A stretch of DNA of 64,000 nt, from positions 15,934,136 through 15,998,135 of the forward strand of contig CM071579.1 of NCBI GenBank assembly GCA_036426205.1. Direction: 5' to 3'. This document shows, in pieces, positions 1-64,000 of the stretch (within the stretch, counting starts at the first letter, position 1; each line of letters starts with the position of its first letter). A program made the translations under genes and the position numbers. Origin of the DNA: Ascaphus truei (lineage: Eukaryota; Chordata; Amphibia; Anura; Ascaphidae). Under the pieces are notes generated by a model. That model worked only from the letters and a program-made list of their open reading frames with translations, was not told the origin of the DNA and searched no databases.

Positions 1-344
1 AATACAGAGCAAAGATACCGAGATACACATAGAATCTATAGAATGTTTTTATTAAAAAAACCTCTTTAATTTCCAATTCCAGAATTACTGTAAGCACTTG
101 TGTGTTGGGCGCCTTAAAAAAATCAGTAATTTGAAGCTCACCATATACCAAGACTTGTCTTTTTCTATGTGTCAATTAAATTCCATAGGTTTGAGTTGGT
201 TTTTATCTTTTGTGCGTAAAAAAAATCTACAAAAAAACTATAGAAAGTGAATAGTCCAACCTTCACCTAGTTACATTATGCTCGGCAACATATTCTCTCT
301 TATAATACTTGTTATATGGGGGATTCCTTTGTTTTTATGTCCAG

Positions 345-520
345 GTCAAGTGGTGACATTTGACAACTGGCGAATCCTACACGGTCGCCGAAGCTACCAG
401 CCAAGCATGGGAATATCACGTCACTTGGAAGGCTCCTACCTGGACTGGGATGTGGTCATGTCCAGAATGAGATCTCTGAAGAGGAAGCTCCAGAACAAAA
501 GCTGGAGTCCTCCTGTATAG
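345..520 (+). CDS. BBOX1: Terminal coding exon of gamma-butyrobetaine dioxygenase (partial gene, upstream exons outside window)
   Basis: BBOX1 is an Fe(II)/2-oxoglutarate-dependent hydroxylase that carries out the last step of carnitine synthesis (gamma-butyrobetaine to L-carnitine). The exon starts after a pyrimidine-rich tract ending in AG at 343-344. Its reading frame gives VTFDNWR, then LHGRRSY, SRHLEGSYLDWDVVMSRMR, and stops at TAG 518-520. In the known enzyme the His of LHGR is the third iron ligand, and the Arg 13 residues later (the R of SRHLEG) binds 2-oxoglutarate. Both residues and their spacing are present. The related trimethyllysine dioxygenase has a different C-terminus here. 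The last few residues (SWSPPV) run slightly past where I expect the family to end. The ATG at 278 lies in the upstream intron and is not a real start. The frame is open and the splice site is good, so this is probably a functional exon. Confidence 0.9.
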
Positions 521-1253
521 TTCAAAAATACACTACTTTCCCTAAATCTATGAGAAAACCAATTAAAAGATGCAAAACAGTGGTGAGAGAAGATGGTGTT
601 GCTACCTTTGTAATAAGGGTGATAGTAAAGGTTGGGATGTTAAAACTTGAATTGCTCATGGGACTTGTAGCAGGCAGCAAAAATCTCTGGGTCTTTAGAA
701 AGACTCCCAATTCTGCCTTACAGTAAAAATTATATATATGGATACACTCCTGGATCCATTGACTGTCTTTCATATATATTTTAGGAAGTTGGTTTATATT
801 TTACTATAATATATTTCCTGATGTTGTTGATGTCTTGTGTATGTGCAGTCTGATTAGCGTGACGAATATTACAATACCTGATAATGTTGGAGTTCCCTAC
901 GGATAAAGATTAAGAACAGAGATGTATGGGTGTCTGAGTTTGGTTCACACAAATAGTCGCAGATGTCTTTTTGCCTATTTATTTGAGTTTTCACACTGTT
1001 GCGTTTTCCTGTTTGCATACGTCGCATTTTCGGAAGTACATTTTTGCAAAAGTTGACCGTTAAAAGGAGAAAGAGACTTCATGTCTAACAAATGTCCTTA
1101 TTTCTTATATACCCTCAACACTAGTTTCACTATTCAACTTGTGGTAAAGCATTGATATAAGCATTACATGTGCTAGTAACAACTATATAATTATAATTTC
1201 AATATGTCACAAGTTAAGTAGGTTTGCTAGTGTTGCTGATACTGTATACAGTA
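521..1253 (+). other. BBOX1 3' UTR and downstream flank
   Basis: AT-rich unique-looking sequence after the BBOX1 stop codon. An ATTAAA at 562-567 is a possible but weak polyadenylation signal. I see no other gene or recognisable repeat, and cannot place the transcript end. Confidence 0.4.
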
Positions 1254-1808
1254 TGTCAAGACTCTCTCCCGCAGTACCTCCCGTAGACCTGCAGGGGCGC
1301 ACAAAGGAGCCAAGCTCAGACCCAGGGAAGGTAGGAACTGGAATCTCCCATGAGGCCAGCGGCCATCTTGCTTAGGGTATATAAACCCCACCCAGCCTGC
1401 TGTCTGGCTATACTCTGGTCCCCTGCACTTTGTCTTTCCCTGGTTACCTTTACCTGGCTTTTAGTTCTGCACACCTTATAGGTACCTTTTTGTTTTTGTC
1501 TTGTTTTCCCATTGCACTTCTTGCCCCCTGTTTTTTTGTTGTCGTCTGGCTACCATTGCTTTGGCATGTAGCGCGGCAGACCTGGCAGATAACTTATGTT
1601 TTGTCTTGTACTCTCATTGCACTTTTCCCCCTTCCACCACTTCTCTAGCTCCTATAGCCTGTGGTGTAGCTCTGCACATTTTGCAGATTCCATTTTGTTT
1701 TCCCAGTTTAATTACTTTAGTGTGAACATTAAACACTATTCGTTTTGTACTTATTCCGGTCTCTTGTCTTTTGTGGGTTTCCATGTTATCTCAGACGGTT
1801 CTATACAT
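1254..1808 (+). mobile_element. Probable solo LTR of a retrotransposon
   Basis: The block starts TGTCAAG and has a GC-rich promoter-like 5' half. A TATATAAA box lies at 1378-1385 and an ATTAAA polyadenylation-type signal about 340 bp later at 1728-1733, followed by a T/G-rich tail. This order (U3, TATA, R, poly(A) signal, U5) is typical of an LTR. No coding sequence or second copy is adjacent. I could not find a clean target-site duplication, so the 3' limit is approximate. Confidence 0.4.
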
Positions 1809-2117
1809 CCTGATAGTATATAAGGAGATAGAGATATTCATTATATATGGATGCTCCCTCATATCCTACTCCCACAAACCACTGGATATTCTCTTTAAAC
1901 CCCTGAGACATCCGCTGATCTGCTCCTTGTATAGACAGAAGTAAAGATGTCCCTTACAGAAACTCATTTAGAACGTAAAAACAATTATACTCAAATGAAA
2001 CCAAGCTTTGTTATATTTACTTTTTCTTTCTTTAAAAGATACACTTGCGACTAACTAACCAACTTGAAGCCGTTCTGCTGTCTTCCTTAGTTAGGACCCG
2101 TCCAACTGTAAGCTTCC

Positions 2118-2905
2118 TTCCTCTTCTCTATTTGTATTGTATGTCTTTATTTGTATAGTGCCATTAATGTACATAGCGCTTCACAGTAGTAATAGATGTG
2201 GTAATCAAATAAATAATAAACAGATATAAATAACAGGTCATGGGAATAAGTGCTTCAGACAAACGTAACATTTAGGAAGAGGAGTCCCTACTCCGAGGAG
2301 CTTACAATCTAATTGGTATGTAGGAGGAACGTACAGAAACAGTAGGAGGGCATTTTGGTAAGTGCTTCTGCAGGGGGCCAAGCTTTATGTATCGTGTGTC
2401 TAGTAATATCTACGGTGCTACTCATATGCTTCTTTAAGCAAGTGTGTCTTAAGGTGGGTCTTAAAGGTGGATAGAGAGGGTGCTAGTCGGGTATTGAGGG
2501 GAAGGGCATTCCATAGGTGTGGGGCAGTCAGTGAGAAAGGTTTAAGGCGGGAGAGGGCTTTAGATAAAAAGGGGGTAGAGAGAAGACATCCTTGAGCAGA
2601 ACGCAAGAGTCGTGATGGTGCATAGCGAGAAATTAGGGCTGAGATGTAAGGAGGAGCAGAAGAATGTAAAGCTTTAAAAGTGAGGGGTAGAATTGCATGT
2701 GTGATACGGGATTTGATCGGAAGCCAGGAGAGGGATTTCATGAGGGGAGACGCTGAGACAGATTTAGGAAAGAGTAGAGTGATTCTCTGGCAGCAGCGTT
2801 TAGGATAGATTGTAGGGGAGACAGGTGAGAGGCAGGAAGGCCGGACAGCAGGAGGTTACAGTAATCAAGACGGGAGAGAATGAGGGCCTGAGTCAGAGTT
2901 TTAGC
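2118..2905 (-). mobile_element. L2-like LINE, 3' end with C-terminal ORF2 remnant
   Basis: On the minus strand, 2905 down to 2418 encodes the end of a non-LTR reverse transcriptase: SRLDYCN, then LNAAAR, a frameshift, SWLPIKSRI, FKALHSSAPPYIS, APHLWNALP and FKTHLKTHLLKEAYE. This is followed by a 3' UTR containing the typical L2 words for 'gctcctcggagtagggactc' and a 'tatagcgcc...aaataaag' tail. The catalytic YADD region is absent through 5' truncation, so the copy is dead. Two other L2 3' ends lie at 38487 and 41934. Confidence 0.8.
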
Positions 2906-2959
2906 AGTCGAGCAACAGAGGAAAGGATGAGGAAGGGAAGCTGCGTGCCGCCATCCAGC

Positions 2960-3072
2960 AGCGGGGACATAACCTTAGTGTCCGTACTCGCGAAGTGAGC
3001 GTACGGACACAGGGGTAAGTATGTACTCGCGAGTGTACATAAAGTGAGTGTACATAAACCGGGGTACGCCTG
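2960..3072. mobile_element. Truncated Tigger-type (pogo) MITE fragment
   Basis: The right end ACCGGGGTACGCCTG at 3058-3072 is the terminal repeat seen in the 332-bp elements at 25949 and 62194. The inner sequence repeats their ACTCGCGAGT and AAGTGAGTGTAC words. The other end is lost near 2960, next to the L2 fragment. Confidence 0.6.
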
Positions 3073-3079
3073 TCAACGT

Positions 3080-3128
3080 GGCCAAATAGCACAACGTTTC
3101 GGGAGACACCGCCCCTTGTCAGGTGCAC
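3080..3128 (-). ncRNA. Degenerate hammerhead-ribozyme-like motif
   Basis: On the minus strand the sequence reads CTGACAA, a GGGG..CCC stem, then GAAACGTTG. Compared with the hammerhead core CUGANGA-stem II-GAAA, one G of the first box is missing. It is probably a remnant of the repeat family seen more clearly at 4141, 20866, 51437 and 56352. Confidence 0.35.
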
Positions 3129-3529
3129 AGCAATCATTGTACTAATGTTAATAACATTGCCAATATAATATTCTAATAGAAATAAAGGGGATTTTTATTG
3201 TAACTGTATTGAGTACTTACTAAATAGATATGGTGGTTCCCAGCACTCAAAAAATGAAAAAATAAGTCAAAGACATCAATAGAAAACTAACAATAATGTA
3301 TTGTAACAATAAATGTATAAATTAAGCCAACCCTATTGTAGGCTGGGAGGGAGCCTAACATGAAAAAAGAGGGCTAAACAAAAAGTCTGGAGAGGGAGGG
3401 AGGTGGGGGAAAAAACGTGGGGAATAACAACCATATGGGGAAAAGAAAAAGAAGTAGACAAAAAAGAGAAAAAACACGGGTGACGTATAACATACAGTAA
3501 GGTAAAGGTGATATATTATAGGGGGGCAA

Positions 3530-3570
3530 CGACCGTTTCGGGGACAAAGATTCCCCTTCCTCAGGCCCAT
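3530..3570 (-). ncRNA. Hammerhead-ribozyme-like motif
   Basis: The minus strand reads CTGAGGA, an extra A, GGGG-loop-CCCC, then GAAAC. Both conserved boxes of the hammerhead core are present. The single A between box one and stem II recurs in every copy in this window. The helix III part (GGTCG) is less regular than in the best copies. Confidence 0.4.
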
Positions 3571-3974
3571 TCCCACAAACTGAAATAGTCTGTGGTACTT
3601 CCCTGTATAATATCCCTCCACCTAAACAGCCCTCAAAAAATCAGCAAGAAGACAGAAGTCAAATAATACTAAAGTCAACTAACCCTGGTGTACTGTCAAC
3701 TACCAGGATTAATATCTCTGAGTAAAGCACACAAATATGTCAACCTTACAAAGGAGGTCCCCTAAACAGGCATAAATGAATTAATCCGCATGTAAAACCT
3801 CAATCTCAGGAAAATGCAAATCTCCGCAGTACAAGCTACAAATGAGCAGACAGTGTCCTCATGTCTAACAGGATAATGTCCCCAATGTTAGCACAAGTAA
3901 GAATAGATACTCTAAAGCCAAGCCTGAGCAAAATAGAGTATGGGAGGAAGAGGTAAATGATACAAATCTTTCAA

Positions 3975-4050
3975 GTGTGCTGCTCATCAATGTGGATAGT
4001 TCTGCTCTCCTTGAGGGTTGCCATCTATCCACATTGTTGAGCAGCACACA
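3975..4050. repeat. 25-bp hairpin
   Basis: A near-perfect inverted repeat: GTGTGCTGCTCATCAATGTG at 3977 onward pairs with its complement ending at about 4050, separated by roughly 25 bases. It lies beside the hammerhead-like repeat at 4139 and may mark one end of that element. Confidence 0.7.
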
Positions 4051-4138
4051 TGGAGGATTTGTATCAAGCAAAGAAACAGCACTCAGTAGTATATAGCAAA
4101 AAGATTGTATTCAAACAACATGACAGCACATGTGTAAA

Positions 4139-4175
4139 CCAACGTTTCAGTCTACTAGGGACCTTCTTCAGGGAA
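4139..4175 (-). ncRNA. Hammerhead-ribozyme-like motif, well-preserved core
   Basis: The minus strand reads CTGAAGA, A, GGTC-CCTAGTA-GACT, then GAAACGTTGG. This contains the CUGANGA box, a short stem II and the GAAA box. It is followed by self-complementary ACGT, which could form the very short helix III used by dimeric hammerheads, and a U-U cleavage dinucleotide. Penelope-like retroelements are known to carry such motifs. Activity is not established. Confidence 0.5.
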
Positions 4176-4800
4176 GTGCTAAGGGACACAGGCACCTGGA
4201 AGACATATATACCCCCACCCACCTCGTGTAGACAATTAGGAATCAATTAATCAGTCTAACAGGGAGCTCCACATCACCATTTCACAGCACTGACAGATGG
4301 CGGCCATCTTGGAAAAACGGAGCTCATGTACAGTACAGATCCGAGGTCATGAAGCAACTTAATGTGACACAACTCTCCACTCCTGACCTGGCAAGTACTT
4401 ACTGCTATTCTCCTATCTATAATCCTGACCTGGCTTGCATGACTTCTCAACCTCCTAGGCGCGCCCGCGTGGCTGTGGGTCGGCGTTAACCAATTCCCTA
4501 CCTCAGCACTGCGGTCGCGCTTTGTTTGTGGTGAGCTATGCCTTACAGTATGCTCAGCCACACAAACTTCAACCCCGCTGAGGTAGGAAGTTTCCTGCGC
4601 ACACGCAAGCTACCTCTCTACCCTAGAGGAAAAAATTGTGGGTAGTGAGCAAAACATGCTCTCCCTTCAGGAGGACTTTCGCTCTCTTTCCCGTATCCTA
4701 CAGGAACCATGTCCAACTCTTGTGCCTGCTGTTCCTGATCTTTCCACTACTCCAGCTTTGCCTTTTCCCCTAGAACCTCGTTTACCTGCCCCCAACTGCT

Positions 4801-5460
4801 ATGGAGGGTGACCCTCACGAACGCCAGGGTGTTTTGAATCAATGCTTTATACAATTTGAAATGAATCCTTCACGCTACACTGCACCCCACGCCAAGGTGG
4901 CGTATATTGTTTCTCTTCTTATAGATGACGCTCTTGCCTGGGCCTCTCCCATCTGGGAACGAAGATCCGACCTCACACAGGATATCGGAGCCTTTGCCTG
5001 GGAGTTCCAGAAAGTGTTTGATACACCCAGTCGTAAGGTATGTGCTTCCTCTGCACTTTTTCATGTTTCTCAACGCAATCGTCCAGTCGCCAAATACGAC
5101 TCGAGTTTAGAACTATAGCTGCAGAAACTGACTGGAACGACAAAGCTTTGGCCGCGGCCTTTTGGCAAGGGTTATCTGAAGCCTTCAAAGATGAGCTGGC
5201 AGCCTACGACCGTCCCACCGATTTGGCGGAGCTTATTGCCTCCTGGAGAGGAGATCAGAGAAGGCTCATCATCGTGTCTTCCCATCCCGGATCAATCCCG
5301 GTCAGGTGAGCCAAGCTGAGATACCTCCGAACCTATGCAATTAGGGGGTACTAGTCTCTCCAAATCTGAGAAATTATGATGCAAGAATGCCGGTCTATGT
5401 CTTTACTGCGGTGTTTCTGGACATTTTGCATATTTCTGTCCCCAAAAGTCAGGAAACGCA
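4801..5460 (+). pseudogene. gag of the chromovirus (retrotransposon gag domain plus zinc knuckle), frameshifted
   Basis: Gag forms the element's particle and binds its RNA. The region from 4801 reads MEGDPHERQGVLNQCFIQFE, then KVAYIVSLL, ALAWASPIWE and VFDTPSRK. It shifts frame near 5100 and continues with FRTIAAETDWNDKALAAAFW and DRPTDLAEL. After another disruption a CCHC zinc knuckle (CLYCGVSGHFAYFC, Cx2Cx4Hx4C) survives at 5398-5439. The spacing of the three parts matches this gag family. The true start probably lies upstream, around 4600-4800, where the translation is degraded. Confidence 0.8.
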
Positions 5461-5499
5461 AAGTTCCCATGAGACCCAGGGGAGTTTCATTGGGAACGC

Positions 5500-5760
5500 T
5501 TTTTCTCTCACCTATTTCTACTGACAACCCTTCTCGCATTATTATCCCCATTACTGTCTATGGGGACGGCTTCCAAGTATCTACCCTTGCTTTCCGCGAT
5601 TCAGATTCCGGAGGAAACTTCATAGATCAAGCTTTTGCAGAATGCCATCTAGTTCCAGGCATCAGGTTCCAGGCACAGAAAGAAGCCCATCGCTTTTGAA
5701 GCCATTGACGGAAGACCCCTGCAGCCGGCGTTTATCTCCTTGGAGACAGAGGTGTTTCAA
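5500..5760 (+). pseudogene. Aspartic protease of the chromovirus, active site altered
   Basis: The element's protease should have a D-S-G catalytic loop just before GGNFID. Here the reading is RDSDSGGNFIDQ, which places an Asp where the Gly of the triad is expected. The frame then shifts near 5690 before the start of the RT reading frame. Family assignment rests on its position between the zinc knuckle and RT. Confidence 0.7.
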
Positions 5761-6890
5761 GGTACAAAATACACACCTGGAAAGATCCAAATCAATTTTA
5801 TCAACACTCCTTCCATCAGCGTGATCCTCGGGCTATCCTGGCTACAGATACACAACCCTTGGGTGGATTGGCTCAATAAGGAACCCATTCAATGGAGCGC
5901 CTTTTGCCATAAGAACTGCATCCTTGAAGCAAGTAGCATTGGGGGTACCACCGTGTCCGAGGAGAAGGAAAGGGTACAATTGCCAGAAGAGTACGCTGAG
6001 TTCTGGGATGTCTTCGATAAGGTCAGATCTGAGATTCTTCCCCCTCACCGCCCATTCGATTGTCCCATTGATCTACTTCCAGGCACCACACCTCCTAGAC
6101 CTAGAGGGACTTCCAATCCGTTGTCTATGCCTGAAACCAAGGCAATGAAGGAGTATATTTCAGAGAACTTACAGAGGGGATTTATACGTAAGTCTACCTT
6201 TCCTGCGGGCGCGGGGTTTTTCTTTGTGAAGAAAAAGGACGGTACCTTACGCCCTTGCATAGGACTATCGGCCTCTCAACAAAATCACCGTCAAAACCGC
6301 TACCCTTTGCCCCTCATTTCTGAACTGTTTGATCGATTACAAGGAGCTAGTATTTTTTCTTAATTGGATTTACGAGGTGCCTATAATCTTGTCAGGGTGA
6401 TGAATGGAAGACCGCTTTCAACACCAGAGATGGACATTATGAGTACTTGGTCCTGCCTTTCGGTCTGTGCAATGCCCCAGCCATGTTTCAGGATTTCGTT
6501 AATGAAGTTTTCAGTGATCTTCTTAACTCCTTTGTAATTGTCTATTTTCTCTAAATCCAGACAGGAACACATCTCTCATGTGAAACAAGTGCCCCTTCGC
6601 TTACGCAAGAACAAACGTTTTGCCAAACTGGAGAAATGTAATTTTCAAACATCTACCATATTCCTAGGGTACATAATTTTTGATACCGGCCTCACCATGG
6701 ATCTCGCCAAGGTCAAAGCAGTCCTGGATTGGCCACAATCGATTACCCTTAAAGCAGTACAGTGTTTTCTTGGATTCTCAAATTATTATCGTAGGTTCAT
6801 CCAAAATTTCTCTTCCTTAGTGGCTCTACTTACGGAATTAACCAAGGAGCGGACCCTGCTTCCTGGCCAGCTGCTGCACTTCAGTTTTTT
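5740..6890 (+). pseudogene. Reverse transcriptase of the chromovirus, broken
   Basis: RT would copy the element's RNA. The first half (5740-6360) includes VILGLSWLQIHNP, then FFFVKKKDGTLRPCIGL, NRYPLPLISELFDRL. A TAA stop at 6361-6363 lies immediately before the [11 protein letters not shown] segment. After a frameshift come [20 protein letters not shown] and FVIVY. The metal-binding Y-x-D-D box should follow, but its two Asp codons are missing and a stop occurs instead (6550-6554). The thumb and connection continue from 6555 with [22 protein letters not shown] and FLGFSNYYRRFIQNFSSL. Family identity is clear and the protein is inactive. Confidence 0.88.
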
Positions 6891-6899
6891 GCTCGTCTC

Positions 6900-7335
6900 A
6901 AGAAGGCCTTTGTGTCTGCCCCTATTCTTATTCATCCTGATCCCAAACTCCCTTTTACTCTTGAGGTTGATGCTTCTGATGTGGGTGTAGGCACTCTTCT
7001 GTCTCAAAGGAAGAATTTCTTATCCAGGTTGCATCAATGTGCGTTCTTTTCGGAAAAAAAATCTCAGGCCCAATGCAACTACGATGTCGGGAACCGGGAA
7101 CTCTTATCCATGAAATTAGTCCTCGAAGAATGGAGACATCTGCTGCAGGGTACTGAAGATCCGATAACTGTCCTCACGGATCATAAGAACTTGCTTTACA
7201 TTGAAGGCGCACGTCGCCTGGGAGCCTGTCAAGGCAGATGGTCACTATTTTTCTCTAGATTTAATTTCATAATTTCCTACCTTCCCGGATCCAAGAATGT
7301 CATAGCTGATGCCTTATTTCGGCAATTTTCCCTGG
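6900..7335 (+). pseudogene. RNase H domain of the chromovirus
   Basis: RNase H removes the RNA strand during reverse transcription. All four expected acidic positions can be seen in one open frame: D in LEVDASDVGVG, E in GNRELLSMK, D in VLTDHKNLLYI and D in VIADALFRQF. It is the best preserved catalytic unit of the element. It is joined in frame to the integrase N-terminus (open frame 6912-7955). Confidence 0.85.
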
Positions 7336-8245
7336 ACGACAAGACTGAGGATCAGCAAAAACCCATTCTACCGCCCAAATGTATTCTCTCGCCCACATCA
7401 TTTGGAGCGCTCAAAGACATTGTCCGTCAACAAAGTCACATTCCTCCTGGCATCTCGCCTCCACAGGACCATCTCTTCACTTCTTCCCTGCACCGTAAGA
7501 AGGTCCTCAAGTGGCCAGGAATGCAAAAGGACATAAAGAATTTCGTAGCTGTGTGCCCTACGTGTGCCAGGACTGAAATGCCCAGAATACCTCCGTCAGG
7601 TCTTCTTCAACCTCTACCTGTTCCGGATCGGCCATGGACACATTTGTCCATGGATTTCATTGTGGATTTACCTAGTTCCAAGGGTATGAACACGATTCTT
7701 GTAGTAGTGGACCGATTCTCGAAACAGGCCCACTTCATACCCCTCAAGGGTCTTCCCAATTCTTCCAAATTAGCTGACATCTTCATCAGGGAGATCTTTC
7801 GGTTACATGGAGAACCCTTGGTAATTGTTTCTGATAGAGACTCGCAATTTATTTCCCGTTTCAACCCTGGAGTCTCCTTCCTTCGTAAATTACGGATTCA
7901 ACCCATCTACTCTTCCTCTTGTTCTATCTTCCTCAGGGGTCTCAGCGGCAGATGACAGAATCAAAACATTACAAGACTTGTGGAAAAGAATTCAGGTTAA
8001 CATCAGGCAAGCAGTCAATAGGCAGAAGAATCAGGCAGATCGCCACCACAGACCTGCTCTGGACCTTAAACCTGGCGACAAGGTCTGGTTGTCATCCAGG
8101 AATATCACAGGAAAGTCTCCTCTATGAAATTCGCACCCAGATTTCTTGGACCCTTCTCTATTTCCGAGAGGATCAATCCGGCTGCGTATCGGCTCGCTCC
8201 CCCGTCTTCCATGAGGATCCCTTCCATGTTTCATGTTTCACTTCT
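7335..8245 (+). pseudogene. Integrase of the chromovirus, internal deletion
   Basis: Integrase would insert the element's cDNA. Visible parts are the WPGMQKDIKNFV zinc-domain end with CPTC, then the core Asp residues in HLSMDFIVDLP and VSDRDSQF. The frame breaks near 7855. The following text ([48 protein letters not shown]) belongs well downstream in the family, so the middle of the core is deleted, including the third catalytic residue (Glu). A further frame shift near 8125 leads into [11 protein letters not shown] and FHVSLLKP. Confidence 0.85.
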
Positions 8246-8289
8246 CAAACCTGTGGTCCAGAATGTCTTTTCAGTTCCGGTTCCCTCCA

Positions 8290-8523
8290 CTTCTCCTCAT
8301 ATGGTTCAAGGTCACCTGAGTATGAGATTCAATCTATTCTTGATTTGAAGATCTCCAGAGGATCTCTGCATTATCTGGTGCATTGGAAAGGTTTCGTTCC
8401 GGAGGAAAGATCCTGGATTCTGAGTCATATGGTCCACGCAGCCAAACTGGTTCGCATTTTTCATTCCATATTCCCTGATAAGCCATTGTGGAGTCGCCCG
8501 GAGGTTGCTCCTAAAGGGGGGGG
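8290..8523 (+). pseudogene. C-terminal chromodomain of the chromovirus polyprotein, ending at the polypurine tract
   Basis: The frame reads [33 protein letters not shown] and AAKLVRIFH, the pattern of a chromodomain fused to integrase. It is thought to steer insertion toward particular chromatin. The sequence then reaches a purine run (AAAGGGGGGGG, about 8513-8523) that would prime plus-strand DNA, directly abutting the TG of the LTR. Confidence 0.85.
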
Positions 8524-9781
8524 TGTACTGTGAGGATTCACCATCCTGGCAGTCGCAGACCATCTTATCACCTCAATAACCCTTCCATGACGGACACTCA
8601 GGATGCGCTGTCTCGTGTTGGGAAGCTGTGGGGGTGAACGTGCCGCCAGGGGGCTTCTAGCGGCATCTGCAGTAGGGCACCGCCATTTTGCGCGAGGTCG
8701 CGCATACGTAGAGTAGTCGCGCATGCGCAGTATAGCACCAGGAGTTGCGGCGGATATGTTAGGGTTGGTACGAGAGTCCGCACATGCGCATAAGTTTGCG
8801 CATGTGCAGAAGTTTGTGCATGCGCACGTGTAAGCGCGCGAGCCAGCAGCCAATGGCAAGAGGCTGTTTACGGGGACTACAGCCCCCACAATGTCTAGGG
8901 GCGATCACATGTTGCGCGAGAGCCAATAGGGTTGCTAGAATCCCTGCTGACATGATATAGATACTACAGACAGAGACCACGCTAGTCAGTCGGTGCTGGC
9001 ACAGAGTAAAGGTAGGGTGTGCATGTGCAGGGTGCCAGTAGCCCCTGCACTAGGCCAGAGATCCCCCCCTTAGGCCGCAGCTAGGCCCTGACTCCCCTCA
9101 GCTTGTGGTTGCTGCAGGGACCGCCCCATAGGATAGGGACATGGTCCTGTGGAGCCAGCTTAAGTGAGGGTTACAGCCAGGAAGCGTGGATATCATGGCC
9201 ACTGGTGACAAAGGTGAATCACTCTCTGCAGCTACCAGAGATAAGACATTCCAAAAGTGGATCACTCCATGCGGGAGCCATCCACCGTAGAGGCGGATCA
9301 CGACGTGGGATCACCCTTCTGGAGCAGGGATCCCAAGTACATCATCTGCGCGCACCGGTGTGGACACACCCGGCAGGTACCTTCCTCACAACACATGCAC
9401 CAACCATCTACTCAAATTAGTGGGCAGCGCTGTCTCACACGTGGGTGGCTGTGGGACTCTTGGGACACTGTGTTGGGGAATAAGGTGTGGGTTTAAGGCC
9501 CTGGCGGCCTAGTGTTATTGAGTGACACTGTTGTTATCTTTGTTCTACATATAGTAAACTGTTTAACCATAATCTTGTGTGTTGGTTACTGTATGCGAGT
9601 TATTCTACACACTAGAATCCTGCACAGGTGGAGGCACTGTAAGTATCGTTATACACCCCAGGTTTCCATCAGCGGAGGCTCAGGCCTCCTGTGAGCCTAA
9701 CAGGTATTGCACCAGACACAGTAATACATGTAGATTCCCACACAGGGTCCCTATCTGTGATTGGGGGGAATATGTGTTACA
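8524..9781 (+). repeat. 3' LTR of the chromovirus (about 1.26 kb)
   Basis: It begins TGTACTG right after the polypurine tract and ends TTACA at 9781. Its last 100 bp, read on the minus strand (TGTAACACATATTCCCCCC), match the start of the solo LTR at 47078. An internal word, AGAGACCACGCTAGTCAGT at about 8963, recurs on the opposite strand near 19150. It contains several GCGCATGCGC words and a CpG-rich 5' third. The four bases after it are CATA. Confidence 0.75.
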
Positions 9782-10860
9782 CATATTTGTAGCAGGGGCT
9801 ACATAGAAAGCTCTTTAGCAGTTCTAACTATATGAGACACAATGTCTCCAATACGTTATGGTCACCCTGTCTCCTGAACGCGTCGGAGAGAGAGAGCTCA
9901 GCTGTGAGACTAGCCGGTATCCCAGCCACTACATCTAAGCAACGAGAGAGGAGAAACCCATCCCGCATCATTTGGTTGTCGGTTCCTTCTCCACATCCAG
10001 TTCACCGCTTAAAAGAACAGCGATCTTGTGAGTTCCTCCATCAGAGTGGGGCATTCCCCCTTTCCTTATCAGATTACACTATGTCCTGTTTATGTCTTTT
10101 CTGTTTTTGCACACAGGTTCTGCTTTTCCTGGACTGCCTGCTCTCTCTCTCTCCGAGTGAGAGAATAGACCTCAGCTGCAGGGACAGATAAGATTCACTT
10201 GTACCCTTGTTTCACGCATCAGTGATTTTGTTTCACAGCTTTAATTCCTTTCCTCATATTGTAAAATGTTTTATTGCTTGGCAAAATTCCAGAACCCCGT
10301 GTGTGACAATCACAGTGTCCAGTGTCACCCAGTACGCAATACTTCGCTTTTGTTAGAAGTTGGCTATATGTTTGTACATGAGGTATGTGAAAGCTCTGTG
10401 CACTGCAATTTCATCTACGAAGGTTTGACCTCTAAGAGGTATCCCCACAAATCTGCACTTCTGCCACTATGCCAAGGAAAGCATGGGTCTGTAGTACAAT
10501 TTTGTAGTGATCAGGCCTGAGTTGTACTTTTTTAGGAGATGTTTGAGAGACTCTGTAAAATGTCCTAGAAATCTCTGTCCGAGCACTAGATACATTTACA
10601 ATCTAAAGCACATTTTACCATGTTATGCAGCCACTAGAGGGCAGCAGTTAGCCATTCCTATGTCTAGCTGTGTTCATTTACTTGTGTGTAATGTTTTGGA
10701 GTAGATATTTGCACTTCTTTATCCCAGGCTGCGCTGAAATAAAGCGGTGTAATACAGCAGGCACACGTGTTAAATGGACAAGAAGCAAAAGGTGGCACTG
10801 TGTGCTCATTTGCATGTCATTACCCAGAATCCCTAGCTGCAGTGGCAATCTTTCCTGCTC
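9782..10860. other. No gene recognised
   Basis: Mixed-composition sequence with no long open frame of recognisable type. A CT-rich stretch lies near 10140. I cannot assign it to a repeat family. Confidence 0.3.
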
Positions 10861-11600
10861 GCCCCCCCCCCCCCCCCCCACCCCCCGCGCCCCCCCCCCC
10901 CCCCCCTCCCTTTCCTCCTCTCTGGCTCCCGGCGTCAAATGACATCACTTTGCCATGCCAACGTGACGTCACATGACCCCGGGACGCGCTGCCGAAGAAA
11001 AGGTAAGTGACGTTGCAGAGGCCTCACGCGATCCCCCGGCATTACTTTAAATGCATTGGAGGAGCGCGGGGCCTCTGCAACTGCCGCACCCCCACTGAAT
11101 AATCTTGCACCCCCCAGTTTGTGCGCCCGCTGCGCTGCACGGTGCGTTTTTCAGGCAGACATTAAAATTGTGATTAGTAGTGGCGACGGAGCGCTAGGCC
11201 ACGCCCCGGGTGGTTCAGCCAATGAGGGTGAACCTGCTAGGTGATGTCATGGCCGTGCCCCGTCATGCCCCCTCTGTCTTTCCCCCTCAGCTCTCTGCAA
11301 AATGGGGAACTAGGCAGCACGCGCCGCCAGCCTCGCAGGCGCACGTGTGGCGCAGGCCCTGGGGCTGTAGCCTAAGAGATAATGGGGAAAAGCAGGGGTG
11401 CCGACCTGTCCAATGTGTGAATGGGGTCATAAGTGGGATTCTTTTATTTGCTGGACACAGTACAGTGGAGGTTTTTTTCTGCACTTTTTTACTCACCATA
11501 ACTAATTTTGTGTCTATTGTTTTGTAGTAAGACCCTTTCAGCAAACGATTCATGTGGGTGAGTTTGTCTGTATTTAGGGAATCTGAGTCCAGCACAGGAA
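10861..11600. repeat. GC-rich repeat fragments with a C-homopolymer run
   Basis: A nearly pure C tract at 10861-10908 is followed by CGTCAAATGACATCAC and CACATGACCCCGGGACGC text. Related wording recurs near 33180 and on the region 50740-50880, suggesting an interspersed repeat. The 11200-11350 part is CpG-rich. Apparent reading frames here are low-complexity proline or glycine translations. Confidence 0.4.
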
Positions 11601-11682
11601 CTAAAGACTTAAGGTAGTTAACACTTTATTTGGGGTATTTCTGGAATAAAAATGTATCTCTTAGCCGATCTATGCCGGAGGT

Positions 11683-11872
11683 AGGATTGCCAGGTGTCCA
11701 GCTTTGAACCGGACTGTCCTGTATTTGGACACCCTGTCCAGTTAAAAATGAGAGGTAATACTGGACATGTATGTGTATACCGGTATTACCTCTCTGGACA
11801 TAGTGACCAGGAGTCTGGGGGTGGGGCCAAGGCGCATGAGGCAAAACGCATGGAGTGGTGAGAGGGTGTGTT

Positions 11873-11918
<46 letters not shown>

Positions 11919-11935
11919 GTGTGTGGTGTGTTGTG

Positions 11936-11985
<50 letters not shown>

Positions 11986-12094
11986 TGTGGTGTGTGGTGG
12001 TGTGTGTGTGTGGTGTGTGGGGTTGTGTCTTGAGCATGTCACACCTTTCACCATGGTGTCCAGTATTTTTGGAGAAGCCCCCTTGCAACCCTAG
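11683..12094. mobile_element. DNA-transposon-like repeat containing a long TG microsatellite
   Basis: The ends AGGATTGCCAGGTGTCC and CTTGCAACCCT resemble imperfect terminal inverted repeats. The body has alternating GTCCGGTAT-like words. Between 11876 and about 12020 lies an interrupted (TG)n tract. Assignment to a transposon superfamily is not possible by eye. Confidence 0.4.
11876..12022. repeat. (TG)n microsatellite
   Basis: About 145 bp of mainly TG dinucleotides with TTG and TGG interruptions. The cysteine/valine open frames here are artefacts of the repeat. Confidence 0.95.
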
Positions 12095-12249
12095 CCGGCG
12101 GGGCCAGTTATTATGCATTGCAGAGCAAAGGAAACCGCGGCAAGTTTAGTACGTCAAACAGTTTTGTGATGAGACTGTTTGAAAACTGTTGAATATACAG
12201 GTTCATTTTCCCCTTTGTGGTTTTCTTTAGCTAAATATGGCAGCATGAT

Positions 12250-12440
12250 TAGATACTAATAATTATTTATTTATAAAAGGTTTTACCAGGCAGTAATACA
12301 TTGAGAGTTACCTCTCGTTTTCACGTATGTCCTGGGCATAGAGTTAGGATGACAAATAATACATGGTTACAATACACAGTTACATAAGTGAACACGGTAT
12401 ACATTATATACAAGACATTGCATGCTCAGTTAGAGATAGT
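12250..12440 (-). mobile_element. LINE-type 3' tail, minus strand
   Basis: Read on the minus strand, it matches 54490-54684: GACATACTTG.AAACGAGAGG, AACTCTCAATGTATTAC, CTGGTAAAACATTT, then an ATAAATAA tail. A shared 3' end with an A/T-rich microsatellite tail suggests a CR1/L2-like LINE or a SINE that uses it. Confidence 0.55.
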
Positions 12441-12630
12441 ATATATTACAGGCGTATGTAACAGTTACCGACCAGATTAAAATGAGAGACCGCTTTAGTT
12501 TAGAAAGAACTTAGACTGGTGGTGGCTGTGAGATAAGAACAGAACAAAACAGACCCAAAAGAAAATTGAAAATGTTACTGCAAGGGTTTTTTTTTTTTTA
12601 ATTTACGGGAGGTTATTACACTGAATGTAA

Positions 12631-12772
12631 CACGGTGGCCAATGCCAGTCTTCGCGGTCTGCCGGGAGGTTTTCAGGATATCGCTGCTTCAGCAGAGGTG
12701 GTTCAATCAGTGCCTCGGTCGAAGACTGAGCCACTGATTGAGCCACCTGTGCTGAAGCAGCGACTGATTGAG
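12631..12772. mobile_element. Palindromic hAT-type MITE, damaged copy
   Basis: It contains GGTTTTCAGGATATCGCTGC, then TCAGCAGAGGTGG and its inverted partner CCACCTGTGCTGAAGCAG. The right terminus is lost. It belongs to the family with clean copies at 14789 and 39961. Confidence 0.6.
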
Positions 12773-13239
12773 CTATGAGTATGCACGTTCAGGCCAGTAC
12801 ACGGGTATTTGGCGCCCTAGTGAACCTTCAGCCATGTCCCCACCCCCCAAAAACTTCGGAATCTTGTACTGGTTGGATGTGGCCTGGCCCGACACAATCT
12901 TCTCTCTCTCCCATTCTGCCCTATTCTCTTCCCTCCCCCCCACCCACTATTCTCTCTCTCCCACCCCTACTCAGTTTCATCCTCTCACCCACCTCTGATC
13001 TTCTCTCACCCCCTCCTCCAGTTGAAATTCCTTACCTGGCAGTGAAGGTCCTCCCTGGCACCGGAAGTTTTCACTTTCTTCCAGATTGCCGAGGTCGGAG
13101 CGTTGGGGCACCCTCTGAAACACTATGCACACCTCCTACCCCTCTCTGCAACTGCTCTGCTCCCAGCCTCCTGCGAGTCTCGTTGCAGTCATCATCCGTC
13201 TCACTGTCACTTTTTGCTTAAATTGCAGCGGGTGTGAGT

Positions 13240-13830
13240 GGAAGGAACGGGTCTGTAACAGGGACATATCCCTGTTTAAATAAAGCAGCCTCAGAGCGCT
13301 GAGAATCCAGCAGAGAGATAGTGAATTGCAGCCACTCAGTAAACTAGTCTCCACCTGGACTAATGAGAGCTCTGTAAAAAGCCTCATGTGAGACACAGGA
13401 GAGAGATTCCTAAGCTCACATTTGGGCTGACAGAAGGAGAGCAGAGAAGCCTGCACACAGACACTGTCTTGAGCACAAAGGCTGTGCTGAGATCCAGACA
13501 CCCAAACACTCAGAGACCTATATTTCCTGGACACAGAGGACCCAGGAACCTGCCAGAGACTGACATGGAGGGCCACCTGCTTAAGATACTTCCTGAGACT
13601 TTGGGGCGATAGGTTGGTAATGGGAATATCCCTCCAGTTCTGCAGATAGGGTCTGGGGAAGTAAGTTAGCCCTTACAATGGGATAGGGATTTGTTATTTT
13701 TGTTGTTTTTGTATGTTTTGCCTGGATAAAGGAACCGGCTCAATAAAGCCAAGATATAATTTCACCCACATTGGTCTCCACTATATGTACCTCTGCACAC
13801 ATCTCTTACCGGACCATTTATTGCTTCTAT
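13240..13830 (+). mobile_element. Possible LTR fragment
   Basis: It contains AAATAAAGC at about 13280 and CTCAATAAAGCC at about 13740, followed by a short pyrimidine-rich end, as in retroviral LTR R/U5 regions. No flanking duplication or coding sequence was found, so this is tentative. Confidence 0.25.
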
Positions 13831-14780
13831 TTGTTTTCGATCGTTCCTGTTACTAATGTCTGGAACAGTGAATGGAACCAAATGTGCCTTCTATATCCCG
13901 GTCTCTCAGCTGCGTAGTAATTACTGGATTCTTTGCTTCCCAATTAGCAATGACATAACATTAAACAGGATGAGGGTCACGTTTCCAAATGTTACAAACA
14001 GACCACCCACAATGTATCCAATAGCTGCCTTGTCACGGCTCTGAAACGGGAACCAATTCCTCCTGCGCTAATTCCTGGGGGGGGGGGGGGGCAGGAATAA
14101 AAGGGTGACAAGGGATTGTATGATGCTTTGCAGGGCTAACTTTTGCTTACAGAAATCCTTTTGTTTTCTTTAACACCCCACCGAGAGAGAAATTTGGTTA
14201 TCCTCTGCCCCTCCCCGTCTTTATATCCTTCTCCCCATCCCTGTTGCCATTTGGCTGAATGAGAGGGGGCCCAGTCCTGTTACCTGCCCCCTCCCATGCA
14301 GCCTCCCTCCTCCCCCCCCCCCCCAACAAGGAAGCGGAGGGAGCCGACTCCCCAAGCGTCACAGCCCTTATGGAGCCAGCGGTCCCATGCTGGGGCCTCT
14401 GCCTCTTCTTTACAGGCAGGACCCTCTAGCTGTGACTGTGTGATTATAGATTCTAAGTGATTATAGGTTCTGAATAACTACTAAAGTGATCTGTGTTTAT
14501 AAGAGTAAATTTACCCTTAAAGTCCAATGACTGGGTGTATAAATTACAAGTTGTTGTTTGACAACATGGTTGTGTTCTAATTGCTTTAGGTGTGTTCCTT
14601 CACTCTCTCTTTTCTGCGTGTTTATAAAGGTTTGTTTCTCTCTGCTCTCACCCCAGCTATGCACAGTGTGTGTGTTTGAGTCTGATGAATGCTGCTTCTG
14701 TTTACTAGTTTCACTTCCTTCATGATCACTCATTTCTTTTGACATATAATAATTATATCTTACCTGACGTTATTGGGTCA
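13831..14780. other. No gene recognised; contains G and C homopolymer runs
   Basis: A G run lies near 14079-14090 and a C run near 14313-14323. No repeat family or exon was recognised. Confidence 0.3.
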
Positions 14781-14788
14781 GTCTGGAG

Positions 14789-14968
14789 CAGTGTTTCCCA
14801 ACTCCAGTCCTCAGGAACCCCAACAGGTCAGGTCTTAAGGATATCGCTGCTCTCGGCACAGTGGGTCAATCACGGCTCAGTCATTTTGACTGACCACCTG
14901 TGCCGAGCAGCGATATCCTTAAGACCTACCTGTTGGGGTTCCCTGAGGACTGGAGTTGGGAAACACTG
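14789..14968. mobile_element. Palindromic hAT-type MITE with perfect 8-bp TSD
   Basis: Starts CAGTGTTTCCCAACTCCAGT and ends with the inverse, ACTGGAGTTGGGAAACACTG. Almost the whole 180 bp is self-complementary. It is flanked by GTCTGGAG at 14781-14788 and 14969-14976. An 8-bp duplication is the hAT signature. There is no coding capacity. Confidence 0.9.
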
Positions 14969-15091
14969 GTCTGGAGAAAATAATCTACTGGTTATAAAAA
15001 CCAGCAGACGCAAGATATTTTTGTTGTCCCCCTTTTGCTGCCAGAGTGACAATACAGCACAATGATTGAATTCAAAGGCCTCAAATCTATG

Positions 15092-15215
15092 GGGTTTATT
15101 CATTCAACTGCGATAGTGCCGATCGTGGCATCCGCAGAGAAACCCCCACTGAGTTTAATAGGAGTTTCTCTGCCATTGTGCTCCAATCTGCAGTTTAATG
15201 AATAACACATTGGAG
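15092..15215. repeat. Small foldback repeat
   Basis: GGTTTATTCATTCAACTGCG near the left end pairs with CTGCAGTTTAATGAATAAC at the right end, giving about 20-bp imperfect inverted ends around a 70-bp core. Probably a MITE. Family not recognised. Confidence 0.45.
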
Positions 15216-16070
15216 GTGCATTTGTGTTTTCCACCTATAACCACAAAAACGTGCGTTATTAAATTGCAGATAAGGATTCTGGGTAATGCATGCAGATGAG
15301 CACACTGCGCTCATCACTCTTAGCTTCCTATTCATTGTATGCAGGCACATGGCTGCAGGTGATATACGCTTTCTGCCGGGCCCCCCCCCCCTCATACTGG
15401 TCATCTTGAGATGTTTTGCTTTGTAGCAGTATATTTCCTGTGATTTGTCATCTCTTGCCAGCCAAGATCCTTTCATAGCATGACACCGTGATGTCTTCCT
15501 TCCTTGGTACCCTTAATACTCAATCTTACCTGGAAGCCTAGCCCTTTAATTACCTCTGGGAGACTCAATACAGCATGCTCATTCTGCAATGTCAATAGAG
15601 GCCTGAGATCAATATGCAAACTCATTCACTTTTACTAGGAAAACCACATCATGTCTGTGTGAAACGTTTTACCTGTTACCTGTATCTCCCCAATGTTCTA
15701 AACATCAATATGCCCCAGAAATACAAGTGCCGTTGATAAGATTAGGCACACAGAAGCCTATTGTATGCTTTTAACACAAGTTAAGTCCAGAAAGATAGGA
15801 GAGGGGGAGAAAGCACTCAGGAGGGGAGGGGGAGAAAGCACTCGGGGGGGTCGGGGGGGGAGGAGGAGAAATCACTGTCAATATTTAGCATATATTGAAT
15901 CATTATTTTTTCAATGTCATTTGCAAATGTTATGCTCTCTGTTGATATCCTGCTTTCACATCTATGTCTCGCCCATGCAGAAGACATGGAATCCCATATA
16001 ATAAGATTATTTTATTTCCCTTTTATAGCGCTGACCGTGCACTCTGCACTGTACATATAATTTTTTTTGG
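15216..16070. other. No gene recognised
   Basis: Includes a C run at about 15380 and a purine-rich stretch at 15795-15870. No coding evidence seen. Confidence 0.3.
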
Positions 16071-16073
16071 CCT

Positions 16074-16556
16074 GCAACCATGTAACTATGTAGCTGCAGT
16101 ATTTAACTATGCAACCATATAACTATGTAACTGCAGTATGTAACTATGCAACCATGTAACTATGCAACTATAGTATGTAACTATGCAATCATGTAACTAT
16201 AGTATTAAACTACCGTATAACCATGTAACTATGTAACGATAGTATGTAACTATGTAACGACAGAACAGTATGTAACTATGCAATGACAGTATGTAAACAA
16301 TGTATGTAACTATGCAATGACAGTACAGTATGTAATGACAATATGTAACTATGCAATGACAGTACAGTATGTAATGCCAGTATGTAACTATGTAACTACA
16401 GTATGTAACTATGCAATGACAGTACAGTATGTAACTATGCAACCATGTAACTATGTAACTACAGTATGTAACTATGCAAAGACAGTGCAGTATGTAACTA
16501 TGCAACCATGTAACTATGCAACTACAGTATGTAACTATGCAAAGGCAGTACAGTGT
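16074..16556. repeat. TATGTAACTATGCAA minisatellite
   Basis: About 480 bp built from variants of ATGTAACTATGCAAC and CAGTATGTAACTATGCAATG, with a basic unit near 20-26 bp and higher-order alternation. The units lack stop codons in some frames, which explains the spurious tyrosine/cysteine-rich reading frames. Confidence 0.9.
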
Positions 16557-17958
16557 GAAACGCCGTGTCATTGTTTTCAGAGTTTGTGCCTTTATTCCTT
16601 CAGCCCCAGTCTGGTCAATTCAATCTGCCATGAAAAACCAGAAACATCCCCGGCTTCCACCCATACCACGTATTGTTCATAGATGTCATTATTAAATCCC
16701 AGGAAAGTGTGTGTGTGTGCGCTTGTGCGTGTGTGTGCGCTTGTGCGTGTGTATGTATGTGCTCTTGTGTGTGTGTGTGTGTGCTGACAAGCTGCAGGTA
16801 CAATCAAATGTTGAAATTAATTTTAGAGCGAAAATTAAAATGTGTTGAATGTAATCCAGGAGTCGTGCAATTAGTCCCGTAATTAATCACAGTGCTGATA
16901 CTTTGCTGGGAAATATAAAACGCCCCAATGGTGTTCTAAATATATTTGATTTTTAATAATAGGTCATTTGGGCAGGGTGCATTAAAGAGTGGTTATTAGT
17001 GTCGGTACACATACACACAACATTAGCACTTGCTGAAAACAAATTGAATATATTTTGCATTAATGTTTCAACCTGTAATGGGGAATTAATCTTCTGAGAG
17101 TCAAATTGGGGACCAAATGTTGGCAAATCATTGCTCCCCAATAAATGGGATTTTTGTCAAATCTTTCCTTCCTTCCTATATGCATACAGTACAGAAATAT
17201 GTTTAATTGCTAGCATTATAGTAGCAGTCACATATGCTGTATCTCTAAACCAGGTATCACCTGCCCCTTTAGTGGATCTTTCTAGCCCACCATGTGCTCT
17301 GAGGTTGTAGCGCATATCAGCTTGTTCCCTCCTTATCCCTTTCATTGTGTGATGTATGGGGTCTGGGTTAAATTGGCAGGACACCTGTCTTGTAATGGGG
17401 TGCGTACATGGATGGCAATATATTATTGTAACTCTAATCTCAAGTGGCCCAGTGAGTCAGGAAGGAAAACAAAGGCCATTAATCAAATCATTTCATAACC
17501 TGTGTAGTCACGACAGGGCAGGGCCGCACCCTGAGTTATGCCAGAACATTCATTATTGATTGATTATTAACATCTGCTAATTTAACTAAACATTTGAAAT
17601 GACTTGATGGGTCACATTCTTCTCATACATTTGGCTGCACAAGCTGCTGCTTTCACGGCTTTGCGGGTGTCATTGATGAAGACAGATTGCCAGCCTGGCC
17701 ACTCTCCGGCAGTTTAGAAGAAGGCTGGAGATAAGAGGGGAATGAGGACCAAGCTTCGGAAGGGAAGTAGAAGGAATCATAATGATATCATCTAAAAACG
17801 GTATCAGACATTGTCACCACCGCCACCCTTTGCCAACAAGTACAACGGCATTATTGCACACAGAATACACGACCAGCTTCAGAAACATTAAACTGCGTCT
17901 CTGAGAATAATTTCCAGGTAATAAAAAGTGCAATATATTAAGAAACAGCATATATATA
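16557..17958. other. No gene recognised; short TG-rich tract
   Basis: A TGTGTGTGCGCTTG-type tract lies at 16707-16785. The remainder looks like unique AT-moderate sequence. I cannot identify exons. Confidence 0.3.
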
Positions 17959-19429
17959 TGTAGCCCTCTTTCCTCCACCCTAAGTGAGATTGAGGTGGGT
18001 AGGTGTATCTGACTACTTGTCAGTGTGGTGCTGTACCTGTTGGCAACCAGGAGGGCTGAGCTTCCGCCACGGGGAACCTGTGGTATATACTTACACTCGG
18101 TGCAGCGCCTCCACTGATGAGGGATCCCAACGTGGTGGGAGTGTGCCCTCACCAGAACAACCATACAGTAAATACACACAATGTGAATAACAGTATTTAC
18201 TGAGCATGAACGATAACTTCAAATGAAACTCTCTTTGCATAACATCAATACATCCTATGAATAACATTGCATCACCCTGAATGCATACCATCCCCTCACC
18301 CACATGTCCATCATCACATCACCCTCAGTCCCTTTGATAATGATGTGCTTGGGTCCTTTATCCCTTGAGTGTCCACAACAATAAGGTGAGTGTGAGTGTG
18401 AGGGATAGCGCTTCCCTGTGTTGGGGCCCAGTGGTGCACTTATTATACTACCTCCCTGATCACTGCTCCTGATCAGGATAATCCTTGGAACTCAGCAACA
18501 CCGCACAGTGATCCCACGCCGCACTGTGCCGCTCTCTGCAGGAATGGATGCACACGCTGATTCCACAAGGGAGGGATCCCCAGCCGGAATGATCCTTTAT
18601 CACAGTCTCTGCTACATGCTGTACTGACAGTCAGGCACTGTCATGCAGCATTCCTCTTTCTCTCTGAGTATGGTGAAGGAGTCCCTGTCTTAAGGCAGAC
18701 TCTATAACATACAGTATTCCTCTAGTGTCTCAGGGGACTAACTGGGCCCTGGGGGTATACTTCTACCCTAGTCCCTGCATGCAGTAGATCTCTTGCTGTA
18801 GATTCTGTCTGATCCCAGACTCTGATATTACACACACTGTATAACTTAGAAAGCAACCCCCCCTCTTCCTATGAGGGGCCTTTCCCTGACACAGCCAAAG
18901 CAACTCCTCTAGCTGCACTGCACACAACACTGTGTCTTCTTGTCAGAGCACACAGCACTGCAGCTGTGTCACTGACTAGACTTACACTCACCTAAGGGCA
19001 GGGTACCAACCTAAGGGGCCTTCCATATGAACTTACCCACTAACCTAGTGGGGAGTGGGACCTGCCTGGGGGGTAACCTGGTCTAGTGTAAGAGCCACTT
19101 GCTCCTTATACACTTCCTCCCCCTTCCTTCTCCCATCTCCAACTGACTAGCGTGGTCTCTGCAACATTGTATCCTTCTCCAACAGGAGAAGCTGCAAACT
19201 CTATTTGCTGGCTGACTGCACGTGATGTGGGTGAAAGGGCAGTCCCCAGAGGCTGCTGGGAATTGTAGTTCACTCAGGACCTCTTTAGCATTGGGACCGC
19301 GTGCGCTCTCTTTACTGCGCCTGTGCGAAGCTGTAATGGCCGCCACTATGCTTAACTGAGCCTGCGCGACCTCTAGAGGGCCTTCCTGCCTCTCTATGGG
19401 AAGCGGGAGACAAAGGGGACCTGGCTACT
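17959..19429 (-). mobile_element. Solo LTR of the chromovirus family, antisense
   Basis: On the + strand it starts TGTAGCCCTC and ends CCTGGCTACT, with flanking ATATA on both sides (within AT-rich DNA, so weak as a duplication). It shares the CTCCGC/GAGCCT and GCGCCTCCAC words near its start, and ACTGACTAGCGTGGTCTCT near 19140 (the complement of the 3' LTR at 8963). The element reads right to left. No internal domain is attached. Confidence 0.7.
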
Positions 19430-19523
19430 ATATATATATATATATATATATATTATCATATCTATATATATAGTATATATAAATTACGATATATATATTT
19501 ATATAGATATATACAATATATAT
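19430..19523. repeat. (TA)n microsatellite
   Basis: AT dinucleotide tract with interruptions, at the junction between the solo LTR and the next foldback. Confidence 0.9.
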
Positions 19524-19973
19524 AATAAATCAAAAAAATAAATAGATGATACCGTTCGTGGCTAACGAAATGCTTTTATTTGTGCGAGCTTTCGAGATAC
19601 ACTGATCTCTTCTTCGGCGATGTTACATGAATGAAGCAAAAGGTTACTTAAAAACAGTGTCTCTTGGAATGTTATCTGTGCGTGTTCTTCCCCCGTGTGG
19701 GGATGGTGTTTTATGGCTAGAGGTGTCAAAGGTTACGTGAAAGCAAGTGAAGAAAGAGTGTATGTGTATCAGTGTGAATAAAAATGAATGGAGAGCCCAC
19801 AGTATATACAGTGCTTACACAGTAAACATTCCAAGAGACCTGTTTAAGTAACTTTGCTTCATTCATTGTAACATCGCCGGAAGAAGAGAGATCAGTGGAT
19901 ATCGAAAGCTCGCACAAATAAAAGCATTTCGTTAGCCACAGAAAGGTTATCATCTATTTATTTTTTGATTATT
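19524..19973. mobile_element. Foldback repeat with hammerhead-like motifs in both arms
   Basis: Left arm 19524-19671 and right arm 19824-19973 are inverted copies that share ATAGATGATACC, GCTAACGAAATGC and GCGAGCTTTCGA. Each arm carries a core-like motif: CCGAAGA, A, GAGATC-loop-TATCTC, GAAAGCTCGC (minus 19583-19617, plus 19875-19914). The palindrome after GAAA is AGCT here instead of ACGT. The 150-bp centre has no recognised content. Confidence 0.65.
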
Positions 19974-20481
19974 GAAGCTCGGCTAACACGGTACTGATAC
20001 CTCTAAATATATATATATATATATATATATATACTTAAGTTATGGTGAGTAAAAAAAGTGACAAACGCCCTCCACAGCAAAGCATATATACAGGAATATT
20101 TGCTCTATATATATATATATATATATATATATCAAAACAAGCAGAAATAGAAGTAGCGCCTCTAAAGTACCTGATAAAAATGAATTTTAGAAGAACCAGT
20201 TGCTAATCATGAATGTGCTTAGCGGGGCGGCTAGATGTAGGCTAATACACTTGATACAGACAAAAAATACACACAATTTAATGCAATCTTTTGACAATAG
20301 AACCCTATAAAAAATATATGAAAAAAATCAAAAAAGAATTTAATATGTAAAAAATGTAGAAAAAATTGTCCAAAAATAAAAAGAAGATAAAAAACTTTAG
20401 TACATAAATTCCTGTCCAATGGCACAGACCCGGTTCTGCCGCCCGTTTCGAAGGGATCACCAGTCCCTAATGATATCTAGA

Positions 20482-21154
20482 AAAAGAAAAAAAAGAAAGA
20501 AACAGGCACACCTATGCATTACCAAATAAAAATGTTATAAAGGAACAATAAATCTATAAATGCCCCTCACAAAGGATGAAGCAAAATAACGGGTAGATAG
20601 GCTCTCATGCCAGCAGCTCACGCATCGTAGGCCCTCAGATCAGTGGCGTCGTCACGTGGACCTACTTCAGGCAGCAGAAACCGGAATGGAATCCAGCTTG
20701 GGTTTGAGCGTGTACAGCGAAACGGGGTCCCACACAGGAAACAGAGTTTGAGTAGTCCTCAGTGCAGCTGAGCAATGGCCGCGCAAGCGCAACGAGAGCA
20801 AAAATCTCTGTGCAAGTAAACAGCAGTGTTCGGGGCAAATGGCAGCCGCAATCTAGCCACGCCCTACGCATTTCGTCATCGATGATGACTTCTTCAGGGG
20901 ACCCGTTTCGCTGTACACGCTGAACACCAAAGGCGAGGGATTCAATTTCCGGTTCCTGCTGCATGAAGGAGGGTCCACGTGACGACGCACTGATGACTGA
21001 GCGGACGCTGATGCTTGAGCGCTGGCACATGAGAGCCTATCTCATACACGCTTATTATTGCTGTACCTTGTGAGAGGGCATTTATAGATTTTATTGTCCT
21101 TTATACATTATTATGGTAATGCCTAGGTGTGCGCCTGTCTTTCTTTTTCTTTTT
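20482..21154. mobile_element. Foldback element with central hammerhead-like motif
   Basis: Arms 20482-20728 and 20899-21154 are inverted copies: AGGCACACCTATGCATTACC pairs with GGTAATGCCTAGGTGTGCGCC, GTCGTCACGTGGACC with GGTCCACGTGACGACG, and GTGTACAGCGAAACGGG with CCCGTTTCGCTGTACAC. The spacer holds a minus-strand motif at 20866-20900: CTGAAGA, A, GTCATC-ATC-GATGAC, GAAATGCGTAGGG, with CCC just before box one able to pair with the final GGG. Confidence 0.7.
20866..20900 (-). ncRNA. Hammerhead-ribozyme-like motif with a six-pair stem II
   Basis: CUGAAGA and GAAA boxes enclose a perfect 6-bp stem with a 3-base loop (GTCATC/GATGAC). The bases after GAAA read TGCGTA then GGG. The GGG can pair with CCC before the first box to start helix I. 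One extra A separates box one from stem II. Confidence 0.5.
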
Positions 21155-21219
21155 TTTATAATATTATATATTATATATATATATATATATATTATATATA
21201 TTGATCTATTACACATCTT

Positions 21220-21790
21220 TCATGGACTGTGTATATATATCGTTTGTGAAAGCAGAGGCATGAGATGTGTACATGTTGCTTGTATGTAATGCTATTTAAT
21301 TAGGAGTTTTGGCTTCAGAACCCCCCAACCCTCTTTCTGGGTCCTGGTATGTGACTGAATATATGATGGATTTGTGAGTATGTGAAGATGTGATATGTGC
21401 AGGAGAAAGCATGCTGTAGGAAAGTAGTGATTGGGTCCAAAGGCTGCAGAGGAAATGCCATTTTGTGGATTTTGCCCGAATCTTGTAGCTCTAGTGGATT
21501 CTAAATGATTCCTGATCCCCCTTCCCTGATAATGAATGGGATTAAGATATTGCAGGATGAATTTTTGTTTGTATAACATATACACCAGAGCTCATCAGCT
21601 GGGGGCCTGTGGGACAATGCTGGCCTTTAAGGCCCTTGGACTGTCTGGCTCCCGGCTCTCCTGAGCAGGTGCCTCTTCCCACGCCGAGCCTCTCTTTCTC
21701 TCTCTCTCCAACCTGGGAAGTTGGACTCGGCCTCCGGCACTGGCAGGAGAGAGAGAGGAGATATGGAAGAGGCTGGAGAGTGGGGCCCGC
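21220..21790. other. No gene recognised
   Basis: Includes a (TA)n tract just upstream (21156-21205) and CT/GA-rich text around 21690-21780. No exon signal I trust. Confidence 0.3.
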
Positions 21791-21794
21791 ACGG

Positions 21795-21956
21795 TGGAAC
21801 AAAGAGGTAACGTAAGTGCATTTGTGGGGGGAAGGCCGGGGTGGAAGTGTATTTGTGTGTGGTGGGGGGGTGGTAGTGTGTATTTTGTGGGGGGATGGGT
21901 GGTACTGCACTTATGGGGTGGTGGTAAGTGTATATTGGGTGGAGGGGTGATACGTA
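21795..21956. repeat. G-rich array, left part
   Basis: Irregular units of the form GTGTATTTGTGGGGGG and GGTGGTAAGTG. The same wording continues at 23726 after the solo LTR, so the two blocks were once one array. Confidence 0.8.
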
Positions 21957-23721
21957 TGTACCTTTTGTGAACCGGCAGCACCCATCACACTCCTCCATTG
22001 CACTCACATACTGGCCTCTGGCTGTTTCTAACGGTCCCTTTCACTGCAAAACACATGCTCCTAAAGGGTTAACTGGTACTGAAAACACCTGCGGCTCCAG
22101 GAGATCTGAGCCTTCCGCTAGAGGGAGCCTGGGGAAACCTTACCATACCTGGTTGCAGGCCTCCACTTACCCAGGATCCCCCGTTAGGAAAGATAGCCCT
22201 GAATAGACATACCATAACACACGTAGATATTAAAAACATAGCTAACACTTATATTATAACACATAACACAGTACATAAATCATAACATAAACCGGATGCT
22301 CATCCGCATCACCTTCAGCCCATGTCGGTATTTCCCACCCAGTGTCCTGTGATACCCACACACCAATGTCCCGCAATCCTGCAAGGTCGTGGGTGACTGC
22401 GAGTCCACTATGTTAAGCTAGGGCCCAGTGGTGCACTATAATATTGACAGATACCTTCCGAGCATCCGATGCTCGGGGGACCGCAACTTCTTCTAAAAGG
22501 GTCAGACGTCCGTCTGTCCTTTCAGGTACTCTGACTGTGGACCCCAACGAGGGGGTCCCCCCGCTCCACGGGAACTGCAACCGATCACGGCAACACCAAC
22601 CGCATGGGGACAGCAACCGCGCTATCAGCTTCTGCTTAACTACTCTCTAGAGTGACAGCAACCTAACCTAGGGCCTGTCTCATGAGGAACCGCAACCTGG
22701 ATGGCTTGGGGGAAAACTCCTGGGGCTGTGGACCATAACCTGGCCCCTTCCCCAGCTACCCAGTCCTAACTGTAACTGCTACTAGCTATTAACTACGCTA
22801 CTACCCCAAGAACGCACTGACACACCGACTCACATGTCAGACTGCAGGTGAGTCCACACTTCACACCACACTGCACGAATGCGCCCCCAGCACATACAGC
22901 ACTACTCAGCCCCGACTATTGCACAATCACACACAGCCCCTGGATCCCGCACGCAAACACACTGCTAGCACCGTGCCTCTTGACAGTGGCACACAGCTCT
23001 TCCGCTGCTTGGCCCTGCCAAACCAGCAACTTCCACACTCAAGTCACCTCCCAGTATTAAGGCGCCCTCTTCAGTTACCCCCCTGCCCTTTACACCGGGA
23101 ATGTGGCCCCTGGGAATCTAGGGGAGACCCTTACTGATGACAGGAGCCACGAGCTCCGCCACCTTCCTACTCATTTCCTACTCCTCTGCCTGAAGAATGT
23201 TGCAAAGCGCCCGGGAAAATGTATCTATATTCCCGGGCTGGATTCCTCAGCCTATTGGCCACACTCAGGCACCTGATGCGGCTTCCTAGCCTCCTGGGAG
23301 TTGTGTTCCCAGGGGCTTGCCTAAAGCATTTGGGGCCGGTGAGCGCTTCCATTGCGCTGCGGCGAACCCCTATGGCCGCCTCAACTTCTCTACTACCTTC
23401 TACTCTGCTTGCGACCTTCCCTAGCCCTGGAGTCCTATTCGCGCGTGGCCCCCCTGCGCATGCGCGACGAAAATCCTACGCGCAATGGCGGCGCGCACTA
23501 TCCTAAGCAGCGCAGACGTGGCAAGGATGCATTGGAGCTAGGAAGGCCAGATCCGCAGGACGTCTGAAACGGCTAGTATATGCATCACTGCTTGGAAACA
23601 CCCATGCAGATAGTGACGGGGGTCCGTCAAAGGCTCCCGGCGGAACCCGCTTACCTCACGGGAATCGCGGAGGGGGGCACAGGAAAACAGAAAGAGCGAA
23701 AATTTTTACTCGGGCTATACA
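21957..23721 (-). mobile_element. Solo LTR of the chromovirus family, antisense, inserted in the G-rich array
   Basis: Starts TGTACC at 21957 and ends GCTATACA at 23721. It is flanked by CGTA at 21953-21956 and 23722-23725, a 4-bp target duplication. Shared text with the copy at 47078 includes ATCCCCACCCAGTGTCC-like and GCAACTTCTTCTAAAAGG words, and a CpG-rich GCGCATGCGCGA stretch near the transcription-upstream end. Confidence 0.7.
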
Positions 23722-23725
23722 CGTA

Positions 23726-24960
23726 AATGTAGGATGGGTGTTATTTGGGGTGGGGCGGTGGTGTTGTATTTGGCGGTGTGGGGGGATGGGATCTGCTGGG
23801 GGAGAAGAGACTGTGTATTTTAGGCGTAGGGGGGTTGTGATTGGTTTGGTAGGGGGAGGGGAGATGTGTATGTGGAGGGGGGAGGGGTAGAAGTGAGTGG
23901 GTGCGGATGGAACGGGGGGCGCAGGTGGTAGGGGGTGGGGAAGGGGGAGGCGGTGGGAATGGACGAAGAAATGGCTGATATTGTATGGGCGGAGCTATGG
24001 TATCGTTCCATCGCTTCGCCTTGAGGTATGTGCATGGGTGGGAGTGGCCGGTTGGTAAGGGGTAGGGGTGGCTAAGTGGAATGTATTGGTGGGGGTGTTG
24101 CCGTGGGTAGCGTCCATTTTGATCGCGGGGTTTATGGTGGTGTCGACGGTGTGGTAAGATTGGTGGGTAAGGTATTGAGGGGTGGAAGGGAGTTGTGGGA
24201 TGGAGGGGTGGTAAAATGCAACTTATGGGGAGGTGGTGGAAGGTGTATAAGTTTTGTGGGGTGGAGGGGTGATGTGAACGTATTTGTGGGGGGGGTTTAG
24301 TTTGTAGGGATGGAGGGGGGGGTGTGGTGGATGTGTATTTTAGGGGCAGGGGTGATGTGTATTTGTGAGGGGGAGGGGAGAAATGAAGGAGAAAGCGATT
24401 TGTGTGGGGGAGGTGTGGGGATGTGTGTATTTGTGAGGGGAGGGGGAGAAATGTGATTTTGAGGGGGAAGGGAAAAGTGTATGTTGGGGGTGGGGAGGTG
24501 ATGTTGATTTGTGGGGATGGTATGTGCATTTGCTGGTTAGAGGTGGGTGGGTGGTAAGTGTTTAAATTTGTGGGGAGTGGTGGTGGGAGTGTATTTGTGG
24601 GAGTGGTAAGTGTATTGTGGGGTGGTAAGTGGTATTTGGGGTGGATAAGTGATGGGGGAAGAGTGGGGGGGTTGGAATTGTTTTGTGAGGGGGTGGGGTG
24701 GGGTTGGTGTTTAGGATAAACGGGGGGGGTGGTTTGTTAGTGGTGCCTGTTTTTGGGGATGGGGGGGGTAATTTTGTATTGGGAGGGGGTATTGGGGGGG
24801 GAATTGTGTGTGTGGCCAGGGGAGGTGGGGGAAAGGGGGGTGAGTGATGAGTGAGGGTGGTAATTGAATTAGCGGATAGCGGAGAGAGGGGGTGGTTATA
24901 AGAGATGGAGGGGAGAGGTGAAAAGGAAGGGGGGGTAGGGAGAGATATGAATGAAAGGGG
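23726..24960. repeat. G-rich degenerate array, right part (about 1.2 kb)
   Basis: The + strand is dominated by runs of 3-8 G separated by T and A (GTGTATTTGTGGGG, GGGGTGGTAAGTG). The C-rich complement gives long proline/threonine open frames (for example 23741-24529 minus) with no domain. Treat as a tandem array, not genes. Confidence 0.85.
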
Positions 24961-24974
24961 ATGGATGCAAAGGA

Positions 24975-25196
24975 CACAGAAACGGGAGGAGGGGAGGGAG
25001 GGGCCGCCGGCACAGGGGAGGAGGGAGGGGCCGCCGACACAGAGGAGGAGGGAGGGGCCGACGACACAGAGGAGGAGGAGGGAGGGGCCGCCGACACAGA
25101 GGAGGAGGGAGGGGCCGCCGGCACAGGGGAGGAGGGAGGGGCCGCCGACACGGGAGGAGGGAGGGGCCGCCGGCACAGGGGAGGAGGGAGGGGCCA
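24975..25196. repeat. 27-bp GC-rich minisatellite, about 8 copies
   Basis: The unit GGAGGAGGGAGGGGCCGCCG plus ACACAGA (27 bp) repeats with GGCACAGGG variants. Because 27 is divisible by three and the unit has no stop in several frames, open frames arise on both strands (such as 24562-25176 minus). They have no start context, domain or codon signature. Confidence 0.92.
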
Positions 25197-25329
25197 GGTC
25201 GGAGCTCTAGTACTGGGCCCCAGGAAATCTGTCTGTGGTTCTGCACGTGATGACAGAGTTTCAAAGCTCCCTCGGGCCAATAGGAAGCCACAACGTCTTC
25301 AGGTTCAGCTTCCCATTGGCCGCGTGACG

Positions 25330-25450
25330 TGGGAGCTTTAAACGAGATACCAGCACCCCCTTTAGAGGCAAGTATCTCGGGAAGCAGGGGGTCACCGGAG
25401 CTGAAATGAATGGGGTTACGCCCTGGCGACTCCCTACTTCAAACCTCTTT
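25330..25450. repeat. Copy of the CGGGAAGCAGGGGGTC module
   Basis: Contains TATCTCGGGAAGCAGGGGGT then CCGGAGCTGAAATGAATG. The same module recurs at 44190-44260, 44740-44800, 57340-57560 and 57690-57890. Confidence 0.6.
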
Positions 25451-25948
25451 TTAAAAAAATATTATTAAAAAAAACCACAGGAATTGTTCCTTTAAGAAAC
25501 ACATATTAATATTGTTGACTGATTGATAAAAGTGTTTTTTTAATTCCACAATGCCCGTGTCTGACCCTATTATTCTCTGCAGCAGGAATAGGATGGAACA
25601 AATATGAAGAATCCATGGTTTTGTTTTCTTCTTATATAACAGTGCAGAAATATCACCTTCATGTTTAGTTTTAGGCTCACAAGCAGATCATTATCGAGCA
25701 GTTTCAGTTTAGAAAAAACGGATTAGTGAGACTGTTGACAGATGGTCAAAATGTGAGTCTGAAACTGCAATTATGGGTATCAATAGGAATCAGTGCTTCT
25801 GTCAGTGCCGGGCTCGGACCGAATTCCCAACGCAACAAATGTAACCGAGACTGTGTGATTGTAATATGAACATAAATATACTCTGTTGCTGTGTCCAAAT
25901 GTTAGGGTAAAATCCAAACAAAAGACTTTCCAGAACTTGGACAAAGTA

Positions 25949-26280
25949 CAGGCATACCCCGCTTTAAGGACACTCACTTTAAGTACACTCACGAGTAAGG
26001 ACATATCGCCCAATAGGAAAACAGCAGCTCGCGCATGCGCCTGTCAGCACGTCCTGAACAGCAATACCAGCTCCCTACCTGTACTGAAGCTGTGCGCAAG
26101 TGGGGAGACTATAAAGCCTGATAGAAATGCGTTATTTACATCAGTTATGCACATATATGATGATTGCAGTGCAGTACATGCATCAATAAGTGGGGAAAAG
26201 GTAGTGCTTCACTTTAAGTACATTTTCGCTTTACATACATGCTCCGGTCCCATTGCATACGTTAATGCGGGGTATACCTG
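25949..26280. mobile_element. Tigger/pogo-type MITE, 332 bp
   Basis: Starts CAGGCATACCCCGC and ends GCGGGGTATACCTG, flanked by TA (25947-25948 and 26281-26282), the Tc1/mariner target duplication. The terminal sequence resembles that of Tigger elements. No transposase. A full-length relative of exactly the same length lies at 62194-62525. Confidence 0.9.
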
Positions 26281-26317
26281 TAGTAACCTCTTTATTTAAA
26301 TGTGCAGGCTCAGACCA

Positions 26318-26378
26318 TGTCTCCCCACTCCAAGACGAAGCGCTGTTCTACAGCGTGAAACGCGTTGTGGGGGAGATC
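26318..26378 (+). ncRNA. Hammerhead-ribozyme-like motif with long helix I
   Basis: TCTCCCCAC (26320-26328), CAAGACGA, A, a GCGCTG/CAGCGT stem, GAAACGCGTT, then GTGGGGGAGA. The first and last segments are complementary and would form helix I. ACGCGT after GA is self-complementary, suiting a short or dimeric helix III. Box one is altered (CAAGACGA rather than CUGANGA). Confidence 0.4.
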
Positions 26379-26779
26379 GTGGTGTAGCCTTGTGTGCGTC
26401 AATGTGCTAATAAAGTTTTTTTTCAACTTACCCGGAAGTGGCCTGGATGCTTGTCACTAGCAGTGGCGCCGGATCTTCTTTCTTCCCATTCTAATCTTCA
26501 GAAGGCTGCACGCGGGGCAGAGGAGAGCAGGACCCAGATCGGAGAGCTTCAATAGGTAAGAGGTTTCCCTCCCAGCTCGGATCTATCCAAAGGTCCCCTG
26601 CTGCTCCCTCCTTTTCCATCCCACAGTGACTGCACTGACACCTACGGGTGCGGATACCTTACCGGAGCGCAGGACAGTTTCTTTCTTCCTGGGCATAAAT
26701 ATACTCTGATGCTGTGCCCAAATGTTAGGGTAAAAGCCAAACAAAAGACTTTCCAGAACTTGGACAAAGTAGTAATCTC

Positions 26780-27610
26780 TTTATTGCCACAGTGCTTCTG
26801 ACGCCGTGGTTTCTTATCTTTTTATTCTGAGATCAGAAAAAAGGAGATTAGGGAGTGATCAACTAAGCCAAACTAATTGTGATAAATCAACGAATCCAGT
26901 CAGTAATTATAAAATGGGTGCAAACTGTGAACTGAAAAGTGAATCAGTGAAATGAAGGGAAATACAAAGTGATTGTACCCCCAAAGAAAATTCACTTAAC
27001 TGCACACCATTAATTAAGATATGACTTTTACATATTTAATTAAATCATATATCATCCCTGTTCCCCCCCCCCCCCCCCCCTTTTTTTCCCCCTCACTTTA
27101 TCTCCTTCTATTGAAAAAGGAAAACTGTTATTGGTCCCTCTCGGAACGCACGAGTTGAAATGTCGTGGGCCCACGACATTAATGTATGTACATATATATT
27201 TGACTGTGACCAATAAAAAAATTGTTATAAAAAAAACCATATATTACTGGATGTGTATGTAACCGTGTTAAGAGGAAATTAAATAAATAACAAATGCACC
27301 AGAGTCACCTCACGTATATCAATACTCCTACACAATAGTAATAATGGAGTAATGGGGGACTGAATGGTGCAAACAGCCAGGGTGGAATAAACCACCAGAT
27401 CTGTGAATAGCCCTGATGGTATAAACAGTGAGAGTGGGATAGCTAGTGAACGTACAAGTATCCCATTGAGTTAATCATTGCTGCCCGCGTGATACCATCA
27501 TAAATAGTGAATTGATATGGATATATTAATGCTGCAGCAAGTAACTCTTGAGTGCACAAAGAATGAAAGAGTTTTAGTTCCCCTTACATAGTACAGATAC
27601 ACTTATAAGT
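26780..27610. other. No gene recognised; C/T homopolymer run
   Basis: A C run then T run at 27062-27090. The rest is AT-rich sequence with no recognised family. Confidence 0.3.
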
Positions 27611-27616
27611 TGTATT

Positions 27617-27790
27617 CTGAGATCAGATGCACTGGTAGGAACTCCAACCCTTTCTAATAGCGCGTCTGAGATCAGATGCATTGTAAGGAACCCCAACCCT
27701 CTCTAATAGCGCGTCTGAGATCAGATTGCCACATTGTAAGGAACCCCAACCCTCTCTAATAGCGCGTCTGAGATCAGATGCATTGTAAAT
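27617..27790. repeat. Short tandem repeat, unit about 49-55 bp, a little over 3 copies
   Basis: Units begin TCTGAGATCAGAT and carry GGAACCCCAACCCTCTCTAA then TAGCGCG. The third unit has a few extra bases (TTGCCACA). Confidence 0.9.
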
Positions 27791-27799
27791 TCTTCTGTA

Positions 27800-29840
27800 G
27801 TTGGAACAATTGACCTAACAAATGTAGGAAGCCGTAGGACACAATAGTACAGAAACTCCTTATTAAAGTCAATGGGCGTTTACACGCGACAATGCCTTCA
27901 TCTGCACTATTGCAGATTAATTAATAACCCACATTCTTCTGCAGTATATACACAGAATATTTTTCGTCATCAATTTGTTTTTATATAAACCCAGAGATGG
28001 AACTAGAATGATTTTGAATAGCGGTAATCATTTATTTAAAGGTTGTAAAAGTAGCAATCTGCTTGGCTTTACTTTGGATCTACGCGATTACATTATTTAA
28101 AATGGGTTGTCTTCTACACCAGGACTTGGTCTTATTCTGGGGGCCCTCTCCCCACCCCTTGATGTGGGAGCTCATATTACAAAAATGGTGTCCTTCCTAA
28201 ATATGACCAGTGATTGGGAGCCGACAGAGCCAACCAGCACTAAGCAAATACTGTTGGGATGGAGATGGTTGGCCTATTATTACACCAACAATATACTTGC
28301 AGGTGTGCTCTTTCTTTATTTAGGTCAACTTTATTCTGTCAGGCTCATCCATACGAATAATCCCAGGATACAGTGTAACTTGAAATAATTATTTGGACAT
28401 GGAGGGATTAGGGACTAAAGGCTGCCAGATGCAAAATGGAAGAAGGTTAAAGAAAACCAGCGCCAAGAGACTGCAAAGTACAGTAGTATCCATTGATTTT
28501 TGTGGTATAACCTTGACTGAAGGATGCCGCTATTTTGGAACCTCTCCCCTCTGCCCAACCCAACAATAAACACACACAACAACGTGCTGGAGGCAACATA
28601 ATGTTGAATTTCCAACCAAACCATAACATTGACCCCCTCGCCAGACTGGTCGTATTTTGTGTCGAGAGCCTGCGGAAACCGCGACTTGTGACCCCGTTTC
28701 TGACTGGATGACCGGAGAACAAATAACTTCTTTCCCTTGTGACCCCATTAGGTCCACATCCCCAAAAGAGAAGGGTAGTTTGTGAGAAACAAACAAAACA
28801 GCGCATCCAAAAATTCTTCTTATTGGTGTGTCTTTAGAAGAAACAATCAATGTTTCAACGAAAACCTTGATGTGTGGCACATAGGTGAGGCAGAGTGTAA
28901 ATCCCAGCTGGTCCCGTATAATGAAATAAAGTCTCACAACTGTTCATATGTCAGTGTTCCCATGTTGCATGTATATGCTAAGGGTTTAGAGACTTGATCC
29001 ACATATCCATGTCAGTATACCAATAAGTGAAGGGAGTACTCACGGGATCTCCTTCCTAATGTGCCACGATTGCAGTGCTCCTGCCGGTATCCGGTACAAG
29101 GTATGGAGAGGAGCCCTGGCAGTGCACGGTCAGAGAATTACACCGGGGCTAGTAGGTAAAGCTTAGACAACATTTATTAGGCACATGAATGTAGGATAAA
29201 AAAAACACTCTTGCGTGTTTATCAAAGATAAGCCGAAAGGCTGTTTGCCCCCCTCAGGACCCCCTTCTTAAGCCCTCGCAGTAAGCCCCACTCCCTTCCC
29301 CCCCGCACCTGAAACTTAACCCCCCGATGCCCCACGGTCATGTTCCTCCACCACTGAAGGCTCCGGGTCTCACTTTCTGCTAAACCTGCCGCTGTTTATT
29401 CCTCGTGTTTTGCCCAATTTTTTCAGCCTGGATACTCTCATATATAGACCACAAATGATTTAACTCTTTCATTGTCAGAGGGGTCTAAAAGCATCAGGAT
29501 TCTTGGTATTATGCGCCCTTCAGTGGAAATGTTTCTTTATATCTGTACTGTATATACAGTTCATAAATCATACAGTGGACCTAAACCTTGTAATAAGTTA
29601 AAGATTCCTCATATCACAGAAGACATATTATGATGATGTCCAAATTTTAAGACCTTGACATGATTGTGACAGTAGGGGTAGATTTGGCTGCTTTTAAATA
29701 AAGGTTAAGCCCGCCATTACCCCTTCTTGTCAATGATATAGTTATTTATGTATGTACAGTTTATTGTAGCAGTCCTATATATTAAGTTCCTCTTAAAGGA
29801 TGTAAAACAGTAATATATAGTTCAGTTCAAGAATGGGGAC
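27800..29840. other. No gene recognised
   Basis: Two kilobases without a confident feature. The text near 28100-28400 and 29050-29260 is repeat-like but I cannot name a family or find a second copy in the window. Confidence 0.3.
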
Positions 29841-29841
29841 C

Positions 29842-30633
29842 TGTAGGGGTTAACTCTCTCTTGCAAACTGAGCTGTAATCACATCAGTTTGGTATTGTAG
29901 GCCTGGACACTGTGATGGGATGAGGCCCATTGTTGAGGAACCAGGGAGAGGATGACCACCTGCTGAGTGGACTAGTTCTGCAAGGAAGCTGTAAGCCCTG
30001 GGGCTGTATCTGTATGGTTTGTGTGTGGAAGGGGATTGTATCAGCATTGTCCTGGCCCACCTTGAACCCCAATAATCTCATCAACTGGGTCTAGGGCCGT
30101 GTGCAGAGACCAGGAATATTGTTCCTGCCCAGACAAGTCGGCATCTCCCTGATTGGGACAGGGGTATAAATTATCCTTCTCTCCAGCCTCAAGAGTGTAA
30201 TTCTGGACTGGATATTTGTGGTAAAGGCTATGTGCTGACGGGACTGACAGAGCCCGTGTAAAGGGGAGCTGAGGAGACCCAGTTCAGGGATCTGGAGCAT
30301 TCGGTGCAGCTGGGTCTGTGAGTGCAGCGTTGGCCGGAGCTGTTTGGAGTGAAGCAACGGTGGGGAATTTAAAACTGCTAGCTAGCGGAGAGCAAAGCAG
30401 TGCTGCCCATACTACAGAGGACAGCGACTCAAGTTGGGAATGTGTATCGGGGTAAGCTTCCAGACGGAGGTCCCCACACCTTGGACTTTAGGTTGTTACC
30501 CTAGTTGGGTGAGTTTGTGGGTGTTTTATTTACTGGAAGTTTGTGGAAACTTTTTCCAATAAATTCACTTTGTTCAACTCTGCAGTTCTTGTGTACTGAT
30601 CCCTGGTGTAAATTGTCCTAGTTTCCCGTGACA
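29842..30633 (+). mobile_element. Probable solo LTR (about 0.8 kb)
   Basis: Begins TGTAGGGGTTAAC and ends CGTGACA. A TATAAA at 30175-30180 and AATAAA at 30558-30563 are spaced as in an LTR, and the sequence between resembles an R/U5 region. No clear target duplication, so boundaries are tentative. Confidence 0.4.
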
Positions 30634-30639
30634 CTGACA

Positions 30640-32500
30640 GCCACTATTTCCAGAATACCAAACACACTGGGGTCTCTGTATCAGGGGCAAAAAATAAAAT
30701 ACAAATTGGAAACATACAAGGCAGACTGTGGTATTTTTCTGTGTTATGTTCTGCACAACTGTGGACCTTTTGATAGAGATTCTTAAGCAATTAAGAAATA
30801 TTTGACATACTTGGTGGTTTAGGGTGTCGGATTTATACACCATTTGCTAAAAAGGATGCAGGTGCTGTGGTTAATATCCACAGAAAAGAGAAAAACATAT
30901 TCCCGGGAGAGCAACCGGAGTCCATATTATACATGTGCATTTACTGTATCAGCAGCGGAGGTCACTTTTCTACATACACGTAATTAGAAGACATTGATTC
31001 CAAATCTCTACATTTAAAACTAATGAGAGGCCACAGAGGTGTGCAGGTGCGGACTGAATAGCAAAGTGACAACTGCTTTGTGGTTAGATATATGCTCAGG
31101 AAGGAAGGAATATGGGAAACGGTTATATTTCAGCAAACAGAATCTGTCCCAGTTTCCCTAAAGAGCCAGATCCGGCATTCAAGCAGGAAATAGCCACAGG
31201 AAAAAAAGCTGCAATCATTTTGTAGCCAGAACTTCATTTGTCAATGACTTTCCTGAGTCCATAACATACAAAGGAGTTAGTCATGCAGAAGTACAGCTAC
31301 ACGGCTGTTCGTTTGCCCCCATGTGTACTGAACCTGGGAAGATACAACATGACCATGTTAGCAAGCACTGCTAGAAGAGTGCTTTCCATCTGCAGGAAGT
31401 CAGGCCTGTCAACCAGATTCAAATATGCAGGATACTTTGGTGTAATGGTCTGATCATGATTTTTAACTCCTACCTCTGGGAATTAGGGATTTCTCAATCC
31501 GAGTGGCACAAAGACCCAAATTGTTGAGATGAAGTTAAAAAAAAAAAAAATGTCTAGACCCCCGAAAAGAGTATTTCAGGTATCTTCAGTTACACCATTT
31601 TTTTAAATTCCCTCTCCCCATCAGAGATCTCGAACTCCCAATACATATTTTGAGCATATCTTTCATTTCAGTATTTCATGAAAACAAAAGAGATTCCAAC
31701 GGGAAAGACGAAGAAAGACAAATGAAACAAGAGCAGGACGATGTAGGGGTTCGTTAGATCAGGGAGTCTGGGGAGAAATATGGGAAGCAGTGTCAACAAC
31801 CTCCGTCACCACTTTAATTAAAGAGAATGGATATAAAATGTTGCGCAGGTGGTACTTTACAAATAAACGATAATAATAATTATAATAGTAATACTTCGCT
31901 CCCAATCGTTTACACAACATGTAGCAAAACGTTTCCCCTAGTTGTTGCAGGGGTTGATGATGTCCATGTTACAAAGTTGTGTACTTTTTACTGTAACACA
32001 CAGTGTTGCTGTTTCCACTGGCAGCAAAGGGTTAATGCTGTCTTCTATAATCTGCATTTTCGGGTGGGTGGTCGCTGAACTCGACCCACTGCTTTGATAT
32101 GAAATATACACAACTTGAGTGAGGACAACGTGTTTAATGACAGCTGCAACTATTTGTAACTTGTGAGTTTTAAACAAAGAGGAGATTTGATATAGTCAAC
32201 AACATGGACGTGCATTACAATCCGCCGTGGGCGCCGCTTTCTCAAACCTATGTGTATTTTCTTATGCCAGAACAATACATTGCAGCCCCAGACTTCATCT
32301 ACACTGCTTCCTTCCATCGTAAACATGTGTCCGTCATCTTCAGTGCTTGAGTGGCGGGTTTGACCGTTGTGCTTGGAACGTGTGCCAAAGTTACGTCAGG
32401 CTCATGTAACGCACACAGCTCCTACTTCTGGGCCGAGGGATATGCCGTATGGAAGGGGCAGCTGTAACGGCACTCAATGCAAATCATGCTTGGCATATGT
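30640..32500. other. No gene recognised
   Basis: Mostly AT-moderate, non-repetitive-looking sequence. Short open frames have no recognisable domain. Confidence 0.3.
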
Positions 32501-32690
32501 AGTAATAATAATAATCATTATAGTAATAGCTTGTTCTTGTATAGCGCTGCTAGTTTTACATAGCGCTTTAAAGAGACATTTTGCAGGCGCAGGCCCCTGC
32601 CCTGTGGAGCTTACAATCTATGATTTTGGTGCCTGAGGCACAGGGAGATAAAGTGACTTGCCCTAGGTCACGAGGAGCCGACACCTGGAA
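32500..32690 (-). mobile_element. L2/MIR-like SINE fragment
   Basis: Contains TTGTATAGCGCTG with TAATAATAATAAT upstream, GCTTACAATCTA, then GAGGCACAGGGAGATAAAGT and GACTTGCCCTAGGTCAC. These are the classic words of L2 3' ends and MIR/CORE-type SINEs. Confidence 0.6.
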
Positions 32691-32716
32691 CTGAATATGT
32701 TGAGGTTGTCACATGC

Positions 32717-32914
32717 CAGAGGTGCCCAACTTCAGTCCTCAATGGCCACCAACAGGTCAGGTTTTCAGGATATCCCTGCTTAATCAGTCCCTGCTTGAGC
32801 ACAGGTGTCTCAATCAGAGGCTCAGTCTTTGGCTGAGCGTCTGAGCCACTTGTGCTGAAGCAGGGATATCCTGCAAACCTGACCTGTTGGTGGCCCTTGA
32901 GTTGTCCACCACTG
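32717..32914. mobile_element. Palindromic hAT-type MITE
   Basis: CAACAGGTCAGGTTTTCAGG and CAGCACAGGTG-type words are mirrored at the right by CTGAAGCAGGGATATCCTG and ACCTGTTGGTGGCCC. Ends CAGAGGTGCCCAAC and GTTGTCCACCACTG. The 8-bp duplication is not clean here. Confidence 0.75.
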
Positions 32915-33451
32915 TCATATAATGTTTGGTTTTTAGTACGTCGGAAACAAACATTCTTCATTTCTTTGGCTGCCTCACACTTGGGTTGCTAGTTACCTTC
33001 CTGTCCTAAGATAAGAGGACGATTTGCACAATTGTTTCTAGACATGATGATGGCATTGCAAAGCTGGGTCACTGTCTGACGTCTAATAATGCCACAAGTG
33101 AGACCCGTTATCATATAGTGGCGGATTTACGAAACTGCCGCCCTTAGGCACTTACCTGGTGCCACCCTCCTCCTTCTTCAGCGTCAAATGATGTTACGAT
33201 GTCACATATGGTATGGTGTGGTACCCTTTTCCCTGCAAGGGTAAAGGAGATTAGGAGAGACTCTTGGGGCCTCAAGCCCCTGGGGTCTGCTCCAGGGAAT
33301 GGAGATATGCCATGCTGTCTGCACAATAAACCTGCTGTTGAACCAACCATGCTGTGTAATTATTGGGAAGGAGAATTGCCTGTGGGGACAATCCTGCTTT
33401 CAGCCGGATCCTCGTGGGATGGAGACGCTGTACTACAAGAAGGAGAAACAA
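32915..33451. other. No gene; fragment of a CGTCAAATGATGT repeat
   Basis: The 33120-33200 part (ACGAAACTGCCGCCC, GCGTCAAATGATGTTACG) resembles the GC-rich repeat near 10930. The remainder is unassigned. Confidence 0.35.
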
Positions 33452-33942
33452 GAACACTGTAGAGGATTGGTTAGACACTCGAACAAGCCCCAAGCACTCA
33501 CAACTCACCGGGTAGGAACAAAAATAAAATAAATTTTATTAAACTACATAATAAAAGTGACAAACGGGATATACTGGGACAAAACAAACAAAACTCTCCT
33601 CCCACATGTTTCACGCTCTAACAGCGCTTTCTCAAGGAGTATTGATCAGAGGGTATATTGCCTAGTTATATAGCCCCTCTTGGCAAACACAATTGATTGT
33701 ACATTAATTACATATATAATGTATAACTAGGCAACATACCCTCTGATCAATACTCCTTGAGAAAGCACTGTTAGAGCGTGAAACATGTGGGAGGAGAGTT
33801 TTGTTTGTTTTGTCCCAGTATGTCCCCAGTTTGTCACTTTTATTATGTAGTTTAATAAAATGTATTTTATTTTTGTTCCTACCCGGTGAGTTGTGAGTGC
33901 TTGGGGCTTGTTCGAGTGTCTAACCAATCCTCTACAGTGTTC
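33452..33942. mobile_element. Foldback element, about 220-bp arms with hammerhead-like motifs
   Basis: Arms 33452-33670 and 33721-33942 are inverted copies around a 50-bp spacer. Shared words include GAACACTGTAGAGGATTGG, CAAGCCCCAAGCACTCACAA, and ACATAATAAAAGTGACAAAC. Each arm has a degenerate core: CTTGAGA, A, AGC-loop-GC, GTGAAACATGTGGGAGGAG (minus 33604-33640, plus 33755-33790). GGGAGGAG can pair with ACTCCTT before box one. Confidence 0.7.
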
Positions 33943-33944
33943 TT

Positions 33945-34895
33945 GATTCTGCTTTCTGATTGGATGGACCCGCAGCAGCAGTGCAGGACTGGCTTCTTGC
34001 TTCATTGTCGGTATACAGCTTTGGAGATACAGCGTATGTGTTATGGCACACTTTTCCCTGGATCAACTGTGACACAAAGATTGCAACATCGCGCAGGACA
34101 AACAGAGGTAATTTCAAATCATTTACCCACTATGAGATATTTTCTTGCCAGCAATTTGTACAGAGCGAGATAGGTTAACTCACTACCACGGAGAGATATA
34201 CAGCCTGCCACACTTATATACACTGTCTCCTGATCATTATAATACCCCTGCACGTGAAGGCTGCTGACAACAAGCCATTCCATACTACGTTTATTAGCTC
34301 ATATAACCACTATCCCTTCCACATGTGCTGGGATTTAAGTGTCTTTAGAGCTGCCAATGGTCTCTATATATTTCTCATATAAGAAGGAGAAAGCCTGCAC
34401 TGTTGCTGCTCCCATACAACAATCACGGAGCAACTCAGACCTCCTGTACCAAGCAGGTGAGCGACAGCACTGGGGCTTACCTTCAGGATGGTCTCAGGCC
34501 TCTGATGCCCCAGCTCTACCACTGCGCGCCTCCTGTGTGCCTTCTCCCTCTCTCATGCTGTTCTGGCCTCCCTCCCTGTCCCGGGCCTCTTTTTCCTCAC
34601 TGTCCCGCTCCAGTCCTCTCTCTCTCATGCGTGTGCCAACATCAGAGAGCCTTGCATGGGACATTGAGAGACGCCCGTAGCTGGCGAGAGCTGGGGGCCG
34701 GCGGCAGAACAAAGCAGTTGGGCCCGACCTCTGGGACCATTTTTTTGGCCCAGCTGCCGGTCCTCACGTTGCTGGCTCTCCCCAGCTGTGGAGACCTCTG
34801 GCTGGGCCCAACTTCCTGTGCCGGCCAGGCCCCCCGCAGCCAGGAGAAGGCATTTAACAGGGGGGATCATTGATTCCTCATACAGACCCTTCAAG
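33945..34895. other. No gene recognised
   Basis: CT-rich sequence around 34530-34640 gives open frames on both strands without recognisable domains. No family assigned. Confidence 0.3.
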
Positions 34896-34899
34896 CATT

Positions 34900-34932
34900 C
34901 GGCTTGGGTCCACATTTGTGGGCCTTCTTCAG
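34900..34932 (-). ncRNA. Degenerate hammerhead-like motif
   Basis: The minus strand reads CTGAAGA, A, GGCCCACAAATGTGGACC, then CAAGC. Box one and a strong stem II are kept but the GAAA box is lost. Confidence 0.3.
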
Positions 34933-35013
34933 ATGCTGTACGCATCTGCATAATGTCTGGTGAAGATTAATTGGTCCCTGACAACACCTTTGGCGTGTGG
35001 TCAGGGAGTACGT

Positions 35014-35740
35014 TGTCAGGATCGCGGCTAAACTCCACCCCACCTCCCGCACACATCACGCACCAACACCAGGGACACGCGCAGACCCCCGTCTACACGC
35101 CGCACTATTAGGGAGACCTCGGGTCCTCGCTCCTGTGCCGCAAACACAGCAGACAACCTCATCGGTGACGCAGTCACCTCACGCCGTGCCCCCCCTGCGC
35201 GCACGCTGTGTGGCAGGTAATGAAAGGACCAAACTCAGCTGTCTCCCACCTGATAACCATTCACCTTCCTCCTATCGGCTCACAGCCTACATGTGACATC
35301 ACTACCCCTGCTACCTCCCTATTGGCTCCTGTACCTTTTTATGCCCAGTCAATCCTCTGCTGGTTGCTGAGCATAAACTATTGTTTGTGTATCGTGTTTG
35401 CTGCTTACTGATCGTTGCTTGATGCTGTGTCTTGTCTCACCTTCGTTGTGACCCCTGCTCGTATCTGGATTTCTCTCTTCTGTATCCCTAAACCTCGGCT
35501 TACTTCTGGACTCCCGCTCTCTCCTCGACCACGGCTACGGATTACGACTACTCCTCTCTCCAATCCCTGACTACGGCAAGTACCACGACCTACCTGTACT
35601 CTCCTACCCTGACACGGCTACACAACCCTGACTCTGCAAGCCGGACCTGGTTTCGTGGTTGTAGGGCATCGGTTATACACATACCCACTTCAGCCTCACG
35701 GTCTAGTCCAGTTTGTGGTGAGCACATGTTACATACGTCA
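35014..35740 (+). mobile_element. Possible LTR of a gypsy-like element
   Basis: Begins TGTCAGGATCGCGGC and continues with pyrimidine-rich text, then repeated ACTCC/ACGGCTAC/GACTACGGC words as seen in some gypsy LTR and leader regions. No coding domain of that element follows. The next sequence is an unrelated LINE fragment. Boundaries uncertain. Confidence 0.3.
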
Positions 35741-35744
35741 ATGA

Positions 35745-37720
35745 TGCCCCCGGTCCGGGCAACTGTACGTACTGGCCATTGAGCCCTTCCTCTGCCAACT
35801 GAGAAAGAGGCTCACCGGGCTGGTGATGCGGGAGCCTGACATGTGGGTAGTCCTGTCAGCCTATGTTGATTACGTACTCCTCGTGGCCCAGGATCTAGTT
35901 GATCTGGAGCGGGAACAAGCGTACCAAGAGGTCTATACAGCACCCTCTTCAGCTCAGATCAACTGGTCCAAGTGCTCCAGCCTTTTGGTAGGTCCCTTAC
36001 AGGTAGACTCCTTGCACTCCCCCCCCCCCCCCATACCCCCCCCCCCCGCCACTCCCCCCCACCCCCACCCTCTCACATTTCGTAGGGGAGCAATACTTTT
36101 AAGTATCTGGGAGTCCACCTGTCTGTTGTGGAGAACCCGGCCCCAGAAAACTTCAGTGATCTTGAAGGATGGGTCATTGCTCATGTGGGATCATGGGAGT
36201 ATCTGTCAAAAATGCTTTCCCTCATGGGAAGGACTCTGGTGATCAACCAGCTGGTGGCCAGTCAGCTGTGGCACCAGCTGATTGCCATGGGTCCAACCCC
36301 TGAATTTCTCAGCAAGATCCAGAGGAAGTTGTTGGACTTTCTCTGAATGGGGAAGCATTGGGTCTCTGCGGGTGTTGTGTGCCTTCCTCTGGGAGAGGGT
36401 GGATAGGGAGTGGTGTATGTCTACTCCAAGATCCACACTTTCTTCCTCCTATACTTGCAGAGATACTTATTCGCAGATCCGTTTCAATGGTGGTGCCAGC
36501 TGGCGACCATTTTTTTCGCCAGCTGCGCGATATGGGGTATGACCAGCAACTGTTTATAATCAAGACCGAGGGGTTAGGTAGAGACCTCTCAGTTCTGCCG
36601 GCGTACTACTGGGACCTACTAAGGGCCTGGAGCCAGGTCTCCGCGACCAGGAAAGGAAAGGCGGAGGGGGGGGGGGTTGATTTCCTCGCTGAGCCCCTGC
36701 TCTTTAATCTGGCAGTGGAGGCTCGGATGTTGGATTTACCCTCCATTGCCAACTAATCCTGGTGCCAGTGACCCGAGTCTGGAGTCTGGATCTTCTGGAC
36801 TACGGACAACGGAACTGGGTAATGACAGAGGTGCTCACGCATCGTATGGGTCTGTCTACTGCCCGCATCCCTCGCTGTCTGATCCAGGAGTTTTAAGATG
36901 TAATTTTCTCCGACTCGCACACCTTCATCAAGGGGGTATTGCTGACTGGAGAGCCCTACCCACCTTTCAACCCTAGCTCTCCAGATCTTTGTGTGGGACC
37001 AAAGCCACAACAACCTCCTCAGGCTCGTCTCGTTCCAAACCTCAGTAGGTTGGGGGGCATGTTTTCGCGGAATGCCGATGAAAGGGCTGCACTCTCTTGT
37101 GTTCCATATAGTACACAACCTCGCCCTTGTTGCCCACCCTGGTACCATCTGGAGTCAGGTACTATCTGGAGTCAGGTACTATCAGCAAACGAGGGCGAGA
37201 TGCTCCGGTGGAGGGAACTCCATCAGTTGGTTCCCCGCCCCACTGGGGATCTGAGTTGGAGAGTCCTCCACGGTGCATTGAGCACAGGAGGGTACTTGGC
37301 CCATGTCACGGACTGCCCTGCCACCTGCCCCTTTTGAAGCGAAAGGGAGTTTGCGTACCATATGTATTTTATCTGCACCAGACTGCAGCCTCTCTTATCC
37401 ACCTTAAGGGGCCTTCTCCTGAAGTTCAGGCTGCACATTTCCCCATACCTTTTTATTTTCGAGTGCCCAGTGTCCTGGGACTATAAGCCTAGGGAACTCC
37501 TCACCAACCTACTCCTGGCATTGGCTAAGCTAGCCATTTTTAAGATCAGGAAGCAGCGTTTGGAACATCGTGGCCATGTTCAGGTCACTGGTGCCCTCCC
37601 ATATCTGGGCAGAGTACACATACGCCGAGTCCACAGAGACGGTTTAAGAGTTTACCTCCCAATGGCCGCCAGGCGGGGTGTTCTTCTCAGTATCCGCCCG
37701 TTCGGTTTTATTTACATGAA
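35745..37720 (+). pseudogene. Tx1-type (L1-related) LINE ORF2, 5'-truncated and frameshifted
   Basis: The translation reads GQLYVLAIEPFLCQLRKRLT, then LVMREPDMWVVLSAYVDYVL, INWSKCSSLLVG, NFSDLEGWVIAHVGSWEYL, RTLVINQLVASQLWHQLI and WVSAGVL. It follows the RT and C-terminal region of Tx1-type LINEs. Later parts (SREFAYHMYFICTRLQPLLS, LLALAKLAIFKIRKQRLEHR) fit its zinc-knuckle/C-terminal region up to about 37700. The catalytic YADD reads YVDY, and at least three frame changes and a C-run insertion (36020-36060) break the frame. The endonuclease half is absent, as in a typical 5'-truncated insertion. Confidence 0.8.
36018..36075. repeat. C-rich low-complexity insertion inside the LINE
   Basis: Runs of C broken by ATA and GCCACT lie where the LINE frame should continue. 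It probably arose by slippage after insertion. Confidence 0.8.
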
Positions 37721-37799
37721 TAATCCTTTTTTAGTGCACTTTATTTTAAGTTACTGTTGCACTAAATCCGGGTTTATGTTATATTTGTGTTAGTCTGGT

Positions 37800-38486
37800 A
37801 TGTTCTACTCTCACTGCGTCCTTCGGAACATCGAGTTAACGGTTTAGCTGGCCAATCAGCAAAACCATATCAAATAGTCATCTTCCAAAAATTGCACACA
37901 TCTGACACAAAGGTCAAATTCCACTAAGTTTACAAACTTCAGCTGAGATTTTGTACATCTCTAGTTACTAAGAGTGGGTCTTTATGACTTTTGCTACTCT
38001 TACTTTTTAATTGAACACATTACCTAGAGTCCCATTTTATTACTTGTGTCTGAAGGTTTTGTTCTTTGCATTTTTCAGGTTGCGCAAATCTTGTGAGCGC
38101 GGCTCGCCAGAGCCCATTTCCATTACATCACCCTCTTTCCCACATAAATCAAGGAAATCAGACAAGGAAGTCTTCCAAAACCAAGAATCTCACTTGCAGA
38201 TTATTAAATTGCTCTTAATCCTTTTCAGTTAATTATCTGCACATTTCATTTCGAGGTTCTGTCTTGAGCCAGAGTAATCCTTTAGCGAACGTTAGATTGT
38301 ATAACAGAACAGAGCATCTGGTACAGGCCGAAATATGCAGTGTGACCCTTCACTCCACCACTTATCAAAACAGTATAAATTAGGGAGAGTCCAGCAGAGT
38401 CATCATGGCAAAGAAAGCCACAGTAAATCCACATATTTAAGCCATACAAACTTTTCCACCAATGACCCTTTCACAATACCCGACTA
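37800..38486. other. No confirmed gene; one weak candidate exon
   Basis: Unique-looking sequence. A T-rich tract ending in CAG near 38080 precedes an open frame (CERGSPEPISITSPSFPHKS) that stops at 38230. I do not recognise the protein. See findings. Confidence 0.25.
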
Positions 38487-38848
38487 GCACCCTCACTATC
38501 CCCCTTTAAGACCCACCTTAAGACACATCTGCTTAAAGAAGCATATGAATAGCACTGTGGATAATCATGGACACATGATACATAAAGCTTGGCCCCCTGC
38601 AGACGCACTTACTATAATTCCCTCCTACTGTCTCTGTACGTTCTCCCTACCTACCAATTAGATTGTAAGCTCCTCGGAGCAGGGACTCCTCTTCCTTAAT
38701 GTTACTTTTATGTCTGAAGCACTTATTCCCATGATCTGTTATTTATATTATTTGTTATTTATATGATATGTATTACTACTGTGAAGCACTATGTACATTT
38801 ATGGCGCTATATAAATAAAGACATACAATACAATACATAGCAATCGCT
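38487..38848 (+). mobile_element. L2-like LINE 3' end
   Basis: Encodes the last residues of ORF2 (FKTHLKTHLLKEAYE equivalent around 38505-38550, stop after ATGAATAG). The 3' UTR words ATTGTAAGCTCCTCGGAGC and GGCGCTATATAAATAAAG follow. This is the plus-strand counterpart of the copy at 2118. Confidence 0.85.
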
Positions 38849-38849
38849 C

Positions 38850-39952
38850 CATGCTGTAGGTGTAGGTAACATCAGGTAAAGAGGAATTGCATTATTTATT
38901 CAGTCGTTTAGCCGAGTTGTCAGTTGAGCGCAGTTAGCATTTTAAGGTGGTGCCCCAACTTTCTACGCAGCGAATATAAAAACGCACAAATTCACAGGGT
39001 CAGCAAATCAGGGTACGGGTCAGGTCATCTCCCATAGCCCATAATAAATAGCAGGAACACAGACAGCCCTAAGTTGGCAGTCTGAAGCGTCACTTCCTTG
39101 ACACTCCACTTGGAATGGCTTTTGATATAGTCAGGTGTTGGACTCATAAAAGGTACCGGGGAAAGCAGTGAAGGAGCAGCCAGTACACTTTTCGCCATAT
39201 GTGAATCAAGTGTAACATACTGTGTAGTCTTGGTAATAACTATTGATGCTGGGAAGGCCATATGTACCAAGAGCTAGTAATATGACCCGTAACCTTCGCT
39301 GTGCAGCTGGCCCCTCTAGAATCGTAAGGGTTGACAGCCTCCAACCACCATAATACTGCAGGAGACTGACAAAGTAAAACAAAAGCATGTGGAAGACATC
39401 AAGCTCACAATGTTTAACATAAGCAGCTCTAATAGACCTTTCTTATTAGCAGGCACAGCCCCCTGCAGTTCTACAAATTAGCCCTAAAACCCCTGGGAAC
39501 AGGGGCCAGCAGCTGCTGCACTGATGCAAAGTCCTTAAGTGAGAACGATCCATCTGCTCGGCTTTGCAATTAACCCCTTGCTTGTGAGACCCAGCGGCTC
39601 GTCTGTTCAGTCCATGACATGCTATTCACTCTCTGCACGAGTTTCGCCCATAGAGTTGGCATCCATCAAGTATCAGCTGTGATGATAATGAGAGAGGCAC
39701 ATTCCTTGTGAAAGAAAAGCAGAGAGGTTCGCAGTTGAAACGCCACGAAAAGGCCTAGAGCTTTTAATTTAATTATTCTAATTGAAGTTGGCTTAACTGC
39801 TACCTTCTTCCATATGCGTGGGACGCCCACTTAGAGAAGCAAATTAAAAAATGTTATGAGGACAAAGTGGGTATTTAAACCATTGGTTTTGCACATCTTC
39901 TGATAAATGCCAAGCCCTTAAAAACTTGTGTAGTCCAATCAGAGGGTTTACA
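38850..39952. other. No gene recognised; possible conserved non-coding stretch
   Basis: The 39560-39840 part is non-repetitive and contains TTTTAATTTAATTATTCTAA with flanking balanced-composition text. It could be a regulatory conserved element, but this cannot be tested here. Confidence 0.25.
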
Positions 39953-39960
39953 ATTTAGAT

Positions 39961-40143
39961 CAGGGGTGGCCAACACCAGTCCTCAAGGGCCACCAACAGG
40001 TCAGGTTATAAGGATATCCCTGCTTCAGCACAGGTGGCTCAATCAGTGGCTCAGTCTTCAAATGTACCACCTGTGCTGAAGTAGAGATATCCTTATAACG
40101 TACCTGTTGGTGGCCCTTAAGGACTGGGAATTGTCCGCCCCTG
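39961..40143. mobile_element. Palindromic hAT-type MITE with perfect 8-bp TSD
   Basis: Starts CAGGGGTGGCCAACACCAGT and ends GTCCGCCCCTG. ATTTAGAT flanks it at 39953-39960 and 40144-40151. The arms are complementary along nearly the full 183 bp. The core word GATATCCCTGCTTCAGCAC is the family hallmark. Confidence 0.92.
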
Positions 40144-40159
40144 ATTTAGATGAAGAACT

Positions 40160-40940
40160 GGCTAGTTGGACAGCACTAAAAGGCAACTATATCATGTCAG
40201 CATCTATAGCTGCAAAGGGATATGGAGACACTGCAGCAGCCCCGGAGAGAAGGCCATTTCTCCCGTTTACACGATAAAAAGCAGCATATTTAGTGCTTCC
40301 TCGCTGGAAACCCCCATTGTTCTACACAGCTTAGCTTCTGAACAAAAACACTTAAAACGGTGACGGTGGCACAGGTTTGGCTGTATTTACCTTTAGCGTG
40401 GGTCCGTGGTGGCGGATCTTGATGGTAATACATGTTTTTAAGACCCGAGCTGTACGATTGGGTTGAATGTAATGGAAAGAAACACTTTGTGTATTGTTAA
40501 CAACACAATTTTATGAAGAGCGTTGCACGCGGTAGATTAATTCTCACGTCGGCTAGTGTGATAATAGAGGCCAGAGGCGTAGTTTCTAAGGTATCAAATT
40601 GTGTGGGTGGTGAGACTTATACAATAAGTCACTAATCTGCATACAACACATGTCAAGGAAATTCATTTGATACCACTTATGTAGAATAATGAAAAAACAA
40701 TCATTGGCAGCAAGCTTCTTTGATCAGTATATAATGTGAAATTTGATTCAAGTACAAACATTGGAGATCAGATCTCTTACCAGACTTATAACTCATCAAG
40801 AATAATATGTGCTGGGAATATGAGATGGCAAACGTTTATTGAGTCACATTAGTTGTACACGCTACATTAACAACGCTGTGAGAGGACCACAATGCTTTGC
40901 ATTACATGGTTGCTTTCATAGTCAATGATGTTGAGTTAGG
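40160..40940. other. No gene recognised
   Basis: AT-rich, unique-looking sequence without repeat or exon signals that I can support. Confidence 0.3.
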
Positions 40941-41401
40941 CAGTGCCATGTGTGTATTCTGCCAGTCTCATGTGATTATTCTGCTAGTCCCATCTGGGTA
41001 TTCTGCCAGTCCCATCTGGGTATTCTGCCAGTCCCATCTGGGTATTTTGGCAGTCCCATGTGGGTATTCTGCCAGTCCCATGTGGGTATTCTGGCAGTCC
41101 CATGTGGGAATTCTGCCAGGACCATGTGGGAATTCTGCCAGAACCATGTGGGAATTCTGCCAGTCCCATCTGGGTATTCTGCCAGTCGCATTTGGGAATT
41201 CTGCCAGGACCATGTGGGAATTCTGCCAGTCCCATGTGGGTATTCTGCCAGTCCCATGTGGGAATTCTGCCAGTCCCATGTGGGAATTCTGCCAGTCCCA
41301 TGTGGGTATTCTGCCAGTCCCATGTGGGTATTCTGTCATTCCCATGTGGGTATTCTGCCAGTCCCATGTGGGTATTCTGCCAATCCCATGTGGGTATTCT
41401 G
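40941..41401. repeat. 22-bp minisatellite, about 21 copies
   Basis: The unit GGGTATTCTGCCAGTCCCAT plus GT or CT (22 bp) has T/A variation at GGGTATT versus GGGAATT and a few GGACC or GAACC variants. Since 22 is not divisible by three and the unit lacks stops, several frames on both strands stay open. These are not genes. Confidence 0.95.
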
Positions 41402-41404
41402 CAG

Positions 41405-41930
41405 CAACATTTTTCTCTTCAATTAAGTCTCTTGTCCAGTGCAAATCTTAGATATTTTTGTATCCATCACTTTCTTTTCATTCAAATGATTGTTGATTCT
41501 TGGAACTAGAATTGTATTTTGTTTATTGACCTCCGGGACATCCTGTGCTGCCTCGTAAACAAGAACATTGAACAACAGTCACTTGTATACAATGGGGTTC
41601 CTAACATAATGCAGAATAACCGCTAACAAGCTCACAAATCCTTGGGCTGCCAGGTTGTGTAAAGTTAGTATTTTGGATATTTTCTGGTAATGTTGAATTC
41701 CATTTATTCTGACATCAAAATGATCTTTTCATTTTTTAGTCTACAATTAACATATACAAAAGCCACGTGTTACTATATTATTAATGACAATGAGATACAG
41801 CACTGACTAAATAAGTGGATACATCTTAACAATTACAGCATTCTATGCCCTTCAGATGAAATGTTCCATATGTAACCACAGCATTGTTCTACTAACTAAT
41901 GTATAGTGAGTGCCCTGGATAAGGATGCTA
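41405..41930. other. No gene recognised
   Basis: AT-rich sequence between the minisatellite and the L2 fragment. Nothing recognised. Confidence 0.3.
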
Positions 41931-41933
41931 TGT

Positions 41934-42330
41934 ATGTATGTCTTTATTTATATAGCGCCATTAATGTATATAGCGCTTCACAGCAGTAATATACGTGACA
42001 CTCATATAAATAACAAATAATACAAATAACACATAATGGGAAGAAGCACTTCAGCCATACAAGTGACACTTAAGAAAAGGAGTCCCTGTCCCAAAGAGCT
42101 TACAATCTAATTGGTAAGTAAGAAGAACGTACAGAGAGAGTAGGAAGGTGTTCTGGTAAGTGTGTGTGCAAGGGGCCAAGGTCGATGTACTATGAGGTGT
42201 AAAGTATCATCCATGGAGCTGCTCATATGCTTCGTTAAAGAGGTGGATTTTAAAGTGGATAGAGAGGGTGCTAGTAGAATACTGAGGGAAGGGATTTTCA
42301 GAGGTGTGGGCTAGTCAGAGAGAGCTATAT
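41934..42330 (-). mobile_element. L2-like LINE 3' end, minus strand
   Basis: GTCTTTATTTATATAGCGCC at the left is the complement of the L2 tail. AGAGCTTACAATCTAATTGG and the ORF2 end (minus strand near 42230-42330) follow. It parallels the copy at 2118 but is shorter and more diverged. Confidence 0.85.
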
Positions 42331-42429
42331 AAATGCTGTTATAAATAAATAAAAAATAAATACATTGTCTCTTGCACTCAGAAGCAATATGGTGGTATTC
42401 AATATGAATGGGGTTTAAATCTTTCCTAG

Positions 42430-43589
42430 TGTAGCCCCCTTTCCCCCGTGTCTAGTGAAACTACCAGTGGTGTGTTACCTGAGTGGCTTGCAGGAGACCT
42501 GATCCTCCGCCGCTGGGAGCCTGGGGTGATTGTGTTCGTGTTACACAGTGCCTCCACCTGGGAGAGATCCTAACACAGTAGGATTACCTCTCTCAGTCAC
42601 CCAATATATACAGTAAATACACACACCGGGTATAGAACAACAGTATTTACTGACATAAAACACACACCAAAATATAACCGTGACCACACAATGCTCTGCA
42701 CCCACAGTAACACCACCCACCCTGGTAGAGCCCCCCAAAGTACTGAGGTGCCTGGGCACTTAACCCGTTAGTGTCCACAGACCAGGCCCACCCAAAGCGT
42801 GCATGTGTAGAGTAGTGCTACCCACAGTGTGTATGGCCGTTGGTGCACGTGATACCTCTCCCGGTCTCAGTCCAGACCAGGACAATCCAAAGATGTTGAT
42901 CTGTCGGACCGCACAATTATCCCACGCCGCGTCTACCATGTCCTTTCCATCCACCACTGGAGGGATCTCCCGCATGGAGTGTGTCCATGTAAAGTGTCTC
43001 TGGTAGAGTGCCGGTGTTCTGGTCACAGACCACTGGCTGTGCGCAACACGTGGCGTCCTCCACCGGTGCACTACCACTGTAAACTACTGGGGAAGCATCC
43101 CTATCTATGGGCCTTCCCTGAAGCAGCCACAAACTAGACGTGTTGGGGCCTAGCGGAGGCCTAAGGGGCAAATCTAGGCTTAATCCAGAGGATTAAGAGG
43201 ACATTACCTCTCTGGTTGCTGCTGCCCTTCCGACAGGCGTGGTGCTTTTCGCACGCCAAATGTATCTATTCCCTTCATAAGGAATCCGGCTGCCCGAATG
43301 GCTGTGCTTGCCCCCGTGGGTACCTGCCCTGGAGTCTGCTGGGACTTGTGGTCTGTGCGGAGCCTGCCTCTAATGGCCACCGCACTGTGCTCCCGTTGCA
43401 CATGCGCAGAGCTCCTATCGCACATGCGCGACTATAAAAATGGTGGCCCCCGCTTGCCGGATGCACCGCGGAGCTCCGGACTGCTCTCCCTAACTGCCCC
43501 ACCGCCACTACTGGAGACCAGGTCCCTAGGCAGCCCGGCGGTACCCACCCCTGCACCAGCGTCGGAGGTAAGAGGGGAACCTGGCTACA
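42430..43589 (-). mobile_element. Solo LTR of the chromovirus family, antisense
   Basis: Starts TGTAGCCCCCTTTCC and ends CCTGGCTACA. It carries the family's GATCCTCCGCCGCTGGGAGC, GTGCCTCCACC and CACATGCGCGAC words. The flanks (CTAG left, TCAG right) do not form a clean 4-bp duplication. Confidence 0.7.
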
Positions 43590-44149
43590 TCAGCATATAA
43601 AGCTTACAAACTAAACTGGTATCTCCTTATTCGACATGAACCTGCTTCCCAGTATCGGAGAAGAGACCAGCTCTATTTAAATGATAACATCTTCTCCAGT
43701 ACAGGGAAGTGACTATTAAACTATTGAATTAAGGTCTTAGAAGCTTTTTTTGTACAAATTGTTTCATCAGTATGTTGAACTTTGTCTAAAATAACTTTTC
43801 CTTCCTTCCACGATTGAGGCTATAAGTCCACAAGCGGGTTTATATTTAGTTTAGAATTACATGTTGTGAAGCTTAGACTTTACATTAAATGGTTATATAT
43901 AATGTTTCCCATTCATTAAAATACTGTGGCTGCTCCACAACGCTGCAATAAAAGACAAAACAACCTAAAAAAAGAACCACCAACTGAATTTACCTAAAAT
44001 GAACGTGTCGTCTTAAAGAGACAGTCCCACACACCCAGTCAAAGAATCAACCAATAGAAAGTTAGGGTGGGCCGGTTTCGCTGGTTTCCCTTCCGAATCT
44101 TGCAAAGTTTAAACTTCATTCAGAAGTTTGGGTTAAAGAAGCAGAACCG

Positions 44150-44830
44150 GCTGCATTGCGTTTTAAAATTTATTTGATAAATTACAGGTTTGAAGCAGGG
44201 GGTCTCTAGTGCTTAACTGTGTTAATTTCAGCTCCCGGGACCCCCTGCTTCCAGACATACTTACCTCCGTAGTGGTGCCTGTATCCCCTGTGAAGTTTAA
44301 ACGTCCCGACACGCTGGCCAATAGGTACTGTAGCTGCAATGGATGATGTCACAGCTTCCTATTGGAATGAAGATGGGGCACACGGACTTCCAAAATAAAG
44401 AGATTTATTAAAGCATACACAACGTTTCGACCCTAAGGTCTTTGTCAAGTGCAAAAAGTCAAGTGCCCCTTTTGCACTGACAAAGACCTTAGGGTCGAAG
44501 TTGCGTATGCTTTAATAAATCTCTTTATTTTGGAAATCCGTGTGCCCCATCTTCATTCCTTTTTGTATGGCCGCGGGAGCAACCGGTAATTGGTATCACT
44601 CTTTATATCATATTGTGGGTGCAGCCATTTACTCTTGTTTCTATCACAGCTTCCTATTGGCCCATAGGACATTTAAATGCCGCCATTATGTTAGGCACAA
44701 CACGCCGTTCCTGCCTGCCCGCTATGGACGAAAGTAGGGGATCCCCACAGCTGAAATTAACACAGATCAGCTCCGGAGACCCCCTGCTTCAATCCTGTAA
44801 TGAAAAATAAAATAGCAAAGTTCCAGCCAA
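44150..44830. mobile_element. Foldback element built of the AGCAGGGGGTC module, interrupted by a second foldback
   Basis: TTACAGGTTTGAAGCAGGGG and GTGTTAATTTCAGCT on the left are mirrored by AGCTGAAATTAACACAG and CCCCCTGCTTCAATCCTGTAA on the right (44747-44800). Near the centre, GGCCAATAGG and CCTATTGGCCC are mirrored. The 278-bp element at 44366 sits in the spacer. Confidence 0.65.
44366..44643. mobile_element. Foldback insertion with hammerhead-like motifs and a 17-bp target duplication
   Basis: TCACAGCTTCCTATTGG occurs at 44349-44365 and 44644-44660, an exact 17-bp target-site duplication. Inside, arms 44366-44456 and 44470-44559 are inverted copies (AATGAAGATGGGGCACACGG and CCGTGTGCCCCATCTTCATT). 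Each holds a core-like motif, TTGACAAAGACC-TTA-GGGTC then GAAACGTTG (complete on the minus strand at 44419-44449, damaged on the plus strand). An 80-bp unpaired tail follows. Duplications of this size suit target-primed retroposition. Confidence 0.8.
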
Positions 44831-45056
44831 AACCAGTGAAAGCTTTTTTTGGAGGGGCAGGGGGGGGGGGGGCGATACAACCTGGCCATACTTTTAGGTA
44901 TGCTAATGTAAAAACTAGCGAAAACGTCAAAGTTCGAAAGTTCTCCCCGCATTTCTAAAAACCTTCTGGAGATTTTTCCATATTTTGTTTTAGAAATCCC
45001 CACACCGCTAATAAAAATGTATCAATGGGATCAGCGTCCTTAGAAAGACCCTATTA

Positions 45057-45236
45057 CAGGGGTGGGCAACGCCAGTTTCTACGTGCTACCAACAGGTCAG
45101 GCTTTCGGGGATATACTCTGCTTCAGCACATGTGGCTCAATCAGTGGCTCAGTCTTACTGCACCCCAGTGCTGAAGCAGGGGTAGCTAAAAATCTGACCT
45201 ATTGGTGGCCCTTGAGGACTGGAGTTGCCCACCCTT
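45057..45236. mobile_element. Palindromic hAT-type MITE, diverged copy
   Basis: Starts CAGGGGTGGGCAACGCCAGT and ends ACTGGAGTTGCCCACCC. The middle (CAGCACATGTGGCTCAATCA) and its mirror are diverged. No clean 8-bp duplication. Confidence 0.75.
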
Positions 45237-45239
45237 CCC

Positions 45240-47077
45240 ATACAATTGGAGTGAAACTATGACTGTCTTTCTGTTAAAAGACTGGTGTTTTTTTGAGTCC
45301 GAATACAAAAAAAAAGTAGTGGTACGGTGTCAGCTTTCGGGAAATACTCACTTAAACTTAGGGCAAAACGATCGTGAACAAACACAATCCAGCCCTGAAA
45401 ACTTTAGCATTCGTTTTTGCCAAACGACTCTCACATTCCCAAACGCTGGGGACAGCCTCATAAATCAGTGACATGCTGAATGGTGCTAACACAAAAGGAT
45501 TCAGTTTGTACACGGCCAACTAATCTGATGAAGAAACCATTTGTTTTCCTGTTTGGTACGAGTGATATCTCACTGCTGACAAAGTGGATTTATTTCATAT
45601 ATTACCCCCCTGTTTTTGGTGGATACAAAAGCGGAGGGAATACTTCATTGTGTTTGTCTGTGTGCAGGAATACGCTGCGATTACACTAAGTGCAAAGTCC
45701 TCTGGAACAAGTTCAACAATGTGTATGTGGAATGTGGTTAAGCACTGCAAACATGCTGCGTTCTGATACTATTTGAAGCATATTCATGTTTCTGTGGGAA
45801 TCATTTTCCCAGTCATCATAATGTAAGTTAATTGTCAATTAATGAACTGGAGTTTTCTGATTCCTGGTGTGGCTTTGGAAGGCTTGTTTGGAAATTGTGT
45901 TGCTGTTCTTCTTTTTCGTACTATTCTGCGACTCTCTTTTGCGTTCACGTTGGAATTGCGTGCAGACTGGAGGGCTCGGTAATGGATCGATGTTCTAACT
46001 GCAGCGCCAAAACGTAAAATCAGGTAGGTCTCGCGTTTGGGGAGCTAAAGCGATCCTGTGTGGCGATTGGCTTGAAGTGTTGCACGTGATGGAACTTTCT
46101 TCAAACATATTTGTTTTCTTCCACAGCTCCAAACCAAAGGAAAAATAAACTGGAACCAAATGCCGAGCAAATGGAGCCAACTACAACACATGGGTCTCTA
46201 AAATAACAGGAGATGTCTGTACATGCCTGACCAGTACAACACATCCATAAACAGGCCTATAACGGTCTTGTGCCAGTATCGGCTGTGGGCCGATTACCCA
46301 TGTACCTAATAGACATTGCTACACAACCATAGTCATGTGTGCACCTCTTATCACACGTGTGCAGGTGGCATGCGTCAACCTTCCACATTATCTACTTTAA
46401 TAACAATCCAGTTCAACAAGCTTTGGTTTTAACATGTTGCTTGTTGCGCTGCATAAATATTACAAAGTGTTCCAAACCATAAAAAATCCACTGAGCCTAA
46501 AAATCAAAAAGTTGCAGAGTAAGAATGCAGCTGAATACTGAATAATATGAATATAGATGTATAGCACTATGAATTGTTATAATATTTTTGCTGACATGTT
46601 TAAATTCCTCTCTTTATGGTATGAGTTGGAAGAACTTTAGAGCTCAGTGTTATGCGACAAAAACAACCCTTTATCAACTGCAATAATATCATTGCTGGAA
46701 AAAGCTGTGAAGCTTTATCACTTATATGGTCAAAGGCAATAGTCCTTCTCCAAAGAACAAGACTTCTTAATTAGTTTTCACTAGTTGATGTTTATCCTTT
46801 GGCATTTGTCGGGGATCTGCAGTGATGTACAGTATGGGGGCTTTTCTTTGAATACCTGAGTCGTTTGTCTGGCCTTTTCCAGATAAGCTGAACCCCACAT
46901 AAACAATCTCAATTCTGGGCTGGGTTACTCTTTCCCACAGCAGTGTTTCATCAGCTGTCGCAACAACACTGTAATTACCAGCAAGGAGCCGATTTTCATC
47001 AACATACTTTTTTTCTGTGCTTATGCACTGTGCTTATAATGTATAATGCTTTGCTCTGTGCTTATAATGTATGTATG
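45240..47077. other. No gene recognised
   Basis: About 1.8 kb of AT-moderate, mostly unique-looking sequence. Short frames with weak splice-like ends (for example near 45669) lack any protein family signal. Confidence 0.3.
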
Positions 47078-48808
47078 TGTAACGGGTATTCCACCCCCCC
47101 CAATCTCATTATAGTGTGGGTGAGTAGAACATGTAGTGTTACCGGTGTGGTGCGTATACCTGTAGGCTCACCAGGAGTCTGAGCCTCCGCTAATGAGAGC
47201 CTGGGGTGTAACCTCTGGAACGTTTCTTGGTTCAGCGCCTCCACCTATGTAGGTCTAGGGAAGTGTAGAATGACCCTACATAGGAACTCAAATCAGAAAA
47301 CCACACACACAGTGATTTATATTATAACTAAGGACTTTACTACAGAATATAATAATAACCTGTGTCCCTCTCACGAGGGGACACTGACAGTGACGTCTCG
47401 CAGGACGATTCCCCGACAACAGGTGATCCCCACCCAGTGTCCCAAGAACCCCACCCCCAATGTCCCGTACTCCTACAAGATAGTCACTGTGTGACTGCGC
47501 AGTCAACTAAACCTCTAGTCCTTTTGGTGCACATGTGATGACATAATAACCTGCCGAGCACTCCGGTGCCGGGTCACAACAGCTTCTAAAAGGATCAGTC
47601 GAGCGATGCCTCCTTCTGATCCTCCAACCGACCCCCTGCAGACAGTAACACAGTCTCTGTGGACCCAACGTGGGTCCCAACCGCTTTCCGTGAACAGCAA
47701 CGTGACACACCCTGCACTATAGGCCGTCCCTATAGCACACGAGCATCCTTAAGTGGCTTAGGGGTCAATCTCCTAGGGCATTCGGGGTTCCTATCCTATT
47801 AGGTAGGTCTTGTACCCCACCCTACTCATAATCGGGCCCTGGGCCATGGATCCCCGCTGGTTACGGCGATGAACCCCCCCCCCCAGTTTGCCTCGTACTC
47901 GAACGCGCAACGCCGGCCTGGGCAATGGCTCCCCGGATTGGTTACCGCTATGAACCCCCCCCCTCGCCTCGCCACTCACTCCGCAACACGGACCCTGCTA
48001 TGCTCCCGGACTGGGTTACCTGCCTATGAACCCCCGCTTCCTCTTGCCCTAAATTACAAACAGGAACCCTGGCTATGCCCCGAGTGGTTACCGCTATGAA
48101 ACCCCCCAGTTGTCCCTATTCTTCCCTTCTGTTCCCCAGTTGCCAAACTAAAGTAAGTGACAGGTTCCCTATCCTGAGGGTGTCCCTGTGCAACACTCAC
48201 ACTACTGGGGACTCAGTGGCTATCTTTTGGGCCAAGGGGGGTGCTGCCTGTACAGGAGTCCCCCTCGCTCCTCTACCCTACCTCCTTCCATGTCTGCTCC
48301 TTGGCCTGACTGCCCACGTAGCTGCAAGCCCGCCAAATGTATCCTTTTCTCCTCCTGGCAGTCCTACAGCCCTATTGGCTCCTATGAGGCACCTGGTGCC
48401 TCCCTCGCTAAGCACTATGGGAATTGTAGTCCCTGGGCGCCTGTAATAACATTGGGGCCGCATGCGTGCCTTTCCTACACCTGCACTAACCCCTAATGGC
48501 CGCCGCAACATCCCTCTCACTGTCCCTACTCTCGCGCGACTCCTGCGCATGCGCGAGTGGTGGAGTAATGGCGGCGCTCTCTTCGCCAGCCGCCGGGACC
48601 TTAGAGACGCGACCGTGGCCTTAGCAACGGCCCGATCGCGTCCCCGGCAACCGGCCCGCTCGCGGAGACAGCGCACCGCTCCCTGCAACGGCCCCCACCC
48701 TTGGGATGGCCGTCGGGTCTGCCGCTGGCCTCCGGCAGCACCCGGCATCTCTCCTGGCCACGGAGGCTCCCTAGGAGGACGAAGGGGAAAACAGGTGACC
48801 TGGCTACA
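47078..48808 (-). mobile_element. Solo LTR of the chromovirus family, antisense, longest copy
   Basis: Starts TGTAACGGGTATTCC and ends GACCTGGCTACA. TATG flanks it on both sides (47074-47077, 48809-48812). The start matches the inverted end of the 3' LTR at 9781. A tandem-like section of CTATGAACCCCCC units (47860-48110) and a CpG-rich segment with GCGCATGCGCGAG (48480-48700) lie inside. Confidence 0.75.
47865..48110. repeat. Degenerate tandem repeat inside the solo LTR
   Basis: Repeated GGTTACGGCGATGAACCCCC-type units with intervening CCTCGCC and GGACCCTGGCTATG text, about 65-75 bp each, roughly 3-4 copies. This helps explain why this LTR is longer than the others. Confidence 0.65.
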
Positions 48809-48814
48809 TATGTA

Positions 48815-49970
48815 TAGTGGGAGTTAGATGCTATAGATGAGCCTTATATGTGCCTTACTTTACTTTCTAATTAAGCCATCTTTAGTGTCCAATAGCAAAA
48901 AATGAAACGTAGTTGAAGTGAAGAATACAATCACATCTTGGCAAAAGAGTGAGAGGAAATATCCCCAGAACGTTTTCCATGTCAACATGTTTACTCCATA
49001 AAAGGGAATCAAATCTTCCATGAAGGGTATTTTCACCCACCGCAGCATGACTGTGTGTAGGTCTGAAACATTTGTGATGCCTCTTTAGATAAATACTGTT
49101 TACCTTGCAATGAATTGAACTACATATATATTGTTTTTGTCTCCATTTGTTGGTGTATTCATGATTTGTTTGTGTATGTAGAAGACAGCTGTAGCCATAA
49201 TGGCCCATATGTAAATGGTTTCACTATATTTCATAGAGTCAGTCTGTCATCTTTCAATTGGTAGACTCATTTCATATGTCTACACAAATTGGGTTCTAAT
49301 GTTTGCAAAGCTACAGCCCTGCTGAATTTATTACCGTATTAGGTTACCTCAAGACGAATGGGGAGTTTACAGTTGAATTGTAGGTAAAACAAATCTGACA
49401 GTGAGAACGTAGAAGTTTTATGTGGTCCTTACACAGCTGGGCAATAAGGTTCACAGACTCGCATGGAGCCCCTCCGAGTTGGGCAGCTAAGAGTGTTTGA
49501 GTAATCATCTTCTCTGATACATAACTTTCCTATCAACCAACTGAGTCCCAAAGGCTCGCTCCAGCGAGAGTAAAAGACGTAGCCAGGATTCTACCATTAC
49601 TGACCAATATTCGGGGATTTCAAATTGATCTTTCAAATGTAAAGAAGATAGAAGTGCTGATGGGAAAAAGAGGTGTTCTGGTCTTGTTTGTTGTTTTTAC
49701 AATTCTTCACATTTTTGCTTGGCTAAGCTACTGTATAAAACAGTTAATCTGTACTTTTTAAAGAGACTCCACAGAATGAAGAGCAGATGAGCTCAGTAGC
49801 TTAGCAGTTGGCAAGCCTATCCTCCGTGTGTTCCAAGACACATTTTCTATATTTGTTTTTACAGCGCGATGTGTGAATATGCCCCTTCTTGAATCTGAAC
49901 GTCTGCATTCATGCGCGAGTGGCAGATTTTCCATCTCCAATGCAAAGTCAAAAGGTGTTTGCTTAAAGCA
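48815..49970. other. No gene recognised
   Basis: AT-rich unique-looking sequence. No supported exon or repeat. Confidence 0.3.
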
Positions 49971-49978
49971 GGGGGGCT

Positions 49979-50139
49979 CAACTCCAGTCCTCAAAACCCT
50001 CCAACAGGTCAGGTTTTAAGGATATCCCAGCTTCAGCACAGGTGGCTCAATCAGTTGAGTCACCTGTGCTGAAGCTGGGATATCCTGGAAACCTGTTGGT
50101 TGGTTGGGGTTACTTGAAGACTGGAGTTGAGTACCAATG
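49979..50139. mobile_element. Palindromic hAT-type MITE
   Basis: Starts CAGGGGGGCTCAACTCCAGT and ends ACTGGAGTTGAGTACCAATG. GCTTAAAG (49971-49978) and GTATAAAG (50140-50147) are an 8-bp duplication with two differences. Nearly full-length self-complementarity through CCTGTGCTGAAGCTGGGATA. Confidence 0.88.
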
Positions 50140-50499
50140 GTATAAAGGCCATATCCAGAAGAATAAATATATTCTCAGCTGAAGAGGAGTCAGTTTTTAT
50201 GGGTCTCTCTCCCCCCAATCCACATAAATTTCACAGGGGGGGGGGGGGATCTTTTTATCTTTGCTTGTTTAGATTTCTTCAATCTAAATTTACTATATAG
50301 TTCAGCTGACAGACAAATTCCTCCCAAAAAGACAGACAAAGTTAGCTGAGTCATTTTTAGAACACTTTACATCCCTAGTAACAGGGAAATTAGTTTGGGG
50401 ATTTACTGCTCAGAAGCAAGAGGTAGCTGAGCGCACCAATAGAGGATGCAATAGAATTAGTGCAAATAGATCATTTTAATGACTGAACACAGTCATAGA

Positions 50500-50540
50500 A
50501 CATCCAACGTTTCGGTGACTAACACCTTCATAAGGGACGC
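50500..50540 (-). ncRNA. Degenerate hammerhead-like motif
   Basis: The minus strand reads CTTATGA, A, GGTG-TTAGT-CACC, GAAACGTTGGATG. A perfect 4-bp stem II and the GAAACGTT box are kept. Box one has an altered second half. Confidence 0.4.
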
Positions 50541-50599
50541 TCAGAATCATCAAGGCCCAAATCTTTGAATCTATATGAAAATGCATATAGTTCCTAGCT

Positions 50600-51170
50600 C
50601 ATTCCATAAGGAAGGGGTGGGAAAACTGGGGGGGAAGGAGGGCAACATTTTCTATGGGGGATGCCAAACCGAGCCCCGCACTCTCTTCCCCACAACATCT
50701 GACCTTCATTCCGGCTTCTACGTCTGCATCTTCCAATAGCGACGATGCAACGCCATAACAATACAGCAATGGTGACGCGTTGCCATCGCAACGCAGCATC
50801 ACATGATGCTGTGACATCACTGAGGAGGAGATGCCGGAGAGCAGGTAAGAGGACAGGGGGCGCGGGGGGAGGCTCGGCTGCCATACGGAATAATCAGATT
50901 CATAATACAGAATTCAGTCGGTAATCCTCTTCAAAATTGTGTGCAGCTAAATGATTCCCTTGAAGTAAAAGTTCAGTGAAGTAGTTGTTAACACCTGTTG
51001 ATATGGAAATGGAAGAAAATCTGCAACTTGATCCTTTAGCGGCCTACTCGTATTCTTATAATGGGCCTATTATGCGCTTATTTGTGTTTCAAAGGTAAGT
51101 TATTTGCTCACAACCATAGAGCTGGCTCCCATACTCCTCCCGGACCGATGAGCATCCTTGCCGGATTATG
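50600..51170. repeat. GC-rich repeat fragment, otherwise unassigned
   Basis: The 50740-50880 part (GATGCTGTGACATCACTG, GCCGGAGAGCAGGTAAG) resembles the repeat near 10930-11010. The remainder is unassigned. Confidence 0.35.
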
Positions 51171-51177
51171 AACCCCA

Positions 51178-51178
<1 letters not shown>

Positions 51179-51212
<34 letters not shown>
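51179..51212. repeat. (TA)n microsatellite
   Basis: Pure TA tract at the left edge of the next foldback-bearing region. Confidence 0.95.
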
Positions 51213-51215
<3 letters not shown>

Positions 51216-51305
51216 AGATAAGGCAGTTGGCACTCCAATAGGTGCAAGCCAGCAGGGTGATACCGTTCCCATATAGAGAAGGAGTCATACGTTACCGTTC
51301 CAAGC

Positions 51306-51548
51306 GATTGGTAAACAAGAGACAGCACTCAATGTTGAAAATCAAAGTGTATTAGTGAAAGCAAAAATACATCCAGAACCCAACGTTTCGGTCCTACAGA
51401 ATGGACAACCTTCCTCAGGGGGATACAAGTATCCCCCTGAGGAAGGTCCCATTCTGTAGGACCGAAACGTTGGGTTTCTGGATGTATTTTTGCTTTCACT
51501 AATACACTTTGATTTTCAACATTGAGTGCTGTCTCTTGTTTACCAATC
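51306..51548. mobile_element. Near-perfect palindrome with two back-to-back hammerhead-like motifs
   Basis: Left arm ATTGGTAAACAAGAGACAGC pairs with the right end GCTGTCTCTTGTTTACCAAT. The arms meet at GGGGGATACAAGTATCCCCC around 51426. The plus motif at 51437-51475 is CTGAGGA, A, GGTCC-CATTCTGTA-GGACC, GAAACGTTGGG, with CCC before box one. The minus motif at 51380-51418 is the same apart from a small stem II insertion. The arms are about 120 bp. Confidence 0.8.
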
Positions 51549-51563
51549 CTTGATATATATATA

Positions 51564-52186
51564 TGTAGCACTGTTACCCCCACCCTCAAGGAGATATACT
51601 GCCGGCTACAAGGGTTGATGGTGTGCTTGAGATTCTATCAGGTGCTAGTGCCTCCAGTTATAGTGGGCTCTAGGGTTCCAGAGATCAGCCCCCACCACAA
51701 CATACCTTCCATCTGCCCAGGGTCTGACACTCAGACAGATATATAAAAGAACCAGGGCTTTATTGCAGTCAATACACATGATGGTGATACAGGGTTGCAG
51801 GGTTTCCTAGGATTCAGTCCTATGGATGGTGCTCGATACCCTTGATAGTATAGAGTCCTCTTATCAATCAGATGTTCTCCCCAGCCCCAAGGGCTGAGGT
51901 GGGTACGCTCATCCCGATGGGAGAGGCTCACAGCCCTACTGGTCTCTTACTCCTCCAACCCAGGACTGCTCAATTTTGGGTACTTCCTCTTTCAATTCTG
52001 GAAAGGGAGGGTCTAGTGTCTACACCACAATTGGCTACATGCAAACACCAGGTCACTGCCTCCTCTGTCACTCAGAGAGTAGCAGGAGGAGGATCAAAAG
52101 CCCCAGGATTAACCTGTCATAGCCTGTAGCTATCAGGACTTACATGACAGGAGGCAGAGAGGCAGACTGGACCAGCCTAGGCTACA
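51564..52186 (-). mobile_element. Short LTR with TGTAGC...GCTACA ends
   Basis: Starts TGTAGCACTG and ends CTAGGCTACA, with TATA on both sides (in AT-rich DNA). The minus strand carries AATAAA (complement at about 51760) and a TATATATCTGTC stretch. It shares terminal words with the longer chromovirus LTRs but is about half their length and may be a separate family. Confidence 0.5.
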
Positions 52187-52189
52187 TAT

Positions 52190-54489
52190 ATATCTGTTCA
52201 TATCCATTTTAAACCTCCATTTTGTGTTATATAAAAATAAAATACAGAAGTTATATACTGGGACTGTAAAGTTGTGGCTAAACATATCATAGTCAGGCCA
52301 CTTGCCACATGCATATGTACATGATGGGTACATACAGGTTAGTACATCACCACAAAACATGCTTCAGATACAGAAGATGCTTTGTGGCTCGAGCTGTAGA
52401 AAATTGCATCAAATTGCCACTCGTAAGCCTGTGTAGACGAAACACCCTTTATCATGACCAGTGACTTGAATACATACAGGTGCATGATCCATTATTGGGG
52501 CCTCAAGAGAGGCGCTGTATTGCAAATATACAATCGGAGACATCACCACCAGCCAGTTCTGACCCATGCACGTTTTCCCAGAAGCCTCTACCGGCTTCTT
52601 CCAGGGCAGAGTAATCACTCAGTGGGCTTATATAATTTAAGGTTCTGTGATGTCATCATAATTCATTTAAATTATAAATCGCCAAGACACATTTATAATG
52701 TAAAATAATGATGGTTTCATAAATAAATACATAAAAATAAATAAAACGCAACATGTAAGTACAGGTTATAGAAATGAATATAACTGCCAAAGGAATATGG
52801 GTACCATAGTGCTATAGTGAGATTAGGGACGATGTTAGGAAAAGGGCAGATAGAGTCCAATTGTAGTAGGGCATTTATACAAGTCAAAGATGACCATGAA
52901 AATTGCTAAAAAAAATGGGCTTGAATTTTGCCTATCTCAGACTCAGGTTATTTATCAAAGTCGCTCAGCTGCAAAACTGGGGTGAAAGAAGGTAAACAAA
53001 AAAATGTCCCAGATTTACAGTATCCAAAAGGAAGAAAAAAAATCTGATTGCTCCCAACTGGATTCATTTTTCAATGTTGTTTTGCTATTTAAACATGTTG
53101 AGCAAATGTCATTGAACCAGCACTTTATGGGTAAATCAGTGAATAGACGCCCCTTTCACTCACTAACAGTAAGACACACTCCTATTCTGCAGTGATTTCC
53201 ATGAGGTCTCAGTCCTTCTAGTACATACTTTTTTTTTTTTAATTAAAATCCCAGAAATTCGAAAAACATTTTTGCCCAGTTATTTGTTATTTGACCATTA
53301 GCAAAAAAATCCACTCCCCCCATTCTGATGTTAACGATTAAGAGAGGAGTTTCCTTTTCCAGAAGAAGAGATCCGTTGAAGAAAGACAGGACGTTTTCTG
53401 ATTTGTAGGCAGCCACTCTGATATTTAGCAGCAGTCCCACAGACGTCAATTGTGTCTCTGATTAAAAAACCCACGAAGTACTCTTTCAATTAAATCTCAC
53501 TGATATTGGTGATTGGAAGTGACGTTGACGACTTTGTGAACTAATACACAGTGTAGAGGAGAGATGCTGACAATGACAGGTAGTTTACTGTGGGTGACAG
53601 ATCCTGAATGAATATGAAAGGTCAGCAGGGTATTAACACGCATAGCATGTGGGAGAACATTAATATATTAGTGTCTGTATTTATTGTGGCTGTTTTGCAA
53701 ACAGTCACCAACACGAAGACCAATTATTTACGGAGAACTTGACAGTCTGTTTGAAAAAGATTTCACTGTTTATGACATGTAGACAAATGTGTGGGTTTTA
53801 CTAATACCTCTGGGTCTTACAGAGCACACCTGTGTTTTTCACGGCAACTTTAGGGAAGAGTGCAGATTAGAATCTCAGTACATTGCAGCCTCTTCTGGTC
53901 ACAAATGAACTCAGAAATGCAAGCTGTCTTACTCTTAAAACGGTGTTATCATAAGTATCTGCAACGCCCTCGCAGGAGAAGACCCCCAAATAAAAATAAA
54001 GCCAAAGCTTAAAATAAAATGAAATAAAATAAAAACATCTCACCAGACCATGTGCCCAAGAAAAACATACCAAACTGTCGCTGACTTGTGTTCAAGATGA
54101 GTGGAACCGTGACAACGCAAAGTACTGTACCAACCTTCCAATGAAGTATATTTGCATGAAACTGCGCCTGAAATGTACCTAACCCCACTTGATTTTAATT
54201 TTTTGTCTGTCTGTATCTTCATCGTTATATGTATTATTGACTTTAAATGTGCCCATAACTCCCCCCCCCCCTCCTTTTTTGTATCTCCCCCCAAAAAACT
54301 TTAACTTAAAAATAAAGTTATTAAAAAAACAACAAAAAACATGTTATCTATTATACAACAATATTTATTTAATTTTTTTTTTTTTATCTTACTTGAACTT
54401 ATGGAAATAAAAAAGTCCCCCCCCCCTTCCCCCCCCCCCCCTCCCCTTAATATTAATAAGAATATTGGAGGTTTGCCGATAACGGATCG
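52190..54489. other. No gene recognised
   Basis: AT-rich sequence of more than 2 kb, with homopolymer T at 53230 and C runs near 54260 and 54418-54442. No exon or named repeat. Confidence 0.3.
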
Positions 54490-54684
54490 AGCTTTAGGGT
54501 TTTATCAGAGACTGTGCATGCAATGTCTTGTATATAATGTATACCCTGTTCATTTATGTAACTGTCTTTGTAACCATGTATTATTTGTCTTAACTCTGTG
54601 CCCAGGACATACTTGAAAACGAGAGGTAACTCTCAATGTATTACTTCCTGGTAAAACATTTTATAAATAAAAATAAATAAATAA
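54490..54684 (+). mobile_element. LINE-type 3' tail, plus strand
   Basis: Contains TGCATGCAATGTCTTGTATA, AACTCTGTGCCCAGGACATA, GAGAGGTAACTCTCAATG and an ATAAATAAATAAATAAA tail. It is the sense-strand counterpart of 12250-12440. Confidence 0.6.
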
Positions 54685-55448
54685 AAGTGACCACTGCTAC
54701 TTTTGTGGAGATCACAACAAAGAATACAAATGGTAAGTCAGACCATGAAGAGAAACTCATAGGAAATATAGAACCAGACCTACTTCAGATTAGAAACTAT
54801 GGGACCATCAGGTCATTGGATGTATTCATTTGCTCACTGAACCTTGAAATTGTTGAAGGAGTTCGACTGAAACCTGGGTATTATGATGAAACTACCTACA
54901 CTTATCAAACTCCTTTGAAAGGCAGAATGATTATACACACATAGTTTTATCGTAGTCCTTTGAAAGCTATATGCTTAGGAATGTGTAACAGAAGGCAGGA
55001 CAGGGAGAATCAGCAGTGATGTGCACCGTAAGAAATAGATGATAGTTCTTTAATCTGTTTAAATATTTTAATCCTAAAACATTAGCTCTTTGAAGTTTTC
55101 TTGTATCAATGTTATATGAGCAAAAACACACCCCAACCACCTGAAATAACAAGAGACACAGGCCCTTAAGAAAGATTTGTTTATCCTGGATTTGCCATGA
55201 AAGCAGTCAGCAGTCTAATTCTGGAGACAATTATATAAAGCACGAGTTATTTCACAACAGATCATCTCGACCACCAGAAAATGATAGCTTTATGAACCAG
55301 TTGCAAGGATGAATTTAGCATTTTACCCACAGTTCCTTTTGACATGTAACATGGCTCATGTTAGGTTCAAGTTGATGAATTCTTCTTATTCCACAAGGTT
55401 TTTGTTTGCATCTGGTTTCCTTGTGGTTGGATGTATAGAAAACAAGAG
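54685..55448. other. No gene supported
   Basis: An 85-residue open frame at 54687-54944 starts directly after the LINE tail and contains a GGTAAGT donor-like site near 54732. No acceptor or family match supports an exon. Confidence 0.3.
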
Positions 55449-55449
55449 A

Positions 55450-55638
55450 ACGACGCTCCAGCGGACTTGGTAATCAGATAAAACAAATGTACTCTAAGAG
55501 GATTGACGTTTTGGTCATAACATGGACCTTTGTCAAGATGGTCTATGTTAAGACCGAAACGTCGATCCTCTTAAAATAAAAAAATTTAAATAAATGTACT
55601 TTATCTTATTACCAGGTCCACTGAAGTGTCGATTTCTG
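55450..55638. mobile_element. Foldback with overlapping hammerhead-like motifs
   Basis: Arms about 55450-55527 and 55557-55638 are inverted: CCAGCGGACTTGGTAA pairs with TTACCAGGTCCACTG, and AAATGTACTCTAAGAGGAT with ATCCTCTTAAAATAAA. Motifs: plus GTCAAGA, TGGTC-loop-GACC, GAAACGTCGATCC (55532-55567), and the minus equivalent with GTTTTGG instead of GTTTCGG. Confidence 0.65.
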
Positions 55639-56339
55639 GTTTCCATACATTCAGTTATACCTCCAGTCGTTTGGGGGATTCCTGGGCACCCGTGGCGGAT
55701 CTCTCGCTATTGTGAGTGCACCTACTTCTCTTTTCTTTGTGGTTGGGATAGTTTTATATTTGGTGGTGGTTCTTGTTTTTATTGAACCTGCTGTTGACCT
55801 CAGTGCCGGGGCATCTTACAACATATTACTGCCATCTGCACCACTAAAGGGGCTAATACTAATAGGACAATGTGTCTTCTTTCTCCACCTTGGTTGGTCT
55901 TCTCTTCTTCAGTCCGGTGCTGTCAGATAGCTGGAAGACAGTACATATTACCTGCGCTTTATGAAGTATGCAACTGGTAAAAGGATTGGCCTGATATATA
56001 GAGAAAACAAAAGAACAAATCTCCAGCACTCCTACCAATTTTTGCTAAAATATACTAGTGACGTTTACATTTAGAACATAAATCTGTGTGACAAAGAAGT
56101 CATTTGGTTGCATCTTTTGATCAAAACATGATTCAAGCCCGCCGACCTCGTCAAGGCAGACTCTGTTTACCAGGCACCTACACTGAATATAAGTCATTTC
56201 TTTATTGTCCCGTGGACTAAACTTTGTGACATATGTGAAAGTGCCCTGAAGGGGTTAAATAAATGAAGCATATGCTTTTATGATTTAGTGCTATTAAAAG
56301 CCGGCCAAAGCCAGTGTAGCCAGGCTGGTTTCCTTGGCT

Positions 56340-56412
56340 ACTAAGTCTGCCCTGACGAAGCCGTGTGTACCTAACGGCGAAACGCGTAGATTGTCCAGTC
56401 AGACAGTATCCA
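56340..56412 (+). ncRNA. Hammerhead-ribozyme-like motif, best-preserved core
   Basis: CTGACGA (56352-56358), A, GCCG/CGGC stem II (56360-56363 with 56375-56378), GAAA (56379-56382), then CGCGTA to 56388. The ACGCGT string is self-complementary and UA is a permitted cleavage dinucleotide. GTCTG at 56345-56349 can pair with CAGAC at 56401-56405 as a distal part of helix I. The arrangement fits type-I hammerheads with a minimal helix III. The single extra A is the main departure from the textbook core. Confidence 0.55.
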
Positions 56413-56842
56413 AGGAGAACACTGAGAACGCACCCTTACCATCGAGTCCGGAGGTCTCAGGCGCACTGGAAGAGAGGCGAGCCCCCGGCGTGTTTCGGAG
56501 GAGCGGAGAACAACGCGGTACATAGGGAGATCGCGACCCACTGTGTACCTACCATCCGTTACTGATCACGCAATCTTTTTTCATCCTAAGTGTAAGCCTC
56601 CATTTGTACTTTTACCTTATATCAATATATTTGCCGTCTACACTATATGGTCTGTTTCTCTTCTTTTGGAGATTGTCTGCCGATAGTTGCTGCATATTCC
56701 ATTGGGAACATCCACCACTTAAGTTGGATAACTGCTCCTTTTTATCTGCTTCAATGTGAGTAGCCAATTGTGAGCCCTTCATGAGATTAATATTCACTTT
56801 GTATGACATTGCTACACTATGTGATGTCTTTTTATTTTACAT

Positions 56843-57028
56843 GGCTGCAAGCTGCACTCCCCTTGTCCTTTTGGAAGTACTAAGTCTGCCCTCCCTGGCA
56901 GTAAGTCCTGGTAAGAGCAGGCCTGCCAGGAGTTATCATGGGTTTTCCCCACTCACAGTTGCTTCTTGAGTGACAGGGGAGGCGGTGGGCCTAGGCCCGT
57001 GTGTGTCCAATCACTGGATTCAGACCTG
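56843..57028 (+). mobile_element. LTR-like sequence, left part (split by the Harbinger-like element)
   Basis: Text after 63449 seems to continue this block: TCACTGGATTCAGACCTG here, GGTACCTACTTCCC there, with one CTG shared as a target duplication. The right part has an AATAAA at 63739-63744. The left boundary is approximate. Confidence 0.35.
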
Positions 57029-57330
57029 GGGCCTCATGCAGTAAGCCCCGATAAAATCTTTTCGGCAAGGGTTGCCGATAGGCCTTTTTTTGGCGATTTG
57101 CCCTCGCAGTATTCAGTAAGGGCCGATTCCATGCTGATCCCTGCCGAATCACTGCGAAAGCAAAACTGCCGATGAGCCTGTGCCGATACAGCCTGGCTCC
57201 CGATAAGCCTTCCGATACGCCTTGTCTGCCGATAGGTGTTTGCAGCAGAGAGAGACAAGCCGCTCTCTCAGCGCAAACATCGGCAAAATAAAAAGTATTT
57301 AAAATACATTTTTACTGATAGTGTACATGT

Positions 57331-57569
57331 GCAGGGGGTCTCCGGAGATGAACCGCTTTGGTTTTAGGTCCGGGGACCCCCTGCTTCCCGAGATACAGGC
57401 CCCTTTATGAGGTGCCGGTATCCCTCTGCATTTTAAGGTCCCGATCACGTGACCGCGGAATGTAAACAAAGCAGAGGGATACCGGCACCCCATAAAGGGG
57501 CCTGTATCTCGGGAAGCAGGGGGACCCCGGACCTAAACAAAAGCGGTTCAGCTCTGGAGACCCTCTGCA
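57331..57569. repeat. Palindrome with 100-bp arms inside the left arm of the large transposon
   Basis: Arms 57331-57430 and 57471-57569 around a 40-bp spacer (GATCACGTGACCGCGG at its centre). Shared words: GGTCCGGGGACCCCCTGC, CCCGAGATACAGGCCCC, GGTGCCGGTATCCCTCTGC. Confidence 0.85.
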
Positions 57570-57689
57570 CATCTACACTATGAGTAAAATACACACATCA
57601 ATAAACACTCGTTCCTTACCTTTGCGGCTATGTGCTACGGTAACGAAGCAGCATGAATGTATTTTTAATAATAGTGTACAGTGAGCAGG

Positions 57690-57890
57690 GGGTCCCCTGA
57701 GCTGAACCGCGTTGCTTCGTGGACCAGGGACCCCCTGCTTCCCGAGTTACAGACCCCGGAATGTGTCATTGGGTGGCAGTGTCGTCGCCATCTTTATAGC
57801 ACCCCATTCGCGCCGTGTCCGCTATAAATATGGCGGCGACACTGGCACCGGTGCCCCAAACCGGGGCCTGTAACTCGGGAAGCAGGGGGT
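57690..57890. repeat. Second palindromic module, same family
   Basis: CCTGCTTCCCGAGTTACAG pairs with CTGTAACTCGGGAAGCAGG, and GTGTCGTCGCCAT with ATGGCGGCGACAC. A variant of the module at 57331. Confidence 0.8.
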
Positions 57891-59559
57891 ATCTGAGTCT
57901 CGCAAATCGTATGCACAGTTCACACACTCAGGGGACAAGCCCCTGCCCACCGCATCTACCATATTATTAAAAATACAGAAATGCTCTTCATTAACCATAT
58001 ACGGAAGCCGCTAAGGCAATAAAGGTTTAAGCAGAATAGCATGTTTATTGGGACATTTGCCCCCAATAAACATAGCAATAAACAAACATCACACCCCTGT
58101 GTATTTGAAATACACTAACACACAAAAATACATTAAATACATATAGTACCCCACCACCCATTTCCGGCTGCCACAAATGAAAGGCCATCCTTCCTCTTTT
58201 CATCCTGCCCATGCCCCCTCTCCGCTGCTGCAAAACAGACACAAGAATGAACACATCAATGTATGTCCCTAAACCCCTTAATCACCATACGTCGGTTAAT
58301 CCGCTAAACAGATCGCATTAAGGGTTAACCCACCCTCACCTCACCACTCGGACGCCTTTATACCCTCCCACACTAACCCCCCACCCGTGAGGCCTACCAG
58401 CCCACACCCACTACCCACAATGGAGGCCTACCCACATACCGTTGGGGAACCGGACCCCCCCCCCCCCAACCCGACCCCCAGTATCCCACAATAAAACAAA
58501 TACAACATGCACACAATAAATCATCATTATATTTATTAAATACATTACCACACCACCCCCTGTCCCCCCCACTACAGAATACAAGATTATCCTTTTAAAA
58601 CAGGTTCATATACACAGCCCACCGCGAGTCCCGTTGGGCTGCAGGGGGCACCTGACAGACTACAGGGTACCACAGCCCTTTTTCAATAGGTTCTGGAGGC
58701 CTGTTGGTGGGTCCCTCCCGCGCCAAGTGCCATGGCCCCCAGGTGGTCTCCTTGGGGACACCGTGGCCACATTGGGTCCCCAACGGTAGGCCCAAGGATG
58801 TCTGGGAGCCCCGTTCAGACCCAGGGCTTTCTGCGGGGCCTCGGGTGGTTCCCGGGGTCTGGGACCTCACGATGGGTCCGCGGTGCCCCCACGGATGTGG
58901 ACAACCACCGCTTCAATCCCCGCACCATGGATCGGCGGTGCCCCCACGGATGTGGGAACCATACCGCTTCATCCCGCAGACTACGGTGTCCGCGGTGCCC
59001 CCACAGATGTGAGGCCACCGCTTCATCCCCGCATGTGTCACCCTTGGAACCACCAGCCTGATACCCGTGAGATACCCGAGAGACCCGCAGGTGGTCTCCA
59101 GAGGTCCCACAAGCAGAACCACGGAACAAAACCCTGAATGTAAAAAATAACAAACCGCCTATACATTCAATACATAACACACCCCCCCCCCCACCACCCC
59201 CCAACACCTACAGTACAAAAATGTGCAAAATAACTATTATCCAGATAGGGATAATAGATTATTTGCCCATTATTAAAACATTAACTAGCATATTCAATAA
59301 ATAATAAAGTGCTACTGACCTCATCATAAGAAGTCTCCTCGTCGCCAGCAACATCCTTGTCTTGCCCACAAAATACCTTGCCAAACAAAGCCAATACATT
59401 GCAATTACATCAGATATCAATTAACCTCTTAACACCTAATCGGATATAACCAGCAAAGGTAATTAAGGGGTTAAGCCACACTGCCCCCGATCCCACCCTT
59501 CACCCATTGAATTTGTACAGTGGCTTCATCATGCAAATATATAATATATAAATATACTA

Positions 59560-59616
59560 ATATATATATATATATTATATATAGTATATATATATATATA
59601 TAAATATATATATACA
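59560..59616. repeat. (TA)n microsatellite
   Basis: Interrupted TA tract near the inner end of the left arm. Confidence 0.9.
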
Positions 59617-60719
59617 GAGAGAGAGTATAATACACACACCACACCGATCTAACCAATATACAAATAAATGTGAGAGGTTTATCAAACCATGCTGTACTCC
59701 AAATCACACTTCTCCATACAGACACACTACAATAAAATTAATTTCCTTTATAATCCTAACTGAACTTACAATCACCATCCATCAACTGCCAACAAATACC
59801 CTCAAATGCCAATCAACACATTGCATTTACATTGTATATATGATACATACAATCTATATGCACCATATACATTCTGCAAATGAATGTTAACAATAACATT
59901 GCAAGCAAAATACAAATACCTCCAACAAGTATACTATTTTAACCAATCCAGTAACATAAACATCAATTACCATTCATAATGACATCCCTAAAACAATTTA
60001 CATTCCATCCCTAACAAAACAACTTAACAAATTCAAAGCCTTGAACAGAACACTTTAGACCTTGAAAAATTATTATACCAACAAAATACAAAATTGAAAA
60101 CCACGGCTAACCCTGCCCTCAAGTACACACCATACAATATCAAACAATACATCTATCTCTAATTTTAAAATACATTATACACACATTAATGCATAGCACC
60201 ATAAAACAAATTAATAAAACACAAAATCAAGCTTTTTAAAACAACATAATTGCTTACCCCTGTATGATATATCTCTCTAGACATACATACATACATACAT
60301 ACATGGCAAGAAATGATATATCCCACAAAAAAAAAATACACATGTAAAAAAACTTTTAAAAAAAATTAACAAGTTAACTAAAAATACATTCTTTACGTTC
60401 ACTTACCATTACTTGCCCCCACCCTCCCCGTTGAAACTGGTTACTCACTGTACAAAACCACCAGGCCACAAGAACCCATACAAATAAAACCATAAATAAA
60501 TAAACTTTAAACTAAAAAATCCAAATCAATCCACGGGGTCTTCTAATTGTGTAATACCATCTTCCATCTGTATTCTTCTTTCTTTCTCTAATCTTCTTCC
60601 GGGGTCTTCTTCCGTCTTCGCGTCCACGGCCTGGTCTTTTTCTTCTTGAGGAGGTCCTTCCTCCTCTGTGGCTGGCTTCAAAATAGACGACATAGGCTTT
60701 TAAAGGCCTATGAAGTCAC

Positions 60720-61085
60720 ATTTTCTTCGTCATGGTTCCCACGGCCCTGATTGGGCTGTGAAAACCATGTGTTTGTTGGGGCCGAGAAAAAAAAATGATG
60801 CCGTCACTTACAAGGCAATGAAAGCACAGCCAATCAGATTGGCTTTGCTTCAATTTGCCTTTAAGAATGACTCATGAAAAGACAAATGATGCCAGTCCTC
60901 ACATGGTACGGTACCAATCAGAGCGTGGAGGACTCATCCCTACTCTCTGATTGGCTCTAGCATACCATGTGACAAGCTTGGGGAGAGACAGGATGTGACG
61001 GTCATTGAAAGCCTGTCACATGGTACTGTAGCCAATCAGAGTAGTGGTGATGAATACTTCCCACGCTCTGATTGGATACCTGTCC
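60720..61085. promoter_or_regulatory. Cluster of inverted CCAAT-type motifs
   Basis: GCCAATCAGATTGGC at about 60830, ACCAATCAGAG at 60913, CTCTGATTGGCT at 60945, AGCCAATCAGAG at 61031 and CTCTGATTGG at 61064, plus ACATGGTAC/GTACCATGT pairs. ATTGG/CCAAT is the core of NF-Y sites. The arrangement may be a promoter remnant or just nested inverted repeats. Function is inferred. Confidence 0.35.
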
Positions 61086-62193
61086 AACCATGTGAGGCCG
61101 GCCACATGTGTTCTATTACATGACGTCATCTTAAACGGCTGGCGACGGAGACTTCTTATGATGAGGTTCAGTAAGCTCCTTTATTTTTATTTGAATATGC
61201 GATTAATTGTTTTTAATAATGGGCAAATAATCTATTAATCCCTATCTGGATATGATTTGTTTGTGCACATTATGCTGTCTGTGTGTGTTGGGGGGCGGGG
61301 TGTATTATTGAATGTATAGGCCAGGTTTATTTATTTTTTTACATTCAGGGTTTGTTCCATGGTTCCAGACCCCCGTGGGAACCACCTGAGGCCCCGCAGA
61401 CAGCCCTGGGTCTGACCCGGGGCTCCCAGACATCCTTGGGCCTACCGTGGGGACCCAATTGTGGCCCACGGTGTCCCAAGGAGACCACCTGGGGGCCATG
61501 GCGCTTGGTGGGACCAACCAACAGGCCTCCAGAACCTGTTTGAAAAGGGCTGCTGGTACCCTGTAGGTCTGTCAGGTGCCCCGCCAGCCCACCGGGGACT
61601 CGCGTGGGGCTGTGTTATGAACCCTGTTTGTAAAAGGATAAATCTTGTATTTATGGGGGGGCACAAGGGGTGGGTAATGTATTTAATAAATATAATGATG
61701 TTTATTGTGTGTCACTGTATTGTTTTTATTGTGGGTACTGGGGGTGGGGGGAGTTCCCCAACGGTATGTGGGTAGGCCTCCCTTGTGGGTAGTGGGTGTG
61801 GGTGGTTAGGCCTCACGGGGTGGGGGGTTAGTGTGGGAGGGTATATAGGCCTCCCGAGTGGTGGGTGAGGGTGGGTTAACCCCTTAATGACTGTAGCGGT
61901 TAATAACCGCTATGGTGATTAAGGGGTTAGGGGACATTACATTGGATGTTTTCATTCTTGTGTCTGTTTTGCAGCAGCGGGGGGGCATGGGCAGGATGAA
62001 GAGGAGGATGGCCTTCATCGTGGCAGCCGGAAATGGGTGGTGAGTGCTATATGTATTTAATGTATTTATTGCTGTTTATGTATTTCAAATGGGCACATTC
62101 ACTATTATCCCTTTGTGGATAATAGTAATTGTGGCCATTACTATATTGTATGTGTTAAAGGGGGTGGGGGTGTTATTTCTTTATAACTATGTA

Positions 62194-62525
62194 CAGGCAT
62201 ACCCAGGTTTAAGGACACTCACTTTAAGTACACTCGCGAGTAAGTACATCTCGCTCAATAGACAAACGGCAGTTCACGCATGCGCCTGTCAGCACTTCCT
62301 GAACAGCAATACCAGCTCCCTACCTGTACCAAAGCTGTGTGCAAGCGAGGACACTATAGAGCCTGTTACACATGTGTTATTTACATCAGTTATGCACGTA
62401 TATGACGATTGCAGCACAGAACATGCATCGATAAGTGGGAAAAAGGTATGGCTTCACTTTAAGTACATTTTCGCTTTACATACATGCTCCGGTCCCATTG
62501 CGTACGTTAATGCGGGGTATGCCTG
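62194..62525. mobile_element. Tigger/pogo-type MITE, 332 bp, inside the large transposon
   Basis: Starts CAGGCATACCC, ends GGGGTATGCCTG, flanked by TA (62192-62193, 62526-62527). Same length and closely similar sequence to 25949-26280. No counterpart in the left arm, so it landed after the arms formed. Confidence 0.9.
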
Positions 62526-62654
62526 TATGTGTTTAGACATTAATTTGGGGGGGCACATAATTGGTACTGCAGGCCTGCGGGTAACACCCGAGGGCCCCCG
62601 CCGGCCTATAGTATCATTGATGTGCATATATGTGTATGTTAGGGGTTGTTGGGG

Positions 62655-62740
62655 TTATATATATATATATATATATATTTATTTATTTATATAGAGATAT
62701 TTATTTATTTATTTAGATTTATTTATTTATTTAGTGTGGG
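62655..62740. repeat. (TA)n followed by (TTTA)n
   Basis: TA tract at 62656-62677 followed by irregular ATTTATTTAT units. Confidence 0.9.
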
Positions 62741-62824
62741 GCTGCTGTGTGTGATAATTTTTTTGTAGTGGGGGTGGGTGAAGGGGGTTTTAGCCCCAAC
62801 GGTGGTTGTTTAGGGCTTGCGGGT

Positions 62825-63045
62825 GGGTAGCGGGATGCCTTAACCCCTTCATGACCGTAGCGGTATTAACTGCTACGGTCGTGAAGGGGTTAAGTGCACC
62901 CGCAACCCCCCACCGCAAGCCCTAAACAAACAAGGGCCAAATACCCCCTTCACCCACCCCGCTACCCACAATAAAGCTGGCACGGTGGGTTAACCCCTTC
63001 ATTGGCTTAGCGGTTTGCCGCTAAGGTAATGAAGTGGGCTGTACA
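62825..63045. repeat. Short hairpins in the right arm
   Basis: CCTTAACCCCTTCATGACCG pairs with CGGTCGTGAAGGGGTTAAG around TAGCGGTATTAACTGCTA (62830-62894). A second, CCCCTTCATTGGCTTAGCGG with CCGCTAAGGTAATGAAG, lies at 62995-63032. Related text occurs at 58270-58325 and 61880-61926. Confidence 0.8.
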
Positions 63046-63446
63046 TGCCTTTTTCCTGCCTCGGATGCATGCCGGGGGCCTCCAGTGCGGGTATCAGCTC
63101 CGGAGACCCCCGGCATCAATCACAGACAGGAAAAAGGGCTGATTTTTTTCTAAGTGTCGCCCTTGCCGATGCTTCTCCTCCACCAAGTTGCCAACTTTAG
63201 TTGGCTGGCTGCATTCCCGATAAACTCTCCATTCTGGAGTGCCGATCAGCACCGAAAAGTTGATCGGGGCTACCTGAATTCAGCCGGGTTCAAAAAGTGC
63301 CGATAAGTGGCTTATCGGCAGCCGGATGCCGATAATTTTTTATCGGGAAGAAAAGTTGCCGATAATTCCCACTTATCGGCGCTTACTGAATCGGGAGGGC
63401 AAAAAATGCCGAAAAAAGCCTTATCGGCGCTTACTGCATAGAGCCC

Positions 63447-64000
63447 CTGGTACCTACTTCCCTTGTACTTATGGAGCTGCATTGCAAAATTTAGTCAGTG
63501 CCTCTACCTCCTTAAGAGAGGCTGGTCTACCCTAACAACTGTGCAGGGCTCTGCCAATATGTATTCCCTCCCCTAAGGGGAGTGAAGAGGGAGGCTATAC
63601 CCTTTACTCCACCATTGAGTAAGGGAAGAGCAAGGGCTGCTTCTGATGCCCTTGGCCTGGAGTGGAGATCCAGGCTACATCCTGAGGGTGAAGCCCCACG
63701 AAGTGAGCTGTGTATGCTGTTCCATCTGCCAGTGCACTAAATAAAGAGATCCTGAAGAAATATATCCTCTTGCCTGAGACTGCAATCTATCGGGGGGAGT
63801 GGAAGTGAGTTCTCCTGCAGGGATTGTCTCCACATCCCTGGAACCTGCAAGGGATGTAGGCGCTGACACAAGGAGAATCAGATCCTATCCCAGAAGCCTG
63901 TCCTGTTTTCCTGCACAACACCGCAGGAGACTCAGATCAGCTGTAAGCCAGCAGGTATGCACCACACCACACCGTGTAGCAGTGAAATCTCCCAGAGGGT
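63447..64000 (+). mobile_element. LTR-like sequence, right part
   Basis: Resumes the block left at 57028. AATAAA at 63739-63744 is followed by text resembling an R/U5 region. It runs to the window end, so the true limit is unknown. Confidence 0.35.

What the first reader, a model, noticed from the sequence alone, without database searches (positions are those of the whole stretch)
3080..56412. About 18 hammerhead-ribozyme-like sites in one 64-kb window, many as inverted pairs
At 3090, 3535, 4141, 19583, 19875, 20866, 26330, 33604, 33755, 34900, 44419, 44475, 50504, 51382, 51437, 55506, 55532 and 56352 the same order recurs: CUGANGA-like box, one A, a compensated short stem, GAAA, then a short self-complementary string (ACGT, ACGCGT, AGCT or ACATGT). 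Stem sequences differ between copies but usually still pair, as expected of selected RNA structure. Penelope-like elements are known to carry hammerheads in their pseudo-LTRs. The density and the constant extra A deserve a close look.
Basis: partly seen in the sequence, partly recalled or inferred. Interest (0 to 1): 0.75.

Follow-up and report, generated by a model that had tools for sequence, protein, structure and literature searches.

The report
Retrotransposon self-cutting RNA relics
The repeated motif is a hammerhead-type self-cutting RNA belonging to a known group of jumping genes (Penelope-like elements), present in many thousands of copies in this vertebrate genome; the copies in the window look like old fragments, and the main new point is how clearly the genome-wide copies show that the RNA's shape is conserved.

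Summary
Eleven of the 18 sites are firmly supported by a descriptor scan or a covariance model, two more weakly. Rfam finds no hammerhead in the window even at E<=10, but a model built from copies elsewhere in the genome has ten of the 18 as its ten best window hits. The exact motif occurs 12,087 times in this 2.8-Gb genome, against 52 for the reversed pattern. Across 60 families stem II, stem I and the core C3-G8 pair co-vary. Best explanation: minimal type I hammerheads in pseudo-LTRs of Penelope-like elements (PLEs). In genomic copy L117, inverted repeats carrying the motif flank RT and GIY-YIG frames. The window's five inverted pairs point outward, as do five of five genomic neighbours within 500 bp, as described for PLEs. 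The extra A is nearly universal. Forty-five of 99 sampled copies carry U3-A8 instead of C3-G8, a swap reported before in a few natural hammerheads. A large new set of a known kind; cleavage untested; no PLE coding sequence found in the window.

The parts
3083..3132 (-). hammerhead-like site A (core CTGACAA, no extra A, ACGT palindrome, stem I GCAC/GTGC)
   Evidence: R1 model 28.7 bits, E 2.9e-6; descriptor score 20
3518..3574 (-). hammerhead-like site B (C-rich family)
   Evidence: R1 30.7 bits, E 7.1e-7; descriptor score 14; 80% to L019 over 76 nt
4131..4181 (-). hammerhead-like site C
   Evidence: R1 33.5 bits, E 1.1e-7; descriptor score 18; flanks about 73% to L079, L069, L075
19558..19939 (.). 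inverted pair D: sites near 19617 (-) and 19878 (+), AGCT palindrome type, outward facing
   Evidence: arms 19558-19610/19887-19939, 96%; descriptor score 13 for 19617; background in R1; family also in L088 and L006
20855..20907 (-). site E (stem II 6 bp, ATGCGT, stem I CCC/GGG)
   Evidence: descriptor score 15; R1 E 1.1, background
26322..26380 (+). site F, degenerate core AAGACGA with extra A, stem II 7 bp, ACGCGT
   Evidence: sequence; similar head-to-head pair in L124; no R1 hit
33440..33954 (.). inverted pair G: sites near 33634 (-) and 33758 (+), U3-A8 core, ACATGT palindrome, long palindrome
   Evidence: arms of 129 and 105 nt, 97%; R1 E 7.3 each, background
34886..34942 (-). site H, CTGAAGA core and stem II but no GAAA; degraded
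   Evidence: sequence; no R1 hit
44364..44559 (.). inverted pair I: 44411-44458 (-) with U3-A8 core, 44466-44512 (+) with C3-A8
   Evidence: R1 42.9 bits, E 1.6e-10 and 14 bits, E 0.074; arms 60 nt, 97%
50496..50544 (-). hammerhead-like site J (stem I 8 pairs, two of them G.U)
   Evidence: R1 32.2 bits, E 2.6e-7; flank 76% to L032
51306..51548 (.). inverted pair K: 51372-51428 (-) and 51427-51481 (+), best preserved copies
   Evidence: R1 39.8 and 56.8 bits, E 1.3e-9 and 1.1e-14; arms 76 nt, 99%; 95% to L104
55495..55568 (.). inverted pair L: 55495-55546 (-) with U3-A8 core and truncated partner 55540-55562 (+)
   Evidence: R1 E 0.00084 and 0.0056; sequence
56342..56401 (+). site M (CTGACGA core, stem II 5 bp, ACGCGT)
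   Evidence: descriptor score 20; no R1 hit

Best explanation
[quoted passage not shown] In the element's RNA the core (YUGANRA, an extra A, stem II, GAA), a stem I of about 3 bp and a palindrome (ACGU) that would pair with a second copy as stem III form a hammerhead that should cut after H17 when two copies meet. The insertion ends lie downstream of the ribozyme. The outward-facing inverted pairs are head-to-head insertion products, arising either because both target strands prime cDNA or by self-priming. Shown here: the motif, its covariation, the link to RT and GIY-YIG frames in one copy, and the geometry. Inferred: cleavage, dimer action, insertion ends and the origin of the pairs.
For: 12,087 exact genome matches against 52 for the reversed pattern. 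Over 60 families, 88.9% of pair cells are paired against 63.8% shuffled, and the covariation score is 0.695 against 0.225 shuffled and at most 0.193 when slid. Core pair: CG 31, UA 25, CA 4, UG 0 of 60. Genome: C3-G8 5,712 and C3-A8 325 of 12,087. In L117, 621-nt inverted repeats (94%) each carry the motif and enclose frames matching RVT_1 (24.5 bits, below Pfam's cut-off of 29.6; E 2.6e-5) and GIY-YIG (27 bits, above its cut-off of 22.6). Neighbours within 500 bp: 5 of 5 outward facing, against 0.26 neighbours of any kind expected if uniform. Published: minimal HHRs in PLEs (PMC7761336, passages); head-to-head pLTRs with palindromes (PMC3846280, passages); a PLE protein that cleaves and extends both strands and a PLE HHR whose cleavage needs C3 and G8 (PMC11167929, main text).
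Against: No Rfam hammerhead in the window. No PLE coding sequence found in the window. The first pair of stem I does not co-vary and pairs 4 to 8 are not clearly above chance. Two of the five covariation measures do not exceed shuffles. PLE frames were found in 11 of 60 motif loci against 0 of 20 arbitrary loci, but four of the 11 supplied queries, leaving 7 of 56, which is not a strong contrast. Five of the eight PLE pieces tested had no Pfam match. Cleavage is untested; in PMC11167929 HHR cleavage was not needed for insertion in vitro. Neighbours within 6 kb also include 2 convergent and 1 tandem of 12, with 3.2 expected by chance. In the window, sites A, B and C lie on one strand 0.4 to 0.6 kb apart, so not all close neighbours are inverted pairs.
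Confidence: 0.9

Rival explanations
1. The structure is conserved for a job other than cleavage, for example as part of the protein-binding and reverse-transcription start region of the PLE RNA, and the hammerhead likeness is a relic.
For: Rfam misses it in the window. 49 of 99 sampled copies have A8 instead of G8. [quoted passage not shown]
Against: Positions 3 and 8, stem I and stem II are kept in pairing register together, which is what catalysis needs. U3-A8 is reported active in vitro (PMC3088659, passages). The PAc hammerhead does cleave with protein.
Confidence: 0.2
2. The inverted pairs are a separate foldback or MITE-type DNA transposon whose terminal repeats happen to carry the motif.
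For: Long near-perfect palindromes such as 33440-33954 and 51306-51548. An F-type copy also lies in a palindrome (L124).
Against: Members of one family occur both singly and as pairs. Inverted copies flank RT and GIY-YIG frames in L117. Arm lengths vary between pairs, and no clear target duplication was seen by eye.
Confidence: 0.05
3. Chance resemblance plus one unstructured repeat consensus.
For: Five of the 18 sites are at background or degenerate, and two more are near control level.
Against: 9 descriptor hits against 0.22 in shuffles; 60 diverse families with changing but paired stems.
Confidence: 0.01

Closest known systems
Minimal type I hammerhead ribozymes of Penelope-like elements (Cervera and de la Pena 2014; Lunse, Weinberg and Breaker 2017; neither held here, known through PMC7761336 and other citing papers)
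   Same: Core box, stem II, GAAA, almost no stem III, position in PLE pseudo-LTRs, thousands of dispersed copies in many animal genomes (passages of PMC7761336)
   Different: Here the extra A after A9 is nearly fixed and U3-A8 is about as common as C3-G8 in the sample. Whether the 2014 and 2017 papers already show this could not be checked.
PAc (Poseidon, Anolis carolinensis) PLE and its hammerhead (PMC11167929, main text)
   Same: RT plus GIY-YIG protein, HHR in the pLTR, downstream tail, cleavage and extension of both target strands
   Different: In PAc the ORF begins at stem II. In L103 the first Met seen in the matching frame lies about 370 nt downstream of the motif (read by eye; the true start is unknown).
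Head-to-head inverted pLTRs of Adineta vaga Penelope elements (PMC3846280, passages)
   Same: Inverted pLTRs with palindromic junctions, most often head-to-head
   Different: The word hammerhead does not occur in that paper's main text; here each arm of L117 carries the motif.
Canonical amphibian type I hammerhead of retrozymes / newt satellite (PMC7229834, passages); compare L001-L008 here
   Same: Same core and stem II, palindromic stem III region
   Different: L001-L008 score over the Rfam cut-off and lack the extra A. That they are retrozymes was not tested.

Membership tests
Hammerhead ribozyme (type I, minimal) | CUGANGA and GAAA core | tested here: met
   5,712 of 12,087 pattern matches have C3-G8, 325 C3-A8, the remaining 6,050 have U3; so the strict core is met by about half, and the paired variant U3-A8 by 45 of 99 sampled
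Hammerhead ribozyme (type I, minimal) | stem II pairing with compensatory change | tested here: met
   4 of 5 stem II pairs change on both sides (the fifth was fixed by the search pattern), 92.3% of cells paired, 60 families
Hammerhead ribozyme (type I, minimal) | stem I pairing next to C3 and H17 | tested here: met
   pairs 2 and 3: 92 and 67 of 99 paired against shuffled means 54.6 and 33.3; pair 1 does not co-vary, pair 4 is at chance
Hammerhead ribozyme (type I, minimal) | stem III (in cis or through a dimer) | tested here: inconclusive
   the palindrome was fixed by the search pattern; pairing between two molecules not testable here; a search on the 6-nt palindrome class did not complete
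Hammerhead ribozyme (type I, minimal) | Rfam gathering score | tested here: not met
   no hammerhead hit in the window, even at E<=10
Hammerhead ribozyme (type I, minimal) | self-cleavage after H17 | not testable with these tools
   needs an RNA assay
Penelope-like element | RT domain | tested here: met
   RVT_1 E 2.6e-5 (L117, 24.5 bits) and 1.6e-6 (L101, 28.4 bits), both below Pfam's cut-off of 29.6
Penelope-like element | GIY-YIG endonuclease downstream of RT | tested here: met
   L117:3844-4473, 27 bits, cut-off 22.6
Penelope-like element | pseudo-LTRs, direct or inverted, with optional tail | tested here: met
   L117 inverted 621-nt repeats; the two tail ends were judged by eye only
Penelope-like element | coding sequence in the window copies themselves | tested here: not met
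   tblastn of eight PLE pieces against the window: no hit at E<=0.01

The most novel reading that the evidence does not exclude
PLE hammerheads of this genome form a distinct structural subclass: a nearly fixed extra A between A9 and stem II together with exchange of the C3-G8 tertiary pair for U3-A8, probably at thousands of copies each (5,712 with C3-G8; 6,050 with U3, and all 45 sampled of these have A8). This would mean that position 8, whose 2'-OH is thought to act as the general acid, can be A on an evolutionary scale, and that the extra A is a compensating part of the core, perhaps for protein-assisted folding.
Probability: 0.3. Interest if true: 0.6.

Novelty: new member of a known kind. 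Interest (0 to 1): 0.4.

Why it matters
One vertebrate genome offers many thousands of diverged copies of a ribozyme core. That is enough to read which core positions tolerate change and which pairs are exchanged together. It makes two open points directly testable: whether U3-A8 hammerheads with the extra A cut, and whether head-to-head insertions mark two-strand priming by PLEs.

Tried and rejected
Rfam scans at gathering and at E<=10 found no hammerhead in the window; microRNA-family matches below cut-off on the palindromes were set aside as hairpin artefacts. A first alignment of 17 window sites was gappy and not used for a model. A tree on 120 nt downstream of the motif was poorly resolved: counting changes of base 3 alone (C or T), the fewest is 6 and only 2 are forced by well-supported branches, so the number of independent C3-G8/U3-A8 switches is low or unknown. 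A blastn script for arm boundaries and target duplications returned no row for any of the five window pairs and gave little for the genomic ones. A Pfam accession recalled from memory was not in the library. Passages of PMC11014351 did not help. A foldback DNA transposon was considered and rejected as the main reading. Host species was not settled: of two protein matches one is from a frog, Ranitomeya imitator.

Full report
What was claimed.

Checking the window. Rfam 15 finds no hammerhead in the window, at gathering score or at E<=10. Sixteen of the 17 window sites that were aligned carry the extra A. The sites at 26330, 34900 and the 33604/33755 pair deviate from the plain motif: core AAGACGA, loss of GAAA, and ACATGT followed by G at the would-be cleavage position.

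The genome. The window lies in a 2.82-Gb genome, G000, on contig C13. The pattern YTGANRAAG-N10-25-CGAAACGTT, read from the window, has 12,087 exact matches against 52 for the reversed pattern. Apart from the first pair of stem II it leaves the stems free. The window itself holds three exact matches, where the genome average would give about 0.27. From the 100 listed rows, all from the first 20 Mb of one contig, I used 99 distinct sites with flanks (loci; counted).

Covariation. In the 99 sites stem II pairs 2 to 5 form standard pairs in 96/99, 93/99, 95/99 and 77/90 cases (shuffled means 76.7, 61.5, 54.6, 38.2); pair 6 is at chance (29/74, mean 28.2). Stem I pairs 2 and 3 do so in 92/99 and 67/99 (means 54.6, 33.3). 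Stem I pair 1 is no better than shuffled (88 against 88.5), and pairs 4 to 8 are not clearly above chance. With one member from each of 60 families, 88.9% of cells are paired (shuffled 63.8%) and the covariation score is 0.695 (shuffled 0.225; best slid version 0.193). Two other measures, pairs with a change on both sides (7 against 7.0) and further pair types (26 against 25.1), do not exceed shuffles. The families share ancestry, so shuffles overstate significance; the slid controls keep relatedness.

The core pair. Positions 3 and 8 pair in the hammerhead fold. Among the 99 sites: C3-G8 50, U3-A8 45, C3-A8 4, U3-G8 0. In the whole genome C3-G8 has 5,712 and C3-A8 325 matches, leaving 6,050 with U3; how many of these are U3-G8 was not obtained because the search did not complete. 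A tree of downstream flanks needs at least 6 changes of base 3, of which well-supported branches force only 2, so this is strong association but few shown independent events. The exchange itself is not new: PMC3088659 (passages) reports C3-G8 to U3-A8 in several natural hammerheads and says such ribozymes had been shown active in vitro.

The extra A. With any base but A at that position the genome has 749 matches against 440 for the reversed pattern, a net of about 309 against about 12,035 with A. Hence roughly 97% carry it, though the two patterns are not identical (the first also fixes the following G). Eight canonical hammerheads of the same genome, L001-L008, lack it. [quoted passage not shown]

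Independent model. The other eight listed sites are at background or absent; all eight have a palindrome other than ACGT or none, which the model does not cover well. Twenty arbitrary stretches (33 kb) gave best hits of 0.0093 and 0.057, so the two weakest of the ten are not clearly beyond control. One of these stretches, L124, also holds a head-to-head pair related to site F. At E<0.01 the window has 9 hits in 64 kb against 1 in 33 kb: richer, but the comparison is small and the window was picked for these sites.

The element. In L117 two inverted 621-nt repeats (94% identical), each with the U3-A8 motif pointing outward, enclose four frames. The third matches RVT_1 (E 2.6e-5, below the curated cut-off) and the last GIY-YIG (27 bits, above cut-off). 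A C3-G8 copy (L101) lies beside another RT frame (RVT_1 E 1.6e-6, below cut-off). The other five of the eight pieces tested had no Pfam match. tblastn with these pieces finds relatives in 11 of 60 motif loci (four of them sources of queries) and in 0 of 20 arbitrary loci, and none in the window. The GIY-YIG piece has two relatives in the protein database, one from a frog.

Inverted pairs. In the window all five inverted pairs have the minus-strand copy on the left and the plus-strand copy on the right, so their downstream ends face out; sites A, B and C, by contrast, are same-strand neighbours. Among the 100 genomic rows 5 of 5 neighbours within 500 bp face out (0.26 neighbours expected); within 6 kb it is 9 of 12, with 2 convergent and 1 tandem (3.2 neighbours expected). 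Head-to-head pLTRs with palindromes are described in PMC3846280 (passages), whose authors favour self-priming. PMC11167929 (main text) shows a PLE protein that cuts and extends both strands and starts copying at an internal site matching the genomic tail. Two cDNAs joined at their 5' ends would give this geometry; that is inference.

Mechanism and limits. The most likely reading is a minimal type I hammerhead acting as a dimer through its palindrome, in PLE RNA, possibly helped by the PLE protein as in PAc. Whether cleavage matters for transposition is open: in PAc, mutants still inserted. No cleavage was tested here.

Novelty. The kind is known (PMC7761336 and PMC6155905, passages). The 2014 and 2017 primary papers could not be read, so I cannot say whether the extra A or the U3-A8 class is already in print for PLEs. 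One paper search with the terms C3-G8 and U3-A8 among others listed 15 of 150 papers, none of those 15 holding either term; that is no proof of absence. I rate it a new member of a known kind with a useful data set.

Noticed in passing
L001-L008 (1501-1545; L006 1428-1472): Canonical type I hammerheads over the Rfam cut-off, without the extra A and with CAGCTG- or CGGCCG-type stem III in most; 42 matches listed with only 74 of 344,898 candidates scored.
   Followed up: partly
19558-19939, L088, L006: AGCT-type family (site D) is a separate genome repeat whose core is partly decayed.
   Followed up: partly
L124:540-800: An arbitrary control stretch holds a head-to-head palindrome with an F-type site and AATAAA downstream of it.
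   Followed up: no
5653-8533: Degraded reading frames that look Gypsy-like (RT, RNase H and integrase-like text); judged by eye only.
   Followed up: no
32717-50104 (copies near 32717, 39961, 45057, 49969): A dispersed repeat with related inverted copies, recurring at least four times.
   Followed up: no
40941-41402: Tandem array of a 22-bp unit, 21 copies.
   Followed up: no
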